From positions 1 through 53,614 of the IMG/VR virus record IMGVR_UViG_3300042569_001941: a stretch of DNA of 53,614 bases. One strand, written 5' to 3'. Both the position numbers and the translations under genes were made by a program. The DNA comes from a virus. Below the pieces are notes generated by a model. The model was not told the origin of the DNA. It did no database searches and worked only from the letters and a program-made list of their open reading frames with translations. Positions 1-53,614 of the stretch are shown here, one piece after another. Positions within the stretch are counted from its first letter, which is position 1. Each line of letters opens with the position of its first letter.

Positions 1-250
1 CCTTCTTAACAATCTTTTTAGTTAATCTTTCCACTTCTTCCTCGTAGATTCTTCTCCTCATCATATAATCACTATACATACTATCCTTGATTTTATCCAC
101 TCTACTAACGAAAGAGGTTTCACTTTGATAATACTTGTTCTCCAATTCTTTGATTTTTTCTTTTGTCATCAAGATTTCATTTTCGAAATTTCTTAATGTT
201 GTCGTTTCGTCTTTACGAGGTCGACCAACCTTTCTTTTTAATGTTTCCAT
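1..250 (-). CDS. Partial gene for basic coiled-coil protein with AT-hook-like start
   Basis: The reading frame starts at 250 and runs off the left edge, so only the first 83 codons are visible. It begins METLKRKVGRPRKDET; the GRPRK core resembles an AT-hook, a DNA minor-groove binding motif. After it comes a charged, heptad-like helical stretch rich in E, K and R. A host-type promoter ends about 22 nt upstream of the ATG. The family is not recognised. A DNA-binding or nucleoid-type role is only suggested by the AT-hook-like tract. Confidence 0.7.
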   Translation of the reverse strand, partial: METLKRKVGRPRKDETTTLRNFENEILMTKEKIKELENKYYQSETSFVSRVDKIKDSMYSDYMMRRRIYEEEVERLTKKIVKK

Positions 251-272
251 TTGTTTATGTGTTTAGTGTCCA

Positions 273-303
273 CAAATATAAAACTAATTCCATTATATAC
301 AAA
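273..303 (-). promoter_or_regulatory. Host-type promoter, TTTG-N19-TATATTTG
   Basis: On the minus strand TTTG (303-300) is followed after 19 nt by TATATTTG (280-273). This is the Bacteroidetes -33/-7 promoter arrangement, placed just before the gene starting at 250. Confidence 0.65.
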
Positions 304-591
304 ATAAAAATGTTAATCTTTTCTAAAAATTTATTAACCGGTAAACGGGGGATAATGTATTACTGGGGAAATGAAGATGAAGAATTCCTCAAGAGGTGAA
401 ATGGATATTACTGGGATGTATTACCCAGTAATTGATTTCCGTTGGACGGGGTTCCAAAATGGTCTATCATACATGTAATACCCAGTAATGTAATACCGAC
501 GATCGTTATAAATTTCTTCAGAGTTCTGTGTTGAATATCCCAGTAAATTATCTTACCTGTCACGGTGTGTCGGAGATTCCTCCTCAAACAA

Positions 592-621
592 AAATCCCCC
601 GAAGAAAAACTCCGAGGGATT
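592..621 (-). terminator. Rho-independent terminator
   Basis: Read on the minus strand, AATCCCTCGGAG and TTCGGGGGATT pair around a short T-rich loop, followed by a T tract. It lies just downstream of the gene ending at 644. Confidence 0.75.
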
Positions 622-643
622 CAACAAGAATGGAAAAACAAAT

Positions 644-982
644 CTAACTTTCAATCAACCTATCAATAACATCAACTAATTCATCAAACATAATGTCGTG
701 GTCAATTGTTTCAACAACAACCATCATATCGTTCACTAATCGGACTTCATAATAATCTAAACCATTTAATGTAATCAATACGAATTGTTTCCACTTCGCA
801 CCCGTTACTTTCAATAGAATACCTTTAACATAACCATCCTCCGTTAAACCTATACGGATAAGTTTTGTTACACCCCAACACATAAAAGGAATACCCCCTT
901 GTGTTTTGTACAATACATACATAGTGTCACTGGGGTTAAACTCTCGTACCCCCAAACTGGAAAGTTTTTGTTCCGTTGTCAT
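644..982 (-). CDS. Hypothetical phage protein, 112 aa
   Basis: A soluble protein with no signal peptide, membrane segment or recognised motif. It starts MTTEQKLSSLGV and looks mostly beta in the middle (VKGILLKV, FVLITLNGL, EVRLV) with an acidic C-terminal helix. It has its own host-type promoter upstream and a terminator downstream, and TTACTGGG-rich DNA on both sides. Early expression is likely from the promoter type. The function is unknown. Confidence 0.8.
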   Translation of the reverse strand: MTTEQKLSSLGVREFNPSDTMYVLYKTQGGIPFMCWGVTKLIRIGLTEDGYVKGILLKVTGAKWKQFVLITLNGLDYYEVRLVNDMMVVVETIDHDIMFDELVDVIDRLIES

Positions 983-1004
983 ATCATTTTGTTTTTAGTG
1001 TATA

Positions 1005-1036
1005 CAAATATAACGCTATTACCGGATTATTCCAAA
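1005..1036 (-). promoter_or_regulatory. Host-type promoter, TTTG-N20-TATATTTG
   Basis: Minus-strand TTTG (1036-1033), a 20-nt spacer and TATATTTG (1012-1005) precede the gene starting at 982 by a short leader. The leader resembles the one before the gene at 1981 (shared CATTTGTTTTTAG-like tract). Confidence 0.65.
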
Positions 1037-1601
1037 CTTTTTCTGTTAAATTTTTGTGAAGGTGAGGTTCACCAGAAATATATTCCTGGGGTACACCCCA
1101 GTAAGGTTTTTTGAAAAAACAAGAAAATTTTTTTTATATTGTTTTTTTAACCCAGTAAACTTTTTCGTAATGTTACAACCTTGTAATTTTAAAAAAAAGT
1201 GAAAAAAAATTTGGAGTGTACTAGAAATAGTAAAAAATCGGAGAAAAGTGAAATAACATTACTGGGTTGTAGGGAAGGATATTTTTTTTTTAGAATATAA
1301 AGATAAAAATTTTTTTTGTTGTTTACAAACTTTTTTTATTACTGGGTTAACTTTTTATGATCCCCGGACGATCATCCAAAATAAATTACTGGGGTGTGCA
1401 GTTGAGTCGTACACCCGGATGTCGTGGAAAACATTCCTGGGGTAATAATTCTAAAATGTGCGCAGTAAAAAGTCTTAAATGTGCGCAGTACCCCAGTAAA
1501 CAAAAACAACGATCAGGGAAAAAATCAGGTTTCCTTCCAAAATAACCCAGTAAGGTTTCTTGTAATGTTACAGTGTGAGGATGATGAGTGGGAGAAATAA
1601 A

Positions 1602-1629
1602 AAACCCCCACCATTTCTGATGAGGGTTT
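1602..1629 (-). terminator. Rho-independent terminator
   Basis: Minus-strand AAACCCTCATC and TGGTGGGGGTTT form a stem with a short loop, followed by a T run. It ends the two-gene unit at 1653-1981. Confidence 0.75.
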
Positions 1630-1652
1630 GGGGGAGGGGGAACACTAATCTT

Positions 1653-1772
1653 TTATCTCCACAAGTTCACTTTACCAACAACACAATGAGGTGTCTTCGG
1701 TCTGTGATGACGATTCACAACACAAGATGAGAACAATACGATGACCATAATTAAACTGAATACTTTTTTCAT
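1653..1772 (-). CDS. Small lipoprotein, 39 aa
   Basis: A short gene starting MKKVFSLIMVIVLFSSC. A basic start, a hydrophobic core and the lipobox LFSSC predict signal peptidase II processing at Cys17 and membrane anchoring. The mature part is about 22 residues, rich in H, R, K and P. It starts 5 nt after the stop of the upstream membrane-protein gene, so the two are probably cotranscribed, and a terminator follows. A role at the host envelope such as superinfection exclusion is a guess. Confidence 0.65.
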   Translation of the reverse strand: MKKVFSLIMVIVLFSSCVVNRHHRPKTPHCVVGKVNLWR

Positions 1773-1777
1773 TTACT

Positions 1778-1981
1778 TTATTTTAATTCTTGTTCGGGTA
1801 AACTGATGATTAATAACAACACACCAAATAGGAATACGATAGTCCATAGACCACCTATCCAATTTAAACTACTACCAAATTGAATACTTCCGTCTGTAAA
1901 CAAACCGAGGAATAGGAGTAGGGAACATACCGATATCAATGTCATCCCGACATTGAACATTCTGTTGTAGGTTTTTTTCAT
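1778..1981 (-). CDS. Small membrane protein, two transmembrane helices
   Basis: 67 residues starting MKKTYNRMFNVG. Two hydrophobic segments (about residues 9-27 and 40-60) with a short polar loop predict an inner-membrane hairpin, ending in a charged tail. The start at 1981 is preferred over an in-frame codon 14 codons upstream, because the promoter -7 element at 2001-2008 would otherwise be inside the gene. It leads a two-gene unit with the downstream lipoprotein. Holin or exclusion protein are both conceivable; neither is supported further. Confidence 0.7.
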   Translation of the reverse strand: MKKTYNRMFNVGMTLISVCSLLLFLGLFTDGSIQFGSSLNWIGGLWTIVFLFGVLLLIISLPEQELK

Positions 1982-2000
1982 ATCATTTGTTTTTAGAACA

Positions 2001-2032
2001 CAAAGATATAAAACTATTTCCATTATACCAAA
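2001..2032 (-). promoter_or_regulatory. Host-type promoter, TTTG-N20-TATCTTTG
   Basis: Minus-strand TTTG (2032-2029), 20 nt, then TATCTTTG (2008-2001). It drives the membrane protein and lipoprotein pair. Confidence 0.7.
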
Positions 2033-2060
2033 TACTAATGTTAATGTTTTCCTAATAGAT

Positions 2061-2190
2061 GTGGGACCTCAGGATACACAGGGGGGTTATTACTGGGTAG
2101 ACCTCCCTATACCCATAGGTGGGGGGTCCCCCCTCCCCGTATCCCCCCTTAATTAGGGGTTTTTGGGGGGGTCTAAACAGGGGGTCAATG
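2061..2190. other. Intergenic block of alternating G-runs and C-runs
   Basis: In an otherwise AT-rich genome this stretch holds runs of 5-7 G or C on both strands, including GGGGGGTCCCCCC and a 7-G run, next to the last TTACTGGG copy. It could fold into stable hairpins or quadruplex-like structures. No gene is visible between 1982 and 2290. Confidence 0.6.
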
Positions 2191-2278
2191 CCGTAACAGA
2201 AATTTTTCTGGAAAAAAAGTCAAAAAATGGACTTTACCTCCTAAAGTAGAAATAAAATTTTCCAGATTTTTTTTAAGA

Positions 2279-2286
2279 TATTTATA
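2279..2286 (+). promoter_or_regulatory. TATTTATA late motif
   Basis: The motif lies 4 nt before the ATG at 2291, the standard spacing seen before cargo genes in this window. Confidence 0.65.
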
Positions 2287-2290
2287 TCAT

Positions 2291-2929
2291 ATGAAACTAT
2301 TAGACACTATATACGAATCCGTTCTATTAGAATACTCACATAAACTCATTGACCAATTGGTAGATAGGTTTAGTGAGGAGGGTGTAGATCCCGAAGAAGC
2401 GAGGGAGTATATCAATTTGTTTCATAGGTTTTCTCAAGGACTCGATCCTGACAAAAGGGATATCACCAAGTATTCGTGGGACGAACTATATAGAACCGTT
2501 AATGATAAGAAAGACAATAGAAGAATTAAGGCGGGGAAAATCGGGGACAAGAACATAGATAAAGATGATGTTGTTTATGGTAAGGATGGTGTGATGATAT
2601 ACAGAGGGGACAGTAAGGAGAAATGTATTAGATATGGTAATGGTTACAATTTATGTATATCTTCAAGAGGAGATGATAACAAATATGATGAATATACTCA
2701 TGTAACTAAAAATTACTATTTTATATTCAACAATAACTTAGATAAGGATGATCCGTTACATTTAGTTGTTATACAGAGACTTTTATATCCTTTAACACGT
2801 GATTCAAGTCCGTATGTATTATGGGATGCCGAAAACAGGTTGATGTTTCCTGTAGACAAATTACCAAGTTTCAATACAATCGAATTGATACTACCTTGGT
2901 TAGAAGGACTTGAACATATCTTCGTATAG
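2291..2929 (+). CDS. Putative capsid-packaged protein with C-x-YG-x-G-x-x-C domain
   Basis: 212 aa. The leader MKLLDTIYESVLLE fits the short tag class with a possible cut after IYE or LLE. The middle has VVYGKDGVMIYRG, then KCIRYGNGYNLCISSRGDD, then YYFIFNN. The same order of elements (V-x-VYK, GYYYQ.., WCVTWRGD, FYFLIDD) appears in the 588-aa cargo candidate at 16071-17837, so the two probably share a domain, which I cannot name. It is transcribed alone from the motif upstream and faces the kinase-like gene convergently. The biochemical role is unknown. Confidence 0.75.
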   Translation: MKLLDTIYESVLLEYSHKLIDQLVDRFSEEGVDPEEAREYINLFHRFSQGLDPDKRDITKYSWDELYRTVNDKKDNRRIKAGKIGDKNIDKDDVVYGKDGVMIYRGDSKEKCIRYGNGYNLCISSRGDDNKYDEYTHVTKNYYFIFNNNLDKDDPLHLVVIQRLLYPLTRDSSPYVLWDAENRLMFPVDKLPSFNTIELILPWLEGLEHIFV

Positions 2930-3040
2930 TAAAATTAGAACTATATTTCTAATTCCTATACATTCGGGGGGTAAAAACCTATAATTGGAAATATATTTCT
3001 AAAAGTGAAATAAAAATTTTCCAGAAATTTTCAGGGAATT

Positions 3041-3547
3041 CTAATAATCGAACAATACCATATTGTTTTCTTCATCAATACCAAGGTTACTTAGGTGGAA
3101 ATCTAATAACACCAAACCTCCCAACTTTAACATATTGAACTCTTGGATAATCCCAAGTATATTACCATATAAAACATCGTTGTCTTTAACTTCTTCTGAT
3201 AAGTCATTTTTCTGATTAACTATATGAGCCATGATGTTACTCGAATGTTTTTTAACAATATTCGCCACATCCATAAATTCAGGTACATCTGTGATAAGTT
3301 TATACTTGTGTTTTACTATAATGTATCTATCCTCATCAAATACGTTCTTCCCCGTCTTTTTCATGGAATATATCTTGGGGAAGTGTTTCAGGTTACCCTT
3401 GAATTTTAAAATTCTCTTTGATACTAATATTTCGGTGTCATCCTCGGTTAGTTTGTATATCTTACCGTTCTTTTCATATACCGACCCCCAATTACCTTTT
3501 CCTATTTTCTCGTAGTGGGATTCCTTTATTATGTCTATTAGTTTCAT
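3041..3547 (-). CDS. Putative capsid-packaged protein kinase-like enzyme
   Basis: 168 aa. The leader MKLIDIIKES fits the short tag, with a cut after IKE. A glycine-rich loop follows (IGKGNWGSVYE, residues 15-25), with candidate ATP-binding Lys32. The C-terminus carries D149-F-H-L-S-N154 and a final D167 (FDY), matching the D-x-H-x-x-N and metal-binding Asp of the kinase/APH superfamily. It is about half the length of a typical kinase and ends right after the FDY, so the C-lobe is minimal. A TATTTATA motif lies 4 nt upstream. If packaged and injected it could phosphorylate host proteins early. Kinase fold is likely; activity is inferred. Confidence 0.75.
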   Translation of the reverse strand: MKLIDIIKESHYEKIGKGNWGSVYEKNGKIYKLTEDDTEILVSKRILKFKGNLKHFPKIYSMKKTGKNVFDEDRYIIVKHKYKLITDVPEFMDVANIVKKHSSNIMAHIVNQKNDLSEEVKDNDVLYGNILGIIQEFNMLKLGGLVLLDFHLSNLGIDEENNMVLFDY

Positions 3548-3551
3548 GATT

Positions 3552-3559
3552 TATAAATA
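3552..3559 (-). promoter_or_regulatory. TATTTATA late motif
   Basis: Read on the minus strand, 4 nt before the ATG of the kinase-like gene at 3547. Confidence 0.65.
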
Positions 3560-3627
3560 TTAATGGTAAATTTTTTAGAATATGAGTACACAATATTCGT
3601 AAAATAAACTACATTTTAAAAAAACAT

Positions 3628-3641
3628 GGACATAGATGTCC
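3628..3641. promoter_or_regulatory. Perfect inverted repeat before the DUF262-HNH gene
   Basis: GGACATAGATGTCC is two 6-nt arms around AG, 10 nt before the ATG at 3652. A regulator site is possible; no consensus is recognised. This gene lacks the TATTTATA motif. Confidence 0.4.
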
Positions 3642-3651
3642 GAAATACATT

Positions 3652-5067
3652 ATGAAAATCAACGAACTTTACGAAACAGTAATTAATTATCAAACACAGA
3701 ACAGGGTATTCTTTCAGAATGCCGAGAATTGGGACATTAGAAGATTGGGTGAAATGTATAAAGAAGGTGAACTAATCTTGCAGGATTGGTTTCAACGAGA
3801 CTATTGTTGGAACAAACCTCAGATATGTTCATTAATGCACACCTTGCTACACACCCCAACTTTATTACCCGAGATTGTACTCATTAGAATCGGAGACAAG
3901 TACCATGTGGCTGACGGTCACCAAAGACTTCGTAGTATTTTATTGGAAGTTTTAACCAATCCCGATTTCAAGTACTTTTCAAAAGAACTTACCGAATCAA
4001 CCAAGTACTTTAACGTGGGACCTAAGAATATGGAACTATGGAAGGAGTTTAGTAGGGAGATTGAAAGAAAAACTATTACAGTTAAAGTTATCATCAATAA
4101 TAACTTGGATGAAAATGAATTACGTAACCTCAGTTCTTATGTCTTTAAGAAATGGAATAATGGTACCGCTTTGAGCCCTGCCGAGAAGAGAGGAGCATTT
4201 CCATCCGATTTAAACATCAATATCGTTCAAAGACTTAAGAATACCATTCCATTGGAAAAACAAATATCTCTATTGGTTTCAAGAACGTCAAGTAAGAATA
4301 AGTTTAATGAGTTGGTGGAAAAGGTTTTCTTTCACTTCATGAATCCAAACGCATTACATGACCCAAATGATGATGGGTATAGTATCATACATTCCTATTC
4401 CGAAGATGAATATAGTGGTAAATTTAAAACCTTCTATAAGTTGTTTAACGTTATGACGGATACGGTTTATAACTATACCAACTTCAATGGACATTTTGGA
4501 CCAGGTGCTTGTTGTATGAGAGATGTTCTTACCTTTGTAAATGATTTATATCTTAAGAATGAAATTAAATCCTTTGATGAGTACAGTTGGTACCTTACAT
4601 CTGTTCTTGATACTCTACATACAACTTATTACAATAACAAACGATTTGACGATTACCATGGAGGTAACTACGAAATAATTGATATGGAAATCAATAACAC
4701 TTGGTTTAAAGGTTTCTTCTGTCATTTCGGTAAAGGTCAAGATCATAAATTCGAAAATCGTAGAACATTCCTATATGACAATAGAGAGTTGTTTGGCAAA
4801 CTTATTGAGTATGATCACCAAAGATTGTTTACACAGGTACAGAAACAAATAAAATATATTGAACAAAATAGAGTCTGTGTTGGATTCGATGGTGGCGGTT
4901 GCAGATACCACGGGACCGAACCTTTGTCATATGGTGAAATGGAAGGTGACCATATCGTTGAACATACCAATGGAGGAAAAACGGTTATCGAAAACCTTCA
5001 AATGTTATGTATGGAATGCCATTCCGAAAAAACAAAACAATTCAATACAAAAGAAATTATTGAATAA
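3652..5067 (+). CDS. DUF262-HNH nuclease with capsid-type leader
   Basis: 471 aa. The leader MKINELYET fits the short tag with a cut after LYE. The DUF262 (ParB/Srx-like) N-terminal domain shows QRDYCW (48-53) and DGHQR (88-92), the motif that binds nucleotide in GmrSD/SspE-type proteins. The C-terminus is an HNH nuclease with GDH (432-434), a GG turn and CMECH (453-457), and an earlier C-x-C pair for zinc. DUF262 proteins known from bacteria are mostly modification-dependent restriction enzymes. The host would be attacked, or competing phage DNA destroyed, if this enzyme were injected; that role is inferred. Confidence 0.8.
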   Translation: MKINELYETVINYQTQNRVFFQNAENWDIRRLGEMYKEGELILQDWFQRDYCWNKPQICSLMHTLLHTPTLLPEIVLIRIGDKYHVADGHQRLRSILLEVLTNPDFKYFSKELTESTKYFNVGPKNMELWKEFSREIERKTITVKVIINNNLDENELRNLSSYVFKKWNNGTALSPAEKRGAFPSDLNINIVQRLKNTIPLEKQISLLVSRTSSKNKFNELVEKVFFHFMNPNALHDPNDDGYSIIHSYSEDEYSGKFKTFYKLFNVMTDTVYNYTNFNGHFGPGACCMRDVLTFVNDLYLKNEIKSFDEYSWYLTSVLDTLHTTYYNNKRFDDYHGGNYEIIDMEINNTWFKGFFCHFGKGQDHKFENRRTFLYDNRELFGKLIEYDHQRLFTQVQKQIKYIEQNRVCVGFDGGGCRYHGTEPLSYGEMEGDHIVEHTNGGKTVIENLQMLCMECHSEKTKQFNTKEIIE

Positions 5068-5075
5068 AATATACT

Positions 5076-5083
5076 TATCTTTG
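5076..5083 (+). promoter_or_regulatory. Host-type -7 element TATCTTTG
   Basis: A perfect TAnnTTTG element 15 nt before the ATG at 5099. The -33 TTTG is not evident, so this is a weaker assignment than the leftward promoters. Confidence 0.4.
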
Positions 5084-5098
5084 TAAAAACTTTATACT

Positions 5099-5221
5099 AT
5101 GTCAAAATCAAGTACAGTACGTCCACACAACTTCCAAAGAGTTGTTAAGACCAAGAATGGTCCAGTTGTAAAGAATTGTATCCGTAAGGGTCACACCAGA
5201 ACAACAAAGAAAAGAGCTTAG
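5099..5221 (+). CDS. Very basic 40-aa protein
   Basis: Starts MSKSSTVRPHNFQRVVKTKN and ends in a K/R-rich tail (RTTKKRA). There are about a dozen Lys/Arg and almost no acidic residues. It has its own -7 element, so it may be expressed separately from the nuclease gene before it. A nucleic-acid binding role is suggested by charge only. A second 40-aa basic gene lies at 8697 but shares no clear alignment. Confidence 0.65.
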   Translation: MSKSSTVRPHNFQRVVKTKNGPVVKNCIRKGHTRTTKKRA

Positions 5222-5240
5222 ATTTTTTCAAAATTTTAGA

Positions 5241-5356
5241 TATTTATTCTAGTATACTAGCTTCTAGAGTACTAGAACTAGATAAAAGCAACTAGAATTA
5301 ATACTAGCATATACTGGGCACAAAATTGAAACCTTCTCAACCCGAGAGGGTTTTTT
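5241..5356 (+). ncRNA. Candidate short RNA with CTAG cluster, motif to terminator
   Basis: A TATTTATT motif (5241-5248) starts this gene-free stretch, and a strong terminator ends it (AAACCTTCTC at 5329-5338 pairing with GAGAGGGTTT at 5344-5353, then T-run). Between them CTAG occurs seven times in 59 nt (5249, 5257, 5264, 5272, 5278, 5292, 5304), forming nested palindromes. It could be a ~100-nt small RNA or an operator cluster plus terminator; expression data would decide. Confidence 0.45.
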
Positions 5357-5360
5357 GTTG

Positions 5361-5368
5361 TATTTATA
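5361..5368 (+). promoter_or_regulatory. TATTTATA late motif
   Basis: Lies 4 nt before the ATG at 5373, right after the terminator of the preceding unit. Confidence 0.65.
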
Positions 5369-5372
5369 TATT

Positions 5373-6104
5373 ATGAATAAAGACGAAGTAATCTATAACG
5401 TACAATTATGTGACGTTGTATATAAAGACCAAAAAGACATAGACTTCAACAGTCTTGGACTAAAATCCGTTAAATGGATTGATGATAAGAAATCAGATAC
5501 CCAAGCATTTGTTGCTATGAAGGGGAAGTCACTCTATGTGGTCTTCAGAGGTACTTCATCCAAGAAGGATGCTCAAAACGATGTATCCATTGACAAAGTA
5601 CCATTCATCCTTGATGGTGATAAAGTACATATTGGTTTCAAATCTTCTTGGGATGCTGTGAAGGACATTGTCCTTAAGAGTATTGATAAGATGAGTGGGT
5701 ATAATAAGATTGTTGTATGTGGTCATAGTCTTGGAGCGGCAGTTGCTACCTTATGTGCTTATAACCTTTCACACGTATTTGAAGATACCGTTATTGAATG
5801 TTGTACCATAGGAAGTCCAAGAGTCGGTAATAAGACCTTTAAGAACAACTACGACGCTCGTAAGATTAAAACCCTTAGAATCGTCCATAATCACGACCTG
5901 GTGACACGTTCTCCGAACATCGGGTACTATCACGTGAATTATATGTTACGAATCGACGACGAGGGTAATATTAAGAAGTATATGATTGATTGGGAACGTG
6001 CATGGAATTATATTAAATCCGTATTCACAGGAAAGACAATTAAGGATCATATGACTGCCAGTTATATTAGTTCTTTGAATAAATGGCATGCCAAACAACC
6101 ATAA
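5373..6104 (+). CDS. Class 3 lipase-like alpha/beta hydrolase
   Basis: 243 aa. The nucleophile elbow GHSLG (117-121) gives Ser119. LYVVFRGTSS (54-63) is the oxyanion-side strand typical of fungal-type lipases, and IGSPRVGN (146-153), VHNHDLVTRSP (Asp175) and KDHMTASY (His226) complete the expected triad. No signal peptide and no tag are seen, so it should be cytoplasmic unless exported by lysis. The ATG at 5373 is chosen because it sits 4 nt after the late motif. Hydrolysis of host lipids during lysis or entry is plausible; the substrate is unknown. Confidence 0.85.
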   Translation: MNKDEVIYNVQLCDVVYKDQKDIDFNSLGLKSVKWIDDKKSDTQAFVAMKGKSLYVVFRGTSSKKDAQNDVSIDKVPFILDGDKVHIGFKSSWDAVKDIVLKSIDKMSGYNKIVVCGHSLGAAVATLCAYNLSHVFEDTVIECCTIGSPRVGNKTFKNNYDARKIKTLRIVHNHDLVTRSPNIGYYHVNYMLRIDDEGNIKKYMIDWERAWNYIKSVFTGKTIKDHMTASYISSLNKWHAKQP

Positions 6105-6105
6105 T

Positions 6106-6468
6106 ATGAAAGTTATCATATCAGAGTCCCAATTAAGGACCATTATTGAACAACAAACCTCCAACCTTACCGTTCCCGAGCAAACCCTGTTAGGGTTCTT
6201 AAATCGGTTCCTAAGAGGGGAAGAAGGGGAGTTTCAGAATACCCCTATAGATCAGCTTAGAAAGACGATGTTGTTTAATGGTAAGACAATATACCCGATG
6301 GCACAAAAACTCCTTGAGAAGAAGAATACGGGTCGTAAAACATACGATGACAAGACCTTTAACTCCCTGTTTATGTCTATGGATAAGAACATAACAAAGG
6401 AACAACGATATGAGTTCTTTAATGAAGGTGGAACCATCACAAATATAAAGTACAGTTCACAGTTTTAA
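6106..6468 (+). CDS. Putative capsid-packaged protein, 120 aa
   Basis: The leader MKVIISESQLRTIIEQQ is the long tag class with a predicted cut after IIE. The mature part is helical and charged (RRFLRGEEGEF-like segments, KKNTGRKTYDDKTF) with no recognised motif. It starts 1 nt after the lipase stop and overlaps the next ATG by one base, so the three genes are cotranscribed. The function is unknown. Confidence 0.7.
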   Translation: MKVIISESQLRTIIEQQTSNLTVPEQTLLGFLNRFLRGEEGEFQNTPIDQLRKTMLFNGKTIYPMAQKLLEKKNTGRKTYDDKTFNSLFMSMDKNITKEQRYEFFNEGGTITNIKYSSQF

Positions 6469-6701
6469 TGAAACATTATCAGATATCGAGTGTAATCGAG
6501 AATAACCCCTGTGATGATTGCAAACCTTGCTTAAGATTGAGATTAATGGATATGGGGTTTATCCCCGGACAAAAGATTGATGTGGAAAACACTAAGTTTG
6601 GTTTATACTTGGTTCATTTAAAATCCTTTAATGGTAACCACGAACAGACATTCGCTTTGAGGAAAGATGAGTTTGAACGTCTGTGTGTTATTCCCCTATA
6701 A
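6468..6701 (+). CDS. FeoA-like SH3-fold small protein
   Basis: 77 aa. LRLMDMGFIPGQKIDVE followed by a beta strand and FALRKDEFERLCV matches the FeoA / DtxR C-terminal SH3-like pattern (L-x-x-MGF-x-PG...(I/F)ALR). An N-terminal C-D-D-C-K-P-C cluster (residues 15-21) could bind metal or iron-sulfur. FeoA proteins tune the FeoB iron transporter; a phage version could act on host iron uptake, or reuse the fold for protein binding. It overlaps the preceding gene by one base (TAATG). Confidence 0.6.
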   Translation: MKHYQISSVIENNPCDDCKPCLRLRLMDMGFIPGQKIDVENTKFGLYLVHLKSFNGNHEQTFALRKDEFERLCVIPL

Positions 6702-6704
6702 TAA

Positions 6705-6712
6705 TATTTATA
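6705..6712 (+). promoter_or_regulatory. TATTTATA late motif
   Basis: Lies 5 nt before the ATG at 6718, just after the FeoA-like stop codon. Confidence 0.65.
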
Positions 6713-6717
6713 TAGAT

Positions 6718-7338
6718 ATGAAACTATCATTATACACCATTGCAGAACAAATGAATGATTTGGCCTTCGATAGAAGATACGGAACGGCGGATGCTGCAGA
6801 AAAATCTAATAAGGCGAATCGTGAATTAATTAATGCAATTGGTGGACCACATAGGGTTCTAGAAATTATGTCGATTGCAAGTATATTCATTCCAGTGGTT
6901 GGTCCATTGGTATCCATGGGATTGGGATTTATAGATTCTGCCGTTTATCTAAAAGAAGGTAAGAAGAAGGAAGCTGCGGTTGCTACAATCTTGGCCATAT
7001 TACCGAAGGTTACCGAGGTGGTTGCTGCAATTCCTGCTGTAAAACAATTGGGACAAAAAGGTATGCAGGCTCTTGCAAATAAACTTGCTTCTAATATGGA
7101 ACTCGGTATGCTTGAAAAACGTGCCCTTGAGGATATCGTTAGGAAAAAATCCATGGTGTATAAAGCCGTTCAGGATTATACAAAGAAAGTGGTTTATGAT
7201 GGTTCACAGAAACTTGCAACTCTTCCTCCTGCTCAGCAGGTTATATTAAAGACTGTGGCCGATGCGGGTATTGGACAATTAAAGACCACGGTTAGAAGTA
7301 GTGCGGTTAGTGGTGTTGCAAATACAATGGTAAAATAA
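6718..7338 (+). CDS. Putative packaged membrane-active protein
   Basis: 206 aa from the ATG after the late motif; a 17-codon upstream extension would overlap the previous gene and the motif. The leader MKLSLYTIAEQ fits the tag with a cut after IAE. A hydrophobic hairpin follows, IFIPVVGPLVSMGLGFID, then a charged turn (KEGKKK), then AAVATILAILPKV. This helix-turn-helix pattern (two hydrophobic helices around a G/D/K turn) also occurs in pre-toxin and membrane-inserting regions. The rest is basic helical. A role in forming a channel during DNA or protein delivery is inferred. Confidence 0.7.
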   Translation: MKLSLYTIAEQMNDLAFDRRYGTADAAEKSNKANRELINAIGGPHRVLEIMSIASIFIPVVGPLVSMGLGFIDSAVYLKEGKKKEAAVATILAILPKVTEVVAAIPAVKQLGQKGMQALANKLASNMELGMLEKRALEDIVRKKSMVYKAVQDYTKKVVYDGSQKLATLPPAQQVILKTVADAGIGQLKTTVRSSAVSGVANTMVK

Positions 7339-7432
7339 ACCTCGTATATCCCCGTTCACAGTTCTCGTACTCCGGTACCCCCGTTCGCAATTTGTGTCTC
7401 TCTATTTTTTGTGTCCCTTACTTATTTTGGGA

Positions 7433-7440
7433 TATTTATA
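7433..7440 (+). promoter_or_regulatory. TATTTATA late motif
   Basis: Lies 7 nt before the ATG at 7448. Confidence 0.6.
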
Positions 7441-7447
7441 TGTGTAT

Positions 7448-8695
7448 ATGAAATTAATTGATATTATATTTGAGAGTGTTTTAACTGAACGTATGTTATG
7501 GACTCCAGAAACTAAAAAACAAAGTCTAATAAATAACCCCGAATTAGGTAATTTGGATTTTACTAATGCTGAAGTTGTTTATAATCCCGTAATTCAAAAA
7601 TGGATGGTTAGAGGTTTTTCATGTAAAAAACATCCAGAATGGACCAAGGAAGATTTTACAAAAACCATTGCGGTTGAAAAAAGGACAAGTGGATGTAGAA
7701 TTTGTGGTTTGGAATCAATTAGTAAAAAAAGATTTGAACAGAAGAAATATACTAAAGAATTATTAAGAGATATTGCGTCGAAATACGAAACAAAAAAGAA
7801 ATTTGAAAAGGGGAACCAACCCGCATATCAAGCGGCGATATCATTTGGTCCTTGTTATGATAAAACAACGGGTGAAGAGGTACCTTGTAAGTATTTTAAT
7901 AAAGATAAAAATTTTACAGTATATCGACCAAATACTAAAAATACATTTGGGTTTATTGACGATATATGTTCTCATATGAAATTTGGTGGTTATTACGGGG
8001 AAAAATTTATTTACTCATATACATTCTTTGATGATAAAAATGATATTGTTGGAATTTATGTTGGGTTAACAAATGACGAGGAAAGAAGAAAACAACAACA
8101 TTTATTACCTAAAGAAAATGAGGCGGAGTCTGCCGTTGGTAAGTTCATTAAAGAAAATCCAAATTTTAGATATAAGTATAAAAAATTAACTAATATGGTT
8201 AATTTTGATTTGGCAAAAAAATTAGAATCTTACTACGAAGAAAAATATAAGAGTAAAGGATATAGAATTTTAAACATTGCTAGAACTGGTGGAGGGGGTA
8301 AAACATTTATTCCAAATGAATATTATATAGAAAAAGCACAAAAATGGGTTAAAGAAAAATTAGTTAAAGGAGAGGTTCCATATGTGGGTGACTATAATTT
8401 ATACGACCATACCAATTATAAATCAATTAGGGCTAAAAAATTAATGGACTTAGCCTTTAAAGGAATGGAATATAGAGACAGGAAAAAATATTCTGATCAA
8501 GACATTATCAATGTTGCAATGTCTTGTGGTTCGTATTCTGAATTTATAAAAAAATATAAAAGTACCTTTGCTCAACAAGCAAATAGAAGATTTATGTTAG
8601 ACGATATTAAACAAATGTTTAAAGACGGACTTAATAAAATAGAAAAAATAAACGGATCCAAACTATCGTTTAAAAATATATTAAAACAACTATAA
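7448..8695 (+). CDS. GIY-YIG nuclease with capsid-type leader
   Basis: 415 aa; the start follows the late motif and exposes the leader MKLIDIIFES (cut after IFE, or LTE at 13). A zinc-binding region (C59, H62, then C83-R-I-C86) precedes the GIY-YIG core: YSYTFF (189-194), GIYVG (202-206), a conserved Arg in EERRKQQH, and catalytic Glu260 in KKLESYYEEKY. The C-terminal 130 residues look like a helical DNA-binding tail with repeats of the kind found in homing enzymes. Free-standing GIY-YIG phage enzymes are usually homing nucleases, but the leader suggests virion packaging here. Confidence 0.8.
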   Translation: MKLIDIIFESVLTERMLWTPETKKQSLINNPELGNLDFTNAEVVYNPVIQKWMVRGFSCKKHPEWTKEDFTKTIAVEKRTSGCRICGLESISKKRFEQKKYTKELLRDIASKYETKKKFEKGNQPAYQAAISFGPCYDKTTGEEVPCKYFNKDKNFTVYRPNTKNTFGFIDDICSHMKFGGYYGEKFIYSYTFFDDKNDIVGIYVGLTNDEERRKQQHLLPKENEAESAVGKFIKENPNFRYKYKKLTNMVNFDLAKKLESYYEEKYKSKGYRILNIARTGGGGKTFIPNEYYIEKAQKWVKEKLVKGEVPYVGDYNLYDHTNYKSIRAKKLMDLAFKGMEYRDRKKYSDQDIINVAMSCGSYSEFIKKYKSTFAQQANRRFMLDDIKQMFKDGLNKIEKINGSKLSFKNILKQL

Positions 8696-8696
8696 T

Positions 8697-8819
8697 ATGG
8701 GAACAGCTCCAAAAAAAACACGTGCAATGAGAAGTGTACGTTCAGGAAGAAAGAAAATGGAAATCTATAAAAAGAATCAAGAAATTCTTAAGAAGTATTT
8801 GAAATTGGCTAAAGGGTAA
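8697..8819 (+). CDS. Very basic 40-aa protein
   Basis: Starts MGTAPKKTRAMRSVRSGRKK and continues as a Lys-rich helix (KKNQEILKKYLKLAKG). It begins just after the GIY-YIG stop and its TAA overlaps the next ATG by one base, so it belongs to the same transcript. A nucleic-acid or scaffold-binding role is suggested by charge only. Confidence 0.65.
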   Translation: MGTAPKKTRAMRSVRSGRKKMEIYKKNQEILKKYLKLAKG

Positions 8820-9457
8820 TGAAATTTGAAAACATTATTATTGAAATGATTCAACATGATGTTGATGAGATTGCAACGAAAGAAAAAGAACTCGTTGGTA
8901 AAGGAGCATTTCATAATGTGTACCCATCAAATAAAAATCCAAATATAGTTTATAAGATTGGGTTTGATGAAGATGTTAATGGTTGGGTGGATTTATTTAA
9001 AAGCCGTCCCGATATTTTTCCAAAGGTATATGGTGCCGGTCACGTTGACATCAAATTGAAAAAACAAGTAACCAACTTCTCTTGGAGAACTGGTGAGTTT
9101 AAACCAATTACATATAACCCCGGTGACACTGTTAAAGTAAAGTACGTTGCGGTTGAGAGGTTGAATACCGAGAAAGCAAAACAACATTGGAATTCATTGG
9201 CTAATGTTATCTCAACAATGTCAGGTAAATCATTACAAACATATCTTACAAGTTTGGGGATGGATGAGGAAATGGAGGAAGAATTTTTATCTCTCGGTGA
9301 AAAACTAAAAGAAACGGGTAATGAATTCATTTACAAAATCTTTGTTGAGTTATATAATCTTGTTCATTCTGTATACGAATTGAAACCAACTGCAGATGTT
9401 CACGTCGGTAACTATGGGTATGATAAGGATGGTAATCTAAAATGCTTGGATATTTAA
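8819..9457 (+). CDS. Second putative packaged kinase-like enzyme
   Basis: 212 aa. The leader MKFENIIIEM gives a possible cut after IIE. The kinase-like core has VGKGAFHNVY (26-35) with candidate Lys46 in VYKIG, a hinge-like VAVERLNT, and a C-terminal catalytic loop D193-V-H-V-G-N198 followed by D211 (LDI). The order matches kinase/APH-type folds and the gene at 3041-3547. As in that protein, the chain stops right at the metal-binding Asp. The two share layout more than sequence, so they are diverged paralogues or independent gains. Confidence 0.7.
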   Translation: MKFENIIIEMIQHDVDEIATKEKELVGKGAFHNVYPSNKNPNIVYKIGFDEDVNGWVDLFKSRPDIFPKVYGAGHVDIKLKKQVTNFSWRTGEFKPITYNPGDTVKVKYVAVERLNTEKAKQHWNSLANVISTMSGKSLQTYLTSLGMDEEMEEEFLSLGEKLKETGNEFIYKIFVELYNLVHSVYELKPTADVHVGNYGYDKDGNLKCLDI

Positions 9458-9461
9458 TATT

Positions 9462-10619
9462 ATGAAATTACTCGATTCTTTATTTGAGGCGGTTGTTGAT
9501 ATTAGTGAAATAACTAAAATGACTCGAGATGAATTTATTGAAAGGGCCAAAAAAGTTCATGGTGACAAATATAATTACACTAAAGTAAATTATATTAATA
9601 CTGAGACACCTGTCGAAATTATTTGTAATAAAAAAGATAAAGACGGTAATGAACACGGGCCATGGAGAACATTACCAACAAAACATATGAAGTCTGTTGG
9701 AGGTTCAATATGCCCAAAATGCAACGCCGAACGTTTGAGAGAACTATACTCATCAACAACCGATGAATTTATTGAAAGGGCCAAAAAAGTTCACGGAAAC
9801 AAATACGATTATAGTAAAGTAAACTACGTTAATGTTTATGAACCGGTAACCATTATTTGTCATAAAAAAGACGAAAATGATGTTGAGCACGGTTCTTTTA
9901 GTCAAACACCAAAAAGTCATTACGGAGGTAGTGGTTGTCCAAAATGTGGTGTGGAAAAAATGAGACAACAATATTCATTGACAACCGATGAGTTTATTGA
10001 TAGGGCGAAAAAAGTTCACGGAGACAAATACGATTATAGTGAAACTAAATATGTAAATGCACTTACGCCAGTTTTAGTAATTTGTCACGAAAAAAATAAA
10101 GACGGTGATGAACACGGCCCGTTTTTACAATTACCGAGAAATCACACTAGAGGTAGTGGTTGTCCCATATGTGCTAGTTCTAAAGGGGAGAGTGTAATAA
10201 AGGAACTTTTGGACAAACAAGGAATAAAATATATTCAAGAATACCAAAATAAATATTGTACCTCTTTTAAAAATAGAACGAAAAAATGTACATTATTAGA
10301 ATTTGACTTTTATTTATCTGAGATGAATGTCTTAATTGAATTTGATGGTGTGTACCATTTTAAAAAATATCATTCAAACACAAATGATGATTTTATGTCA
10401 AGTGTGTTAAATGATAGAGAAAAAAATAGTTTTACAAAATTGAAAGGGATAAAATTAATTCGTATTTCTTATTTAGATAATGATAATATTGTTGATGAGG
10501 TTATTAATGGACTTAAAAGTAAAGAACAACTTTATTTAAGTACAAATTACCCGAGGGGTAAGGGGTGGGACAATGATAATTTTCAACCAACAACTAAGTT
10601 TATTAAAAAATACACATAA
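9462..10619 (+). CDS. Zinc-finger repeat and PD-(D/E)XK-like nuclease with capsid-type leader
   Basis: 385 aa. The leader MKLLDSLFEA gives a cut after LFE. Three tandem ~75-residue repeats follow, each FI(E/D)RAKKVHG(D/N)KYxY, a strand pair with II/VIC, HG, and a closing G-x-x-CPKC or CPIC; this matches DUF723. The C-terminus reads EFDFYLSE, LIEFDGVYHF and KLIRISY, the pattern of VSR/DUF559-type PD-(D/E)XK nucleases. The repeats probably bind DNA. It could cut host or rival DNA after injection, or act as a homing enzyme. Nucleotide identity between the repeats is high, suggesting recent duplication. Confidence 0.8.
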   Translation: MKLLDSLFEAVVDISEITKMTRDEFIERAKKVHGDKYNYTKVNYINTETPVEIICNKKDKDGNEHGPWRTLPTKHMKSVGGSICPKCNAERLRELYSSTTDEFIERAKKVHGNKYDYSKVNYVNVYEPVTIICHKKDENDVEHGSFSQTPKSHYGGSGCPKCGVEKMRQQYSLTTDEFIDRAKKVHGDKYDYSETKYVNALTPVLVICHEKNKDGDEHGPFLQLPRNHTRGSGCPICASSKGESVIKELLDKQGIKYIQEYQNKYCTSFKNRTKKCTLLEFDFYLSEMNVLIEFDGVYHFKKYHSNTNDDFMSSVLNDREKNSFTKLKGIKLIRISYLDNDNIVDEVINGLKSKEQLYLSTNYPRGKGWDNDNFQPTTKFIKKYT

Positions 10620-10622
10620 AAC

Positions 10623-10934
10623 ATGAAATTAACAGACATACTAACGGAATCGAAGTCATTCGATGAGTTCGCAGAAAAAAGAATGGGTGGGGCATCTAAG
10701 ATTGCAAATAATGCAAAAGAGAAGGGAGGACCATCAATGTTGACATATCACCATTTTAAGGTGAAACTTCCTTATTATAAGAAAGCATCTGAAGGTAAAT
10801 TTGATATGGAAGAATCGAAGAAAGAGTTTATTAAAACATTAAAAAGTATATCTTTAGAAATGAACCAAACCGAATTTCAAACAGAGGTTGGTCGTTTAGA
10901 GGTACTTGGTGAACTTATAATAAAACATAAATAA
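10623..10934 (+). CDS. Putative capsid-packaged protein, 103 aa
   Basis: The leader MKLTDILTES gives a cut after LTE. The mature part has a GGASKIANNAKEKGG segment, LTYHHFKVKLPYY, and a C-terminal helix; it is basic and looks alpha-helical. It starts 3 nt after the previous stop and overlaps the next ATG by one base. The family is not recognised. Confidence 0.7.
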   Translation: MKLTDILTESKSFDEFAEKRMGGASKIANNAKEKGGPSMLTYHHFKVKLPYYKKASEGKFDMEESKKEFIKTLKSISLEMNQTEFQTEVGRLEVLGELIIKHK

Positions 10935-11446
10935 TGAAATTATTAGACATTTTAAAAGAACAAGGATGGTCAAACCCTGAAAAGGCGGCATCTGGACCAC
11001 AAAAGTGTGGGATTACAAAAGGTAATGACGGGTCAAGTAATAGAGAAATGAGACAACAGGATAGAGAGCTTGCGGCAAGTAATAGAGCCGAATCCAAAGC
11101 AAATTCCGCAGAACTTAAGAAGACTTTTGATATGAGATACAGTAGAGATAATGAACCTTTAGATAAAGCAACCAGAAATCAAATCTTTGGTGAATACAAA
11201 CAGTTTAACCAAGGTTTATTAGATGGAGGTTCATATTCTCCCGAACAAAAATTTGCAGTCTTATATAAGGTTTATGATTGGGTTAAGAACGTACCGAGTA
11301 TATCATACACCAAAAAATTATCAGTTAAATTTAACAATCCAAATATAAAATCAATCTCTCTTGAACAACTTGCGGGTTATGCAAATCAAATGGGATGGGA
11401 CAATTTTATAAATTGGTATAATGCAGGTGGACCTGTCATTAAGTAA
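10934..11446 (+). CDS. Putative capsid-packaged protein, 170 aa
   Basis: The leader MKLLDILKEQ gives a cut after LKE. The next ~60 residues are polar, low in hydrophobic residues and rich in N, S, R and E (disordered-looking); a compact helical domain follows, from about residue 60 (KATRNQIFGEYKQF..., LYKVYDWVKNV, LEQLAGYANQMGWDNFINWY). It is the last gene of the operon from 7448; a triple-hairpin terminator follows. The function is unknown. Confidence 0.7.
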   Translation: MKLLDILKEQGWSNPEKAASGPQKCGITKGNDGSSNREMRQQDRELAASNRAESKANSAELKKTFDMRYSRDNEPLDKATRNQIFGEYKQFNQGLLDGGSYSPEQKFAVLYKVYDWVKNVPSISYTKKLSVKFNNPNIKSISLEQLAGYANQMGWDNFINWYNAGGPVIK

Positions 11447-11452
11447 GATACC

Positions 11453-11534
11453 TCCGGTTTGAAGACCGGACTTAGGGCCGGGACTAGTTACTAATCCCGT
11501 TGGGACAAGAATTCGCTACTCTTGTCCCTTTTTT
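11453..11534 (+). terminator. Three consecutive hairpins ending in a terminator
   Basis: Hairpin 1: TCCGGT/ACCGGA (11453-11470). Hairpin 2: GGGA-TAG with CTA-TCCC (11480-11498). Hairpin 3: GGGACAAG/CTTGTCCC (11502-11528) followed by six T. The last is a clear Rho-independent terminator; the first two may be part of a processed 3' end or a small RNA. Confidence 0.75.
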
Positions 11535-11559
11535 ATTTAAATTATTTAACAAATCTGTA

Positions 11560-11567
11560 TATTTATA
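11560..11567 (+). promoter_or_regulatory. TATTTATA late motif
   Basis: Lies 16 nt before the ATG at 11584, a longer spacing than usual. Confidence 0.55.
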
Positions 11568-11583
11568 AGGATACAATATCAAA

Positions 11584-11940
11584 ATGGGAAAAAAAATCAA
11601 AATTACAGAAGAGCAATTAAAGAAAATAATTGCGTCTAAACAAGTTAACGAACAATTTGGGTGGGGTGGTGAAGAAAAGGATGTGGCTAGTGAAACAGAA
11701 AGAATGATTAATAGTTTTGTTAGTCAATATAAGGATTTGGTTGCAGGTTCGGACTTCGATAATGAAGAATCTTTATTAAATGCTTGTGATGTATTAAAAT
11801 CTAAATTATGTGGTAATAATGAACCGGTAGATTATACAATGGGTAGTGATGATGAAAATATGTTACCGAATCCACCATCTGAAATTGAAATGAACGAATC
11901 GGTAATCAAAATAAAATCGGAATTTAATAGATTTTTATAA
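11584..11940 (+). CDS. Putative capsid-packaged acidic protein, 118 aa
   Basis: The leader MGKKIKITEEQLKKII, then KQVNEQFGWGG, is the long tag class with a cut after VNE. The mature part is acidic (many D/E) with two Cys residues that could pair (LLNACDVLKSKLCG). No catalytic motif is seen. It is a single-gene unit between a late motif and a terminator. Confidence 0.7.
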   Translation: MGKKIKITEEQLKKIIASKQVNEQFGWGGEEKDVASETERMINSFVSQYKDLVAGSDFDNEESLLNACDVLKSKLCGNNEPVDYTMGSDDENMLPNPPSEIEMNESVIKIKSEFNRFL

Positions 11941-11946
11941 TATTAA

Positions 11947-11971
11947 AAACCCTCACAATGAGGGTTTTTTT
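11947..11971 (+). terminator. Rho-independent terminator
   Basis: AAACCCTCA / TGAGGGTTT with a 3-nt loop and a T tract that runs up to the next ATG. Confidence 0.8.
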
Positions 11972-12190
11972 ATGCCCATGGAGAAACAAAAATGTAATTT
12001 TATTGGTTGTTGTAGAGACGCAGAATATAAAGAAACATATAAAGTTCTTGATAGTAATTTAGGTCTATACTCGTTCACAACCAATTTATGTACAAAACAC
12101 TTTTGGGAGATTCATAACTTCAAGGAAAAGGTTATTGGCGACTTTTCAGTGTTCTTTAAGGAGAATCCAGATAAATCCTATCACGTATAG
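11972..12190 (+). CDS. Small Cys/His-rich protein
   Basis: 72 aa (or 70 from the second ATG at 11978). The N-terminus has C-x5-CC and, further on, C-x2-H, a possible zinc site (MEKQKCNFIGCC ... LCTKHFWEIH). No nuclease motif is recognisable. It starts directly after a terminator T tract, so it may depend on read-through or a promoter I cannot identify. Confidence 0.6.
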   Translation: MPMEKQKCNFIGCCRDAEYKETYKVLDSNLGLYSFTTNLCTKHFWEIHNFKEKVIGDFSVFFKENPDKSYHV

Positions 12191-12198
12191 TATTTATA
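12191..12198 (+). promoter_or_regulatory. TATTTATA late motif
   Basis: Begins at the base after the preceding stop codon and ends 4 nt before the ATG at 12203. Confidence 0.65.
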
Positions 12199-12202
12199 CT
12201 AT

Positions 12203-12811
12203 ATGAAAATAGTATTAACTGAAAATCAATACAAATCTATTATTCTTGAAGAAACGAATGGTATTGATTCATTTATTGATGAGTTATTAACCGCTTACCC
12301 AAGATTGGAGTCTCATATTGATTTAGTTAAGAAATTCATAGAAGAATCAAATTGTCAAAATATTGAATTTGGTACCTTTAAGTTACCGGCTGCAGGTATA
12401 TCATTACACAACAAAGTTGTTATAAATAAGAAGGTATTAAAATACACATTAGAAAATACCTTATTTGTTATTTTCCACGAAGTCGCTCACCAATACCAAT
12501 ACAAGAAATATGGTTCAGGTATGATGCATAGATTTTATGTTGGGGAAGTTGATATGGATGAGGCGGTTAGATTTTTAAAATATACGGAAAATGTTGCGGA
12601 TCAATTTGGGTTGAGAAAGTGTAGGGAATTTGTTAAATTAGGTTTACTAACCAAAGAATATGTTCCTGAAATGGGGGGATATGACAATTATAGTGATATG
12701 ATGTTTGTAAACTATCTTAATATGCTTAGAGATAAAATAAAAGAAAGTGGTGAAACGGACGATGAAAAAATAAGTGAGTCTCTTTATAACTGGGCAATTG
12801 TAAAATTATAA
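12203..12811 (+). CDS. Zinc metallopeptidase-like protein with capsid-type leader
   Basis: 202 aa. The leader MKIVLTENQYKSIILEE is the long tag class, cut after ILE. The core has the gluzincin-like zinc motif HEVAH (92-96) and a downstream ENVAD (129-133) offering the third ligand; a substrate-side strand KVVINKKVL precedes it. It resembles small M48/ImmA-type peptidases. A packaged protease could cleave host defence or regulatory proteins, or process virion proteins; the target is unknown. Confidence 0.75.
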   Translation: MKIVLTENQYKSIILEETNGIDSFIDELLTAYPRLESHIDLVKKFIEESNCQNIEFGTFKLPAAGISLHNKVVINKKVLKYTLENTLFVIFHEVAHQYQYKKYGSGMMHRFYVGEVDMDEAVRFLKYTENVADQFGLRKCREFVKLGLLTKEYVPEMGGYDNYSDMMFVNYLNMLRDKIKESGETDDEKISESLYNWAIVKL

Positions 12812-12812
12812 T

Positions 12813-13271
12813 ATGAAAATAGTATTAACAGAATCACAATTAAAGTATATTATTGAATCTGAAAAAAACGGAGTCATACATTGTGATGGTTGCGGGTGGG
12901 AGTGGAAAAAATCGGATGGTGGTAAAGACCCCTATACTTGTCACAAATGTGGTCATGTTAACAAAGAAGAAGATATTGATGAGAGGAGTAGAAGTTTTGC
13001 ATTTACAAGAAAAAAAAGATTATTTAGTGAACCTGAAAGAATGTCTAATCCGTTGAGGTATAAAGAAGTGGATAGACTAAAAGAAGATGATGAAGGGGAA
13101 AGAAAAGATGTTTATAGTTCTTTAACCGACAAACAAATAAAAAGTATTGACGACTTAAACAAGGATGCAAAATTCTTGAAGTGTAAAGCGTGTAGGAAAT
13201 TATACACCCAAACCACATATAAAAAGAAAAAATCGTTACCCATTTGTCCTTGGTGTGGGAAACATAATTAA
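12813..13271 (+). CDS. Zinc-ribbon protein with capsid-type leader
   Basis: 152 aa. The leader MKIVLTESQLKYIIES is nearly identical to the preceding gene's leader at the DNA level, then diverges, with a cut after IIE. Two zinc ribbons: C-D-G-C-G-W-x-W ... C-H-K-C-G near the N-terminus, and C-K-A-C ... C-P-W-C-G at the C-terminus, joined by a charged linker. The first ribbon with GWEWKKSDGGKDPYTC is a pattern often seen in uncharacterised phage proteins. It is an adaptor or nucleic-acid binder at most. Confidence 0.75.
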   Translation: MKIVLTESQLKYIIESEKNGVIHCDGCGWEWKKSDGGKDPYTCHKCGHVNKEEDIDERSRSFAFTRKKRLFSEPERMSNPLRYKEVDRLKEDDEGERKDVYSSLTDKQIKSIDDLNKDAKFLKCKACRKLYTQTTYKKKKSLPICPWCGKHN

Positions 13272-13282
13272 TAGCGATTAGA

Positions 13283-13290
13283 TATTTATT
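13283..13290 (+). promoter_or_regulatory. TATTTATT late motif variant
   Basis: One-base variant, preceded by GA as in most copies, 14 nt before the ATG at 13305. Confidence 0.45.
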
Positions 13291-13304
13291 TAAAAACCAG
13301 ATTA

Positions 13305-14531
13305 ATGAAACGAATTATTTTTACAGAAAGCCAAATGAAAATGGTTTTGAATGACATTATAAATGAACAAGTTGGCTTTGAAAGACAAGATAATGTCAAT
13401 ACTATTGTATCAACAAAAGACCCTAAACACTCCAAATTTTTTGCAACCAAGGATTTGGGTTATATGGTAAAAAGGGCTGGTTTAAGATGGAATCAAAACA
13501 CCAAAAGTATTGTGCCTGATGAAGAAATGGATAGGGAATTTGCTGAAAATGTTGCAAATATGAAATCTATGATGGATGGAACATCTGCACAGGTTTTTGA
13601 TAGTATGTTAACTAAAAATCCAAACTTTTATTATTATTGTGTATTTCTTTTTATTAATGGTCAGTTTGGAACTCAAACTAAAAATAAAAAAATTGTTGTT
13701 GATAATCAAACAACAATAAAGCAAGAGATGGTTAGTCCGGGTCAAGAGGGTAAGGAGATTGAAATTCCAAACGTCGAGCAGGGATATGAAATGGTTACTC
13801 CTCCGTCGGTTGAACAACCGATGCAATTTCAATTTAATGAGGCAATAATGACCCCTCAATTTATTCAATACATTAATGAAACTATTTTTGGTGGTATTGA
13901 TCAAGCTATTAGTAATATGACCGCTCAATTAGAAAAAGATGGTAGACAAGCTGTAGACGTTTACATAAACAAATTACAAATTACCTCATCTAGTTCAACA
14001 ATACCGAACGGACAAAGTAAACAAACGTTTCCAGGAAAAGTTCCAACATTTAAAGAATTATCAGATGCCAGAGCAAAAGTAGTATACGATTATTTGGTGG
14101 ATGGGTTAACCAAAAGAAAGGCACAATTCAATCAACAGGGTATCGTAATTAATAGTAATGGTACGAATGCAGGTAAAATGATAACTGTTAAGAGCGGAAA
14201 TAAAATGATTGAGCTTGATGGGACAGGTACAAGTGGGGATGCGTATGTTGGTCAGGATAAACAAGAATTGGTTAAAAATCAAAGAGTTGACATGTCATTT
14301 GCATTTGCAGTTAGAGGTACTAATCCCCCAAAAACAGGAAAGGTTACAATCGATTCAATTCCACCACAATTTGCACCCGTAGAAGTTACCGATTTTATAA
14401 TTAGATTTACCGCCACCGGTAGAAATATACTTAAGTTAAGACCTAACATTAATCTTAGAATTACATTACCGAGAATATCGTTAAGGGGTTTATTTGGAAG
14501 AGGAACAAGTATGCCGTGTCCTAAACTCTAA
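13305..14531 (+). CDS. Putative packaged protein with OmpA-like C-terminal region
   Basis: 408 aa. The leader MKRIIFTESQMKMVLNDI followed by INEQVGFE is the long tag class, cut after INE. Around residues 245-330, TFKELSDARAKVVYDYL, GIVINSNGT and NQRVDMSFAF follow the OmpA-type peptidoglycan-binding pattern (L-S-x-x-RA-x-x-V-x-x-YL ... G ... N-x-R-V-x). That would fit contact with the cell wall during entry. The C-terminal 60 residues are basic and beta-rich. The stop codon overlaps the opposing gene's stop by a few bases. Confidence 0.65.
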   Translation: MKRIIFTESQMKMVLNDIINEQVGFERQDNVNTIVSTKDPKHSKFFATKDLGYMVKRAGLRWNQNTKSIVPDEEMDREFAENVANMKSMMDGTSAQVFDSMLTKNPNFYYYCVFLFINGQFGTQTKNKKIVVDNQTTIKQEMVSPGQEGKEIEIPNVEQGYEMVTPPSVEQPMQFQFNEAIMTPQFIQYINETIFGGIDQAISNMTAQLEKDGRQAVDVYINKLQITSSSSTIPNGQSKQTFPGKVPTFKELSDARAKVVYDYLVDGLTKRKAQFNQQGIVINSNGTNAGKMITVKSGNKMIELDGTGTSGDAYVGQDKQELVKNQRVDMSFAFAVRGTNPPKTGKVTIDSIPPQFAPVEVTDFIIRFTATGRNILKLRPNINLRITLPRISLRGLFGRGTSMPCPKL

Positions 14532-15091
14532 TTTAAAGCAACAAAACAAAAATACAAGGTTTTACTTTCACTATAACGATGTGATAAGTAAAACCTTTTT
14601 ATATTAGGATTAAGAAGTAATTCGTTATGACTTTTTGAATATTTCCATTTTAAAAAGCAATACTTGGCAATGTTATAATTTGACACAACCCCTGTTGCCA
14701 TTTCATTTTTTACATAATTTAATTCTTTAAGTTCTATTTCAATTGTGTCTCCTTTTTCATTTATTATTTTTTTAAAATGTTGATAGTTAGGTTTGTCTGT
14801 TTGAGTTGGGGTTTTAAATACAACAATATTTTCATAAGCCTCAGTATACTTTAATCCTCTATTAAACACCTTTTCAAAAAATCCCTTGTGACTATAATCT
14901 AAAATTATATCGTTACAACGTTCATCGGAAAAATCTTTTATTGACTCATCTAATAAAATCCTATGAAGACCATTAGTTGTTCGATATTCATTAATAATCT
15001 CTTCAAAATGTAATATAATAGATTTTTCATTATATACAGGAGTTGAGAACCCAAATATTGGTAGGGATAATAGGATTAAAATTTTCTTCAT
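14528..15091 (-). CDS. Secreted CAP-superfamily (SCP/YkwD-like) protein
   Basis: 187 aa from the second in-frame ATG, giving the signal peptide MKKILILLSLPIFGFS; the upstream ATG would put charged residues ahead of it. The CAP features are EEIINEYRTTNGLHRI, a His in DYSHKGF, and ENIVV. In CAP proteins the fold binds lipids or peptides, and bacterial roles are often obscure. The TATTTTTG element at 15113-15106 suggests host-type expression, so this is probably a protein exported in the infected cell. Confidence 0.75.
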   Translation of the reverse strand: MKKILILLSLPIFGFSTPVYNEKSIILHFEEIINEYRTTNGLHRILLDESIKDFSDERCNDIILDYSHKGFFEKVFNRGLKYTEAYENIVVFKTPTQTDKPNYQHFKKIINEKGDTIEIELKELNYVKNEMATGVVSNYNIAKYCFLKWKYSKSHNELLLNPNIKRFYLSHRYSESKTLYFCFVALN

Positions 15092-15198
15092 AAACCGAAT
15101 TTTCACAAAAATATAGAATATTTCCGAATCTACTAAATTTCTTTATATCTATTGTTTGGATATTTATTGATAAATAAACATTTAATCAAATACAAATT

Positions 15199-16041
15199 AT
15201 GTTACTAAAATTAGGATCTGAAGGAGAAGACGTAAAAAAACTCCAAATTAAATTGGGTGTAGACCCAATAGGTAAGTTTGGGCCAAAGACTGAGGCCGCA
15301 GTTAAATCTTGGCAATCTGCTAATGGGTTAACTGCCGACGGTATTGTTGGTGATGGTACTTGGGGTAAATTATTTGCTGAGGGTACAGTATCTGCACCTA
15401 CGGTAATTACTGAACCAGCACCTGTTGCTAGTGTAGGGGGATTAAAATTAGAAAAATTAAAGGGACATATTCCCGATTCGGTTATTAAAATGATACCCGA
15501 TACTGCGGCTAAATTTCAAATTAACACACCATTAAGACTTGCACATTTCTTGGCTCAATGTGGTCACGAATCAGGAGGATTTAGAGCAACAAAAGAAAAT
15601 TTAAATTATTCAGCTAAAGGATTAGTTGGTACTTTTAAAAAGTACTTCCCTACTGAGGCAGCTGCGAAACCATACGAAAGACAACCTGCTAAGATTGCAA
15701 ATAAAGTTTATGGAAATAGAATGGGTAATGGTCCTGAATCATCAGGTGAAGGTGCAAAATTCTGTGGACGTGGTTATATCCAATTAACTGGTAAAGAAAA
15801 CTACACCGCATTTGGTAAATCAATCAATGAAGACATTTTATCAAATCCTGATAAAGTCGCTTCGGATTATGCGTTATTATCAGCAGCTTGGTTCTTCTCA
15901 AAGAACGGTCTACATAAAATGGCAGATGGTGGAGCAACCGATGCTGTTGTTACTTCAATCACAAAAAGAGTAAATGGTGGAACTATCGGATTAGCAGATA
16001 GGATAAAACACTTTAAAGAATATTATTCGTTATTATCATAA
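15199..16041 (+). CDS. Endolysin: peptidoglycan-binding domain plus GH19-type lysozyme
   Basis: 280 aa. An N-terminal PG_binding_1 domain (about 1-60: VKKLQIKLG, GKFGPKTEAAVKSWQ, GLTADGIVG) is joined by a T/A/P-rich linker to a GH19 chitinase/lysozyme-like domain (about 85-280). GHESGGF carries the catalytic Glu124; the second acid region and GRGYIQLTG are typical of phage GH19 endolysins. There is no signal peptide, so release needs a holin; the small membrane proteins at 19244 or 1778 are candidates. A TATTTATT motif lies 30 nt upstream. Confidence 0.9.
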   Translation: MLLKLGSEGEDVKKLQIKLGVDPIGKFGPKTEAAVKSWQSANGLTADGIVGDGTWGKLFAEGTVSAPTVITEPAPVASVGGLKLEKLKGHIPDSVIKMIPDTAAKFQINTPLRLAHFLAQCGHESGGFRATKENLNYSAKGLVGTFKKYFPTEAAAKPYERQPAKIANKVYGNRMGNGPESSGEGAKFCGRGYIQLTGKENYTAFGKSINEDILSNPDKVASDYALLSAAWFFSKNGLHKMADGGATDAVVTSITKRVNGGTIGLADRIKHFKEYYSLLS

Positions 16042-16043
16042 AT

Positions 16044-16070
16044 AAAAAAGGGACATTAAGTCCCTTTTTT
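16044..16070. terminator. Bidirectional Rho-independent terminator
   Basis: AAAAAAGGGAC / GTCCCTTTTTT with a 5-nt loop, between the endolysin and the convergent 588-aa gene. Confidence 0.85.
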
Positions 16071-17837
16071 TTATAACTCTTCTTCACCATCCTGTTGAGG
16101 TTCTTGTGGTACCTCAGGATTAGGTTGTTGTACTTTTTCTTTTTTCTTCTTAGGGGGTAAACCGTGTTGAATATCACCATATTTTCCACCCTCATAACCA
16201 ACCATAGTCGGTACTCTTTTTCCTTCGATTACAGTTAATCTATGAGACAAATCTTCTTCCCACATTTGTTTACTAATTAAATAACCTAACGCTTCACCAC
16301 CGTCAGATAATGTTGGGTTATCGATTATTACGTAGAAAGCATCTCCATTATCTGCAGAATAAGATTTAACGGCATATCTTTTACCTTGCTCATCTTCAGT
16401 TCTCATCATTTTTTCTTCAGAGAATCTGTCATTATATTCTATTTTAGTTGTACCATCCATTACCCATTCAAATGAACTGATATGATAGATACCAAATAAA
16501 TGAGAAGACTTGCTTTGATAAATTCTATAATTGTCGTCTTTTTGTCCTTTTCTAACAAGAATATAATCTTTTTGCATAAAATCATTAACGAGGTATTCAA
16601 TACCAGGTTTTCCGATTTGTTTTAATTTTCTATCTAGTTTTTCACGATATGGAAAATCGGGAGGACTTGTTTTTAATATTGCAGTTAATAACTTACTATT
16701 TGAAATTCTTGATGTTGCATCGTGTAATTGCATCATCGTAATGTAAGTTGTTTTTAATTCAGGAGTCATTGCATTCCAAGAATCAACTTCTTTAATTTTA
16801 CCTCCGATACTAATGTACTCTGTCATTCTTTGTGGCGTCTGTGCTGAGAATTCATTTGGATCACCAGGAGTTTCATTAATCATATCCGTAACTTTTGCGG
16901 ATTCTAATTCATCTTGAGATAATGCTCTCCATTCAAATTTTTCCCTTTCTCCATCCAATTGAGGCCAAGTACTAACAATAAAATCCCAACTTTTGGTTTC
17001 GTCTCCGTCATTAAACATTGAACTTACAGTATAAGAACCATAGTTGTTTATTTGGATTGCTGCCATATGAAATCTTGCTTCATTGACATCATCACTTAAA
17101 TAATTTCTGTTATCATCAATAAGGAAATAGAATGTTTTCTTATCACTTCTTCTATAATATCCATACTGATTGGTACCGTTACCGTAAAGATAATTTCCTT
17201 CATCGTCAGTAATTCTAACATCTCCCCTCCATGTAACACACCAAGGTGAGTTTATTCTACCGTTTCTTCTAAATTTAATATACTGGTCTCTATGTAAAGA
17301 TTGATAGTAATAACCCATTCTTTTTGCATGAGTCTCACTTAATACTTTATATACCCTTACACCACCTTTATTTATAATACAATTCTCATCACTAAACCAC
17401 ATTGGTTTTGATGCCTCAATTTTTGCTACGTTTGGTTGGTTACCATCAGATGCAAATATTGCATCAAGTTTAGCCTTTTCATCCTCAGCATCATTTTCCT
17501 TTTCTTCACCACCCAATTCAAATTTACCAAATTCAACTAAAAAAGAAACGAGGTCTTTAAATGTAAAAACTTGTATTTGTTTTAAGTCATTTAATTCGTA
17601 TTTCTTCTTATCAGGAAACCTACCGTCGTGTCTTTTTAAAAATCTTAAGACACCTGAATTCTCAATAGAAATTTGATTTTTAATGTTGGTGTGTCTATTA
17701 AAGACTTTTTCTCCTTGCTCGTCTGTTAACTCGGGAACCTCAGTTCTCCATTTAGTCATTAGTTCGTTGAAAAAGGTTTTTTGATTTGCTTTTATCTCCT
17801 CAAAAACCATATCAAATATTAAATCATTAATCTTCAT
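16071..17837 (-). CDS. Large putative packaged protein, 588 aa
   Basis: The leader MKINDLIFDMVFEE fits the short tag (cut after VFE). From about residue 148, NKGGVRVYKV, GYYYQSLHRDQYIKF, SPWCVTWRGD and TFYFLIDDNRN repeat the order seen in the 212-aa protein at 2291-2929, so the two likely share this domain. A second part with strands (NYGSYTVSSMFNDGD, DAFYVIIDN) follows, and the C-terminal tail is low complexity, rich in K, P, Q and E. The late motif sits 4 nt upstream. This is a candidate abundant virion protein; the activity is unknown. Confidence 0.75.
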   Translation of the reverse strand: MKINDLIFDMVFEEIKANQKTFFNELMTKWRTEVPELTDEQGEKVFNRHTNIKNQISIENSGVLRFLKRHDGRFPDKKKYELNDLKQIQVFTFKDLVSFLVEFGKFELGGEEKENDAEDEKAKLDAIFASDGNQPNVAKIEASKPMWFSDENCIINKGGVRVYKVLSETHAKRMGYYYQSLHRDQYIKFRRNGRINSPWCVTWRGDVRITDDEGNYLYGNGTNQYGYYRRSDKKTFYFLIDDNRNYLSDDVNEARFHMAAIQINNYGSYTVSSMFNDGDETKSWDFIVSTWPQLDGEREKFEWRALSQDELESAKVTDMINETPGDPNEFSAQTPQRMTEYISIGGKIKEVDSWNAMTPELKTTYITMMQLHDATSRISNSKLLTAILKTSPPDFPYREKLDRKLKQIGKPGIEYLVNDFMQKDYILVRKGQKDDNYRIYQSKSSHLFGIYHISSFEWVMDGTTKIEYNDRFSEEKMMRTEDEQGKRYAVKSYSADNGDAFYVIIDNPTLSDGGEALGYLISKQMWEEDLSHRLTVIEGKRVPTMVGYEGGKYGDIQHGLPPKKKKEKVQQPNPEVPQEPQQDGEEEL

Positions 17838-17841
17838 AGTA

Positions 17842-17849
17842 TATAAATA
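17842..17849 (-). promoter_or_regulatory. TATTTATA late motif
   Basis: Read on the minus strand, 4 nt before the ATG at 17837. Confidence 0.65.
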
Positions 17850-17888
17850 TCCTATAAATATCTTTTTTTAGTGTTAAAATCAAGACTT

Positions 17889-18230
17889 TTATTGGGTTAA
17901 TTGTGATTCCGATTTAATATATGTTTGTTTTAAGTTATCCAATTCATCTAAAATAGACTTACACATCTTTTCAATCATTAAGATTTTCATGAAATTATCC
18001 GCATTAGATTTATCAAACTCAGAATTGTAGTTATTTAAAAGAACCATTTTCATGAGATTGTCGTTCTCTGATTTTAACGTTCTTTCCTTTTTTCTTTGGA
18101 AATACTTCTTAGAATTTTCACGGGTACACTCAATACAGTAATTGCTATGACCGTCCAAAACTAATTTGTTTTTGTAAAAATTGTCAATTGTTTTGGTTGT
18201 TTTACAACCTGAACATTTCTTTTCGTTCAT
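17889..18230 (-). CDS. Zinc-finger protein of the phage endonuclease VII-like type
   Basis: 113 aa. C-S-G-C-K-x-x-K-x-x-x-x-F-Y-K-N ... DGHSNYCIECTRENSKKYFQRKK is the zinc-binding head common to many phage proteins related to recombination endonuclease VII, but no catalytic HNH half follows. The C-terminal 70 residues form a helix. A host-type promoter precedes it, so it is probably expressed before the cargo genes. Function: DNA binding at most. Confidence 0.65.
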   Translation of the reverse strand: MNEKKCSGCKTTKTIDNFYKNKLVLDGHSNYCIECTRENSKKYFQRKKERTLKSENDNLMKMVLLNNYNSEFDKSNADNFMKILMIEKMCKSILDELDNLKQTYIKSESQLTQ

Positions 18231-18254
18231 CTTTTTATTGGTTTATTTATGATG

Positions 18255-18286
18255 CAAAAGTATGTATATTAAAAAAGATTACCAAA
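18255..18286 (-). promoter_or_regulatory. Host-type promoter, TTTG-N20-TACTTTTG
   Basis: Minus-strand TTTG (18286-18283), a 20-nt spacer, TACTTTTG (18262-18255), 24 nt before the ATG at 18230. Confidence 0.65.
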
Positions 18287-18327
18287 TATTCTAAAAAAAT
18301 ATTTGTGTATAACTAAAATTACGTTAT

Positions 18328-18897
18328 ATGGGGGAACCAATACTTAAAATAGGTTACTATTCAATTTATCAAATAAAGACCACCAGAGGGGTGAAATATA
18401 AAGTTGATAGTGGTAAGACCATATACATCGAAAGGTTCAAAAAATACATCGTAAACCCCTATAGAGACACCAAGGAGTTTACTTCACTTGAGAAGGCTAA
18501 AGAATATGTTGGTCTTAAATTAGTAAAAAGAGGACAAGACAAAAAGAAAAAACTAGCAAAATTACCAAAATCATTATATCTCGTACTAATAAAAGAGGAA
18601 TCCACAGGTAAAACATTTGTTAAGGTTGGGATAACCTCTAAACGTTTTATTATGAGGAGGTTTAGTAAAGCGTACGGTTATGAAGGTTATGTAGTTGAGT
18701 CGATACTAAGAAGGGTTGATACACCTAACGCTGAACATTTGGAAAGTGAGATTAAAGAAAAACTAAATAAAAAAAGGTCTGTAAAAAAATACAGACCAAT
18801 TTTAGAATCTTTTTCAGGTTATTCTGAATGTTTTAATTATGATGGGTTAGACGAAATTGTTAAAATTTTCGATGAATTAGTTTCCAGAGGGTCTTAG
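18328..18897 (+). CDS. GIY-YIG-family (T5orf172/MUG113-like) protein
   Basis: 189 aa. The second half has LYLVLIKEESTGKTFVKVGITSK-type spacing (strand, linker, KVGIT), a conserved Arg (RRFSKAYG), AEHLESEIKEKL with the catalytic-type Glu, and FSGYSECF. This is the short T5orf172 variant of GIY-YIG. The N-terminal half is a small beta domain. No capsid-type leader is present. It may be a homing or DNA-repair type nuclease. Its 3' end overlaps the convergent LysM gene by 21 nt. Confidence 0.7.
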   Translation: MGEPILKIGYYSIYQIKTTRGVKYKVDSGKTIYIERFKKYIVNPYRDTKEFTSLEKAKEYVGLKLVKRGQDKKKKLAKLPKSLYLVLIKEESTGKTFVKVGITSKRFIMRRFSKAYGYEGYVVESILRRVDTPNAEHLESEIKEKLNKKRSVKKYRPILESFSGYSECFNYDGLDEIVKIFDELVSRGS

Positions 18898-19242
18898 ACT
18901 ATAAGCGATAATCATACCCGGTTGTAATCCTTTAGGGTTACCTTTTAATAAATCATTATCGTGTAATATATTGTAATCTGAGTTAGCCCCTAATTTTTGA
19001 ACTAATCCACTTATTGTATCACCTGCTTTAACAACATATAACTTGTTAGTTTTGTCTTGGTCTAACATTTTAATCATCCCAGATGAAAATGCAAATCTAC
19101 CATTTGGGTATTTTTTCATTTGTTGTGAAATTGGGGGATTACCGTACACTGCGTTAAAACTAGCATCTGGACTCATTTGTTCACTTAATTGTGAATCTAT
19201 AATTTTTTTTAATTGACCTTCTGTGAATATATATTTTTTCAT
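18877..19242 (-). CDS. LysM-domain protein with capsid-type leader
   Basis: 121 aa. The leader MKKYIFTEGQLKKIIDSQ followed by LSEQ is the long tag, cut after LSE. The C-terminal half is a LysM domain: LYVVKAGDTISGLVQKLG, then NDLLKGNPKGLQPGMII. LysM binds peptidoglycan, so the protein may act at the cell wall during entry or sit in a baseplate/tail position as in T4-type gp53-like LysM proteins. It is cotranscribed with the upstream coiled-coil membrane protein. Confidence 0.8.
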   Translation of the reverse strand: MKKYIFTEGQLKKIIDSQLSEQMSPDASFNAVYGNPPISQQMKKYPNGRFAFSSGMIKMLDQDKTNKLYVVKAGDTISGLVQKLGANSDYNILHDNDLLKGNPKGLQPGMIIAYSLRPSGN

Positions 19243-19243
19243 A

Positions 19244-19549
19244 TTATTTTGTTCTTGGGGTTCTTGTTGTTTTATGTAATGTTTCGTTTTCTTTGGTTAG
19301 ATACTCAACTTTAACACTTAATGCCGCAACTTCTCTAGTCAACGTTAAAACCATTGTACGTAATTCGTCTTTCTCCTTCGATGCGGATTCTAATAATCCC
19401 TCTAATTTAGAAATTCTATCTTTACAATCGTGGCGAATGAAATCTTCATCTCTTTCTTTGTGTAACGCTCGCCTTTCGTAATATCTCCAAGCTCCTGTAC
19501 CACCTAAAACTGTCACCGCAGTTATTAAAACTGAATAAATGTTTTCCAT
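19244..19549 (-). CDS. Membrane-anchored coiled-coil protein (spanin- or holin-like)
   Basis: 101 aa from the ATG 5 nt after the late motif; an 8-codon upstream extension would include the motif. One N-terminal transmembrane helix (about residues 5-22: YSVLITAVTVLGGTGAW) is followed by a long charged coiled coil (about 30-95). This N-in, coiled-coil-out layout fits i-spanins or similar lysis proteins. It precedes the LysM gene by one base. Confidence 0.65.
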   Translation of the reverse strand: MENIYSVLITAVTVLGGTGAWRYYERRALHKERDEDFIRHDCKDRISKLEGLLESASKEKDELRTMVLTLTREVAALSVKVEYLTKENETLHKTTRTPRTK

Positions 19550-19554
19550 ATTGT

Positions 19555-19562
19555 TATAAATA
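19555..19562 (-). promoter_or_regulatory. TATTTATA late motif
   Basis: Minus strand, 5 nt before the ATG at 19549. Confidence 0.6.
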
Positions 19563-19783
19563 GTGTAATACAAAATAAAAATTTAAACTTTTTTAATATA
19601 ACTTATCTATTATCCCAAATTAATTTTTTAATGACAAATAGTCATGTGAAATTTAACCATTTTGGGTGACAAGTTCTTATTTATTTGTGTATGGAAAAAA
19701 ATAATATAATCGATTCCAAACTTTCTTATATGGTTATTTTTCCGTATATTTTACAAAACAATAAATTCTTAAACAAAAAACGA

Positions 19784-22700
19784 ATGAAAAAAACAATTCT
19801 AAGTTTACTACTTTTATTAGTAGTAGGGGTTTCTGGGTTTGCTCAAGTAACAACCTCGACGATTTCCGGTATCGTAAAAACCGAAAAGGGTGAGACATTA
19901 CCAGGTGCCACCGTTCAAGTAGTACACGTACCAACAGGAACAAAGTACGGAGCAAGTACAAATTTATCTGGTAAATATGTGGTTCCTGCAGTGAGAGTAG
20001 GTGGACCGTACAAAGTAATAGTATCATTTGTTGGTTTTAATCAAAACGAACAATCAGATGTTAATACTTCTCTTGGTGTTACAACAAACGTAGATGTTGT
20101 GTTAGTTGAGACTAGCACATCATTAAAAGAAGTTGTGGTAACAGGTGGAGGTAGAAATAGTACTTTCTCAAAAGAAAGAACTGGAGCATCACAACAATTC
20201 AGTAGACGAGAATTACAGTCAATTCCAATTACAGGTGCAAGAACAATCAATGGTATTACTAAGTACAATCCATTCGGTGATGGTTCTTCATTTGGGGCTC
20301 AGGATTCTCGATTGAACAATTTTACAATAGATGGTTCTCAATTCAACAACAATTTTGGTTTAGGTTCATCAGCACAAGCAGGTGGTAGAACAGGGGCTTC
20401 CGCCATATCGTTAGACGCGATTGAGCAATTGCAAGTGAACGTTGCACCATTTGACATTCGTCAAAGTGGATTCGTTGGTGCAGGTATTAATGCCGTAACA
20501 AGAAGTGGTTCGAATGAAATTGAAGGTTCGGTATACCAAACACAAAGAGATAATAGTTCTCGTTATGTTGGTGACAATGCAAGAGGTACAACTGTAACCG
20601 CATCTAAATTTGATGAGAAGGTACAAGGGTTCCGATTAGGAGCACCAATCATTAAGAACAAATTGTTCATCTTTGGTAACTATGAATCAATTGATAGAAC
20701 CGAACCAGGTACAACTTGGATTTCAACAGGTTCTCCATTGACGGGTTCACAAGTTAGTAGACCAACTTTCCAACAATTGACCGACCTTTCTAAATTTATG
20801 AAAGACAAGTTTAATTATGAAACAGGTCCGTTTGAGGGATATTCTAACACTAACACTTCCAATAAATTCTTGGTACGTTTAGATTGGAATATTAATGATA
20901 AAAATAAATTAACAACTCGTTATGTGTTCCATAATTCAGAAGCCCAAATTGGAATTTCAAATTCACAATCTGCGGGTTTTGGTAATAGAACCCAAAACAT
21001 CAACGCAATGTCTTTCCAAAATAGTGGATATACTATTCAGGATAACACACGTTCATTAGTAATGGAATTAAACTCAAAATTCTCAAACACTTTACATAAT
21101 AACTTAATTGTTTCATATGATAAACAAATTGAGAATAGAGGTTACATGTCTCAAATGTTCCCAACGATTGATATTAAAGAAGGTTCAACAACATTAACAT
21201 CTGTTGGTTTCGATCCTTTCACTCCTGGTAACAAATTAGATTATAATACATTTAACATTACAAACAACTTAACAAAGTATATGGATAAACATACTTTAGT
21301 GGGTGGTTTCAACTTTCAAATGTATCAATCAAATAACTTATTCTTTCCAGCTTCTAATGGTGTTTACATCTTTAATAGTTTGGCAGATTTCTACAAAGCG
21401 ACAAATGAAAGTTTAGCAAATGGAGGTAAACCATCTGCGTTTGTACCTGCTCGTTTCCAATTCCGTTACTCGGCATTACCGGGAGCAATCGAACCAATGC
21501 AAACTCTTAAATCCAATAGATTGGACTTGTATTTACAAGACGAATATAACGCAACTAAAGATTTAGTTTTAACATTTGGTGTTAGAGCAAATATTATTGG
21601 ATTTGACAATACCGCTTTGGAAAACCCAACAATCACCGCAATGACATTTGCAAATGGTGAGAAGTTTAATACGGGTACAATGCCAAAAACACAAGTCCTA
21701 TTTGAACCTCGTTTAGGTTTCAATTGGGATGTTAAGGGTGAAAAGAAAACACAAGTACGTGGTGGAACAGGTGTATTCACAGGTCGTCCCCCATATGTAT
21801 TCTTATCTAACCAAATTGGTAACAATGGTGTATTAACAGGATTTATTGATGTTAGTGGAGCGGCTGCGGCTCAATACGGATTCACTGCTGACCCTAACAA
21901 ATATTTCATTCCTTCAACTCCAACATTACCTTCAACATTTGACTTAGCATTAACAGACCCTAACTACAAATTCCCACAAGTTTGGAAAACTAATTTGGCT
22001 GTTGACCAAAAATTACCATTCTTAGGATTAGTTGGTAGTGTTGAATATTTGTATAATAAAACAATCAATGCTGTTCATTATTATGAGGCTAATTTACAAA
22101 ATCCAGTGGGAACATTGGGTGGTGTAGATAACAGACCTCGTTTTGGTGGTACCGATGCAACCGTTAGAGTAAACAATAGTGTTTCGAGAGCTGCAGTCCT
22201 TACAACTAAAGACGGTGCATATCACGAATCATTAACATTGAAATTAGAAAAACCAGTTCAAAAAGGATTTTGGGGTTCAGTTGCTTGGACAACGGCAAAC
22301 TCAAAAGATTTTATGAGTGCAGGTTCAATTGCAAGTGGTTCTTGGCAATCAGCATTATCAGTTAATGGTAATAACGATTTAGGTTTATCATTTGCAGATG
22401 CGTTTGTTAAAAATAGATTTGTTGGTTTATTAGGATATAGAATTGAATACGGTAAAGGTTTAGGTGGAGCAACTACATTTACTTTAGGTTATGTGGGACA
22501 ACAATCTAATCCATTCTCATACATCGCAGCGGGTGACTTAAACGGTGATAGAGTAAACAACAACGATTTAATCTTCGTACCTAACAAAGGTTCAGATATC
22601 AAATTTGCAAGTTTAACTGCTGGAGGTAAAACATTTACTGAAGCGGAACAACAATCAGCGTTCGACGCATTTATTGAACAAGATGAATACTTGTCAACTC

Positions 22701-23068
22701 GTAGAGGTCAATACGCAGAAAGAAATGGTGGATTATTACCATATCTACATAGACTTGATTTCTCAGTTGCACAAGATGTGTTTGTTAAAATCGGAGGTAA
22801 AAGAAACTCATTCCAAATTAGAATGGATATTCTTAACTTTACAAATATGTTGAATAATAATTGGGGAGTTTCTCAAAGAGCAACTGCACCTCAATTGTTA
22901 AACTTTGTAAGCAGAGATGCTGTTACAAATGTTCCGACATATAGATTAGCAACTCAAAGATTGACAGATGGCTCTACTATTTTAGCTAGAGATTCTTATC
23001 AATACAATTCATCAGTATTTGATGTATGGAGTGCTCAATTAGGTATCCGATATATCTTCGGTAGATAA
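19784..23068 (+). CDS. TonB-dependent receptor, Oar-like
   Basis: 1094 aa. Signal peptide MKKTILSLLLLLVVGVSG ends at FAQ. A carboxypeptidase-regulatory-like domain follows (TISGIVKTEKGETLPGATV, residues ~25-105), then a TonB box-like and plug region (EVVVTGGG, SIPITGARTING, NNFTIDGSQF, ISLDAIEQLQV, GAGINAVTRSGSN), then a long beta-barrel ending ...LGIRYIFGR. It is a complete, host-type outer-membrane receptor, most unusual in a phage. An alternative start at 19691 lies 5 nt after TATTTATT but would add 31 residues before the signal peptide, so the ATG at 19784 is preferred. A terminator follows. It could replace or mask the phage's own receptor, or feed the infected cell. Confidence 0.85.
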   Translation: MKKTILSLLLLLVVGVSGFAQVTTSTISGIVKTEKGETLPGATVQVVHVPTGTKYGASTNLSGKYVVPAVRVGGPYKVIVSFVGFNQNEQSDVNTSLGVTTNVDVVLVETSTSLKEVVVTGGGRNSTFSKERTGASQQFSRRELQSIPITGARTINGITKYNPFGDGSSFGAQDSRLNNFTIDGSQFNNNFGLGSSAQAGGRTGASAISLDAIEQLQVNVAPFDIRQSGFVGAGINAVTRSGSNEIEGSVYQTQRDNSSRYVGDNARGTTVTASKFDEKVQGFRLGAPIIKNKLFIFGNYESIDRTEPGTTWISTGSPLTGSQVSRPTFQQLTDLSKFMKDKFNYETGPFEGYSNTNTSNKFLVRLDWNINDKNKLTTRYVFHNSEAQIGISNSQSAGFGNRTQNINAMSFQNSGYTIQDNTRSLVMELNSKFSNTLHNNLIVSYDKQIENRGYMSQMFPTIDIKEGSTTLTSVGFDPFTPGNKLDYNTFNITNNLTKYMDKHTLVGGFNFQMYQSNNLFFPASNGVYIFNSLADFYKATNESLANGGKPSAFVPARFQFRYSALPGAIEPMQTLKSNRLDLYLQDEYNATKDLVLTFGVRANIIGFDNTALENPTITAMTFANGEKFNTGTMPKTQVLFEPRLGFNWDVKGEKKTQVRGGTGVFTGRPPYVFLSNQIGNNGVLTGFIDVSGAAAAQYGFTADPNKYFIPSTPTLPSTFDLALTDPNYKFPQVWKTNLAVDQKLPFLGLVGSVEYLYNKTINAVHYYEANLQNPVGTLGGVDNRPRFGGTDATVRVNNSVSRAAVLTTKDGAYHESLTLKLEKPVQKGFWGSVAWTTANSKDFMSAGSIASGSWQSALSVNGNNDLGLSFADAFVKNRFVGLLGYRIEYGKGLGGATTFTLGYVGQQSNPFSYIAAGDLNGDRVNNNDLIFVPNKGSDIKFASLTAGGKTFTEAEQQSAFDAFIEQDEYLSTRRGQYAERNGGLLPYLHRLDFSVAQDVFVKIGGKRNSFQIRMDILNFTNMLNNNWGVSQRATAPQLLNFVSRDAVTNVPTYRLATQRLTDGSTILARDSYQYNSSVFDVWSAQLGIRYIFGR

Positions 23069-23088
23069 TTAAAATTATGAAAAAGAAC

Positions 23089-23119
23089 GGGGAGATGTTT
23101 TTACATTCTCCCCTTTTTT
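23089..23119 (+). terminator. Rho-independent terminator
   Basis: GGGGAGA pairs with TCTCCCC around a loop with its own short stem, followed by six T. It ends the receptor gene. Confidence 0.75.
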
Positions 23120-23137
23120 ATGTATATTATGTGAGAT

Positions 23138-23689
23138 ATGAGCAAGATAATTAATTTTTTTGGTGGTCCGGGTATCGGTAAATCCACACAAGCATCTGGT
23201 TTATTTACCGAGATGAAAAAACGCCACATGAGTGTTGAATATACATATGAGTTCCCAAAAGAGGTGGCTTGGGAAGGTAATATATCCCAATTAAGGGATC
23301 AGTTCTTTATAACTGCGAATCAACATAGAAACATTAGTCGTCTTTATGGTAAGGTTGATTATATAATTGTTGATTCACCGATTATTCTTGGTTGTTTTTA
23401 TGAACAAAGATATGGTGATGGTTATCCAGCATCATTTTATGGGATGACAGGTTTAGGTGACTTTATATGGAAGTTGTTTAAACAATATGAAAATATAAAC
23501 ATAATCTTAAAGAGAAATAATGAAACATATGACCCTAACGGTAGGATACAAGATTTACGAGAGGCTGAAGAAATTGATAAAGATATTAAACTCACATTGG
23601 ACATTAATAATATACCTTATAGTGAATTTTCTGTTCATAATGACACTCCTTTGGAGATTTACAACTATTTAATAGAAAACAATTTATGA
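23138..23689 (+). CDS. P-loop nucleotide kinase-like ATPase
   Basis: 183 aa. The Walker A motif is GGPGIGKST (residues 8-16). IIVDSPII is a Walker B-like strand with the Asp before the DSP typical of small nucleoside/AAA_28-type kinases, and a lid-like RNNETYDPNGRIQ follows. It overlaps the next gene by 4 nt (ATGA). A role in nucleotide metabolism of the infected cell is likely; the substrate cannot be read from the sequence. Confidence 0.7.
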   Translation: MSKIINFFGGPGIGKSTQASGLFTEMKKRHMSVEYTYEFPKEVAWEGNISQLRDQFFITANQHRNISRLYGKVDYIIVDSPIILGCFYEQRYGDGYPASFYGMTGLGDFIWKLFKQYENINIILKRNNETYDPNGRIQDLREAEEIDKDIKLTLDINNIPYSEFSVHNDTPLEIYNYLIENNL

Positions 23690-24288
23690 AAAAAGGTTTA
23701 TTATTAATCGTCTTTATTTTATTCAGTGTATCATTATTCGCACAAGATACCATAAGAGTTAAAAATCAAGTATTTGAGGTACTTTACTCCCAAAAATTAG
23801 AATCACCTCTTTGGTTAAAATATCGTTCAATTAATAGACCAACAAATGTTAATAGAGGGTCTATGGACTTTTATACCGAAAAAAACATTAAAACTTCAGA
23901 CGCTGAGGATTATAAGGCGAACATATATGATAAGGGTCATTTAGCTCCTGCAGCTTCTTTTTCTGATAATATGGAAAACCTTAAGCAAACATTTTCATAT
24001 TTGAACTGTATGATGCAAGACCAGTATCAAAATAGAGGTGAGTGGAGATTGTTGGAAGAACAAGAAAGAAAATGGGACGATGTTGAACCATTAACTGTAA
24101 TCATTAAAGTATTTTTTGAAAATACACCCAAAAGAGTACCAACAAATGCAGCAATTCCATCACACATGCAAAAACACATATATTTTGAAAAACAAAAAAA
24201 GTGGAAATGCTTTGTTTTTTTAAATGAAAAGCCCAAATTTAAATGGGATGAACTTGAGATGGTGTGTCCACCGAGTGATCACAAGTAA
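23686..24288 (+). CDS. Secreted DNA/RNA non-specific endonuclease (NUC1-like)
   Basis: 200 aa. The signal peptide MKKGLLLIVFILFSVSL ends at FAQ. The core has DKGHLAPAAS (the DRGH-type motif with catalytic His) and LNCMMQDQYQNRGEWRLLE, where Asn and Arg match the metal-binding and catalytic residues of Serratia-nuclease-type enzymes. Export to the periplasm would place it where incoming phage DNA passes, or allow nucleotide scavenging after lysis. It is shorter than the usual ~240 aa. Confidence 0.8.
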   Translation: MKKGLLLIVFILFSVSLFAQDTIRVKNQVFEVLYSQKLESPLWLKYRSINRPTNVNRGSMDFYTEKNIKTSDAEDYKANIYDKGHLAPAASFSDNMENLKQTFSYLNCMMQDQYQNRGEWRLLEEQERKWDDVEPLTVIIKVFFENTPKRVPTNAAIPSHMQKHIYFEKQKKWKCFVFLNEKPKFKWDELEMVCPPSDHK

Positions 24289-24291
24289 ATT

Positions 24292-24492
24292 ATGTTAAAC
24301 AAAGAATTAGTAAACTATCAAGATAAACTTTATTGGGTTTATAGAAGAATTAAACATTCCCAAGTAAAGGAAGGTTCCATTAATGATTTAAAGGAATTTT
24401 GGTATTGTGATATGGTAGTTAGAAATAGAAATCAACAAGACGATACTCTTTTATTTTTAAGAGAAATTGAGGAGGCTAAAATAGTTTCTTAA
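24292..24492 (+). CDS. Hypothetical protein, 66 aa
   Basis: A small soluble protein starting MLNKELVNYQDKLYWVYRR, 3 nt after the nuclease stop, so probably in its operon. Its 3' end overlaps the opposing metallopeptidase gene by 17 nt. No motif is recognised. Confidence 0.6.
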   Translation: MLNKELVNYQDKLYWVYRRIKHSQVKEGSINDLKEFWYCDMVVRNRNQQDDTLLFLREIEEAKIVS

Positions 24493-24868
24493 TTTCTTTT
24501 AAACATATTTTGGTGTATTTGTCCTCATTACGTTTAGCTTGTCTTTCCATCGGATTGTGGGAATAATATCTTGATAATTCATATTCCCTATATTTTCTAC
24601 GAACTTGCAAATAATGCGTGTACTCATGAATTACGGTCGCAACTAAATCGTATATTGTGTTATTATTAGGTAGATAGATTATAATTTCATTTCGATAAAA
24701 ACAATAGTTACCAAAAATTTCAAAATTATCCATTTTACGTTTTCTTTCACTAAATCTAAATAATAATTTACGTTTTTTTCTATCACACAGACCAAAATAC
24801 CATTCACACCACTTTAAGGCGGCAGTGGCATAACGTTTTTTGGTTTCTATGTCAATAGTTCTACCCAT
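24476..24868 (-). CDS. SprT/M48-like zinc metallopeptidase
   Basis: 130 aa. The zinc motif HEYTH (81-85) sits in VATVIHEYTHYLQV. The downstream NPMERQA (105-111) gives a likely third ligand Glu. No leader or signal peptide is seen, so it should be cytoplasmic. It overlaps the upstream gene by 8 nt. The target is unknown; anti-restriction or host-protein cleavage are options. Confidence 0.7.
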   Translation of the reverse strand: MGRTIDIETKKRYATAALKWCEWYFGLCDRKKRKLLFRFSERKRKMDNFEIFGNYCFYRNEIIIYLPNNNTIYDLVATVIHEYTHYLQVRRKYREYELSRYYSHNPMERQAKRNEDKYTKICLKEIKKLF

Positions 24869-25220
24869 TGTTAGTTTTATCTGTTTTTATAGTCCTTGTA
24901 GTCTTTTTAGGTGGTTTAACGAAATCGTTAATTGCATCGAAGTTGTTTGAGATGTCTTTCAAAACCGCAGCAAATTCGTAATTTTCATTTTCCTCATGTT
25001 TTTTTAATAAAACGGTAAGAAAACTTTTTAACTCCATGTCGGTTAGTTGGGCTCTGGATTTAACCGAACTCTTCATTAACTTAAAAACCATATAAAGTAC
25101 TGACATTTTTTTCTCTTGTGGTAACGAGAAGTAATTCTCAATGGTAACATTAGATAAAATGTTAATACTTACAGTTTCCAAAAATTGTATAAAAGATGGA
25201 TGATTTACGTTTACTTTCAT
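24861..25220 (-). CDS. Hypothetical helical protein, 119 aa
   Basis: Starts MKVNVNHPSFIQFLETV; predicted all-helical with a basic, Thr/Lys-rich C-terminal tail (KPPKKTTRTIKTDKTNNG). A TATTTATT variant lies 15 nt upstream at 25243-25236. It is cotranscribed with the metallopeptidase. No family is recognised. Confidence 0.65.
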   Translation of the reverse strand: MKVNVNHPSFIQFLETVSINILSNVTIENYFSLPQEKKMSVLYMVFKLMKSSVKSRAQLTDMELKSFLTVLLKKHEENENYEFAAVLKDISNNFDAINDFVKPPKKTTRTIKTDKTNNG

Positions 25221-25265
25221 TATTATTTCGTTTTAAATAAATAGTGGGTGGATTGTTATAATAAA

Positions 25266-25298
25266 TAAAAAAAGGGATAAAATTTTAGTTTTACCCCC
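25266..25298 (-). terminator. Rho-independent terminator
   Basis: Minus-strand GGGGTAAAA pairs with TTTTATCCC, with a T run after it, downstream of the DUF1599-like gene. Confidence 0.65.
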
Positions 25299-25320
25299 TT
25301 ATTTGAAATAATCTAAAAAT

Positions 25321-25680
25321 CTATTTTGCCCATTTTCCTCTGATTACAATTTGAGCGATTATGTTATATACAGATAAATCTTGATATGTGTCTTCGATGG
25401 CTTCACCTACCGTATCTGGTTTACCTAATAACACCAATTGCTTCAATCTCTGAATCTTATCGTTCATTCTGAACCAAAGACCTGTCTGAGACAATTTAAT
25501 CTCTTCAGGGGTCTCTAAACGGGTTCCTACGGAGATATTATCGGGTCCGTAGTTTAATTGCTTTCTGCAAAAGATTTCATACTGTTCCTTTAGGATTTTT
25601 TTGAATTCTGCAGTAGTTTCTGGGTACTTTTCCTCACATAATTTGATGGGGGATAGTTGTGGAGTGGTATCTTCTGACAT
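25321..25680 (-). CDS. DUF1599 (nucleotide-modification-associated) protein
   Basis: 119 aa. EFKKILKEQYEIF, KQLNYGPDNISVG, LWFRMNDKIQRLKQL and EDTYQDLSVYNIIAQIVIRGKW follow the DUF1599 pattern: an all-alpha, MazG-like fold associated with modified-nucleotide pathways in phages. The conserved acidic pairs would bind metal and nucleotide. It suggests that the phage may manage a modified or controlled dNTP pool. A terminator follows. Confidence 0.75.
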   Translation of the reverse strand: MSEDTTPQLSPIKLCEEKYPETTAEFKKILKEQYEIFCRKQLNYGPDNISVGTRLETPEEIKLSQTGLWFRMNDKIQRLKQLVLLGKPDTVGEAIEDTYQDLSVYNIIAQIVIRGKWAK

Positions 25681-25728
25681 ATTTTTGTGTTTTTTATTAA
25701 TATAATGAATTTTATTTGTAATACAAAA

Positions 25729-25736
25729 TATTTATA
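25729..25736 (+). promoter_or_regulatory. TATTTATA late motif
   Basis: Lies 15 nt before the ATG at 25752. Confidence 0.55.
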
Positions 25737-25751
25737 TAAAAAACACATATC

Positions 25752-26000
25752 ATGGCATCAGACGCATATAAAGAAATGCAAGCATCGAAAGATAAACCAG
25801 GTTCAAGTCAACCAAAACATAAGCAATTGATAAAAATGCTAACATTTAGGGTTGTTCCTGCATATTATAAGGAAATTGAGAAGGTTGCAAACAACCAAGA
25901 GGTAACCGTATCTAAATTAATTAGAAATTACATTAAAGAAGGTATGAAAAGAGACGGTGAATTAACAGATAGAGAAGAAAAAACCTTCGGTTTAGAATAA
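25752..26000 (+). CDS. Ribbon-helix-helix-like protein
   Basis: 82 aa. The core KMLTFRVVPAYYKEIEK followed by EVTVSKLIRNYIKEGMK has the strand-helix-helix layout of Arc/MetJ-type DNA-binding proteins, preceded by a polar N-terminal arm of ~28 residues. A transcription regulator in the late unit is plausible. The downstream cargo gene starts 3 nt after its stop. Confidence 0.65.
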   Translation: MASDAYKEMQASKDKPGSSQPKHKQLIKMLTFRVVPAYYKEIEKVANNQEVTVSKLIRNYIKEGMKRDGELTDREEKTFGLE

Positions 26001-26003
26001 TTT

Positions 26004-26333
26004 ATGGAAAAGAACATTATAACCGAAAATTTGATTAGAGAGGCTGTTGATAAGGTCTTATTTGAGCAAATGTCAAAAGTATCAAGACAGGATTTTAGTA
26101 GAGTACAGTTTAAAATAGAGGAATTACAAAATTCTTTAGGTGAAACGGTAAAAGAACTGAGGAAATTGGAAGATTCCATACCATCAGGACTGAAAAGCAC
26201 GTCAAACGCTAGAATTTCGGGAATAACCGTGAGTTTAAATAACGCCCAAAAACTATTAACTCAACTTAAAGATAAGGTTAGACAATATAAGAAGTCCATT
26301 TACACACAATCTTTAGACGAGAAGAAAAAATAG
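26004..26333 (+). CDS. Putative capsid-packaged coiled-coil protein
   Basis: 109 aa. The leader MEKNIITENLIREAVDKV followed by LFEQ is the long tag class with a cut after LFE. The mature part is a nearly continuous basic coiled coil (FKIEELQNSLGETVKELRK...). It may be an internal scaffold-like or DNA-compacting protein. It is in an operon with the ribbon-helix-helix gene. Confidence 0.7.
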   Translation: MEKNIITENLIREAVDKVLFEQMSKVSRQDFSRVQFKIEELQNSLGETVKELRKLEDSIPSGLKSTSNARISGITVSLNNAQKLLTQLKDKVRQYKKSIYTQSLDEKKK

Positions 26334-26335
26334 AA

Positions 26336-26692
26336 CTATTTTAACTTTTCATCACTTTTTAGGACTTTTTTACCCTTTTCAGTTAGGAAAAACATTTCTT
26401 CGGTGTTATCATCTTCGTATGAATTTACCAATCCTTTTGTTTTAAGTTCATTTAGGATTGTACCCGCAACAATTTCACGTAAAAGAGTTTCGAACTCATC
26501 TTCATCAAATATTTCATCTTCAGTAAGGTCAGTATCTCCATTTATGAATTTTTCGGTTAATTTGTTAGATATGTGATTTTTAGCGAAATCGGTAACCTCA
26601 ATTTCATAATCCAAAAAGAAGTCAGTTTCCACTAAGGTTTCAATTATCTCTTTTGTTCTTTCAATAACAATTGGTTGGTATATTTTTGACAT
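26336..26692 (-). CDS. Winged-helix-like protein, 118 aa
   Basis: An acidic helical N-terminal region, then ILNELKTKGLVNSYED and MFFLTEKGKKVL, which fit the recognition helix and wing of MarR/PadR-type winged helices. A regulator is possible. No tag or signal is seen, and no clear promoter motif could be assigned. Confidence 0.55.
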   Translation of the reverse strand: MSKIYQPIVIERTKEIIETLVETDFFLDYEIEVTDFAKNHISNKLTEKFINGDTDLTEDEIFDEDEFETLLREIVAGTILNELKTKGLVNSYEDDNTEEMFFLTEKGKKVLKSDEKLK

Positions 26693-26802
26693 GATAAAAA
26701 TTTTGATTTTTATTAAAATATATGCAAAAAATACCGATAAAAAAAATTATTTGGTTGAAAGTATCCACATTTTTTTATATATTATTGTATAATTAAAATA
26801 TA

Positions 26803-28053
26803 ATGGGTAACAACAAAATTTTTATTCAAATTGCATCATATCGAGATCCGCAATTAATACCAACAATAAAAGACTGTATAAAAAATGCAAAAAAGCCTGA
26901 AAATTTGGTTTTTTCAATTGCATGGCAAAGGTCAAAAGAAGATACATGGGATAACTTAGATGAATTTTTAAATGACAAGAGATTTAAAATAATCGATATT
27001 AACTACGAAGATTCTAAAGGTGCTTGTTGGGCAAGAAATCAATTACAACAACAGTATAATGGTGAGGAGTATACAATTCAATTAGATTCACATCATAGAT
27101 TTGCGGAAAATTGGGATGATGATTGTATAAAAATGATTAAACAACTACAAAAGAAGGGACATAAGAAACCTTTATTAACTGGTTATGTTTCATCATTTGA
27201 TCCTGATAATGATCCAGCAGGTAGAATTCAAGCGCCGTGGAAAATGAACTTTGATAGATTTATTCCTGAAGGTGCTGTGTTCTTCTTACCAGCAACAATA
27301 GACGATTATCAACAAAGAACCGAACCAGTACCCGCTAGATTTTATTCTGCACATTTTTGTTTTACTTTAGGTTCCTTTGTTACAGAAGTACCGCATGACC
27401 CTGAATATTATTTCCATGGAGAAGAAATTTCTATTGCGGTGAGAGCATATACATGGGGTTATGATTTGTTTCATCCACATAAAACAGTTGTTTGGCACGA
27501 ATATACTCGTAAAGGTAGAACTAAACAATGGGATGATGATAAACAATGGGTTAGTAAAAATGTACATTGTCATAAAAGAAATAGAAAACTATTCGAAATG
27601 GATGGTGAAGTGAAAGATATTGATTTTGGAATTTATGACTTTGGTAAAGAAAGAACTTTGGAGGATTATGAAAGATATGCTGGCATCTCATTTAAAAAGA
27701 GAGCGGTACAAAAATATACAGTTGATAATAATTTAGCACCTAACCCTCCTTTATATGGTGATGAATTTAATAGTTCATTCTTATCAATTTTTAAACATTG
27801 TATAGATGTTACATTTGATAGAGTACCTGAAAATGATTATGATTTTTGGGTAGTTGCTTTTCATGATGAAAAAGACGAAACTCTTTTTAGAAAAGATGCT
27901 GATAGGGATGAAATAAACAGATTAAAAAATGATCCTGATGGGTACTGTAAAATTTGGAGAGAATTTACGGTTGAAACAAAACCAAAATATTGGATTGTTT
28001 GGCCACATAGTGAATCTAAAGGTTGGATGGAAAGAATAAAAGGAGATTTATAA
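26803..28053 (+). CDS. GT60-like GlcNAc transferase
   Basis: 416 aa. IFIQIASYRDPQLIPTI, ENLVFSIAWQ, the metal-binding region QLDSHHRFAENWDD and FHGEEISIAVRAYTWGYDLFHP match the GlcNAc-transferase family first known from Skp1 glycosylation (Pfam Glyco-transf_GlcNAc). It is a GT-A fold enzyme expected to move GlcNAc from UDP-GlcNAc; the acceptor is unknown. It leads a run of seven overlapping or nearly touching genes for glycan work ending at 35013. No clear promoter was found; a T-rich stretch with TATATTATTG precedes it. Confidence 0.8.
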   Translation: MGNNKIFIQIASYRDPQLIPTIKDCIKNAKKPENLVFSIAWQRSKEDTWDNLDEFLNDKRFKIIDINYEDSKGACWARNQLQQQYNGEEYTIQLDSHHRFAENWDDDCIKMIKQLQKKGHKKPLLTGYVSSFDPDNDPAGRIQAPWKMNFDRFIPEGAVFFLPATIDDYQQRTEPVPARFYSAHFCFTLGSFVTEVPHDPEYYFHGEEISIAVRAYTWGYDLFHPHKTVVWHEYTRKGRTKQWDDDKQWVSKNVHCHKRNRKLFEMDGEVKDIDFGIYDFGKERTLEDYERYAGISFKKRAVQKYTVDNNLAPNPPLYGDEFNSSFLSIFKHCIDVTFDRVPENDYDFWVVAFHDEKDETLFRKDADRDEINRLKNDPDGYCKIWREFTVETKPKYWIVWPHSESKGWMERIKGDL

Positions 28054-28445
28054 TGAAATTAGAACTCGTAAAAAACGAACCGAAATATTATGAATTTATA
28101 CGTTTGATGAGACTACATCCGGATAACATATTTGGATTTATAAATCAAACCGATATTAGTGAAAGTGAACAAATTAGTTATATGAACAAGTATGGTGAAT
28201 TTTTCAATATTTGTTTATGTGACGATAATCCCGCTGGATTTATTGGGGTTATAGATAATGATATTAGAATTGCAACAAACCCTACTTTTAAAAATAAAGG
28301 TATTGGAAAATTTATGGTAAATGAGATTATGAAAGTATACCCAAATGCCGTTGCAAAAATAAAAGTCGATAATCCATTAAGTAAAAAACTTTTTAAATCT
28401 TGTGGATTTGAGACTGATTATATAATAATGAAAAAATGTCAATAA
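28053..28445 (+). CDS. GNAT-family acetyltransferase
   Basis: 130 aa from the ATG overlapping the previous stop (TAATG), with an AGGAG tract 8-12 nt upstream; an in-frame start 10 codons earlier is less likely. The acetyl-CoA loop NKGIGKFMVNEI and the C-terminal PLSKKLFKSCGFE are typical of GNAT enzymes. Next to a DegT-like gene it likely N-acetylates an amino-sugar, as in dTDP- or UDP-amino-sugar pathways. Confidence 0.75.
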   Translation: MKLELVKNEPKYYEFIRLMRLHPDNIFGFINQTDISESEQISYMNKYGEFFNICLCDDNPAGFIGVIDNDIRIATNPTFKNKGIGKFMVNEIMKVYPNAVAKIKVDNPLSKKLFKSCGFETDYIIMKKCQ

Positions 28446-29080
28446 GAAGACCAAAAAATAATCCGTTTAAAATTGTCCAAATGTTTGAGGAGGAGGTTGC
28501 AGATTATACTGGATCAAAATATGCAATTTCGGTTGATAGTTGTACAAATGCAATATTTTTAGTTTGTAAATACTTGAATGTTAGTGATGTAATTATACCA
28601 TCAAAAACATATTTATCAGTTCCACAATCAATCATACATGCTGGAGGTAACGTAATATTCGACAGAACAAACGAAACCAATGATTGGAAAGGAATCTATC
28701 AATTAAAACCGTATCCAATTTATGATTCCGCAAAAAGATTTACATCTAATATGTACATTTCAAATACATTCATGTGTCTATCTTTTCATATAAAAAAACA
28801 TTTAAAAATATCAAAAGGTGGAATGATTTTAACAGATAGTGAAGAGTCGGTAAAATGGTTCAAAAAAGCAAGATACGAGGGAAGGAGTGAAAAATTATAT
28901 CATCAAGATGATATTGATATGTTAGGATGGAATATGTACATGACTCCTCAGCAAGCATCTCATGGATTATCATTGATGCAAAATATACCCACACATAATG
29001 ATGACTTAGGTGAAAACGATGGTTATAGAGATTTAACCGAATTCACCGTTTTTAAAAATCATAAAACAATAGATGAATAG
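28436..29080 (+). CDS. Shortened DegT/DnrJ-type aminotransferase-like protein
   Basis: 214 aa. FEEEVADYTGSKYAISVDSCTNAIF, the IIPSKTYLSVPQSIIHAGG strand-loop and SFHIKKHLKISKGGMI match the N-terminal PLP domain of DegT enzymes; the Lys in this last motif is the candidate Schiff-base residue. Full-length members have about 370 residues, so the C-terminal domain is missing, with no sign of a frameshift. It overlaps the GNAT gene by 10 nt and the next gene by 8 nt. Either a minimal sugar aminotransferase or a degraded one. Confidence 0.7.
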   Translation: MSIRRPKNNPFKIVQMFEEEVADYTGSKYAISVDSCTNAIFLVCKYLNVSDVIIPSKTYLSVPQSIIHAGGNVIFDRTNETNDWKGIYQLKPYPIYDSAKRFTSNMYISNTFMCLSFHIKKHLKISKGGMILTDSEESVKWFKKARYEGRSEKLYHQDDIDMLGWNMYMTPQQASHGLSLMQNIPTHNDDLGENDGYRDLTEFTVFKNHKTIDE

Positions 29081-29834
29081 AATATGCTTTGTTTTGGATA
29101 CCCATTACCCAAACTACACAAAAAGATTAAAAACAACATCATTAAAAAACTATTTTGATTGTGGTCTTAATGAAAAGGGGGTTGGTTTTATTATAACCAC
29201 AAACAGACCCGATGATTTTGAAGAATACAGGGAGAAGGGAGTTCTTGTTTATGATATAAACAAAATAAGAGATGATGTGTCACTTAAATATGAGATTTTA
29301 CCCGATAACCCACTTGGTATTTACCCTTCTGGGTTTCCTTGGAATTTAGAAAGGTTTGGATTAAAAATAGCGGGAGAGTTAGGATATAATATTGTTATTA
29401 ATTTAGATTCCGATGTTGTGTTTAATACATTAGAAGATGGAAAAGATTTTGTTAATTTTATAAATAAAATATATGAAAAAAATACGGTTGTTACAAACCA
29501 AGCAATTTTTAAATATGAAAAAAACTCATTAAATGAAATTTTTCATTTACATGAAAAATATAAAGAACATTTTAATGTTAGTTTTGAAGATAGTGAATTG
29601 GATAGTTTAGATGGTCCTGTAATTATTTATATGGGAGAGTCTTCTGATGATATAATTAGATATTCAAACACTTGGAATATGTTAACAAATTTTGGTTATA
29701 AAAAGGAATTTGGATTTGGATATGAAGGGATTGTATGTGGTAATTGGTCTTTTTCTATCCCGATGTCTGGTTTTGAATTAAAATGGAAAAGTTTACCATT
29801 AACACCACACCATAATTACGGAGATAGATATTAG
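29073..29834 (+). CDS. GT-A type glycosyltransferase-like protein
   Basis: 253 aa. The central NIVINLDSDVVFNTL gives a DSD metal-binding motif on a strand, as in GT-A sugar transferases. LDGPVIIYMGES and GNWSFSIP may form the acceptor side. It is not assigned to a named family. It overlaps the previous gene by 8 nt and is followed by GT25 after 1 nt. Confidence 0.6.
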   Translation: MNRICFVLDTHYPNYTKRLKTTSLKNYFDCGLNEKGVGFIITTNRPDDFEEYREKGVLVYDINKIRDDVSLKYEILPDNPLGIYPSGFPWNLERFGLKIAGELGYNIVINLDSDVVFNTLEDGKDFVNFINKIYEKNTVVTNQAIFKYEKNSLNEIFHLHEKYKEHFNVSFEDSELDSLDGPVIIYMGESSDDIIRYSNTWNMLTNFGYKKEFGFGYEGIVCGNWSFSIPMSGFELKWKSLPLTPHHNYGDRY

Positions 29835-29835
29835 T

Positions 29836-31356
29836 ATGATTACAATTTCAAACATAAAAATTGCAGATAGGGGATATTATATAAATTTAGATGGTTCCAC
29901 AGATAGAAAGGTAAATGTTGAATCACAAATAGAAAAATTTAACATTGTTGGTTTGGAAAGGTTTTCGGCATTAACGGACCCCGCTAGATTTTTATCATGT
30001 ACAAAATCACATTTACAAATTTTTAAAGAATCTGAAGAAGAAACATTATTAATTTTAGAAGATGATTTTCAATTATATGATAAATGTAAAATCAACAATC
30101 AAGAATATGATTTTATCCAAACGTTATCGAACGTAATGGAAGAATTAAAAAATATAGAATGGGACGTTGTTTTATTTGGGTGTAACCCAAAAACATACTT
30201 AATTCCTGTAACAAATCTATTATCTAAAAATTTTAAAAGTACGGGTTCTTGGGGATATATTATTAAAAAGAAAGCGTATAAACATATTTCAGAAAATTCA
30301 AATTATTTTAAAGACTACTTAGCGATTGACGATTGGTTATGTCATATAAGTAATCTAAATTTTAATGTCTATACAACAACCCCAAAATTAATATCTCACG
30401 GAATTGGTTTTGAATCGACTATGATGCCGTCAGGAAAAGTTAATTATGATGCGTGGATTGAGGGTAACTATGAATATTATTTATATAAAGATATTAAATC
30501 GGAAAACTTTGTGAATGATTTTAAATTTGAAAGGGAAAACACCGTTATAATAACAGGACACTTCGTTAACAATTTTCTTTTTTATTTAAGATATCTTTTA
30601 CATAGCATACCTAAAGAAATTGAAAGGTGTAAATTTTTAATTATTTATGATACAAATCACGATACAGTTGAATATTCAAACGTAAGATTATTAGAGGATT
30701 ATTTTAAAAATAGAAATAAACCAATAAATTACGAAATATTATATTCAAAGGGTGGTCTTATTGATAGTGTAAGAATTATGTTAGAAAAAATTAAAACAAA
30801 ATATTTTATTTTCTTAGAACATGATTGGATTTTTTTAAAGACTGAATCGATAAACTTCAAAGGTTTATTGGATACGTTTAACAAATACCCATTTGTTCAT
30901 GCGGTTTGGTTTAATAAAGATGATAACCAATTAAAGGGGTTTGAAATTGCTGGAGATGTTGACGGTAAAGAAACACCATATGGAAAGGAACACAGAATAG
31001 AAGATTTTGAATTAACAACAACTGTTAGATGGTCAAATAATCCGTCTATGTTAAGGGTTTCGAAATATAAAGAATGGTATGAAAAATATATTTACAATAC
31101 GGGTATTGGGATAAATCATCAAGGACAATACAATGTAGAAGACTCAATGATAAGAGAATATCGAAATTTAATATCAATTAGTAAATTTAACGACATTAGA
31201 GATGAATGGGGAACCTATCTTTACGGTGCTGTTGGTACAGGTCCTTATATGGGACATACCGACGGGTCTAGAAGATATCAAACATCGATAAGAACAATGT
31301 CTGAGGACACCGCAGATGATTACGTGTTGAATCACCCATTACCTGAAAATGATTAA
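29836..31356 (+). CDS. GT25 glycosyltransferase fused to a second GT-like domain
   Basis: 506 aa. The N-terminal ~230 residues are GT25-like: GYYINLDGSTDRKVN, a CTKSHLQIFK strand, LLILEDDFQLYD (the EDD metal site) and TGSWGYIIKKKA. The second half has FLIIYDTNHD and FIFLEHDWIFL, an HD-type strand pair of a second sugar-transferase-like fold. GT25 enzymes decorate LPS or collagen-like proteins. The fused arrangement suggests two sequential transfers. Confidence 0.8.
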   Translation: MITISNIKIADRGYYINLDGSTDRKVNVESQIEKFNIVGLERFSALTDPARFLSCTKSHLQIFKESEEETLLILEDDFQLYDKCKINNQEYDFIQTLSNVMEELKNIEWDVVLFGCNPKTYLIPVTNLLSKNFKSTGSWGYIIKKKAYKHISENSNYFKDYLAIDDWLCHISNLNFNVYTTTPKLISHGIGFESTMMPSGKVNYDAWIEGNYEYYLYKDIKSENFVNDFKFERENTVIITGHFVNNFLFYLRYLLHSIPKEIERCKFLIIYDTNHDTVEYSNVRLLEDYFKNRNKPINYEILYSKGGLIDSVRIMLEKIKTKYFIFLEHDWIFLKTESINFKGLLDTFNKYPFVHAVWFNKDDNQLKGFEIAGDVDGKETPYGKEHRIEDFELTTTVRWSNNPSMLRVSKYKEWYEKYIYNTGIGINHQGQYNVEDSMIREYRNLISISKFNDIRDEWGTYLYGAVGTGPYMGHTDGSRRYQTSIRTMSEDTADDYVLNHPLPEND

Positions 31357-31357
31357 T

Positions 31358-31918
31358 ATGAAAACATTAGAAAAAATATATAACCACCATTGTCAAACTT
31401 ATTCTGACATACAAGAACATTTACCAACAATAAAAAAATATACCGAAGAGTGTGACCATATCATAGAAATGGGAGTAAGATACGTTGTATCAACATATGC
31501 CTTTATGATGGGAAAACCTAAAAGAATGATATCTTATGATATATTACCAGTTGAGAATTTTGATATTGATAGGAATGATTTAAAAAAATTGGCATTAGAT
31601 AACGATATTGATTTTGATTTTATAGTTGCTGACACCACTAAAATAGAAATAGAAGAAACAGATTTACTTTTTATTGATACTTGGCATGTTTATCAACAAT
31701 TAATTGTTGAATTAACAAAGCATGGTAATAAATCTAGAAAATACATAATAATGCACGATACAACTAAATTTGGTGAAATGGGGGAATGTGGCGAAGGTGA
31801 TGGTCTAATGAGGGCAATTAATGAATTTTTAAATGACAATAATCATTGGTACGTTCATGAAAAATTTGAAAATAATAATGGATTAACCATATTAAAAAGA
31901 AAAAATGAAACAAATTAA
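31358..31918 (+). CDS. Class I SAM methyltransferase-like protein (CmcI/MTase_24 type)
   Basis: 186 aa from the ATG 1 nt after the previous stop (an ATG three codons earlier overlaps that gene). IIEMGVRYVVSTYAF is the SAM-binding E-x-G-like strand, DFDFIVADTTKI and LLFIDTWHVYQQL follow, and YIIMHDTTKFGE is a DxH-type metal or catalytic loop, as in cephalosporin hydroxylase-like O-methyltransferases. It could methylate a sugar. It overlaps the next gene by 14 nt. Confidence 0.7.
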   Translation: MKTLEKIYNHHCQTYSDIQEHLPTIKKYTEECDHIIEMGVRYVVSTYAFMMGKPKRMISYDILPVENFDIDRNDLKKLALDNDIDFDFIVADTTKIEIEETDLLFIDTWHVYQQLIVELTKHGNKSRKYIIMHDTTKFGEMGECGEGDGLMRAINEFLNDNNHWYVHEKFENNNGLTILKRKNETN

Positions 31919-32672
31919 TTTTATAATCACCGTTTATGATAAGGAAGAGTATTGGCCTTACTTAAAAAATATATTGGATGGGTATGAAAAAATAAAAAGT
32001 AATTACGTTGTTTGTTATAGTGGTAATAAAGATGATTTTCAATGTGATTTTAGAATGAAAAACTTAGTAAATGGTGGAAGAGGAGAAAATCATCATCCAC
32101 ATTCATCTCCTCACGTTGATATGGATTATTTACTAACGTTAAAAGGATATGATTTATTAAAATCAAATAATATTCATAATTGGATAAAACTTTCGGTGGA
32201 TAGTTGGTTACTTGATGAAGATAAAATTATACAAATAATAGATTTTTTAGAAAATGAGCATTGTGTGTACGGTGGGAATATATGGTATAGTCATATAAAT
32301 TACGCAACAGACATATTTTTTGCCAATACTAATGAAATTAACATATTTGAAGATTTAAAAACAAATGGAATTAAATTTTTGGATTGGTTATATGATAAAA
32401 AAATACCAACGGGTCTTGAGAATTTAATGAGGTATATGGTTATTCCATACAATCATGCAATAATTGTGGATAGAGAACCTTTAGATGCAGACTCAACGAG
32501 ATGGATGTGTCCTAAACTTGGTTGGTGTATGTCACATTGTTTAGAGACCAATTTAAACTTTTTAAATAATCATATGACAGATGGAAAGGCTGTTAATATG
32601 AATAAAATAAACGGAAATAACACTCCATATACGTTTGAGGGTTATTTAAAAGATTCTGGACAAAAATATTAA
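31905..32672 (+). CDS. Glycosyltransferase-like hypothetical, 255 aa
   Basis: The N-terminal INFIITVYDKEEYWPYLKNIL, then NYVVCYSG, resembles the opening strands of GT2/GT-A enzymes. The next part, NWIKLSVDSWLL, has a D-x-W where a DxD would be expected. Several conserved-looking His residues occur (ENHHPHSSPHVD). The family is uncertain; context supports a glycan role. Confidence 0.5.
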   Translation: MKQINFIITVYDKEEYWPYLKNILDGYEKIKSNYVVCYSGNKDDFQCDFRMKNLVNGGRGENHHPHSSPHVDMDYLLTLKGYDLLKSNNIHNWIKLSVDSWLLDEDKIIQIIDFLENEHCVYGGNIWYSHINYATDIFFANTNEINIFEDLKTNGIKFLDWLYDKKIPTGLENLMRYMVIPYNHAIIVDREPLDADSTRWMCPKLGWCMSHCLETNLNFLNNHMTDGKAVNMNKINGNNTPYTFEGYLKDSGQKY

Positions 32673-32673
32673 T

Positions 32674-35013
32674 ATGATTAATAAAATAATATCGTTTAAT
32701 AATATTAAAATTGATTCGTCAATTATTAACGATGATCAAATAAAAAATTTAGTTTTTTATTTATTGGACTCCATTGATAATAATATTGAAGGGGACGTTG
32801 TTGAGTTTGGGTGTTATGTTGGTGAGTCAAGCAAATATCTAACAAAAACGTTATTAGAAACAAATTCAAGTAAAAAACTTTTTGTTTACGATTCTTTTGA
32901 GGGGTTACCTCCATTATCTAAGTGGGAGGAAAATACAGGATGGAGAGCCGGAACTTTAAAAAGTACAGAAGAAATATTAATTTCAAATTTTGAACAAAAC
33001 AATCTACCAACACCGATAATTCATAAGGATTGGTTTAAAGATGTTCCTGAAAATAAAATACCTGAGAAAATATCCTTTGCATTTTTAGACGGGGATTTTT
33101 ACGATTCAATTTATGATAGTTTAAATAAAGTTTTTGATAGAGTTACTGATGGTGGTTATATATGTTTTCACGATTATCAAAGAAACGATTTACCTGGTGT
33201 TCGTGCGGCAATAGAAGATGTTTTTAAAGAAAGGGGTGTTGATTATACCGTAGAAGAAGTTTGTGAACAATTGGGGGTTTATAGAAAAAATGGTATGATT
33301 AAAAATAGAATACCTAAGAGACCTAACAGTGAGGTTAATTATGGTGGGACAACGATTGTAACAGGTATCTGGGACATTAAAAGAGAAGAACTTACCGAAG
33401 GGTGGAGTAGAAAATTTGACCATTATTTAAATCATCTTTCTAATTTAATGAAGACAGATGATAACATGATAATTTATATTGAGGAAAAGTATAGGTCATT
33501 TGTTGAGGATTGTAGAGCCAAAGAAAACACATTAATAATTGTTAGAGAGTTGGAATGGTTTAAGAAGAATGAATTTTTTGACAAAATTCAAAAAATAAGA
33601 AATGATTCTAATTGGTCCAACACTTCTGGTTGGTTACCTGAAAGTACACAAGCAAAATTGGAAATGTATAATCCAATTGTTATGTCGAAGGTATTTCTTT
33701 TAAATGACGCATCAATAATGGATCCGTTTAATTCATCACATTTAGTTTGGGTGGATGGTGCAATTACAAATACTGTACATGAAGGATACTTTTGGAAAGA
33801 TGGGGTAATTAAGAACGTTTCTAAATTTTTTAATAAATTCTCATTTGTTTGTTTTCCTTATGACGGAAAAGTTGAAATACATGGATTTAAGTATAATGAA
33901 ATGTGTACCTATTCTGAGGATGAGGTAAATAAAGTAGCTAGAGGAGGTATATTTGGTGGACCAAAACATTTAATAAGTAAAATCAACGAAATATATTATT
34001 CATTATTAAATGATACCCTATCTAACGGTTTAATGGGTACAGAAGAAAGTATATTCACAATCATCACATACAAATATCCAGAATTGGTTCAGTATTTTGA
34101 AATTGAACAAAATGGATTATTGGGTTTATTTTTTGAAAATTTAAAGAATGGTAATTTAACCCCAAGACAAGAAAAAAGTGAAACGATAAAAATAAATTCT
34201 CATAGTAAAGAAAATGTTGCACTTTATGTAATGACGTATAATTCACCAAATCAATTTGAGAAATTATGTATGTCGTTTGAAATGTATGATAGAAATTTTT
34301 TAGATAGACCTAAGAAATTTTTATTAAATAATTCAATAGATTCGGATACAGATTTAACATATACAAATCTTTGTGAAAAATACGGATTCACTGAAATTAA
34401 AAAAGGTAATTTAGGTATTTGTGGTGGTAGACAATTTATATCAGAACATGCTGATGAGAATAGTTTTGATTATCATATGTTTTTTGAAGATGATATGTTT
34501 TTTTATTTGGGTGATGATGAGTTTTGTAGAAATGGATTTAGAAGAAAAATAAAGGACTTCTATAATGTCATGTTAGATATCATATGGAATGAAAACTTTG
34601 ATTTTTTAAAATGGAATTTTAGTGAGTTCTTTGGTGATAATACAAGACAATGGTCTTGGCATAATGTGCCTGGTGATACAAGAGCTCGGTTATTCCCTGA
34701 AAAACCTGTTAAAATAAATAATGATCACAACTACGCTCCCTATTTAAATTTTAAAAACATTAAGTCATATAAATCGGTACCGTACGCATCGGGAGAGATA
34801 TATTATTGTAATTGGCCACAAATAGTCTCAAAAGAAGGAAATAGAAAAATGTTTATAGATACAAAGTTTGCCAATCCATTTGAACAAACGTGGATGTCTT
34901 TTATATATCAAGAAACATTAGAGGGTAAGATTAAACCAGGAATATTATTAGCAACACCAACAGAACACGATAGGTTCGAATTTTATCCAAGGGAGGATAG
35001 GAGAGAAAATTAA
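32674..35013 (+). CDS. Three-domain protein: TylF-like methyltransferase, HtrL/YibB-like, GT2-like
   Basis: 779 aa. Residues ~1-210 are a TylF/MycF-type O-methyltransferase (VVEFGCYVGESSKYL, KLFVYDSFEGLPP, FAFLDGDFYDSIYDSL, GGYICFHDYQ). Residues ~225-500 resemble HtrL/YibB (TTIVTGIWDIKREE, NPIVMSKVFLLNDA, LVWVDGAI). Residues ~510-779 look like a GT2-type domain (NVALYVMTYNSPNQFEKL, YHMFFEDDMFFY). Sugar O-methylation and two possible transfer activities in one chain close the glycan cluster. A terminator follows. Confidence 0.8.
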   Translation: MINKIISFNNIKIDSSIINDDQIKNLVFYLLDSIDNNIEGDVVEFGCYVGESSKYLTKTLLETNSSKKLFVYDSFEGLPPLSKWEENTGWRAGTLKSTEEILISNFEQNNLPTPIIHKDWFKDVPENKIPEKISFAFLDGDFYDSIYDSLNKVFDRVTDGGYICFHDYQRNDLPGVRAAIEDVFKERGVDYTVEEVCEQLGVYRKNGMIKNRIPKRPNSEVNYGGTTIVTGIWDIKREELTEGWSRKFDHYLNHLSNLMKTDDNMIIYIEEKYRSFVEDCRAKENTLIIVRELEWFKKNEFFDKIQKIRNDSNWSNTSGWLPESTQAKLEMYNPIVMSKVFLLNDASIMDPFNSSHLVWVDGAITNTVHEGYFWKDGVIKNVSKFFNKFSFVCFPYDGKVEIHGFKYNEMCTYSEDEVNKVARGGIFGGPKHLISKINEIYYSLLNDTLSNGLMGTEESIFTIITYKYPELVQYFEIEQNGLLGLFFENLKNGNLTPRQEKSETIKINSHSKENVALYVMTYNSPNQFEKLCMSFEMYDRNFLDRPKKFLLNNSIDSDTDLTYTNLCEKYGFTEIKKGNLGICGGRQFISEHADENSFDYHMFFEDDMFFYLGDDEFCRNGFRRKIKDFYNVMLDIIWNENFDFLKWNFSEFFGDNTRQWSWHNVPGDTRARLFPEKPVKINNDHNYAPYLNFKNIKSYKSVPYASGEIYYCNWPQIVSKEGNRKMFIDTKFANPFEQTWMSFIYQETLEGKIKPGILLATPTEHDRFEFYPREDRREN

Positions 35014-35014
35014 A

Positions 35015-35037
35015 AAAACCTCTTATTTGGAGGTTTT
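35015..35037. terminator. Bidirectional terminator
   Basis: AAAACCTC / GAGGTTTT around a 7-nt loop, between the glycan cluster and the convergent small gene; its left part overlaps the last codons of that gene. Confidence 0.7.
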
Positions 35038-35166
35038 CTTCTTTTCTTCAGGTTTTTGTAAACCTTTCTTTATCTCACCTTTTTTTTCACCATCTTTCTT
35101 CATTGCGGTTTTGTGTTGTTCAGAGATTTTCTTTTTCTCCTCTTCAGACATTCCAAATACTCCCAT
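35023..35166 (-). CDS. Lys-rich 47-aa protein
   Basis: Starts MGVFGMSEEEKKKISEQHKT and is about one-third lysine, with no hydrophobic core: probably disordered or a charged helix. Its start is 1 nt after the stop of the upstream gene, supporting translation as part of that unit. The function is unknown. Confidence 0.6.
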   Translation of the reverse strand: MGVFGMSEEEKKKISEQHKTAMKKDGEKKGEIKKGLQKPEEKKKTSK

Positions 35167-35167
35167 A

Positions 35168-35458
35168 TTATATTGTATTATTTTTTATTATTTCGGTCGA
35201 ATCGTCTTTTTTATTTTTAAGTTTTTCACATTTTTCATATTCTTCTCTTTCCTCAAAAACTAATATTAACGAATCTATTATTTCTATGTACAATTCCAAA
35301 TCATTATCATATGATAATATCGTACATGTATTATTATAATCATTTAATATGTCATTGTCAAGAGAAGTGATGAAATCATAAATCATGGTCAATTCCCCCT
35401 CATCATAATTCCCAACATTTAAAACTCTCGTTGCCTGTAATAAAAAATTAAAATTCAT
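35168..35458 (-). CDS. Hypothetical acidic protein, 96 aa
   Basis: A late motif sits only 2 nt before the ATG, which would place transcription start at or inside the start codon. Mostly helical and acidic (YDEGELTMIYDFITSLDND...) with a charged tail. No motif is recognised. It is cotranscribed with the 47-aa gene. Confidence 0.65.
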   Translation of the reverse strand: MNFNFLLQATRVLNVGNYDEGELTMIYDFITSLDNDILNDYNNTCTILSYDNDLELYIEIIDSLILVFEEREEYEKCEKLKNKKDDSTEIIKNNTI

Positions 35459-35460
35459 AC

Positions 35461-35468
35461 TATAAATA
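35461..35468 (-). promoter_or_regulatory. TATTTATA late motif
   Basis: Minus strand, 2 nt before the ATG at 35458. Confidence 0.55.
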
Positions 35469-35472
35469 CATT

Positions 35473-35799
35473 CTACTGTTTATCTCTTATTAGTTTATCT
35501 AAGATTCTGAAACATTCTAAAAATCCATCATATTCTACCTCACTTCTAGTTGTTTTAGAATCTTGTGTTGGACCAAAAACTATACCATTAGCCAACGATA
35601 TTGAAAACACCCATTGATGTGGGTTATACATTTCAATAGTCAAATATACACCTTCTTTATCAAAAAAATAATAAAGTTTTTTTGTGTCATAAAACTCTAA
35701 AGTTGATAAACTTAGAACCCCAACATTAGGAAACATTACATTTGTAAATTTCTTAAATGAGGAAGGATACAAATATTCAATACTATACCAATCTATCAT
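35473..35799 (-). CDS. Hypothetical phage protein, 108 aa
   Basis: The start at MIDWYSIEYLYP is preferred to an ATG 22 codons upstream whose residues look non-coding (MILLKKQKIQYTK...). Strands LYYFFDKEGVYLTIEMY and WVFSISLANG with a C-terminal helix suggest a compact alpha/beta fold. A small protein of this opening is common in large phages but has no assigned function that I know of. Confidence 0.65.
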   Translation of the reverse strand: MIDWYSIEYLYPSSFKKFTNVMFPNVGVLSLSTLEFYDTKKLYYFFDKEGVYLTIEMYNPHQWVFSISLANGIVFGPTQDSKTTRSEVEYDGFLECFRILDKLIRDKQ

Positions 35800-35885
35800 A
35801 TTATTAATTATAATGCATTTATGGTACTTTGTATATTGTATTTTTTGTTTTTTCAATAAAATCAATATAATTATGATTGTTTACG

Positions 35886-36125
35886 ATGATTATACATGAA
35901 TTCTATTACAACGATGACAACAGGACGTTGTACGTTGAATTTTCAACCGATGATGACAGCGATAATTTTTATCGAGTTCTAAATCTTGGATTTGAGGATG
36001 TTGAATATTATTCTCCTGAAATAATAGTTGAGGAGGATATGGAAGATATTGATGAGGATTTTGTGAAAGAATTAATCGTTCAATATGGTAAGGAGAATGA
36101 TTTACCAGAAGAAAAAACTTTGTGA
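35886..36125 (+). CDS. Hypothetical acidic protein, 79 aa
   Basis: From the ATG giving MIIHEFYYNDDNRTLYVEF; a TTG three codons earlier is also possible. Strongly acidic with DDDSDN and EEDMEDIDED clusters, like a small DNA-mimic or charge-balancing protein, although nothing else supports that. Its stop codon directly abuts the next late motif. Confidence 0.6.
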   Translation: MIIHEFYYNDDNRTLYVEFSTDDDSDNFYRVLNLGFEDVEYYSPEIIVEEDMEDIDEDFVKELIVQYGKENDLPEEKTL

Positions 36126-36133
36126 TATTTATA
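36126..36133 (+). promoter_or_regulatory. TATTTATA late motif
   Basis: Lies 4 nt before the ATG at 36138. Confidence 0.65.
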
Positions 36134-36137
36134 AGAT

Positions 36138-36506
36138 ATGGGATTTTTAAACGATGATAAGAAGGAAAAGTTAACTGCGTTCGTAAAGTTCGTAAAAGAC
36201 CAATTGGAACTTAAAACAGTTCCCATTATCTCGATTAAGGGTAATAGAGACGGTTTGAAAACAACCGCGAATTATGATTATACTAAGGAAAATAAGATAA
36301 TCAAAGTTTATGGTAAAAACAGAGCTTTGGTTGACATTATGAGAAGTGTTGCTCACGAAATGGTCCACCACAAACAATTTGAGGATGGTCGTTTAGAACA
36401 AAGACCACCCGATATTGGGGGTGAGATTGAAGATGAGGCCAATGCGAAGGCCGGCCAATATATTAAATTATTTGCAAAGGAAGACCCAACCATCTACGAA
36501 GATTAA
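36138..36506 (+). CDS. Small HExxH metallopeptidase-like protein
   Basis: 122 aa. Zinc motif HEMVH (73-77) in SVAHEMVHHKQFEDG, with EDEANAKAG (98-106) offering the third Glu ligand. No tag of the usual form is visible. It is the third HExxH protein in the window, expressed from a late motif. The target is unknown. Confidence 0.7.
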   Translation: MGFLNDDKKEKLTAFVKFVKDQLELKTVPIISIKGNRDGLKTTANYDYTKENKIIKVYGKNRALVDIMRSVAHEMVHHKQFEDGRLEQRPPDIGGEIEDEANAKAGQYIKLFAKEDPTIYED

Positions 36507-37100
36507 TTAATTTCGTTTAAAAATTAATGTAACAAATACCGTAACAGCCTTTTCTCTAGCCCCATTCTTTAAATAAATGTCGGTACTTATATTCGGACTG
36601 GTTAATTCCATAACTCTAGAATAACCTGCACCAAATTTATCTGTTATAAACGTATAATTGGTGGTCAAACCGTTATTTCCATTTGAAATAACCATAGATG
36701 TGTATATGTTATTATAATTTATGTTCGGTAAATATGGTTTTGGAAAACGGGCATCGATTCCAATATCACTTATATTATCAATCTCTAATGGAAAATAAAA
36801 AGCACCTGTGGGACCATTAAAATCCCAAGTTGTGACATTTTTAATAAATCTCCTATCTATCGACGTTTGTTGGTAATTTTGTTTCATTAAAACATTCCCT
36901 GACACAAAAGATTGAATACCAAAATTATTAATACATATTGTATCATTTTCAATAATTTCAATAGGGCTTATAGACTGTACTCTGGTTATTTTGTAACCAT
37001 GAAAGTACCATTTTCCCGCGACCGATGGGGCACTTGGTAATTCATACTTTTCACACCCAAAAAGGGTAAAAACTACTAAAAACGATATTATTTTCTTCAT
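36507..37100 (-). CDS. Exported lipoprotein, 197 aa
   Basis: Signal peptide MKKIISFLVVFTLFGC with lipobox LFGC predicts a lipid-anchored Cys16. The mature chain is beta-rich, with no recognised domain (WYFHGYKITRV, TICINNFGIQSF, TDIYLKNGAREKAV). The TATTTTTG element (37124-37117) is compatible with host-type expression. It is convergent with the metallopeptidase, with adjacent stop codons. A surface exclusion role is a guess. Confidence 0.75.
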   Translation of the reverse strand: MKKIISFLVVFTLFGCEKYELPSAPSVAGKWYFHGYKITRVQSISPIEIIENDTICINNFGIQSFVSGNVLMKQNYQQTSIDRRFIKNVTTWDFNGPTGAFYFPLEIDNISDIGIDARFPKPYLPNINYNNIYTSMVISNGNNGLTTNYTFITDKFGAGYSRVMELTSPNISTDIYLKNGAREKAVTVFVTLIFKRN

Positions 37101-37169
37101 GTCTTTATATTTTAAGCAAAAATAGGTATTTTTTGGTATATCACAATCAATTTCAAAGATTTTTTTAGG

Positions 37170-37177
37170 TATTTATA
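37170..37177 (+). promoter_or_regulatory. TATTTATA late motif
   Basis: Lies 4 nt before the ATG at 37182. Confidence 0.65.
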
Positions 37178-37181
37178 AGTT

Positions 37182-37439
37182 ATGAGAATGGTAATAAACG
37201 AAAAACAATTAAAATTGATACTTTCTACTGAAAATCAAGAACTTGATGAACAAGGTGATGTTGCTAGTGAGCCATCTCCAGGTACGTCAGGTACTCAAGC
37301 TGGAGGTCAAGGATACCCTGAGGTTGGGAAATGGGAAAGTGGTATAGAGAGAGGTCCCGCCAATCAAATTGGGGTCACGAAGTGGGCGGATGTTGTTGGA
37401 GCTAATTTAAAAAGGGGTAAGGCTAATCCATTAAAATAA
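37182..37439 (+). CDS. Short putative packaged protein, 85 aa
   Basis: The leader MRMVINEKQLKLIL, then ELDEQGDV, is the long tag class, cut after LDE. The remaining ~60 residues are Gly/Pro/Ser-rich and probably disordered (SPGTSGTQAGGQGYPEVG), ending basic. It leads the second cargo block. Such a small protein with a large removable leader resembles an internal peptide of T4 type. Confidence 0.7.
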   Translation: MRMVINEKQLKLILSTENQELDEQGDVASEPSPGTSGTQAGGQGYPEVGKWESGIERGPANQIGVTKWADVVGANLKRGKANPLK

Positions 37440-37450
37440 GAAATTAGAGA

Positions 37451-37458
37451 TATTTATA
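37451..37458 (+). promoter_or_regulatory. TATTTATA late motif
   Basis: Lies 4 nt before the ATG at 37463. Confidence 0.65.
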
Positions 37459-37462
37459 TACT

Positions 37463-38554
37463 ATGAATGATTTAAAATTATCGATTGATGGTCTTTATTT
37501 GTTAGGGGAAGAAAAAATTTATTTCACAAATGAAGGTAAATCTTACGATTTGGACGAAATATCATTTAATCAATGGGTTGATATTTTTAAAGAAAACACA
37601 ATTTTTGCAATTAAAAATAACCTAGTGGAAATTAAAAAACTTTATTCTTTTCAAAGAAGAATGGTTTACCAATTATCCGAAGGTCTTTCGAATGAAAATA
37701 AATCTACAATACTTTTTGAATACGAAAATAAGTTTAGTAATAACTTACTTGTTGAAGATGTTTTAATTTTAGAGGGTTTATTTGGTGATTCTTGGAATTG
37801 GATTAAGGGTAAATTTTCAGAGTTAGGTGGTTGGGCAGTAACTTTAGGTAAGAATTTAGCAACGTGTGCTGCGGGAGGAGGATGTTCACCATTTTTTGAA
37901 CAATTTAGAGAATTATTATTTAATCCCGCTTCAGTCGGTGTTCAAGTTTTTATTACTACCGCTTTTCCTGGATTAGGTAATGTAGGAATGGGATTCTTAT
38001 GGGGTATTATGACAATGTATGATGGGTACCTATTAGCAACAGACTATCAGAATTTTAGTTGGTTGAATTTAATTGTAGATATTATGGGAGTGGCTTTTGC
38101 CGGTATGGGGGCGAGTGCTGCTAGAGCAACACTTGGCGGTTCTAAGGGGGTTGCCGCAATGGCCGGAAAATCATTAGATGACGTTATGGTATCATTAAAT
38201 AAAAACCCAAAAATGGCTTCCATTTTAAAAAGTTTAGGAAACGGTCTAAAATCATTATCAACAAAACTAAAACCAATTGGTGATTTTATGATGAATAAAA
38301 TGGGATTAAAATGGATTGGTAGAGCATTTAAAGCAATTGAAGATGCGGTAACAAAATTAGTCTCTAAGTTATTACCAAATGCAAATCCAAAATATGCAGT
38401 TGCCAGTGGTAAAGGTGTAAGAGCGGGAGCTGAGATGGGTGCAATTGATAAAGTTGCTCACAGTATTGGTTCAGGTGGGGCTGCGGAAATGGAAAAATCA
38501 GTTATAGACGCAAATAAAAAAATAAAACCAAATTATAGTGGTGTTCAATGGTAA
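37463..38554 (+). CDS. Putative virion membrane-inserting protein, 363 aa
   Basis: The first ~105 residues are a helical polar domain ending LILEGLFGDSW, where a cut after ILE would resemble the VNE-F-x-W site of the gene at 40475. Then come hydrophobic helices around residues 150-215 (VQVFITTAFPGLGNVGMGF, LWGIMTMYDGYLL, LIVDIMGVAFAGMGA) and a basic helical tail. The layout, a hydrophobic hairpin around a polar turn, resembles that in the protein at 6718. Likely role: envelope penetration during delivery. Confidence 0.65.
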   Translation: MNDLKLSIDGLYLLGEEKIYFTNEGKSYDLDEISFNQWVDIFKENTIFAIKNNLVEIKKLYSFQRRMVYQLSEGLSNENKSTILFEYENKFSNNLLVEDVLILEGLFGDSWNWIKGKFSELGGWAVTLGKNLATCAAGGGCSPFFEQFRELLFNPASVGVQVFITTAFPGLGNVGMGFLWGIMTMYDGYLLATDYQNFSWLNLIVDIMGVAFAGMGASAARATLGGSKGVAAMAGKSLDDVMVSLNKNPKMASILKSLGNGLKSLSTKLKPIGDFMMNKMGLKWIGRAFKAIEDAVTKLVSKLLPNANPKYAVASGKGVRAGAEMGAIDKVAHSIGSGGAAEMEKSVIDANKKIKPNYSGVQW

Positions 38555-38568
38555 AATAAAATAAAAAC

Positions 38569-40473
38569 ATGAAAGAAGATTTAGTAAACAAAATGAAATT
38601 AATGATGTCTTATGATATGACTAAAACATTAATTGAAAATAAAGAAATTAATAATTTACTTGAGGATGAAGATGAGGATATTAATGAACAAGGAAGTGCC
38701 GCCGCAACATTAAAGAATCTTGGTAAGGGTAGTAAAACGGCTAAAGCGGTTGCTCAAGATATTGTTGCAACAATGAATAAAGGTGGTAAAGCGGGTGAAT
38801 CTATATACATAATTGATGCAACTGGTAGTGCAAAGGCTATAACAAAAGGTGATGAATTATTAGGGGCTCTTAAAGCTGGAACAATCGATGCCGCTAATTT
38901 GGCTAGAGTCAACAAAGGAATATTAAAAAGTAGTGCAGTTACAGATGTTAATTTAATAAGAAACATTGCATCTGATGTTGTTATTGAAGCTAACTTTATA
39001 AAAGCATATGGTGATGAATTTGTGAAAAGTGAGGAGGGAGTAAGAAATTTATTATTTAAAAATGGTTACACAAAACAATCAATTGATGAAATAGTAGCAA
39101 AAATGAAATCAATTCCAAATTATGGTAAAGACGTTGCAGCATTAGAAAAAGCGGTGGTAAAGGGTAAAGGACAAATAAAAAAATTAAAAAGTAAAAATAA
39201 AGATCTTCAAAAGATTATAGATAACCCCCCAACAACCGTAGAGGCGGCAAAAGGACAATTACAACCAACAATTAGTAATAACATAACAGTCGGTAATATT
39301 TCCCAAGGTGCTGCTGCGGGTACACATGCAGAAGCACAAGCGATTAGGGAAATTGCACCTGAAGTTAAGGTGATAGCTCAAGAGTCTAAAGCTATTGTTG
39401 AAACAATGAAACCTTCTAAATGGCAAAAATTCAAAAATATTGCGAGTAGGTTAAAAATGAAATACCTTATCGCTTTGGGAATTGCAGGTGTGGGTGGTTG
39501 GTATCTTTGGAAATTTTTTAAAGATGGTACAACAAAACCTGGTGATATGTTATTTGGTAAATGTTTAGATGATGTTATTGATGATACCGGAACAACAATT
39601 AGAAATACAACGGGTGGAGATCCAGTAGTACAAGTTACAAAAACAGGAAATTCTGACTATGATAGTAAAGGTGGTTTATGGTTCTACAATAATGGTAGAG
39701 TATTCATAAAAGACCAATCAAAAAGAGGTAGATGGTCTTGTAAAGGTACACAAACAGTAGTTGCAGAACAAGACGGTAATCCAAATACAGGTATTGGTAA
39801 CATTAATATTGCTTGGGATGGTGAAGCTGCACCTGTCGATAATGGTGGAGGTTCTGGAAGTGGAGGTTCTGGAAGTTCAAATCCAAACTATCAAGATTGT
39901 TCAACAAAAGATTTTCCATTTGAATTTGGATGTATCGCACCAAAAATTGCGGAAATACAAAAATGTTTAGGTATAACACCACAAAAAGGTTATTTTGGTC
40001 CTAAAACTAAAAAAGGTTTAGAGGATTTACAATATAATTTATCTGGTGGTATTACCAAAGAAACATATGATAAGATTATTTCAGCTTGTAATCCAGTAAC
40101 GGGATCTACAACAGGTACAACCACGGGTTCTACAACAGGTTCTACAGCTTCGGTAACAGGTACAACTACGGGTTCTACAACTGGTAACACAACAACGACA
40201 ACAGCACCTATAACACCTCCAGCAGTACCTGATGAACCTGTGTTCGATAGAAATAGATTACAAGAATTATTAGCAAGTAAAAATTTAGTCAAGAAACGTA
40301 AAGGTGTTATTGTTAAATGGATAGGTCCTGAATTAGAAGGTAACGACTACTACATCTTAGACAAATATTTGATAGATAAGGGTTACATTCAAAAGAGACA
40401 AAGAGAAACTGGTGACAGAGATGATGAAGATGTAACGATGAAATATAAGTGGAAATTACAAGGAGAAGAATAA
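38569..40473 (+). CDS. Putative virion envelope-spanning protein with peptidoglycan-binding domain
   Basis: 634 aa. The N-terminal region ends DINEQGSAA (residues ~37-45), a long-tag cleavage site. Helical and Ala/Lys-rich to ~290, then a single transmembrane helix (about 298-317: KYLIALGIAGVGGWYLWKFF), a Gly/Ser linker, a PG_binding_1-like domain (about 448-490: PKIAEIQKCLG, GYFGPKTKKGLEDL), a low-complexity G-S-T-T repeat (about 509-547) and a basic C-terminal domain. The order fits a protein that crosses the inner membrane and touches the cell wall. Confidence 0.7.
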   Translation: MKEDLVNKMKLMMSYDMTKTLIENKEINNLLEDEDEDINEQGSAAATLKNLGKGSKTAKAVAQDIVATMNKGGKAGESIYIIDATGSAKAITKGDELLGALKAGTIDAANLARVNKGILKSSAVTDVNLIRNIASDVVIEANFIKAYGDEFVKSEEGVRNLLFKNGYTKQSIDEIVAKMKSIPNYGKDVAALEKAVVKGKGQIKKLKSKNKDLQKIIDNPPTTVEAAKGQLQPTISNNITVGNISQGAAAGTHAEAQAIREIAPEVKVIAQESKAIVETMKPSKWQKFKNIASRLKMKYLIALGIAGVGGWYLWKFFKDGTTKPGDMLFGKCLDDVIDDTGTTIRNTTGGDPVVQVTKTGNSDYDSKGGLWFYNNGRVFIKDQSKRGRWSCKGTQTVVAEQDGNPNTGIGNINIAWDGEAAPVDNGGGSGSGGSGSSNPNYQDCSTKDFPFEFGCIAPKIAEIQKCLGITPQKGYFGPKTKKGLEDLQYNLSGGITKETYDKIISACNPVTGSTTGTTTGSTTGSTASVTGTTTGSTTGNTTTTTAPITPPAVPDEPVFDRNRLQELLASKNLVKKRKGVIVKWIGPELEGNDYYILDKYLIDKGYIQKRQRETGDRDDEDVTMKYKWKLQGEE

Positions 40474-40474
40474 T

Positions 40475-41119
40475 ATGAAAGACATTAAAAAAATTGTAAG
40501 AGAAAACCTCTCAAAGAAGCATTCTATAAACGAATCCTTTGAGAGGATTTTCCTTAATGAAAATGACGAGGATAAATTTGGTTTAACCATACAATATTTG
40601 GGTAAATTGATTGATGAGGGATATGACAATGAACAAATAGAAAATGTAGTAAATGAACAATTTGATTGGTTAAAAAAATTATTTACTCCGGATAAACAAA
40701 ACCCAAAAGATACTTCTACAAGAAGTGGTATTTTAGATAAAGTAGGTGGTGGAGCTATTTCACAATTTAAAGAATATGCAATAACAACATTATTAAACTT
40801 AATAGGGTTTAAAGGTCCATTAGTGAGTGCGATGGCAACCGCAATGAGTGAAATGACATTAAGTGATTTAATAGCTGTCTTTAGAGATAAACAAAGTTGT
40901 TCATATCACGGTAGTACCGTTGCTGATGCATTATCCGAATCATTAGTGGTGTATATTATTTCATCAAGTACTGAAGAAGATTCAATGGCCGCAAATTTCT
41001 TAAGAAATACTGTATTTGAATATATAAAATCAAGTCAGTTTGGTGAGATGTTGGCTAATGCTGTTTGTAATGTTGCATACAAAACAAAATCAACAATTAT
41101 ATCAAACATTAACCAATAA
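40475..41119 (+). CDS. Putative packaged protein with amphipathic helices, 214 aa
   Basis: N-terminal pro-region to NVVNEQFDWLKKLF, with the long-tag cut after VNE near residue 68. It starts 1 nt after the previous stop. The mature part has a hydrophobic helix pair (YAITTLLNLIGF, PLVSAMATAMSEM) and a Ser-rich C-terminal region. It is the last of the three-gene cargo block; the membrane-active theme fits its neighbours. Confidence 0.7.
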   Translation: MKDIKKIVRENLSKKHSINESFERIFLNENDEDKFGLTIQYLGKLIDEGYDNEQIENVVNEQFDWLKKLFTPDKQNPKDTSTRSGILDKVGGGAISQFKEYAITTLLNLIGFKGPLVSAMATAMSEMTLSDLIAVFRDKQSCSYHGSTVADALSESLVVYIISSSTEEDSMAANFLRNTVFEYIKSSQFGEMLANAVCNVAYKTKSTIISNINQ

Positions 41120-41124
41120 TAAGA

Positions 41125-41132
41125 TATTTATA
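41125..41132 (+). promoter_or_regulatory. TATTTATA late motif with no following ORF
   Basis: Same GATATTTATA context as elsewhere, but no ATG follows; it leads into a short structured RNA. Confidence 0.6.
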
Positions 41133-41137
41133 AGTAG

Positions 41138-41235
41138 AGTTTAATCGGTTTGGTCGCCATTAAACAATAACTTATCTAAACGAAAAGGAGGTGTTTCAAA
41201 TCTCGACAAAGGGTCTTCGGACCTTTTGTTCGTTT
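41138..41235 (+). ncRNA. Candidate ~95-nt structured RNA displaying AAAGGAGGTG
   Basis: The region between the late motif and a hairpin has no credible ORF. An outer stem pairs AAACGA (41178-41183) with TCGTTT (41230-41235), and inside it a UUCG hairpin pairs ACAAAGGGTC with GACCTTTTGT (41206-41229). The intervening single strand holds AAAGGAGGTG (41184-41193), a 10-nt complement to the conserved 3' end of bacterial 16S rRNA. A ribosome-directed RNA is possible. Alternatively it is an unusual terminator. Confidence 0.45.
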
Positions 41236-41253
41236 ATATAGGTACCAAATAAA

Positions 41254-41275
41254 AAACCCATCCGAAGATGGGTTT
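41254..41275. terminator. Bidirectional terminator after tmRNA
   Basis: AAACCCATC / GATGGGTTT, 9 perfect pairs with a CGAA loop, directly downstream of the tmRNA 3' end on the minus strand, with A/T tracts on both sides. Confidence 0.8.
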
Positions 41276-41276
41276 A

Positions 41277-41686
41277 TGGTGGAGGTGACGGGACTCGAAC
41301 CCGTGTCTTTCCTGTTCAACAATAAATGACTACACGTTTATTCTGTTAGTTCACAACAGACAAATATTTGGTTCCTATTTTGACATCGTTACCAACAACT
41401 GTGTCGAGTTCACTTTTGTTACGGTAGCCCTCTGAACGAGACCGTTTGTTTCTTTTTGGGTAGAAACCACACCTTGAGTACTTCTGTTCCTAGGTTATAT
41501 GTACGTCGACCCGATTGTAGTTTCGCCTTAGGCTACTGCTACGTTAGAAGTTGCAAGAATACCTGCTACTTCCATGTTGTTGTAAACGTTGCCGTCTAAA
41601 ATTTTCCACCGTAGATTTAAGTCATAGATGAAGTCTGACTACGTGCCACTTACCCCTGATACCTGAAATCAATGCCAGGCACCCCC
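41277..41686 (-). ncRNA. ssrA: tmRNA (transfer-messenger RNA)
   Basis: The 5' end GGGGGTGCCTGGCATTGATT and the 3' end (GGGTTCGAGTCCC T-arm, ACCTCCACCA) form the tRNA-like domain; the encoded 3' CCA and acceptor pairing are visible. The tag frame follows TTTTAGAC, starts at GGC (41593) and stops at TAA (41530-41528): 21 residues, starting GNVYNN and ending ATSNVAVA. The hydrophobic VAVA end resembles a degradation tag but is longer than the usual ~10-residue bacterial tag. It rescues stalled ribosomes and marks the products. A host-type promoter precedes it. Confidence 0.95.
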
Positions 41687-41705
41687 ATATTTTAAAGAAC
41701 TTATA

Positions 41706-41737
41706 CAAATGTAGATGAAAAAGGGTTAAAAAACAAA
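41706..41737 (-). promoter_or_regulatory. Host-type promoter for tmRNA, TTTG-N20-TACATTTG
   Basis: Minus-strand TTTG (41737-41734), 20-nt spacer and TACATTTG (41713-41706), about 20 nt before the mature tmRNA 5' end. Confidence 0.7.
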
Positions 41738-41770
41738 TTTTAACCCTTAAATTCCTATATGTGTAATTAT

Positions 41771-42073
41771 TTATTTCTTAGCAGATGGTTTTCTTCCTTT
41801 ACGAGCTTGGTTCCCCTTAGTCGCGGTTACAACATCCTTAGATTGTTTAACAACTTTTTTTGCTGCTTCAACAACATCTTTAGATTCCTCAACCACTCTT
41901 TTTGCTCTTTCTTTAACTACTTTAGCAACTTCCTTAACTTCCGCTAATTTTTCTTCAACTGCGTCAGGAATGTTATTACCATCCTTGTCTTCTATTTTAC
42001 CTGTTTTCATTAGGAAAAATACTACAGCTCCAGCCACAACCAAAGCCAATAAAATTAAAAGTACTGTCATCAT
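41771..42073 (-). CDS. Membrane-anchored Lys/Val/Glu-rich coiled-coil protein
   Basis: 100 aa (99 from the second ATG). An N-terminal transmembrane helix (MTVLLILLALVVAGAVVFFL), then DKDGNNIPD, an EF-hand-like Ca-binding loop, then K/E/V repeats (VKEVAKVVKERAKRVVEES...) forming an amphipathic coiled coil with a basic end. Similar small proteins are known as YtxH-like or late phage membrane proteins. A late motif lies 16 nt upstream. Confidence 0.65.
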   Translation of the reverse strand: MMTVLLILLALVVAGAVVFFLMKTGKIEDKDGNNIPDAVEEKLAEVKEVAKVVKERAKRVVEESKDVVEAAKKVVKQSKDVVTATKGNQARKGRKPSAKK

Positions 42074-42089
42074 AATTGTTTGTTTTATA

Positions 42090-42097
42090 TATAAATA
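42090..42097 (-). promoter_or_regulatory. TATTTATA late motif
   Basis: Minus strand, 16 nt before the ATG at 42073. Confidence 0.55.
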
Positions 42098-42115
42098 TCC
42101 GTTATTGTACTAAAA

Positions 42116-42799
42116 TCAGTTAACCCTTAAAGGGAAGTGTTTCTCATATAATGCCTCAAAAAACAACTTATTTTTTTCCCATTGTTTATTGGTCATACCA
42201 ATGGATTTGTGTGTTACCATTATTTTAGTAGTAACCCCAACTTTAATCCCATCTAAATGGTTGTCAACACAAAATGGTAAATCATAAAAATGAAACCCTG
42301 TAAATTCTTCATTAAACTTATGTTTAATTCTACCTTTATGAACCATAATGAACAATCCATCGACAATTACCACTTCTTTTGGTTTGTCACCAAATGATTG
42401 TTTTGAATAGTGATTTACATGTCTTTTACCTTCATGTTCATGACCCACAACACCATACATAGATTCCCTATCTTGCCACCACATTCCACTAATTAAGTTA
42501 TCAGTTCCTGCTAATCCTAAAATTCCATATTCAGGATTTTCTTCAAATAATCTAACAACTTTTGGTGTAATGTTGGAGGTTTCTAAAATAAGATCATCAT
42601 GCATAAACACAACAATATCATGTTCAGAATCTTGTAATCCTATGTTATATATTTTGGGTAGAGAGTCCACACCATCATTCTCATAAATTAATATTTGAGT
42701 TTTAGGGTGTGAAAACATTTTCTCAACGTGTTTTAAATACGTATCATCTATTTTTCGTGTTGAAATGACAACACTAATTGGTCCATTATATTTCGACAT
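42116..42799 (-). CDS. GT2-type glycosyltransferase (Glyco_tranf_2_5-like)
   Basis: 227 aa from the ATG giving MSKYNGPISVVISTRK; an ATG 3 codons earlier is possible. ILIYENDGVDSLPKIYN, DIVVFMHDDLIL (the DD metal site) and VDGLFIMVHKGRI are the hallmarks of this small GT2 subfamily. It overlaps the phosphoesterase gene by 14 nt, so both come from the promoter at 43541-43571. It may act on host surface glycan alongside the cluster at 26803-35013. Confidence 0.8.
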   Translation of the reverse strand: MSKYNGPISVVISTRKIDDTYLKHVEKMFSHPKTQILIYENDGVDSLPKIYNIGLQDSEHDIVVFMHDDLILETSNITPKVVRLFEENPEYGILGLAGTDNLISGMWWQDRESMYGVVGHEHEGKRHVNHYSKQSFGDKPKEVVIVDGLFIMVHKGRIKHKFNEEFTGFHFYDLPFCVDNHLDGIKVGVTTKIMVTHKSIGMTNKQWEKNKLFFEALYEKHFPLRVN

Positions 42800-43535
42800 G
42801 AGTTGCAATTATTTCACCATAAACTTCTTGTAAGTCTATGATTATTGGTTTATTTATTGGTTCGTATTTTGAGTTACAAGTTGATGCATTTACGAATAAT
42901 GTTTTATTACCGAGCTCGACACCATAACCTTCGTGAATATGACCAAATACACTTACTAATGGATTTATTTCTTCTATTCTATTTCGTAACAACTCACAAC
43001 CTACGTTTGTATTTGGTTGTCGCCAATTATTAACTAAATCTCCGAATCCATTTGGTGGTCCGTGAGTAATTAATACATCTGTATCAGTTGGAATGTTATT
43101 CCATTTTTCTAACAACTCCTCACCCATTCTTGGTAAGTTAAACGCCCAATCATAAAACCATGGTTGCCAAGGACTACCATAAAATTTAATGGGTCTTGAA
43201 AATTTATCACTTTCAATTGTTATAAAACTATCCTCTAAATAAGTTACATCAGATTGAGATAAATTTTCGGGTGACATTAGATTATGTAACCAATCATAAT
43301 CACCTTTATGGTGAGGTTGATTAACTCTTTCAAAACAATGGTCATGATTACCTGATATGAATATTTTTTCATCGAATCCTTTAATGTTTTGAAACCAATG
43401 AATAAATTCGGTAACATCCCTTTCTCCACCTCGATTAGAAATATCACCTGCATGTATTAGCACATCACCAGATGGTATTTCGTGGGACATACCTCCATGT
43501 AAACTATGTGTGTCAGATATACAAACGATTCTCAT
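42786..43535 (-). CDS. Calcineurin-like metallophosphoesterase
   Basis: 249 aa. All five metal motifs are present: CISDTHSLH, HAGDISNRGG, ISGNHDHCF, ITHGPPNG and VFGHIHEGYG. These ligate two metals. Small members act on nucleotides, cyclic di-nucleotides or phosphoproteins; one possible phage use is removal of a defence signalling nucleotide, but nothing here fixes the substrate. The host-type promoter -7 box ends 5 nt before the ATG, so its mRNA would be leaderless. Confidence 0.85.
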   Translation of the reverse strand: MRIVCISDTHSLHGGMSHEIPSGDVLIHAGDISNRGGERDVTEFIHWFQNIKGFDEKIFISGNHDHCFERVNQPHHKGDYDWLHNLMSPENLSQSDVTYLEDSFITIESDKFSRPIKFYGSPWQPWFYDWAFNLPRMGEELLEKWNNIPTDTDVLITHGPPNGFGDLVNNWRQPNTNVGCELLRNRIEEINPLVSVFGHIHEGYGVELGNKTLFVNASTCNSKYEPINKPIIIDLQEVYGEIIATHVEI

Positions 43536-43540
43536 AATAT

Positions 43541-43571
43541 CAAATATAAGTAAAATTTATTATAATGCAAA
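43541..43571 (-). promoter_or_regulatory. Host-type promoter, TTTG-N19-TATATTTG
   Basis: Minus-strand TTTG (43571-43568), 19 nt, TATATTTG (43548-43541), only 5 nt before the ATG at 43535. It overlaps the T tract of the upstream RNA's terminator. Confidence 0.7.
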
Positions 43572-44503
43572 AAAAAAGTCAGAATAAATCTGACTAATCT
43601 TTTTGGGCCGAACGGTTTTAAAACGTTCCAATTCCACCACTTTGTTTTACTAAACAAAGAAAAAAAAAACACTGAGAATACATGTTTTAACAATTGACTT
43701 AGGGACATTATTTGATTCTTCCCTTTTCCACTACCTTTTGAGTAGTACCAATCAGCGGCGGTCAATTAGATTAACCAATCCTTAAGTCGTTATATACTCT
43801 TTTAATACTCATTACTCATCAAAGATGCCTCCCTGATTCAACCTTGCGGGTTTAGAGAACTTTTTTAAAAATCACATTGGGCTTGAGACCCTTTGTGGCC
43901 GTGAACCCCTCACGACTATGTAGCCACCTGTCTACAACGACTGACGAACACTTTTTCTTGTTATGTTTAAGTTGTTAAACCGTAATTAACAAAATTTAGT
44001 TTCCGAATTTGGGAAAGTAGTGGTTCGTCGACCAGCCAAGCCACCTTTTGAGCGACTCGATACTAAACTACTCTCTGTAACATCCCTGCTACCATATTTT
44101 TGGACCCCTTCAAAACTAAACTCTTGGTAGAGTTTAATAAAGGATGATAACGACACCACTCGTACTTCACCATACCTTTCGGTTTTAAGATTCCCATCAT
44201 ATTGAATCACGCAATTGTAAAGTTGGATAACGATACTTCTCACAATAACTCTATGGATTATTCTTATTGGTGTTCCCACCTCAACCAAACAACTCGGATT
44301 GCTTGGTCATCAAACCACTTTCCCTAAAGTGTTACCCTCAGTACTTAAGGTTCAACGATACTCCACTTGCCTACTCGAGTTCCATTTCTGAAACCGCAAC
44401 TTACCCCAACCAAGGGTTTGTCACTTTATCCCACTTTCATGGTTTATTTTGTTGACCATAGGCGGCCAATATTTTTAAATCAAAGAACTATTTTTTTGTT
44501 TCT
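43565..44503 (-). ncRNA. Giant structured RNA, candidate of the GOLLD/ROOL type
   Basis: About 940 nt with a strong host-type promoter at one end and a perfect terminator at the other, and no credible gene inside. Many local helices are visible: a GCCAC/GTGGC stem (43923-27 with 43895-99) enclosing a CGTGA/TCACG hairpin (43900-43914) and flanked by GTCT/AGAC; GNRA hairpins GGTG-GGAA-CACC (44280-44269) and ACC-GAAA-GGT (44183-44174); an AAACTC/GAGTTT hairpin near 44120-44140. Near its 3' end, GTGGTGGAATTGG plus a TTTTAAAA loop resembles a tRNA-Leu(TAA) remnant. Size, phage context and adjacency to tRNAs match GOLLD RNAs; I cannot confirm the consensus by eye. Confidence 0.6.
43569..43595 (-). 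terminator. Terminator of the giant RNA
   Basis: Minus-strand AGTCAGA / TCTGACT stem with a short T-rich loop, then nine T. Confidence 0.85.
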
Positions 44504-44507
44504 TTTA

Positions 44508-44538
44508 CAAAGATAAGAAAACTTTTTTAAAAAACAAA
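44508..44538 (-). promoter_or_regulatory. Host-type promoter for giant RNA, TTTG-N19-TATCTTTG
   Basis: Minus-strand TTTG (44538-44535), 19-nt spacer and TATCTTTG (44515-44508). The predicted start of transcription is about 44503. Confidence 0.75.
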
Positions 44539-44546
44539 ATATTTTT

Positions 44547-44780
44547 TTAATTATTTTCTACTTTATTTTTTTTCAAGGTTTTTTTAGAAGATACTTTCTC
44601 AGTTGTCTTCTTTGTCTTGTACTCAGGATTTTTATAAAGTTTATATTCGGTCTTTGGTGCGAATGACCAATAACCACCCTTAACTCTTAAATCCGCTTCG
44701 TTGTCATCTACTCTCAGTACCTCACCAATTTCATGACCCTTACTTGCTTTAATTAATTTAATACATTTCATATTTTCCAT
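44547..44780 (-). CDS. Small hypothetical protein with basic tail
   Basis: 77 aa from MENMKCIKLIK (or 74 from the next ATG). A short beta domain (KCIKLIKASKGHEIGEVLRVDDNEADLRVKGG pattern, broken here: KCIKLIK, GEVLRVDD, ADLRVKGGYWSF) resembles an SH3-like barrel, followed by a Lys/Thr-rich disordered tail. It could bind nucleic acid or protein. The function is unknown. Confidence 0.6.
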   Translation of the reverse strand: MENMKCIKLIKASKGHEIGEVLRVDDNEADLRVKGGYWSFAPKTEYKLYKNPEYKTKKTTEKVSSKKTLKKNKVENN

Positions 44781-44821
44781 GTTTATAATAAAATATAAGA
44801 AATAAAAATGACAAAACAAAA

Positions 44822-45613
44822 TCAGATTAAAGTTTTTCTAAAAAGTTTATAATCAATTTCTTTTTTATCATAACCAAAAAAACCACATTCATTTTCAGTT
44901 AAATAACAAACTTTATTATAATCATAAAAACTAACTTTTTTAATATAATCAACATTCATATGGTGATAAGTTATTTCATATATGTTTTTAAAATATTGGT
45001 AAAATGTTGAGAATAAAAAACTTACATCGCTTGGATAATCCTCTAAAAAATTAAATTTATTTGTAATAAAATCTATTTTGTCTAATTTATTATAAAATTT
45101 GATTTCTTTATTCTTTATAGATAATACATTATTTTGTATGGATTTATCAATATCCTCAATTTTAAATATTTTATAGTTTGGACCTAATTTTGAATCATAT
45201 AATAATTTTAAATTGGTTTGACTATTAATTATTTCTTCTTTATATATTTTATTATTACGTAATATTTGTGAGCTTTGTGGAATATAGTGGAAATCATCAC
45301 ACCCCTTTAAAAAAATATCATATTTGTTAATGTAACTTTCGATATCATATATGTTAGTTTTTTTTATGTGTTTTATAATATCATCTTCCTCGTGTTTTAA
45401 TATATTTTCTATCCAAAAATAAGATGAAAAAAATCTATCAATTGGGTTTCTTACAAAAATATAAACATTATTTAAAATTTTATTGGGATCATCTTCCAAT
45501 TCTATTTCAATATTCAAATGTTTAAATAAATGAATAAATGTAGTATATAATAAAGTATGCCCACTTTTAAATGGGATTATTATTGATAGGTCTTTTTCTT
45601 TTATGTTTAACAT
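44822..45613 (-). CDS. Sulfotransferase-like protein
   Basis: 263 aa from MLNIKEKDLS; a longer frame would run into the tRNA-like gene at 45626. LSIIIPFKSGHTLLYTTF is the 5'-phosphosulfate-binding strand-loop (K-x-G-x-T), and NVYIFVRNPIDRFFSSYFW is the 3'-phosphate-binding region (VRNP-x-x-R-x-x-S-x-Y) of carbohydrate sulfotransferases. The PAPS-using enzyme would sulfate a glycan; the acceptor is unknown. It lies in the RNA region, transcribed with it. Confidence 0.75.
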   Translation of the reverse strand: MLNIKEKDLSIIIPFKSGHTLLYTTFIHLFKHLNIEIELEDDPNKILNNVYIFVRNPIDRFFSSYFWIENILKHEEDDIIKHIKKTNIYDIESYINKYDIFLKGCDDFHYIPQSSQILRNNKIYKEEIINSQTNLKLLYDSKLGPNYKIFKIEDIDKSIQNNVLSIKNKEIKFYNKLDKIDFITNKFNFLEDYPSDVSFLFSTFYQYFKNIYEITYHHMNVDYIKKVSFYDYNKVCYLTENECGFFGYDKKEIDYKLFRKTLI

Positions 45614-45625
45614 TTCATATAATTG

Positions 45626-45776
45626 CTGTAGTGGATGGGTTCGAACCACCAAGATGAGATTCGGTAAGTAACATATCGCCGGCCGGCTGGTGGTCTACCC
45701 CCTCATATTACTTACCTATTTCTTTGTCATCGCCCCCGAGACAGGAGGGTACGTTTGCCAATTTCGTCACACTACA
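45626..45776 (-). tRNA. tRNA-like gene with ~82-nt variable region, apparent anticodon GTC
   Basis: Acceptor TGTAGTG/CACTACA, a D-arm ACG...CGT as in class II tRNAs, anticodon stem CCCTC/GGGGG with loop CTGTCTC, and T-arm GGTGG-TTCGAAC-CCATC fit a tRNA. But ~82 nt separate the anticodon stem from the T-arm. This insert forms nested stems GATGA/TCATC and a perfect GGTAAGTAA/TTACTTACC. Position 37 is T, where a purine is expected. A canonical tRNA-Asp(GTC) exists at 48028, so this copy may be non-canonical or have another use. Confidence 0.6.
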
Positions 45777-45968
45777 AAATAACACCCTTTTATCAGCCGA
45801 AGCCTCACATAACCTTAGTGTGGAACCACCGGTAGGTGTCATGAATGATTACCATTGAGAATGTAGATTTTCACTAACTCGATTTAGCGGTCTCTTTGAT
45901 AATTTTTTGATGGATGAAAAACATCTATTTTTCTTGTGGATTTCCATCGGAATCCCATAACTTAAAAG

Positions 45969-46042
45969 TGGACCAGATAGGAATCGAACCTATTACCTTC
46001 ACATTATGAGTGTGCCGCTCTAACCGAGTGAGCTACAAGTCC
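45969..46042 (-). tRNA. tRNA-Met(CAT)
   Basis: A 74-nt cloverleaf with loop CTCATAA and a good T-arm (TAGGTTCGATTCCTA). A CAT anticodon may be Met or lysidine-type Ile; not resolved. No encoded CCA. 192 nt of DNA without a confident gene separates it from the tRNA-like gene. Confidence 0.85.
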
Positions 46043-46052
46043 AAAATTCACG

Positions 46053-46126
46053 TGATCCCGTTTGGATTCGAACCAAAGACCCACATCTTAGAAGGATGTT
46101 GCTCTATCCAACTGAGCTACGGAACC
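46053..46126 (-). tRNA. tRNA-Arg(TCT)
   Basis: Anticodon arm ACATC-CTTCTAA-GATGT; T-arm TTTGGTTCGAATCCAAA; acceptor GGTTCCG/CGGGATC with wobbles. 74 nt. Confidence 0.9.
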
Positions 46127-46247
46127 AAAGTAATGTAATGTCTGTACGGTTTGTATCTAATCAGCACCTTTGTACATGCTTCAAAAGTTTCCATTTCATA
46201 CGTAGCGTCCGTTCCGTCACTCATTTCTGAGTCATTACACTAAAATT

Positions 46248-46682
46248 TTATTTAATGTTTTTTGCACGATATGTATCTGTTTGTGAATGACAATTTGGAC
46301 ATAACATTCTCAAGTTTTCTAACTTATGATTTGTTCGATTTCCATCAATATGGTCTAATTCCATATTTATTTTTTTACCATTCCATTCTTCAATGTCACA
46401 TACTGAACATTTATTTTCAATTATTTTTTCTTTTAATAATCTGTTTTTTAATTTGAATGTTTGAAAATGAGGGTGTTTACCATCCAATATTTCCTGTAAA
46501 TCAATTTTAGGTGGGACAATTTTATTTATTCCTTTCCCCGATTGATTTGTGTTGTAACAATCAAATTTAATTGCATACTTTTTAAAAGTATTAAAATGTA
46601 ATTCTAATTTAACTGCGGCATCTGCCATAGAATTAGAATTTTGACACATTTCTCTAAAATGTTTTTCATCTATTTGTTTCAT
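46248..46682 (-). CDS. HNH endonuclease
   Basis: 144 aa. C-S-V-C-D ... LDHIDGNRTNHKLENLRMLCPNC is a complete HNH domain with zinc Cys pairs (C-x-x-C and C-x-x-C) and catalytic His in LDH. The N-terminal helix pair (MADAAVKLELHFNTFKKYA) looks like a homing-nuclease DNA-binding helix-turn-helix. Its place among tRNAs and the tRNA-like gene fits a free-standing homing enzyme. A TATTTATT variant lies 3 nt upstream (46693-46686). Confidence 0.85.
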   Translation of the reverse strand: MKQIDEKHFREMCQNSNSMADAAVKLELHFNTFKKYAIKFDCYNTNQSGKGINKIVPPKIDLQEILDGKHPHFQTFKLKNRLLKEKIIENKCSVCDIEEWNGKKINMELDHIDGNRTNHKLENLRMLCPNCHSQTDTYRAKNIK

Positions 46683-46735
46683 ATTAATAAATATCAGACA
46701 AATATGAAAAACACTCCGAAGTGTCTATTTTTTTG

Positions 46736-46820
46736 TACTTCCGACCAGAATCGAACTGGTACGAACTTTCAGTTCATAGCATTTTAAGTGCTACGTGTCT
46801 ACCAATTCCACCACGGAAGC
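46736..46820 (-). tRNA. tRNA-Leu(TAA)
   Basis: A class II tRNA: GTGGTGGAATTGGTAGACAC D-arm, anticodon arm TAGCA-CTTAAAA-TGCTA, long variable arm, T-arm CCAGTTCGATTCTGG. 85 nt. Confidence 0.9.
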
Positions 46821-46885
46821 ATTTTGTTTTTCCAATACATCAAAGAACCATAATTCAAATATAATAAAAAAAAATGATATAAAAA

Positions 46886-46919
46886 AACCCCGAACAATTT
46901 TTTTAGTTTGTTCAGGGTT
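46886..46919 (-). terminator. Rho-independent terminator
   Basis: Minus-strand AACCC-GAACAAA / TTTGTTC-GGGTT with a T run, downstream of the secreted protein gene ending at 46939. Confidence 0.7.
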
Positions 46920-46938
46920 CTAACTTAACTAAAAATTT

Positions 46939-47388
46939 TTATTTTACTTTATATGATAACCCAAGTCCTAATGTAAAATCACTACCAACTAAATTACCAA
47001 TTGTCCATAAATTTATAACAGTACTTGGTCTTAGTGGATTATACATTATAAGAAAATTTGGTTTGTTACCATTAAGTGTCGGTTGTAATCCAAATCCAAC
47101 AATGGCCTTGTCTTCTTTTACTTGTCTAAGAACACCGAACTTCATATTATCAGATAGATTTCCTGTGTTGGTATTGACACCAGGAGGAATTGATATACCT
47201 CCATTTGGGGTTTTCAATTCACCGTATGGAAGACCTGCATAAAATCCCCAACCTTTTTTCATAAAACCACCCGTTATATAACCATCTGATGGACCACCTT
47301 TTCGAGTGGCGGTTATAAACCACTCTTGTCCATTTGCTACGACTTCTACTCCCAAAAGTAACGTTAGCACTAAAAAAATTTTTTTCAT
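46939..47388 (-). CDS. Secreted small beta-barrel-like protein
   Basis: 149 aa from MKKIFLVLTLLLGVEVV, a signal peptide ending at NGQ. The mature chain alternates hydrophobic and polar residues, with repeated Gly (GGFMKKGWGFYAGL, NMKFGVLRQV, FTLGLGLSYKVK) and ends in an aromatic-free strand LSYKVK, which suggests a small outer-membrane barrel or periplasmic beta protein. It overlaps the preceding gene by 4 nt (ATGA). Confidence 0.65.
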   Translation of the reverse strand: MKKIFLVLTLLLGVEVVANGQEWFITATRKGGPSDGYITGGFMKKGWGFYAGLPYGELKTPNGGISIPPGVNTNTGNLSDNMKFGVLRQVKEDKAIVGFGLQPTLNGNKPNFLIMYNPLRPSTVINLWTIGNLVGSDFTLGLGLSYKVK

Positions 47389-47687
47389 TTTTTTGATTTG
47401 GACAAGGAGTCTTCCGTTGCCCATTTTTCTTTTAACTTTGCTACCTTCTCAATCTTTACAATTTTACCATTTAATTTGGTAATCTCGTCCGCGATTTCTT
47501 TGGTTTTGACGGCCCTGCTAGCGAAATTCTCATCTGTTACTTCAACCCATTCAATCTTCCTTTCAAGAGATTTAATCTCTTTTTTTATTTGATTGACTGA
47601 CTTTCTTTCGTCTGAAAGACTTGGGTCGATAGATGATGTTAATGTATTAAAAAATAACATTAACGATAGTGTGATTTTATCTATCAT
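47385..47687 (-). CDS. Exported or membrane-tethered coiled-coil protein
   Basis: 100 aa starting MIDKITLSLMLFFNTLTSS, a hydrophobic N-terminal segment that may be a signal, followed by a charged coiled coil (ERKSVNQIKKEIKSLERKIEW...). A late motif lies 4 nt upstream. It is cotranscribed with the barrel-like protein. Confidence 0.65.
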   Translation of the reverse strand: MIDKITLSLMLFFNTLTSSIDPSLSDERKSVNQIKKEIKSLERKIEWVEVTDENFASRAVKTKEIADEITKLNGKIVKIEKVAKLKEKWATEDSLSKSKK

Positions 47688-47691
47688 ATAT

Positions 47692-47699
47692 TATAAATA
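47692..47699 (-). promoter_or_regulatory. TATTTATA late motif
   Basis: Minus strand, 4 nt before the ATG at 47687. Confidence 0.65.
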
Positions 47700-47765
47700 T
47701 TAATAATATGATAAATATACAGAATAAAATATTGGAAATCAATATCTTAATATAAAAAAATATTG

Positions 47766-47837
47766 TACCCCCGACGGGATTCGAACCCGTATTACATCCG
47801 TGAAAGGGATGTGACCTAACCCTTAGTCGACAGGGGC
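47766..47837 (-). tRNA. tRNA-Glu(TTC)
   Basis: Anticodon arm ATCC-CTTTCAC-GGAT; T-arm CGGGTTCGAATCCCG; acceptor GCCCCTG/CGGGGGT. 72 nt. Confidence 0.9.
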
Positions 47838-47933
47838 AAATAGGAACTAACATTGCTATCAGGGTTTAAATGGTTCACAGATAAATCTGGAATCACCACC
47901 TACTGGTTTTACAGTATCTTAGTTAATTCTTTG

Positions 47934-48019
47934 CGGAAGGAGTAGGATTCGAACCCACGGTACCTTTCAGTACTTCGGTTTTCAAGACCGACGCGATAGA
48001 CCAACTCTGCCATCCTTCC
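47934..48019 (-). tRNA. tRNA-Ser(TGA)
   Basis: Class II with long variable arm; anticodon arm TCGGT-CTTGAAA-ACCGA; acceptor GGAAGGA/TCCTTCC. 86 nt. The ~95 nt between this and tRNA-Glu have small hairpins only. Confidence 0.9.
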
Positions 48020-48027
48020 AATATTTG

Positions 48028-48101
48028 CGGACTGTACGGGACTCGAACCCGTGAACTCCACCGTGACAGGGTGGCATGATAACCAACTTCACCAACAATC
48101 C
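48028..48101 (-). tRNA. tRNA-Asp(GTC)
   Basis: Anticodon arm CCACC-CTGTCAC-GGTGG; T-arm CGGGTTCGAGTCCCG. 74 nt. Confidence 0.9.
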
Positions 48102-48109
48102 AATATTCT

Positions 48110-48490
48110 TTAATACTTTACGTAATCTTTTACCTCCCTAATTTCTGAATTAGTAACCATATTAATTTCATTCTTCAACCTAAACCTTTCGTCGTTTGTA
48201 AAATATACTTTTCTAGCTAATTCAATAAAATCATCATTGAATTTTTTTTCTTTTTCCATAACTCTTAAATTATCTTCAATATCCCACAAGTTTGTGTTGA
48301 CTAAAATTAGTTTATCATAAATTAATTCTACTTCAGGGTTATTAAAATAACTCAAAGAAAAGTTATATAGTAATTCAAATTCTTTATTGATTAAAATTAA
48401 CTTTTCCTCATCAAGTACTTTTGTTTTTTTAACTTGAAGAATTGAAAGTTTATCAATCATTTCTCCAATACTAACAGGAATCGATATCAT
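48110..48490 (-). CDS. DUF6165 family protein
   Basis: 126 aa. The opening ISIPVSIGEMIDKLSILQVKK is the diagnostic pattern of DUF6165, followed by all-helical segments (INKEFELLYNFS, NTNLWDIEDNLRVMEKE). Members are usually encoded among glycosyltransferases in surface-polysaccharide clusters, which fits the glycan genes here. The mechanism is unknown. It lies between tRNA-Asp and tRNA-Thr. Confidence 0.75.
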   Translation of the reverse strand: MISIPVSIGEMIDKLSILQVKKTKVLDEEKLILINKEFELLYNFSLSYFNNPEVELIYDKLILVNTNLWDIEDNLRVMEKEKKFNDDFIELARKVYFTNDERFRLKNEINMVTNSEIREVKDYVKY

Positions 48491-48534
48491 ACTTATTTTG
48501 TTATTATAAGATTTTTCTTAGTTGTCACTTGTTG

Positions 48535-48607
48535 AGCCCAAAGTCAGACTCGAACTGACGACCTGCTGATTACAAATCAGCTGCTCTACCAACTGAGCTA
48601 TTCGGGC
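48535..48607 (-). tRNA. tRNA-Thr(TGT)
   Basis: Anticodon arm GCTGA-TTTGTAA-TCAGC; T-arm GTCAGTTCGAGTCTGAC; acceptor GCCCGAA/TTTGGGC. 73 nt. Confidence 0.9.
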
Positions 48608-48619
48608 TTGTTTCTTTCA

Positions 48620-48650
48620 CAAAGATAATAAATATATATGAATATACAAA
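48620..48650 (-). promoter_or_regulatory. Host-type promoter, TTTG-N19-TATCTTTG
   Basis: Minus-strand TTTG (48650-48647), 19 nt, TATCTTTG (48627-48620), directly upstream of tRNA-Thr. It splits the tRNA array into two transcription units. Confidence 0.75.
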
Positions 48651-48671
48651 ATTATTTGTAAAAATATTTTA

Positions 48672-48743
48672 GTTGCGGGGCCGGTAGTCGAAACCGGAAA
48701 AAGACACAGCTTATGAGACTGGTCGGGTACCCTCCTCCCCGCA
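48672..48743 (-). tRNA. tRNA-Met(CAT), unusual D-arm
   Basis: Acceptor TGCGGGG/CCCCGCA, anticodon loop CTCATAA, T-arm CCGGT-TTCGACT-ACCGG. The D-region contains GGGTACCC, which does not give a normal D-arm. Initiator, elongator or Ile type cannot be decided. Confidence 0.7.
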
Positions 48744-48804
48744 ATAATAACATTTTTTTGCTCACTAACATTTTTTTTGTTAGTGTACATTTTTTTTGTT
48801 AGTG

Positions 48805-48875
48805 TTGTCCCTCGTGGATTCGAACCACAACTAGATGGACCAAAACCACCTGTACTACCGTTATACTAAAGGACA
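48805..48875 (-). tRNA. tRNA-Gln(TTG)
   Basis: Anticodon arm GGTGG-TTTTGGT-CCATC; T-arm GTGGTTCGAATCCAC; acceptor TGTCCTT/AGGGACA. 71 nt. The spacer before it contains CACTAAC/GTTAGTG inverted repeats with T8 tracts. Confidence 0.9.
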
Positions 48876-48880
48876 ATATG

Positions 48881-48960
48881 TACCCAAGGTCGGACTCGAA
48901 CCGACACGCCTTTCGACACGGTTTCTAAGACCGCTGTGTATACCATTCCACCACTCGGGT
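48881..48960 (-). tRNA. tRNA-Leu(TAG)
   Basis: Class II; anticodon arm GCGGT-CTTAGAA-ACCGT; T-arm TCGGTTCGAGTCCGA; acceptor ACCCGAG/CTTGGGT. 80 nt. Confidence 0.9.
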
Positions 48961-48967
48961 ATTATTG

Positions 48968-49041
48968 CACGCATGTAAGGACTCGAACCTTCATCTTCGG
49001 TTTTGGAGACCGAAATTCTACCAATTGAACTACACACGCGT
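48968..49041 (-). tRNA. tRNA-Trp(CCA)
   Basis: Anticodon arm TCGGT-CTCCAAA-ACCGA; acceptor ACGCGTG/CATGCGT; T-arm AAGGTTCGAGTCCTT. 74 nt. Confidence 0.9.
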
Positions 49042-49045
49042 TTTG

Positions 49046-49117
49046 CGTTGATGATAGGACTCGAACCTATAATCGTTCGGTTAACAGCCGAAAGCTTCAC
49101 CATTAAGCTACATCAAC
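49046..49117 (-). tRNA. tRNA-Asn(GTT)
   Basis: Anticodon arm TTCGG-CTGTTAA-CCGAA; acceptor GTTGATG/CATCAAC; T-arm TAGGTTCGAGTCCTA. 72 nt. Confidence 0.9.
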
Positions 49118-49122
49118 AACTG

Positions 49123-49197
49123 TAGGGTAAAGAGGACTCGAACCTCCATGATACCTTGCTCCCAAAGCAAGTGACTTAGCCATTAGTCCATTACCCT
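49123..49197 (-). tRNA. tRNA-Pro(TGG)
   Basis: Anticodon arm CTTGC-TTTGGGA-GCAAG; acceptor AGGGTAA/TTACCCT; T-arm GAGGTTCGAGTCCTC. First tRNA of the leftward array. 75 nt. Confidence 0.9.
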
Positions 49198-49212
49198 ATA
49201 TGTATAAAACAA

Positions 49213-49244
49213 AAAACCTCGAGATTTTTAAGTCCCGAGGTTTT
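49213..49244 (-). terminator. Terminator or attenuator before the tRNA array
   Basis: AAAACCTCG / CGAGGTTTT stem with T tract on the minus strand, between the 31-aa gene and tRNA-Pro. Read-through would feed the tRNAs. Confidence 0.7.
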
Positions 49245-49267
49245 CTAATATTTTAAGTTAAACTAAA

Positions 49268-49363
49268 TTAACCAACATCAGTATCATCGAGACATATGTG
49301 CATAGGTTGCTCATTCCAATTTAGTTGGTTTGAAAACGACGTCATGTTTGTTAATTGTCTCAT
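49268..49363 (-). CDS. 31-aa leader-like protein
   Basis: Starts MRQLTNMTSFSNQLNWNEQ and ends acidic (ICLDDTDVG). It has its own host-type promoter and terminator, which is unusual for such a short frame and supports it being real. A second in-frame ATG would give 25 aa. A leader peptide controlling read-through into the tRNA array, or a tiny early inhibitor, are both possible. Confidence 0.5.
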   Translation of the reverse strand: MRQLTNMTSFSNQLNWNEQPMHICLDDTDVG

Positions 49364-49390
49364 TGAATTTAGTTTTATCTTTTTCTCTTA

Positions 49391-49422
49391 CAAAGATAAC
49401 AATAAATATCTATATAATCAAG
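49391..49422 (-). promoter_or_regulatory. Host-type promoter, CTTG-N20-TATCTTTG
   Basis: TATCTTTG (49398-49391) with a one-mismatch -33 element CTTG 20 nt upstream. It transcribes the 31-aa gene and possibly the tRNAs. Confidence 0.6.
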
Positions 49423-49465
49423 AAAAGTTAATAAAGATTTTTTTTGATTAGTTGCCTGAACGTGA

Positions 49466-49473
49466 TATTTATA
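49466..49473 (+). promoter_or_regulatory. TATTTATA late motif
   Basis: GATATTTATA context; 75 nt before the ATG at 49549, giving the longest leader among motif-driven genes. Confidence 0.55.
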
Positions 49474-49511
49474 AGTGACAAATAAAAAATTATCTCTCTC
49501 CTGGCCTTTTT

Positions 49512-49551
49512 CATATGAAAATTGCGGGAGCATTTTAAAAAATTTCATATG
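49512..49551 (+). promoter_or_regulatory. Inverted repeat covering the start codon, with mini-ORF
   Basis: CATATGAAA (49512-49520) and TTTCATATG (49543-49551) are perfect inverted arms; the right arm contains the ATG of the next gene. The left arm starts a 7-codon frame MKIAGAF (49515-49538). This looks like translational control by a hairpin that hides the start codon. Confidence 0.5.
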
Positions 49552-50202
49552 GAAAGAATTAGAACATTATCTCTTAATTTGGGCAATAGATTAGCTCAAG
49601 CATTTTTTGTATTAGTTGGGGTTTGGATTGTATTTGCCCTATGTTTTCAACTATTCTTTGTTTTTTTAGAATTTTCCGGTAGACAAGAAACTGCTACCAA
49701 GGTATCAAATTGGATTATGTGGAGGATTGACGGGACATTCAAAAACTCCCCAGAAAACATTTGGTACGATGCTGATGACCATATTTGGGTTGAAAGTGTA
49801 ACAAATCAGGTTAAGATTGGTAAATTGGCTGGTAACAGAAATTTAGCATTTGGAGTTAAAAACATTTTAGAGGAATTTTTACAAGAAAAGGGTTATGATT
49901 TATCAGCATCATCTCCATACAAGTTACAAGTGCAAATTGTTTATTTAGATGTTCTTACAACAAAGAAGAACATATCTGTTTTCCATTCTAATGAGGAAGA
50001 GGTGGTTATTAGATTGAAGGGAATATTGACAAAAGACGGTAAAAAGGAAAAGGAACTTATTGTTGAGGAGTCATCGTCTGAAGTATCGATGTCTACTTTA
50101 ATTGTTGATGAAGGAGGTACATTTAATCAAACTTCTTTAAGTAACGCACTCAAAAAGGCTAGTGAAAAACTAATAAATAAATTAATGGATAAAAATAAAT
50201 AA
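49549..50202 (+). CDS. Membrane-anchored protein, 217 aa
   Basis: A single transmembrane helix near the N-terminus (about residues 14-38: AQAFFVLVGVWIVFALCFQLFFVFL), then an extracytoplasmic alpha/beta domain (KLQVQIVYLDVL, EVVIRLKGILTKDGKKEKEL, LSNALKKASEKLINKL) similar in order to CsgG/LptE-like accessory lipoproteins, but without a lipobox. It starts the exported adhesin-like operon; its start codon lies in the hairpin. Confidence 0.65.
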   Translation: MERIRTLSLNLGNRLAQAFFVLVGVWIVFALCFQLFFVFLEFSGRQETATKVSNWIMWRIDGTFKNSPENIWYDADDHIWVESVTNQVKIGKLAGNRNLAFGVKNILEEFLQEKGYDLSASSPYKLQVQIVYLDVLTTKKNISVFHSNEEEVVIRLKGILTKDGKKEKELIVEESSSEVSMSTLIVDEGGTFNQTSLSNALKKASEKLINKLMDKNK

Positions 50203-50203
50203 A

Positions 50204-51850
50204 ATGAAAAAACTACTCTCTCTTAGCATCTTTTTATTATTCGCCTTTACATCTTACGGTCAATTGACAATTAGTCAATCAATGACACCAGCAACCGGAT
50301 TAAAGGTAGGAGATACACTTACAGTTAGATATAATTTAACAAAAGGTACCGTAATTAAAAACCCACGTTATTTTTGGTTTAGATATCAATTTAACAATAA
50401 GGCGTTGTCATATGTTTCTACGGTTTTTAACCAAGGAACATCCGCACAAACTTTCTACACAGGTTGGAGTAACTACAAGTTTACTCCTAACGCAACTGTA
50501 GATAATAATAGTTTAGATCTTCAATATGGTTTAACTCCTTGGGGTTATGCTGTAAATGCGGATTGGAATGTTGGTCAACTGACAGTTCAAAGAGCGGACG
50601 CATCTATTAGTGGATTAATTGCAACACAAAAATATGTGTTAAAAGATCAAAACACTTATAATAATATTTTCAAAATAGACTTAGCAACGGGTACAGACAC
50701 TACCGGTGCAAATGTCGGAACAATATTCGGTGGTGGATGGTCTTCTGTTACGAATGTTGTTGGTAATACTTCTCAATTTAAAGTAAAGGTTCTTTATCCA
50801 CAAGGATATACTATTACTGACCATAATGTTCAATTAATGAAATTGAAGACGGATGGTACAATTGATTGGGCGGTTCAACCAATTGCTCAATTACCATTGG
50901 ATGCAAGTGGTGAGGCTCTTTTCACAACACAGGTTAAGGTTGGTGATTCAGTTGGTGTATTTGTTGGTCCGGCAATGAATAAAACATGGATGAATAATAT
51001 TGTAACTGTATCAGATGCATATAAAGCGTTTTTAGGACACTCACAAACTGATATTAGTGGAACCGCAAATTTCTTTACTTATCCTACATTAGAAAGAAAA
51101 GTAGGTAAAGTTACTAACAATAATAACGCATTTGGTGAGGGTGACTCATATGCATTGTTTGCACATGTAATGGGTCAAAATATGGATTCAAATGCAATGA
51201 TTCCAACTAACACTTCAACATCGGTAAGATGGTATAGTGGTTTATTAAATCAAAGTTGGTTGGATGGAGCAGTTAAGAATAAAGTTTTAATTGATTCACC
51301 AACAAAAGAGGTGTATGCGGTATTTGCATGGGGTGGTGATTTGAACTGGTCACATTCATCAGATCCAGCGGCGATTGCAACCAAAATAACTGCGGGTCAA
51401 TTTACTAATTCTATAAATGACAAAGCCACAAGTTCAATAAAATCTATGAGTACGGCACCAATGGCTTATCAAACTCTTGCGGTTGAAAAGGCAACATTGG
51501 GCATAACCTCAACATTAGAAGGTGGTAAAGTTGTATTAACCACTACATTAACAAAAGAAGGATTGGCAGGTTTACAAGTTGTAATGAATTATGATGAAAG
51601 TAAATTGACATTGGACAATGTAATATTCGATTCAGGAAGTACAATTACAAACTTCTCAACACATAAAGATGGTAGATTAACATTTGGTTCTATTGATCAA
51701 TTGAAGAGTGCAAGAATTAAGGTTGGTACTCCGTATAAATTAATCTTTACACCAAAAACAACTTTAAGTAATACCGCTGGTTTATTCTTCTTTGTTTTAT
51801 CTGATGCTGTTGACGCGAAGGGAAATAAAGTCGACTTAACCATTGAGTAA
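50204..51850 (+). CDS. Exported adhesin-like protein with cohesin-like and dockerin-like regions
   Basis: 548 aa. Signal peptide MKKLLSLSIFLLFAFTS ending YGQ. The middle has IVTVSDAYKAFLGH and KVTNNNNAFGEGDSYALFAHVMGQ, a degenerate EF-hand/dockerin-like loop matching the order in the next gene. The C-terminal ~125 residues (GLAGLQVVMNYDESKLTLDNVIF, GRLTFGSIDQ, YKLIFTPK, DAKGNKVDL) look like a cohesin-type beta sandwich. Export and repeats suggest a surface or virion adhesin. It starts 1 nt after the previous stop. Confidence 0.65.
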   Translation: MKKLLSLSIFLLFAFTSYGQLTISQSMTPATGLKVGDTLTVRYNLTKGTVIKNPRYFWFRYQFNNKALSYVSTVFNQGTSAQTFYTGWSNYKFTPNATVDNNSLDLQYGLTPWGYAVNADWNVGQLTVQRADASISGLIATQKYVLKDQNTYNNIFKIDLATGTDTTGANVGTIFGGGWSSVTNVVGNTSQFKVKVLYPQGYTITDHNVQLMKLKTDGTIDWAVQPIAQLPLDASGEALFTTQVKVGDSVGVFVGPAMNKTWMNNIVTVSDAYKAFLGHSQTDISGTANFFTYPTLERKVGKVTNNNNAFGEGDSYALFAHVMGQNMDSNAMIPTNTSTSVRWYSGLLNQSWLDGAVKNKVLIDSPTKEVYAVFAWGGDLNWSHSSDPAAIATKITAGQFTNSINDKATSSIKSMSTAPMAYQTLAVEKATLGITSTLEGGKVVLTTTLTKEGLAGLQVVMNYDESKLTLDNVIFDSGSTITNFSTHKDGRLTFGSIDQLKSARIKVGTPYKLIFTPKTTLSNTAGLFFFVLSDAVDAKGNKVDLTIE

Positions 51851-51851
51851 T

Positions 51852-53614
51852 ATGAAGAAATTATTAGTAATATGTTTTTTACTAATCTCATTTTTAGGGT
51901 TCGGACAGAGTGTATCTGCTCCGGACTCTAAATCTTTTTTACCATCCACCACTGCACAAGATGGAAGTGGATTCGTATTAAATGGATTTAGTGCAACATC
52001 TACTTTGTTAGCATCAATCAGTTTAATAAATCCATCAACAAATACCACATTCTATCTAACTACAACAACGGGTTTAACCGCAGCAAGTGGATTTACCCTA
52101 ACGGGTAATAAAACTCGTTTGGTTGTAACCGGTACGATGTCTAATATCAATACCGCATTATCATCTTTAAAAATAAACACAGGTTCAGTTGTTGGTAATG
52201 TTCAATTATCGGTAGCAGCAACTGTAAACCCTGTTGGATTTTATTACAATGGAGTAAACGGACACTTTTACAAACCCGTAACCCCCGGTGGTTCTTATAC
52301 TGCAGCAAGAGCGGCATCATTATTAACAACATTCAAAGGACAGACGGGATATTTGGTAACAATAACTTCATCATCAGAAAATGCTTTTATATACGCTAAC
52401 GTACCACAAGGTAATATATGGTTTGCAGCAACCGATGAAGTTAAAGATGGTACTTGGGTAATAGATGCGGGACCTGAAAAGGGGACGGTAATGAAGACTT
52501 CGAATGGTCAAACAGCGGGAAATATAACGGGTGTATATAATAACTGGGCACCGGGTGAACCAAATGGTAATAATGGTAGTGAGAACTACGCGGTAACCAA
52601 TTGGAATAATCAACCAACTTGGAATGATTTATCAAACAATTGGACTAATCCATATGTGATTGAATACGGAACTTGGACTAACCCTGATGATGCGACCTTT
52701 ACTGAATTTTATACCAATAGTGTAACTCATTCAAATGGAGAAGTATTAAGAGCATCATTCAATGTTGATTTTGGAACTAATATAGATGAAACTAAATTTT
52801 CAGCAAAAGGATACACATACACAAATAACAATTGGAATGTGGTAAACGGAACCGCTAGACAATTGAGTGGTTTGGGTAAAGTTGATTTGACAAGTTTGTT
52901 GGATACTGCTAAGGTTTCAAATGGTGGAATTAGAGCAACAACGTCTGCCGGACAAGTTGAATGGGCAATAATAAATCCATATAATTCAACTTTAGGTGGT
53001 CATCAATTGTTAATAGACGAAAGAGAATTTGATGGAACTGGTGTATCTCCAAGCAATATAACATCGATTAAATTATTTGACATATATGATGGACCAGTTA
53101 CTGTTAATAGTGTAAGTGGTTTTTGGAAAACCTATATAATGCCTGGTAATTTGACAACTAAAATAACTTCATCTACATTTCAATCTCAATTGAGATTACA
53201 AGATGGTTGGTATGGAACGAAAGCTGAATTTACATTCTCACCAATATTATCATACAAACCACATGGAATAGAATTAACACATTCAAATCAAACGGAACTA
53301 AACACTTTGTATAATAGTATTGTGACCGTATCGGATGTGTTTTTGGCATTTAAAGAATTGGCAGATAAAGGTATATTAGGAAATCAAAGTGGATTGGGAT
53401 TAACAAACGGTATTCAGTATTTGAACGCAGATGTGGATGGTAATGGTGTGTTTGATGAAAGTGATACATACAAACTATTACAACATCTAACAGGTGTTCA
53501 ATCACTTTCACAATCTACAGCATTAACTTATTTAATGAAGTTATACAATAAATCAGATTATGACGCCATAACAACATCAAATTGGGGGACTCAATTTAAT
53601 TCAACTCGTAACTT
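51852..53614 (+). CDS. Partial exported C-type lectin protein with dockerin-like module
   Basis: The frame is open from its ATG to the window edge (587 codons). Signal peptide MKKLLVICFLLISFLG ending FGQ. A C-type lectin domain spans about residues 135-275: YTAARAASLL, GYLVTITSSSENAFI, IWFAATDE, WAPGEPNGNNGSENYA (EPN sugar-binding motif) and WNDLSNNW. Near residues 490-545, TVSDVFLAFKELADKG and DVDGNGVFDESDTYKLLQH form a dockerin-like EF-hand that parallels the upstream protein. EPN lectins favour mannose-type sugars. It probably binds a surface glycan. Confidence 0.75.
   Translation, partial: MKKLLVICFLLISFLGFGQSVSAPDSKSFLPSTTAQDGSGFVLNGFSATSTLLASISLINPSTNTTFYLTTTTGLTAASGFTLTGNKTRLVVTGTMSNINTALSSLKINTGSVVGNVQLSVAATVNPVGFYYNGVNGHFYKPVTPGGSYTAARAASLLTTFKGQTGYLVTITSSSENAFIYANVPQGNIWFAATDEVKDGTWVIDAGPEKGTVMKTSNGQTAGNITGVYNNWAPGEPNGNNGSENYAVTNWNNQPTWNDLSNNWTNPYVIEYGTWTNPDDATFTEFYTNSVTHSNGEVLRASFNVDFGTNIDETKFSAKGYTYTNNNWNVVNGTARQLSGLGKVDLTSLLDTAKVSNGGIRATTSAGQVEWAIINPYNSTLGGHQLLIDEREFDGTGVSPSNITSIKLFDIYDGPVTVNSVSGFWKTYIMPGNLTTKITSSTFQSQLRLQDGWYGTKAEFTFSPILSYKPHGIELTHSNQTELNTLYNSIVTVSDVFLAFKELADKGILGNQSGLGLTNGIQYLNADVDGNGVFDESDTYKLLQHLTGVQSLSQSTALTYLMKLYNKSDYDAITTSNWGTQFNSTRN

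Follow-up and report, generated by a model that had tools for sequence, protein, structure and literature searches.

Candidate T4-type capsid-targeting leaders on an unusually large and varied set of proteins in a phage genome fragment

Leader genes in the window

The window, which is the whole 53,614-nucleotide stretch of viral DNA analysed here, contains 21 genes listed in the initial annotation as encoding about twenty unrelated proteins with a common leader of class A or class B. Translation from the start codons of all 21 genes agreed with that annotation, and the set is real in that a convincing leader was found on 20 of the 21, with 37463 remaining doubtful. The assignment to class A or B held for most of the genes, but not for 38569 and 40475, whose leaders represent two further types that occur in relatives and are named C and D here. 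Genes are named by their start coordinate, (-) marks the reverse strand, a slash marks the presumed cut, and the upstream motif is TATTTATA.

Class A leaders precede 2291-2929 (+) (212 aa; MKLLDTIYE/S, 2291-2317), which has the motif GATATTTATA upstream and for which family searches gave no match; 3041-3547 (-) (168 aa; MKLIDIIKE/S, 3521-3547), whose cargo is kinase-like (PHROG 18305 'kinase', 25.4 bits); and 3652-5067 (+) (471 aa; MKINELYE/T, 3652-3675), whose cargo is a GmrSD_N plus HNH nuclease (41.2 and 40.5 bits, both over the Pfam cut-off). They also precede 7448-8695 (+) (415 aa; MKLIDIIFE/S, 7448-7474; upstream motif present), a possible GIY-YIG nuclease at 20.1 bits, under the cut-off of 22.6, and 8819-9457 (+) (212 aa; MKFENIIIE/M, 8819-8845), whose kinase-like cargo terminates at a DFG-like Asp; the fold search with the predicted model of 8819 listed kinases with a best Z of 6.8, and leader residues 1-29 were predicted to be disordered. 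The remaining class A leaders are those of 9462-10619 (+) (385 aa; MKLLDSLFE/A, 9462-9488), which contains repeats and has Pfam matches only under cut-off, 10623-10934 (+) (103 aa; MKLTDILTE/S, 10623-10649), and 10934-11446 (+) (170 aa; MKLLDILKE/Q, 10934-10960), which has no homologue among the compared proteins. Class-A-like leaders, each with the upstream motif, begin 6718-7338 (+) (206 aa; MKLSLYTIAE/Q, 6718-6747) and 16071-17837 (-) (588 aa; MKINDLIFDMVFE/E, 17799-17837). Homologues of the latter in G007, G008, G010, G012, G024 and L175 retain the class-A-like start; its predicted model was poor (mean pLDDT 66.6), and the fold search gave no usable match.

Class B leaders precede 6106-6468 (+) (120 aa; MKVIISESQLRTIIE/Q, 6106-6150), 11584-11940 (+) (118 aa; MGKKIKITEEQLKKIIASKQVNE/Q, 11584-11652; upstream motif present), and 12203-12811 (+) (202 aa; MKIVLTENQYKSIILE/E, 12203-12250), a possible metallopeptidase with a SprT-like match of 19.5 bits, under the cut-off of 25.6. 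The same class is found on the Cys-rich protein of 12813-13271 (+) (152 aa; MKIVLTESQLKYIIE/S, 12813-12857; Pfam under cut-off), on 13305-14531 (+) (408 aa; MKRIIFTESQMKMVLNDIINE/Q, 13305-13367; upstream motif present), for which no family was found, on 18877-19242 (-) (121 aa; MKKYIFTEGQLKKIIDSQLSE/Q, 19180-19242), which is LysM-like at 14.0 bits, under the cut-off of 20.9, and on 37182-37439 (+) (85 aa; MRMVINEKQLKLILSTENQELDE/Q, 37182-37250; upstream motif present). The leader of 26004-26333 (+) (109 aa; MEKNIITENLIREAVDKVLFE/Q, 26004-26066) is class-B-like, and its type is retained in homologues that are 47-57% identical.

The class C leader of 38569-40473 (+) (634 aa) ends in DINE/Q (38569-38688), and the class D leader MKDIKKIVRENLSKKHSINE/S (40475-40534) begins 40475-41119 (+) (214 aa), whose homologue in G008, 50% identical, has a leader of the same type. 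The protein of 37463-38554 (+) (363 aa; MNDLKLSIDGLYLLGE/E, 37463-37510; upstream motif present) had been included only as a "perhaps"; the motif LGE/E is present, but the start fits no leader class well, and homologues have a class-B-like start in G010 and not in G007.

Of the cargo labels given earlier, LysM and peptidase were not supported over the Pfam cut-offs and are weaker than stated; enzyme-like domains include the GmrSD_N and HNH of 3652 and the kinase-like cargos. Among the 20 window proteins scanned, only 3652 gave Pfam matches over cut-off (GmrSD_N, HNH and HNH_5). Cargos of relatives include CCA/poly-A polymerase and HD, and in G008 an ART-PolyVal-like cargo, just under cut-off, follows a class D leader. 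Many cargos vary between phages.

Statistics of the shared N-termini

The 21 genes had been picked partly by the features under study, and the unselected comparisons weigh most for that reason. Among all 60 window genes, ungapped BLOSUM62 comparison gave 29 N-terminal pairs scoring at least 32, whereas internal segments gave a mean of 1.67 (maximum 5, 100 resamplings) and shuffled N-termini a mean of 1.58 (maximum 5). When homologous pairs were removed from the all-against-all comparison (1,769 pairs), this score was reached by 27 N-terminal, 2 internal and 5 C-terminal pairs. Within the listed genes it was reached by 26 of 210 pairs, against 2 of 741 among the 39 other window genes. Two further comparisons count against the capsid-targeting interpretation. 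In G008, 68 N-terminal, 37 C-terminal and 17 internal pairs scored at least 36, so that the C-terminal control is raised, and in G001 outside the window the excess is small (5 N-terminal pairs against 1 and 4 in controls).

The claim that (L/I/V)-x-E stands before the predicted cut was borne out. Scored as [LIV]-x-E-[QNSADGTE] between residues 6 and 32, so that a small, polar or acidic residue must come next, the motif occurs in 20 of the 21 listed genes and in 3 of the 39 others; shuffled leaders gave a mean of 6.4 and a maximum of 13 of 21 in 1,000 shuffles. The sole failure is 8819, because M comes after IIE. The presumed cut does not always coincide with the first match: in 11584 and 26004 the class-B core itself contains that match, and another one (VNE/Q and LFE/Q, respectively) stands at the presumed cut. 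In 17837(-), D replaces the class-A glutamate, and VFE/E follows four residues further on. Asp at T4 position 10 prevents processing (excerpt of PMC9026906), and this, the D of 17837(-) and the M after the cut in 8819 count against the capsid-targeting interpretation.

Protease and gp23 in this phage and its relatives

A 131 kb contig that is 99.99% identical over the window represents the same phage, and eight further leader candidates were recognised on it by eye (32667, 34947, 40996, 44404, 46548, 49101, 56502 and 58337). The S77 protease profile PF03420 had no match in the window or in this contig, both of which are fragments, and neither contains recognisable head genes, which counts against the capsid-targeting interpretation. 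The phage's own protease was not seen because the window is a fragment and the 131 kb contig lacks recognisable head genes; the protease test was therefore done on relatives. A PF07068 match in G001 (21.9 bits over 30 profile positions) was rejected as gp23; the protein is 95 aa long and has an FKFF stretch. Following the phage further through G003 led, by eye, to glycosyltransferase- and tail-fibre-like genes and to no head genes as far as PF07068 can tell, and no locus matching G001 at the DNA level turned up when gp23 loci of the class-B clade were scanned. Two genes close to the right end of the window correspond to positions 0.3 and 6.5 kb of G010, in which the module from terminase to gp23 occupies 23.7-32.7 kb; the module of the present phage is therefore predicted roughly 13-22 kb past that end, with a gp23 propeptide ending in LINE/A or LINE/S. 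Named phages gave no near DNA match to window positions 2000-22000, and two window proteins had no tblastn match there. A tblastn search with an artificial 21-residue consensus leader gave no match and is too short to inform.

A degenerate class-B pattern had matches in 33 viral stretches, and a large collection of bacterial and archaeal genome contigs contained none. The 33 are not independent, since 4 of them, including G010 itself, are 100% identical to G010 over the compared stretch. In these loci, class A or B leaders begin 77 of 341 frames, against 0 of 209 internal-Met controls. A T4-type gp23 is encoded on six of the contigs, and an S77 (gp21) protease scored over cut-off in all six; the gp21-like protease expected elsewhere in the genome is present in these six gp23-bearing relatives, but was not found in the 53-131 kb fragments of this phage. 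For five of the six and one further contig, S77 is 30-32% identical to T4 gp21, with H85, S140 and their flanking columns invariant in the alignment. No protease was seen on 25 of the 33 contigs, which are or may be fragments, and PF03420 reached only 20-25 bits, under cut-off, in three phages of 635-642 kb; both observations count against the capsid-targeting interpretation.

The propeptide of the related gp23 proteins ends in LINE/A in 73 of 73 cases, as read from sequence with the cleavage inferred, and this type of ending is the motif that closes several leaders. Leader end and gp23 propeptide end are likewise paired in T4, Salicola phage SCTP-2 and Atu_ph07. The tagged genes of Atu_ph07, CDS 53-62, fall within the cluster of CDS 31-76, to which 29 virion proteins belong; the excerpt of PMC6102473 does not identify these individually. 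Related gp23 is encoded in at least 587 viral stretches, and a class-B leader was found in the available flanks of 17 of the 80 such loci scanned. In the first gp23 clade scanned (80 of 384 relatives), another, T4-like leader type was found and class A/B was almost absent; the pattern used for this type is permissive, matching 39 of 1,527 frames and also 10 of 1,005 controls. The S77 protease in six of six gp23-bearing relatives and the L-I-N-E ending of the gp23 propeptide support the T4-type capsid-targeting reading, in which packaging and cleavage are inferred.

Exchange of leaders and the upstream motif

One cargo can follow a class-A, class-B, T4-like or no leader, and the switch lies near the predicted cut. 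Homologues of 8819 (class A) in G008 and G033 have a class B leader, as do those of 10623 (class A; 59-63% identical) in G010, G018 and G027, and the cargo of 12203 (class B) stands behind MKKILKE/Q in G008. Two-cargo fusions occur in relatives: in L171, the 6718 cargo stands behind the 6106 homologue in one frame. These natural swaps were observed between homologous cargos; targeting by the leader itself is inferred.

The upstream motif precedes 12 of 20, 11 of 17 and 9 of 14 leader genes in three sets, against 14 of 179, 30 of 416 and 38 of 323 other genes, and is common to several head genes. Neither the G008 portal nor gp23 of G008 or G010 has it, which counts against the capsid-targeting interpretation. 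Leader exchange, fusion of cargos behind one leader and a motif shared with head genes support it.

Interpretation of the leader set

The leaders are likely cleavable T4-type capsid-targeting propeptides, present in unusual number and variety, where packaging, cleavage and injection are inferred. The tagged proteins are probably loaded in the head and passed to the bacterium when it is infected, again by inference for both steps. In the proposed course of events, the genes would be expressed late, and the leader would attach to the scaffold core while the prohead grows and carry its cargo inside. The S77 (gp21-type) prohead protease of the phage would then cut after (L/I/V)-x-E, as in gp23. 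The freed cargos would be retained in the head and pass along with the DNA into the host, where they may act on host defence or takeover.

It is possible, if unlikely, that the proteins are capsid-targeted and cleaved, yet many of them are head-assembly or DNA-condensing proteins rather than host-acting effectors. T4 gp24, gp22, gp67 and gp68 also have such sites (excerpt of PMC9026906), the counterparts of 37182 to 40475 form a single block in G007, G008 and G010, and lysine-rich proteins near gp23 follow class-B leaders in five loci. The enzyme-like cargos of the window and its relatives and the variation of many cargos between phages argue against this explanation.

It is improbable that the leader serves to dock its protein on the tail, baseplate or whiskers, with the proteins outside the head and L-x-E incidental. 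Other shared N-terminal virion tags exist: eight virion proteins of phage CBB, detected by mass spectrometry, have MLPF in common (PMC5259590 Table 4), and no class A or B leader was seen by eye among 38 translated CBB proteins, which counts against capsid targeting. Against a docking tag are leader ends that match the gp23 cut motif in several phages, the cut motif in nearly all listed genes, and cargos that exchange their leader near the predicted cut or lack it. The leaders could scarcely be relics of DNA-level shuffling, in which a mobile promoter-plus-start element carries the first codons, since, although the upstream motif lies very near many leader-gene starts, 11 of the 21 listed genes keep the leader without it, 64 of 96 codons for identical residues in six class-B leaders agree against 52.9 expected from codon use, and the match runs on to the cut motif and is retained between distant phages.

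Relation to known systems

The capsid-targeting interpretation places the set closest to IPI, IPII, IPIII and Alt of T4, unrelated proteins whose short leaders end in (L/I)-x-E and are cut by gp21 (excerpt of PMC9026906). Relatives of this phage share the S77 protease, scaffold and gp23 module with T4, and the T4 gp24 propeptide MAKINELLRE/S resembles a class A leader. T4 tags three IPs and Alt, whereas about 20 genes are tagged here in 53 kb with several leader classes in one phage; most cargo families differ, and packaging is inferred here. T-even internal proteins are of at least 10 types, and those that block GmrSD likewise have only the leader in common (excerpt of PMC12373910). In contrast, the 3652 cargo itself looks like a GmrSD-family nuclease, and no inhibitor was identified.

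An N-terminal signal also brings DarB of P1 into the head, but the excerpt of PMC9024508 reports no consensus for Dar N-termini, whereas the leaders here have a clear one. In the giant phages phiKZ, 201phi2-1 and SPN3US, a prohead protease cleaves head proteins after Glu, and these are ejected (excerpt of PMC9026906); the phiKZ motif S/A-x-E is not met by the present leaders, which have L/I/V-x-E and a gp21-like S77 protease in relatives. Polyvalent proteins are predicted injected effectors (excerpt of PMC5512222), to which the ART-PolyVal-like cargo of G008 is similar, but they have many domains per chain, whereas the tagged proteins mostly have at most one recognisable domain. The open-licence literature, available in excerpts, describes such signals in P1 and in T4/T-even phages, and for phiKZ-like phages it describes ejection proteins cut after Glu, which does not show absence from print elsewhere.

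Implications

Injected phage proteins have no domain in common, which makes them difficult to recognise. If the leaders mark injected proteins, an early effector role could be predicted for many unknown proteins of giant phages. The rule is testable, since the phage's own prohead protease should cut each leader at its capsid-protein motif, and if the leaders accompany the related gp23, such a system would be a common one. It would also provide modular address tags for protein loading into very large phage heads.

A wider interpretation, which can be given only slightly more belief than doubt, is that a widespread giant-phage clade has a 'secretome' of 20-30 head-addressed effectors per genome, including nucleases, kinase-like and ADP-ribosyltransferase-like proteins and tRNA-end enzymes, which carry several interchangeable cleavable leaders and are delivered before phage genes are read. 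If this is true, the leader pattern together with the capsid cut motif would be a sequence-only predictor of injected effectors across metagenomes, and the predicted effectors would include a nuclease of the GmrSD family that the phage employs for its own ends.

Leaders within the window

The initial annotation had listed 21 genes (one of them, 37463, with reservation), designated here by start position, in which a short N-terminal leader precedes otherwise unrelated cargo proteins. The translations of all 21 starts agree with those reported in it, and the sharing of a leader by unrelated proteins was borne out by tests in which no genes were selected beforehand. Among 60 window genes, 29 pairs of N-termini scored at least 32, compared with at most 5 pairs of internal segments or shuffled N-termini (100 trials each); after removal of homologous pairs, this score was reached by 27 of 1,769 pairs at the N-terminus, by 2 in internal segments and by 5 at the C-terminus. 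Two relatives (288 and 310 kb) also showed the excess, although it was smaller than in the window. At a score of at least 36, the N-terminal, internal and C-terminal pairs numbered 47, 13 and 14 in the related contig G010 and 68, 17 and 37 in G008, and there was little excess (5, 1 and 4) in the part of G001, the larger contig of the same phage, that lies outside the window.

The presumed cut motif, [LIV]-x-E-[QNSADGTE] at residues 6-32, occurs in 20 of the 21 listed genes, the exception being 8819, and in 3 of the 39 others. At identical residues of six class-B leaders (MKxxxTExQLKxII...NEQ type), the codons agree in 64 of 96 cases against 52.9 expected from codon use, which indicates that the conservation lies mainly at the protein level.

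The phage and its contigs

The window comprises the whole IMG/VR record, a linear fragment of 53,614 bases. G001 (131,212 bases) contains it at 99.99% identity; G003 (98 kb) is 99.96-100% identical to G001 at the compared ends, and a relative, G002 (32 kb), shows some 90% identity over its aligned parts. The search for a capsid gene came up empty in all three (G001, G002, G003), and questions about head proteins were therefore moved to more distant relatives.

At 19685-23068 (+), inside the phage genome, lies a full-length outer-membrane beta-barrel protein of the TonB-receptor type with a signal-peptide-like start (OMP_b-brl_4, 165 bits; CarboxypepD_reg, 60 bits). From gene content such as this barrel protein, it is inferred that this clade of giant phages probably infects Bacteroidota. 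The fragment also encodes a tmRNA and 12 tRNAs (41277-41686 (-) and 45968-49197 (-)), and a gene run at 26803-35013 (+), partly conserved in G010, resembles glycosyltransferases and methyltransferases by eye, without family models.

Leaders in other phages

When viral contigs were searched with a degenerate DNA version of the class-B pattern (M-K-x-x-x-T-E-x-Q-L-K-x-I-I), 33 stretches matched; there was no match in genome_contigs, in which 84,980 bacterial and archaeal species are represented by a single genome each. Of the 341 open frames of 60 residues or more in the 33 loci, 77 bear a leader of class A (MKLLDxLxE or MKLIDIIxES type) or B (16 A, 61 B), as against 0 of 209 internal-methionine controls. 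Because every locus was chosen by one B leader, the unselected portion amounts to the 16 A leaders and about 28 further B leaders. Some of the contigs depend on one another: G001 and G002 are both among them, and over the parts compared four stretches match G010, and one matches G008, at 100% identity.

Pattern rules, extended to two further types (C and D), gave 20 leaders of classes A-C in G001 (internal-methionine controls 1/107), 16 of classes A-D in G008 (1/211), 12 in G010 (0/213) and 22 of all classes in Salicola phage SCTP-2 (3/315), for example MKINDLLKE/N, where the slash marks the presumed cut. The 636-kb genome LR756504 has T4-like leaders such as MKHLKRFKTFINE/S. In Agrobacterium phage Atu_ph07, ten consecutive genes (MF403008, 39484-49507) start with M[KR]W-x-[QD]-L-x-E, followed soon in all ten by YRG[MI], which we take to resemble ADP-ribosyltransferase motifs.

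A second N-terminal family is seen in small proteins of G001 (12397-12877 (-) and 48775-53927 (+)), of which eight begin near FKFF and one near FKLL. It recalls MIPFTFF in G008 and the MLPF start common to eight of the translated virion proteins of phage CBB, an N-terminus unlike the leaders; it is possibly a tag for external appendages.

Exchange of leaders between cargos

The best argument for the leader as a detachable address, one made from sequence, is a cargo that changes its leader. The cargo of 10623 is 59-63% identical to homologues in three related contigs (G010, G018, G027), where it stands behind class B instead of the MKLTDILTE/S of the window. For the 8819 cargo, the window has a class A leader, whereas G033 and both copies in G008 have class B; for that of 12203, the class B leader of the window contrasts with a short MKKILKE/Q in G008. 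The G001 cargo 56502 has class B there but is preceded by T4-like leaders in LR756504; paralogous frames of the latter start without a leader (MSLKDLLPKHQ...) near the presumed cut. In two related loci, two cargos lie behind one leader: those of 6106 and 6718 in L171, and those of 7448 and 8819 in L178, the latter without a leader of its own. On the other side, and as expected, the leader class is unchanged for most window genes that have a close homologue.

Prohead protease and capsid protein

A gp21-like protease, for which the initial annotation had proposed a search, was found in relatives. The T4-type capsid protein gp23 (PF07068, over 200 bits) is present in 6 of the 33 class-B contigs and an S77-type prohead protease (PF03420, exceeding the cut-off) in 8, including all six with gp23. 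PF03420 gave no protease in the remaining 25, a result that is not decisive in fragments; the largest of these, G024 (232 kb), matched G010, where the module is present, with 100% identity along the 13.7 kb compared. Six aligned proteases are 30-32% identical to T4 gp21. In an alignment of eight sequences, H85-P86 and S140-G143 are invariant and N51-P58 is so in part; H85 and S140 are presumably the catalytic residues of T4 gp21.

The presumed end of the gp23 propeptide is LINE/A in five class-B contigs and LINE/S in G010. Among the best 80 of at least 587 relatives, all 73 gp23 frames have LINE/A, and a protease-motif frame lies within 8 kb in 45 of the 50 gp23 loci having more than 4 kb upstream. 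The leaders of these phages end, for example, in LINE/N or INE/Q. T4 likewise has leaders with FIAE/A and gp23 with FLTE/A, and its gp24 (MAKINELLRE/S) resembles class A. The gp23 sites are MLKE/S in SCTP-2 (S77 at 85 bits), LME/N in Atu_ph07 (gp23 at 302 bits) and IHE/N in LR756504. In 80 IMG/VR loci, the best of 384 relatives in the gp23 clade of LR756504, 72 gp23 frames gave INE/N (66), LNE/N (3), IHE/N (1) and no match (2). PF03420 remained below its cut-off of 27 bits in LR756504 (24.7), LR756502 (22.7) and LR745206 (20.1).

By eye, terminase and portal of G008 (10453-13458 and 13516-16290) are enlarged by intein-like insertions, as is the 616-residue protease frame of G033.

Upstream motif

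A motif, TATTTATA or [GA][AG]TATTTAT, lies no more than 30 bases from the start of 12/20 leader genes against 14/179 others in G001, 11/17 against 30/416 in G008 and 9/14 against 38/323 in G010, with 12, 10 and 15 matches, respectively, in 3,000 random 30-mers. It is borne by 10 of the 21 listed genes and by terminase, protease and scaffold genes in both G008 and G010; the portal gene has it in G010 and lacks it in G008, and it is absent at gp23 of both. We infer a late-type promoter. With up to one mismatch, GATATTTATA occurs 32 times in the window against 16.5 expected (e.g., 2277-2286, 7431-7440 and 17842-17862). It often stands merely 5-8 bases ahead of the start codon; were it a promoter, the 5' untranslated region would have to be very short.

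Cargo

Among the window cargos scanned, only 3652 exceeds the Pfam cut-off (GmrSD_N, HNH and HNH_5). The peptidase-like 12203 (SprT-like) and the LysM protein 19242 stayed below cut-off, as did GIY-YIG in 7448. A kinase-like fold for 8819 is suggestive only: its model, disordered at residues 1-29, gave a fold listing headed by protein kinases (best Z 6.8). For 3547, the match is to a PHROG annotated as kinase (25.4 bits). Both chains, at 3041-3547 (-) and 8819-9457 (+), stop at the DFG-like Asp (FDY, LDI) and hence would be without the usual C-lobe. The remaining window cargos received no family assignment in the scan, which excluded 37182. In relatives, poly-A polymerase/CCA-type and HD (G008) and peptidoglycan-binding domains (G008, G010) exceed cut-off, and ART-PolyVal at G008 172827 does not (28.9 vs 31.2 bits).

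Four other window genes have no capsid leader: Lipase_3 (5355-6104 (+), 101 bits), FeoA (6468-6701 (+), 29 bits), Glyco_hydro_19 with PG_binding_1 (15199-16041 (+)) and Endonuclease_NS after a signal-peptide-like start (23686-24288 (+)).

In five gp23 loci (L309, L312, L317, L322, L328), a small opposite-strand frame 1.9-2.4 kb downstream of gp23 has a class-B leader that runs directly into a stretch rich in lysine (13 residues in L317) and a conserved basic domain containing Cys. By inference, this would be a plausible place for a cleavable head tag, carried by a basic peptide that binds DNA.

Implications

Published sources state that T4 Ip1-Ip3 have only the leader in common and each block another GmrSD, with at least 10 Ip types reported (PMC12373910), that IPIII without the CTS functions in the host cytoplasm (PMC9391042), that P1 DarB has an N-terminal capsid signal (PMC9024508), and that virions contain 55 proteins in CBB (PMC5259590) and 131 in Atu_ph07, 29 of them within CDS 31-76 (PMC6102473). 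The ten tagged Atu_ph07 proteins are CDS 53-62 as counted from the genes of the record.

Packaging, cutting and injection remain unproven in this phage; the interpretation of the leaders as capsid-targeting sequences passes, in its relatives, the protease test set in the initial annotation, as far as comparison of genes can tell. The novel points are how many proteins are tagged, that the leaders come in several classes able to stand in for one another, and that the T4 rule extends to giant phages of a common clade.
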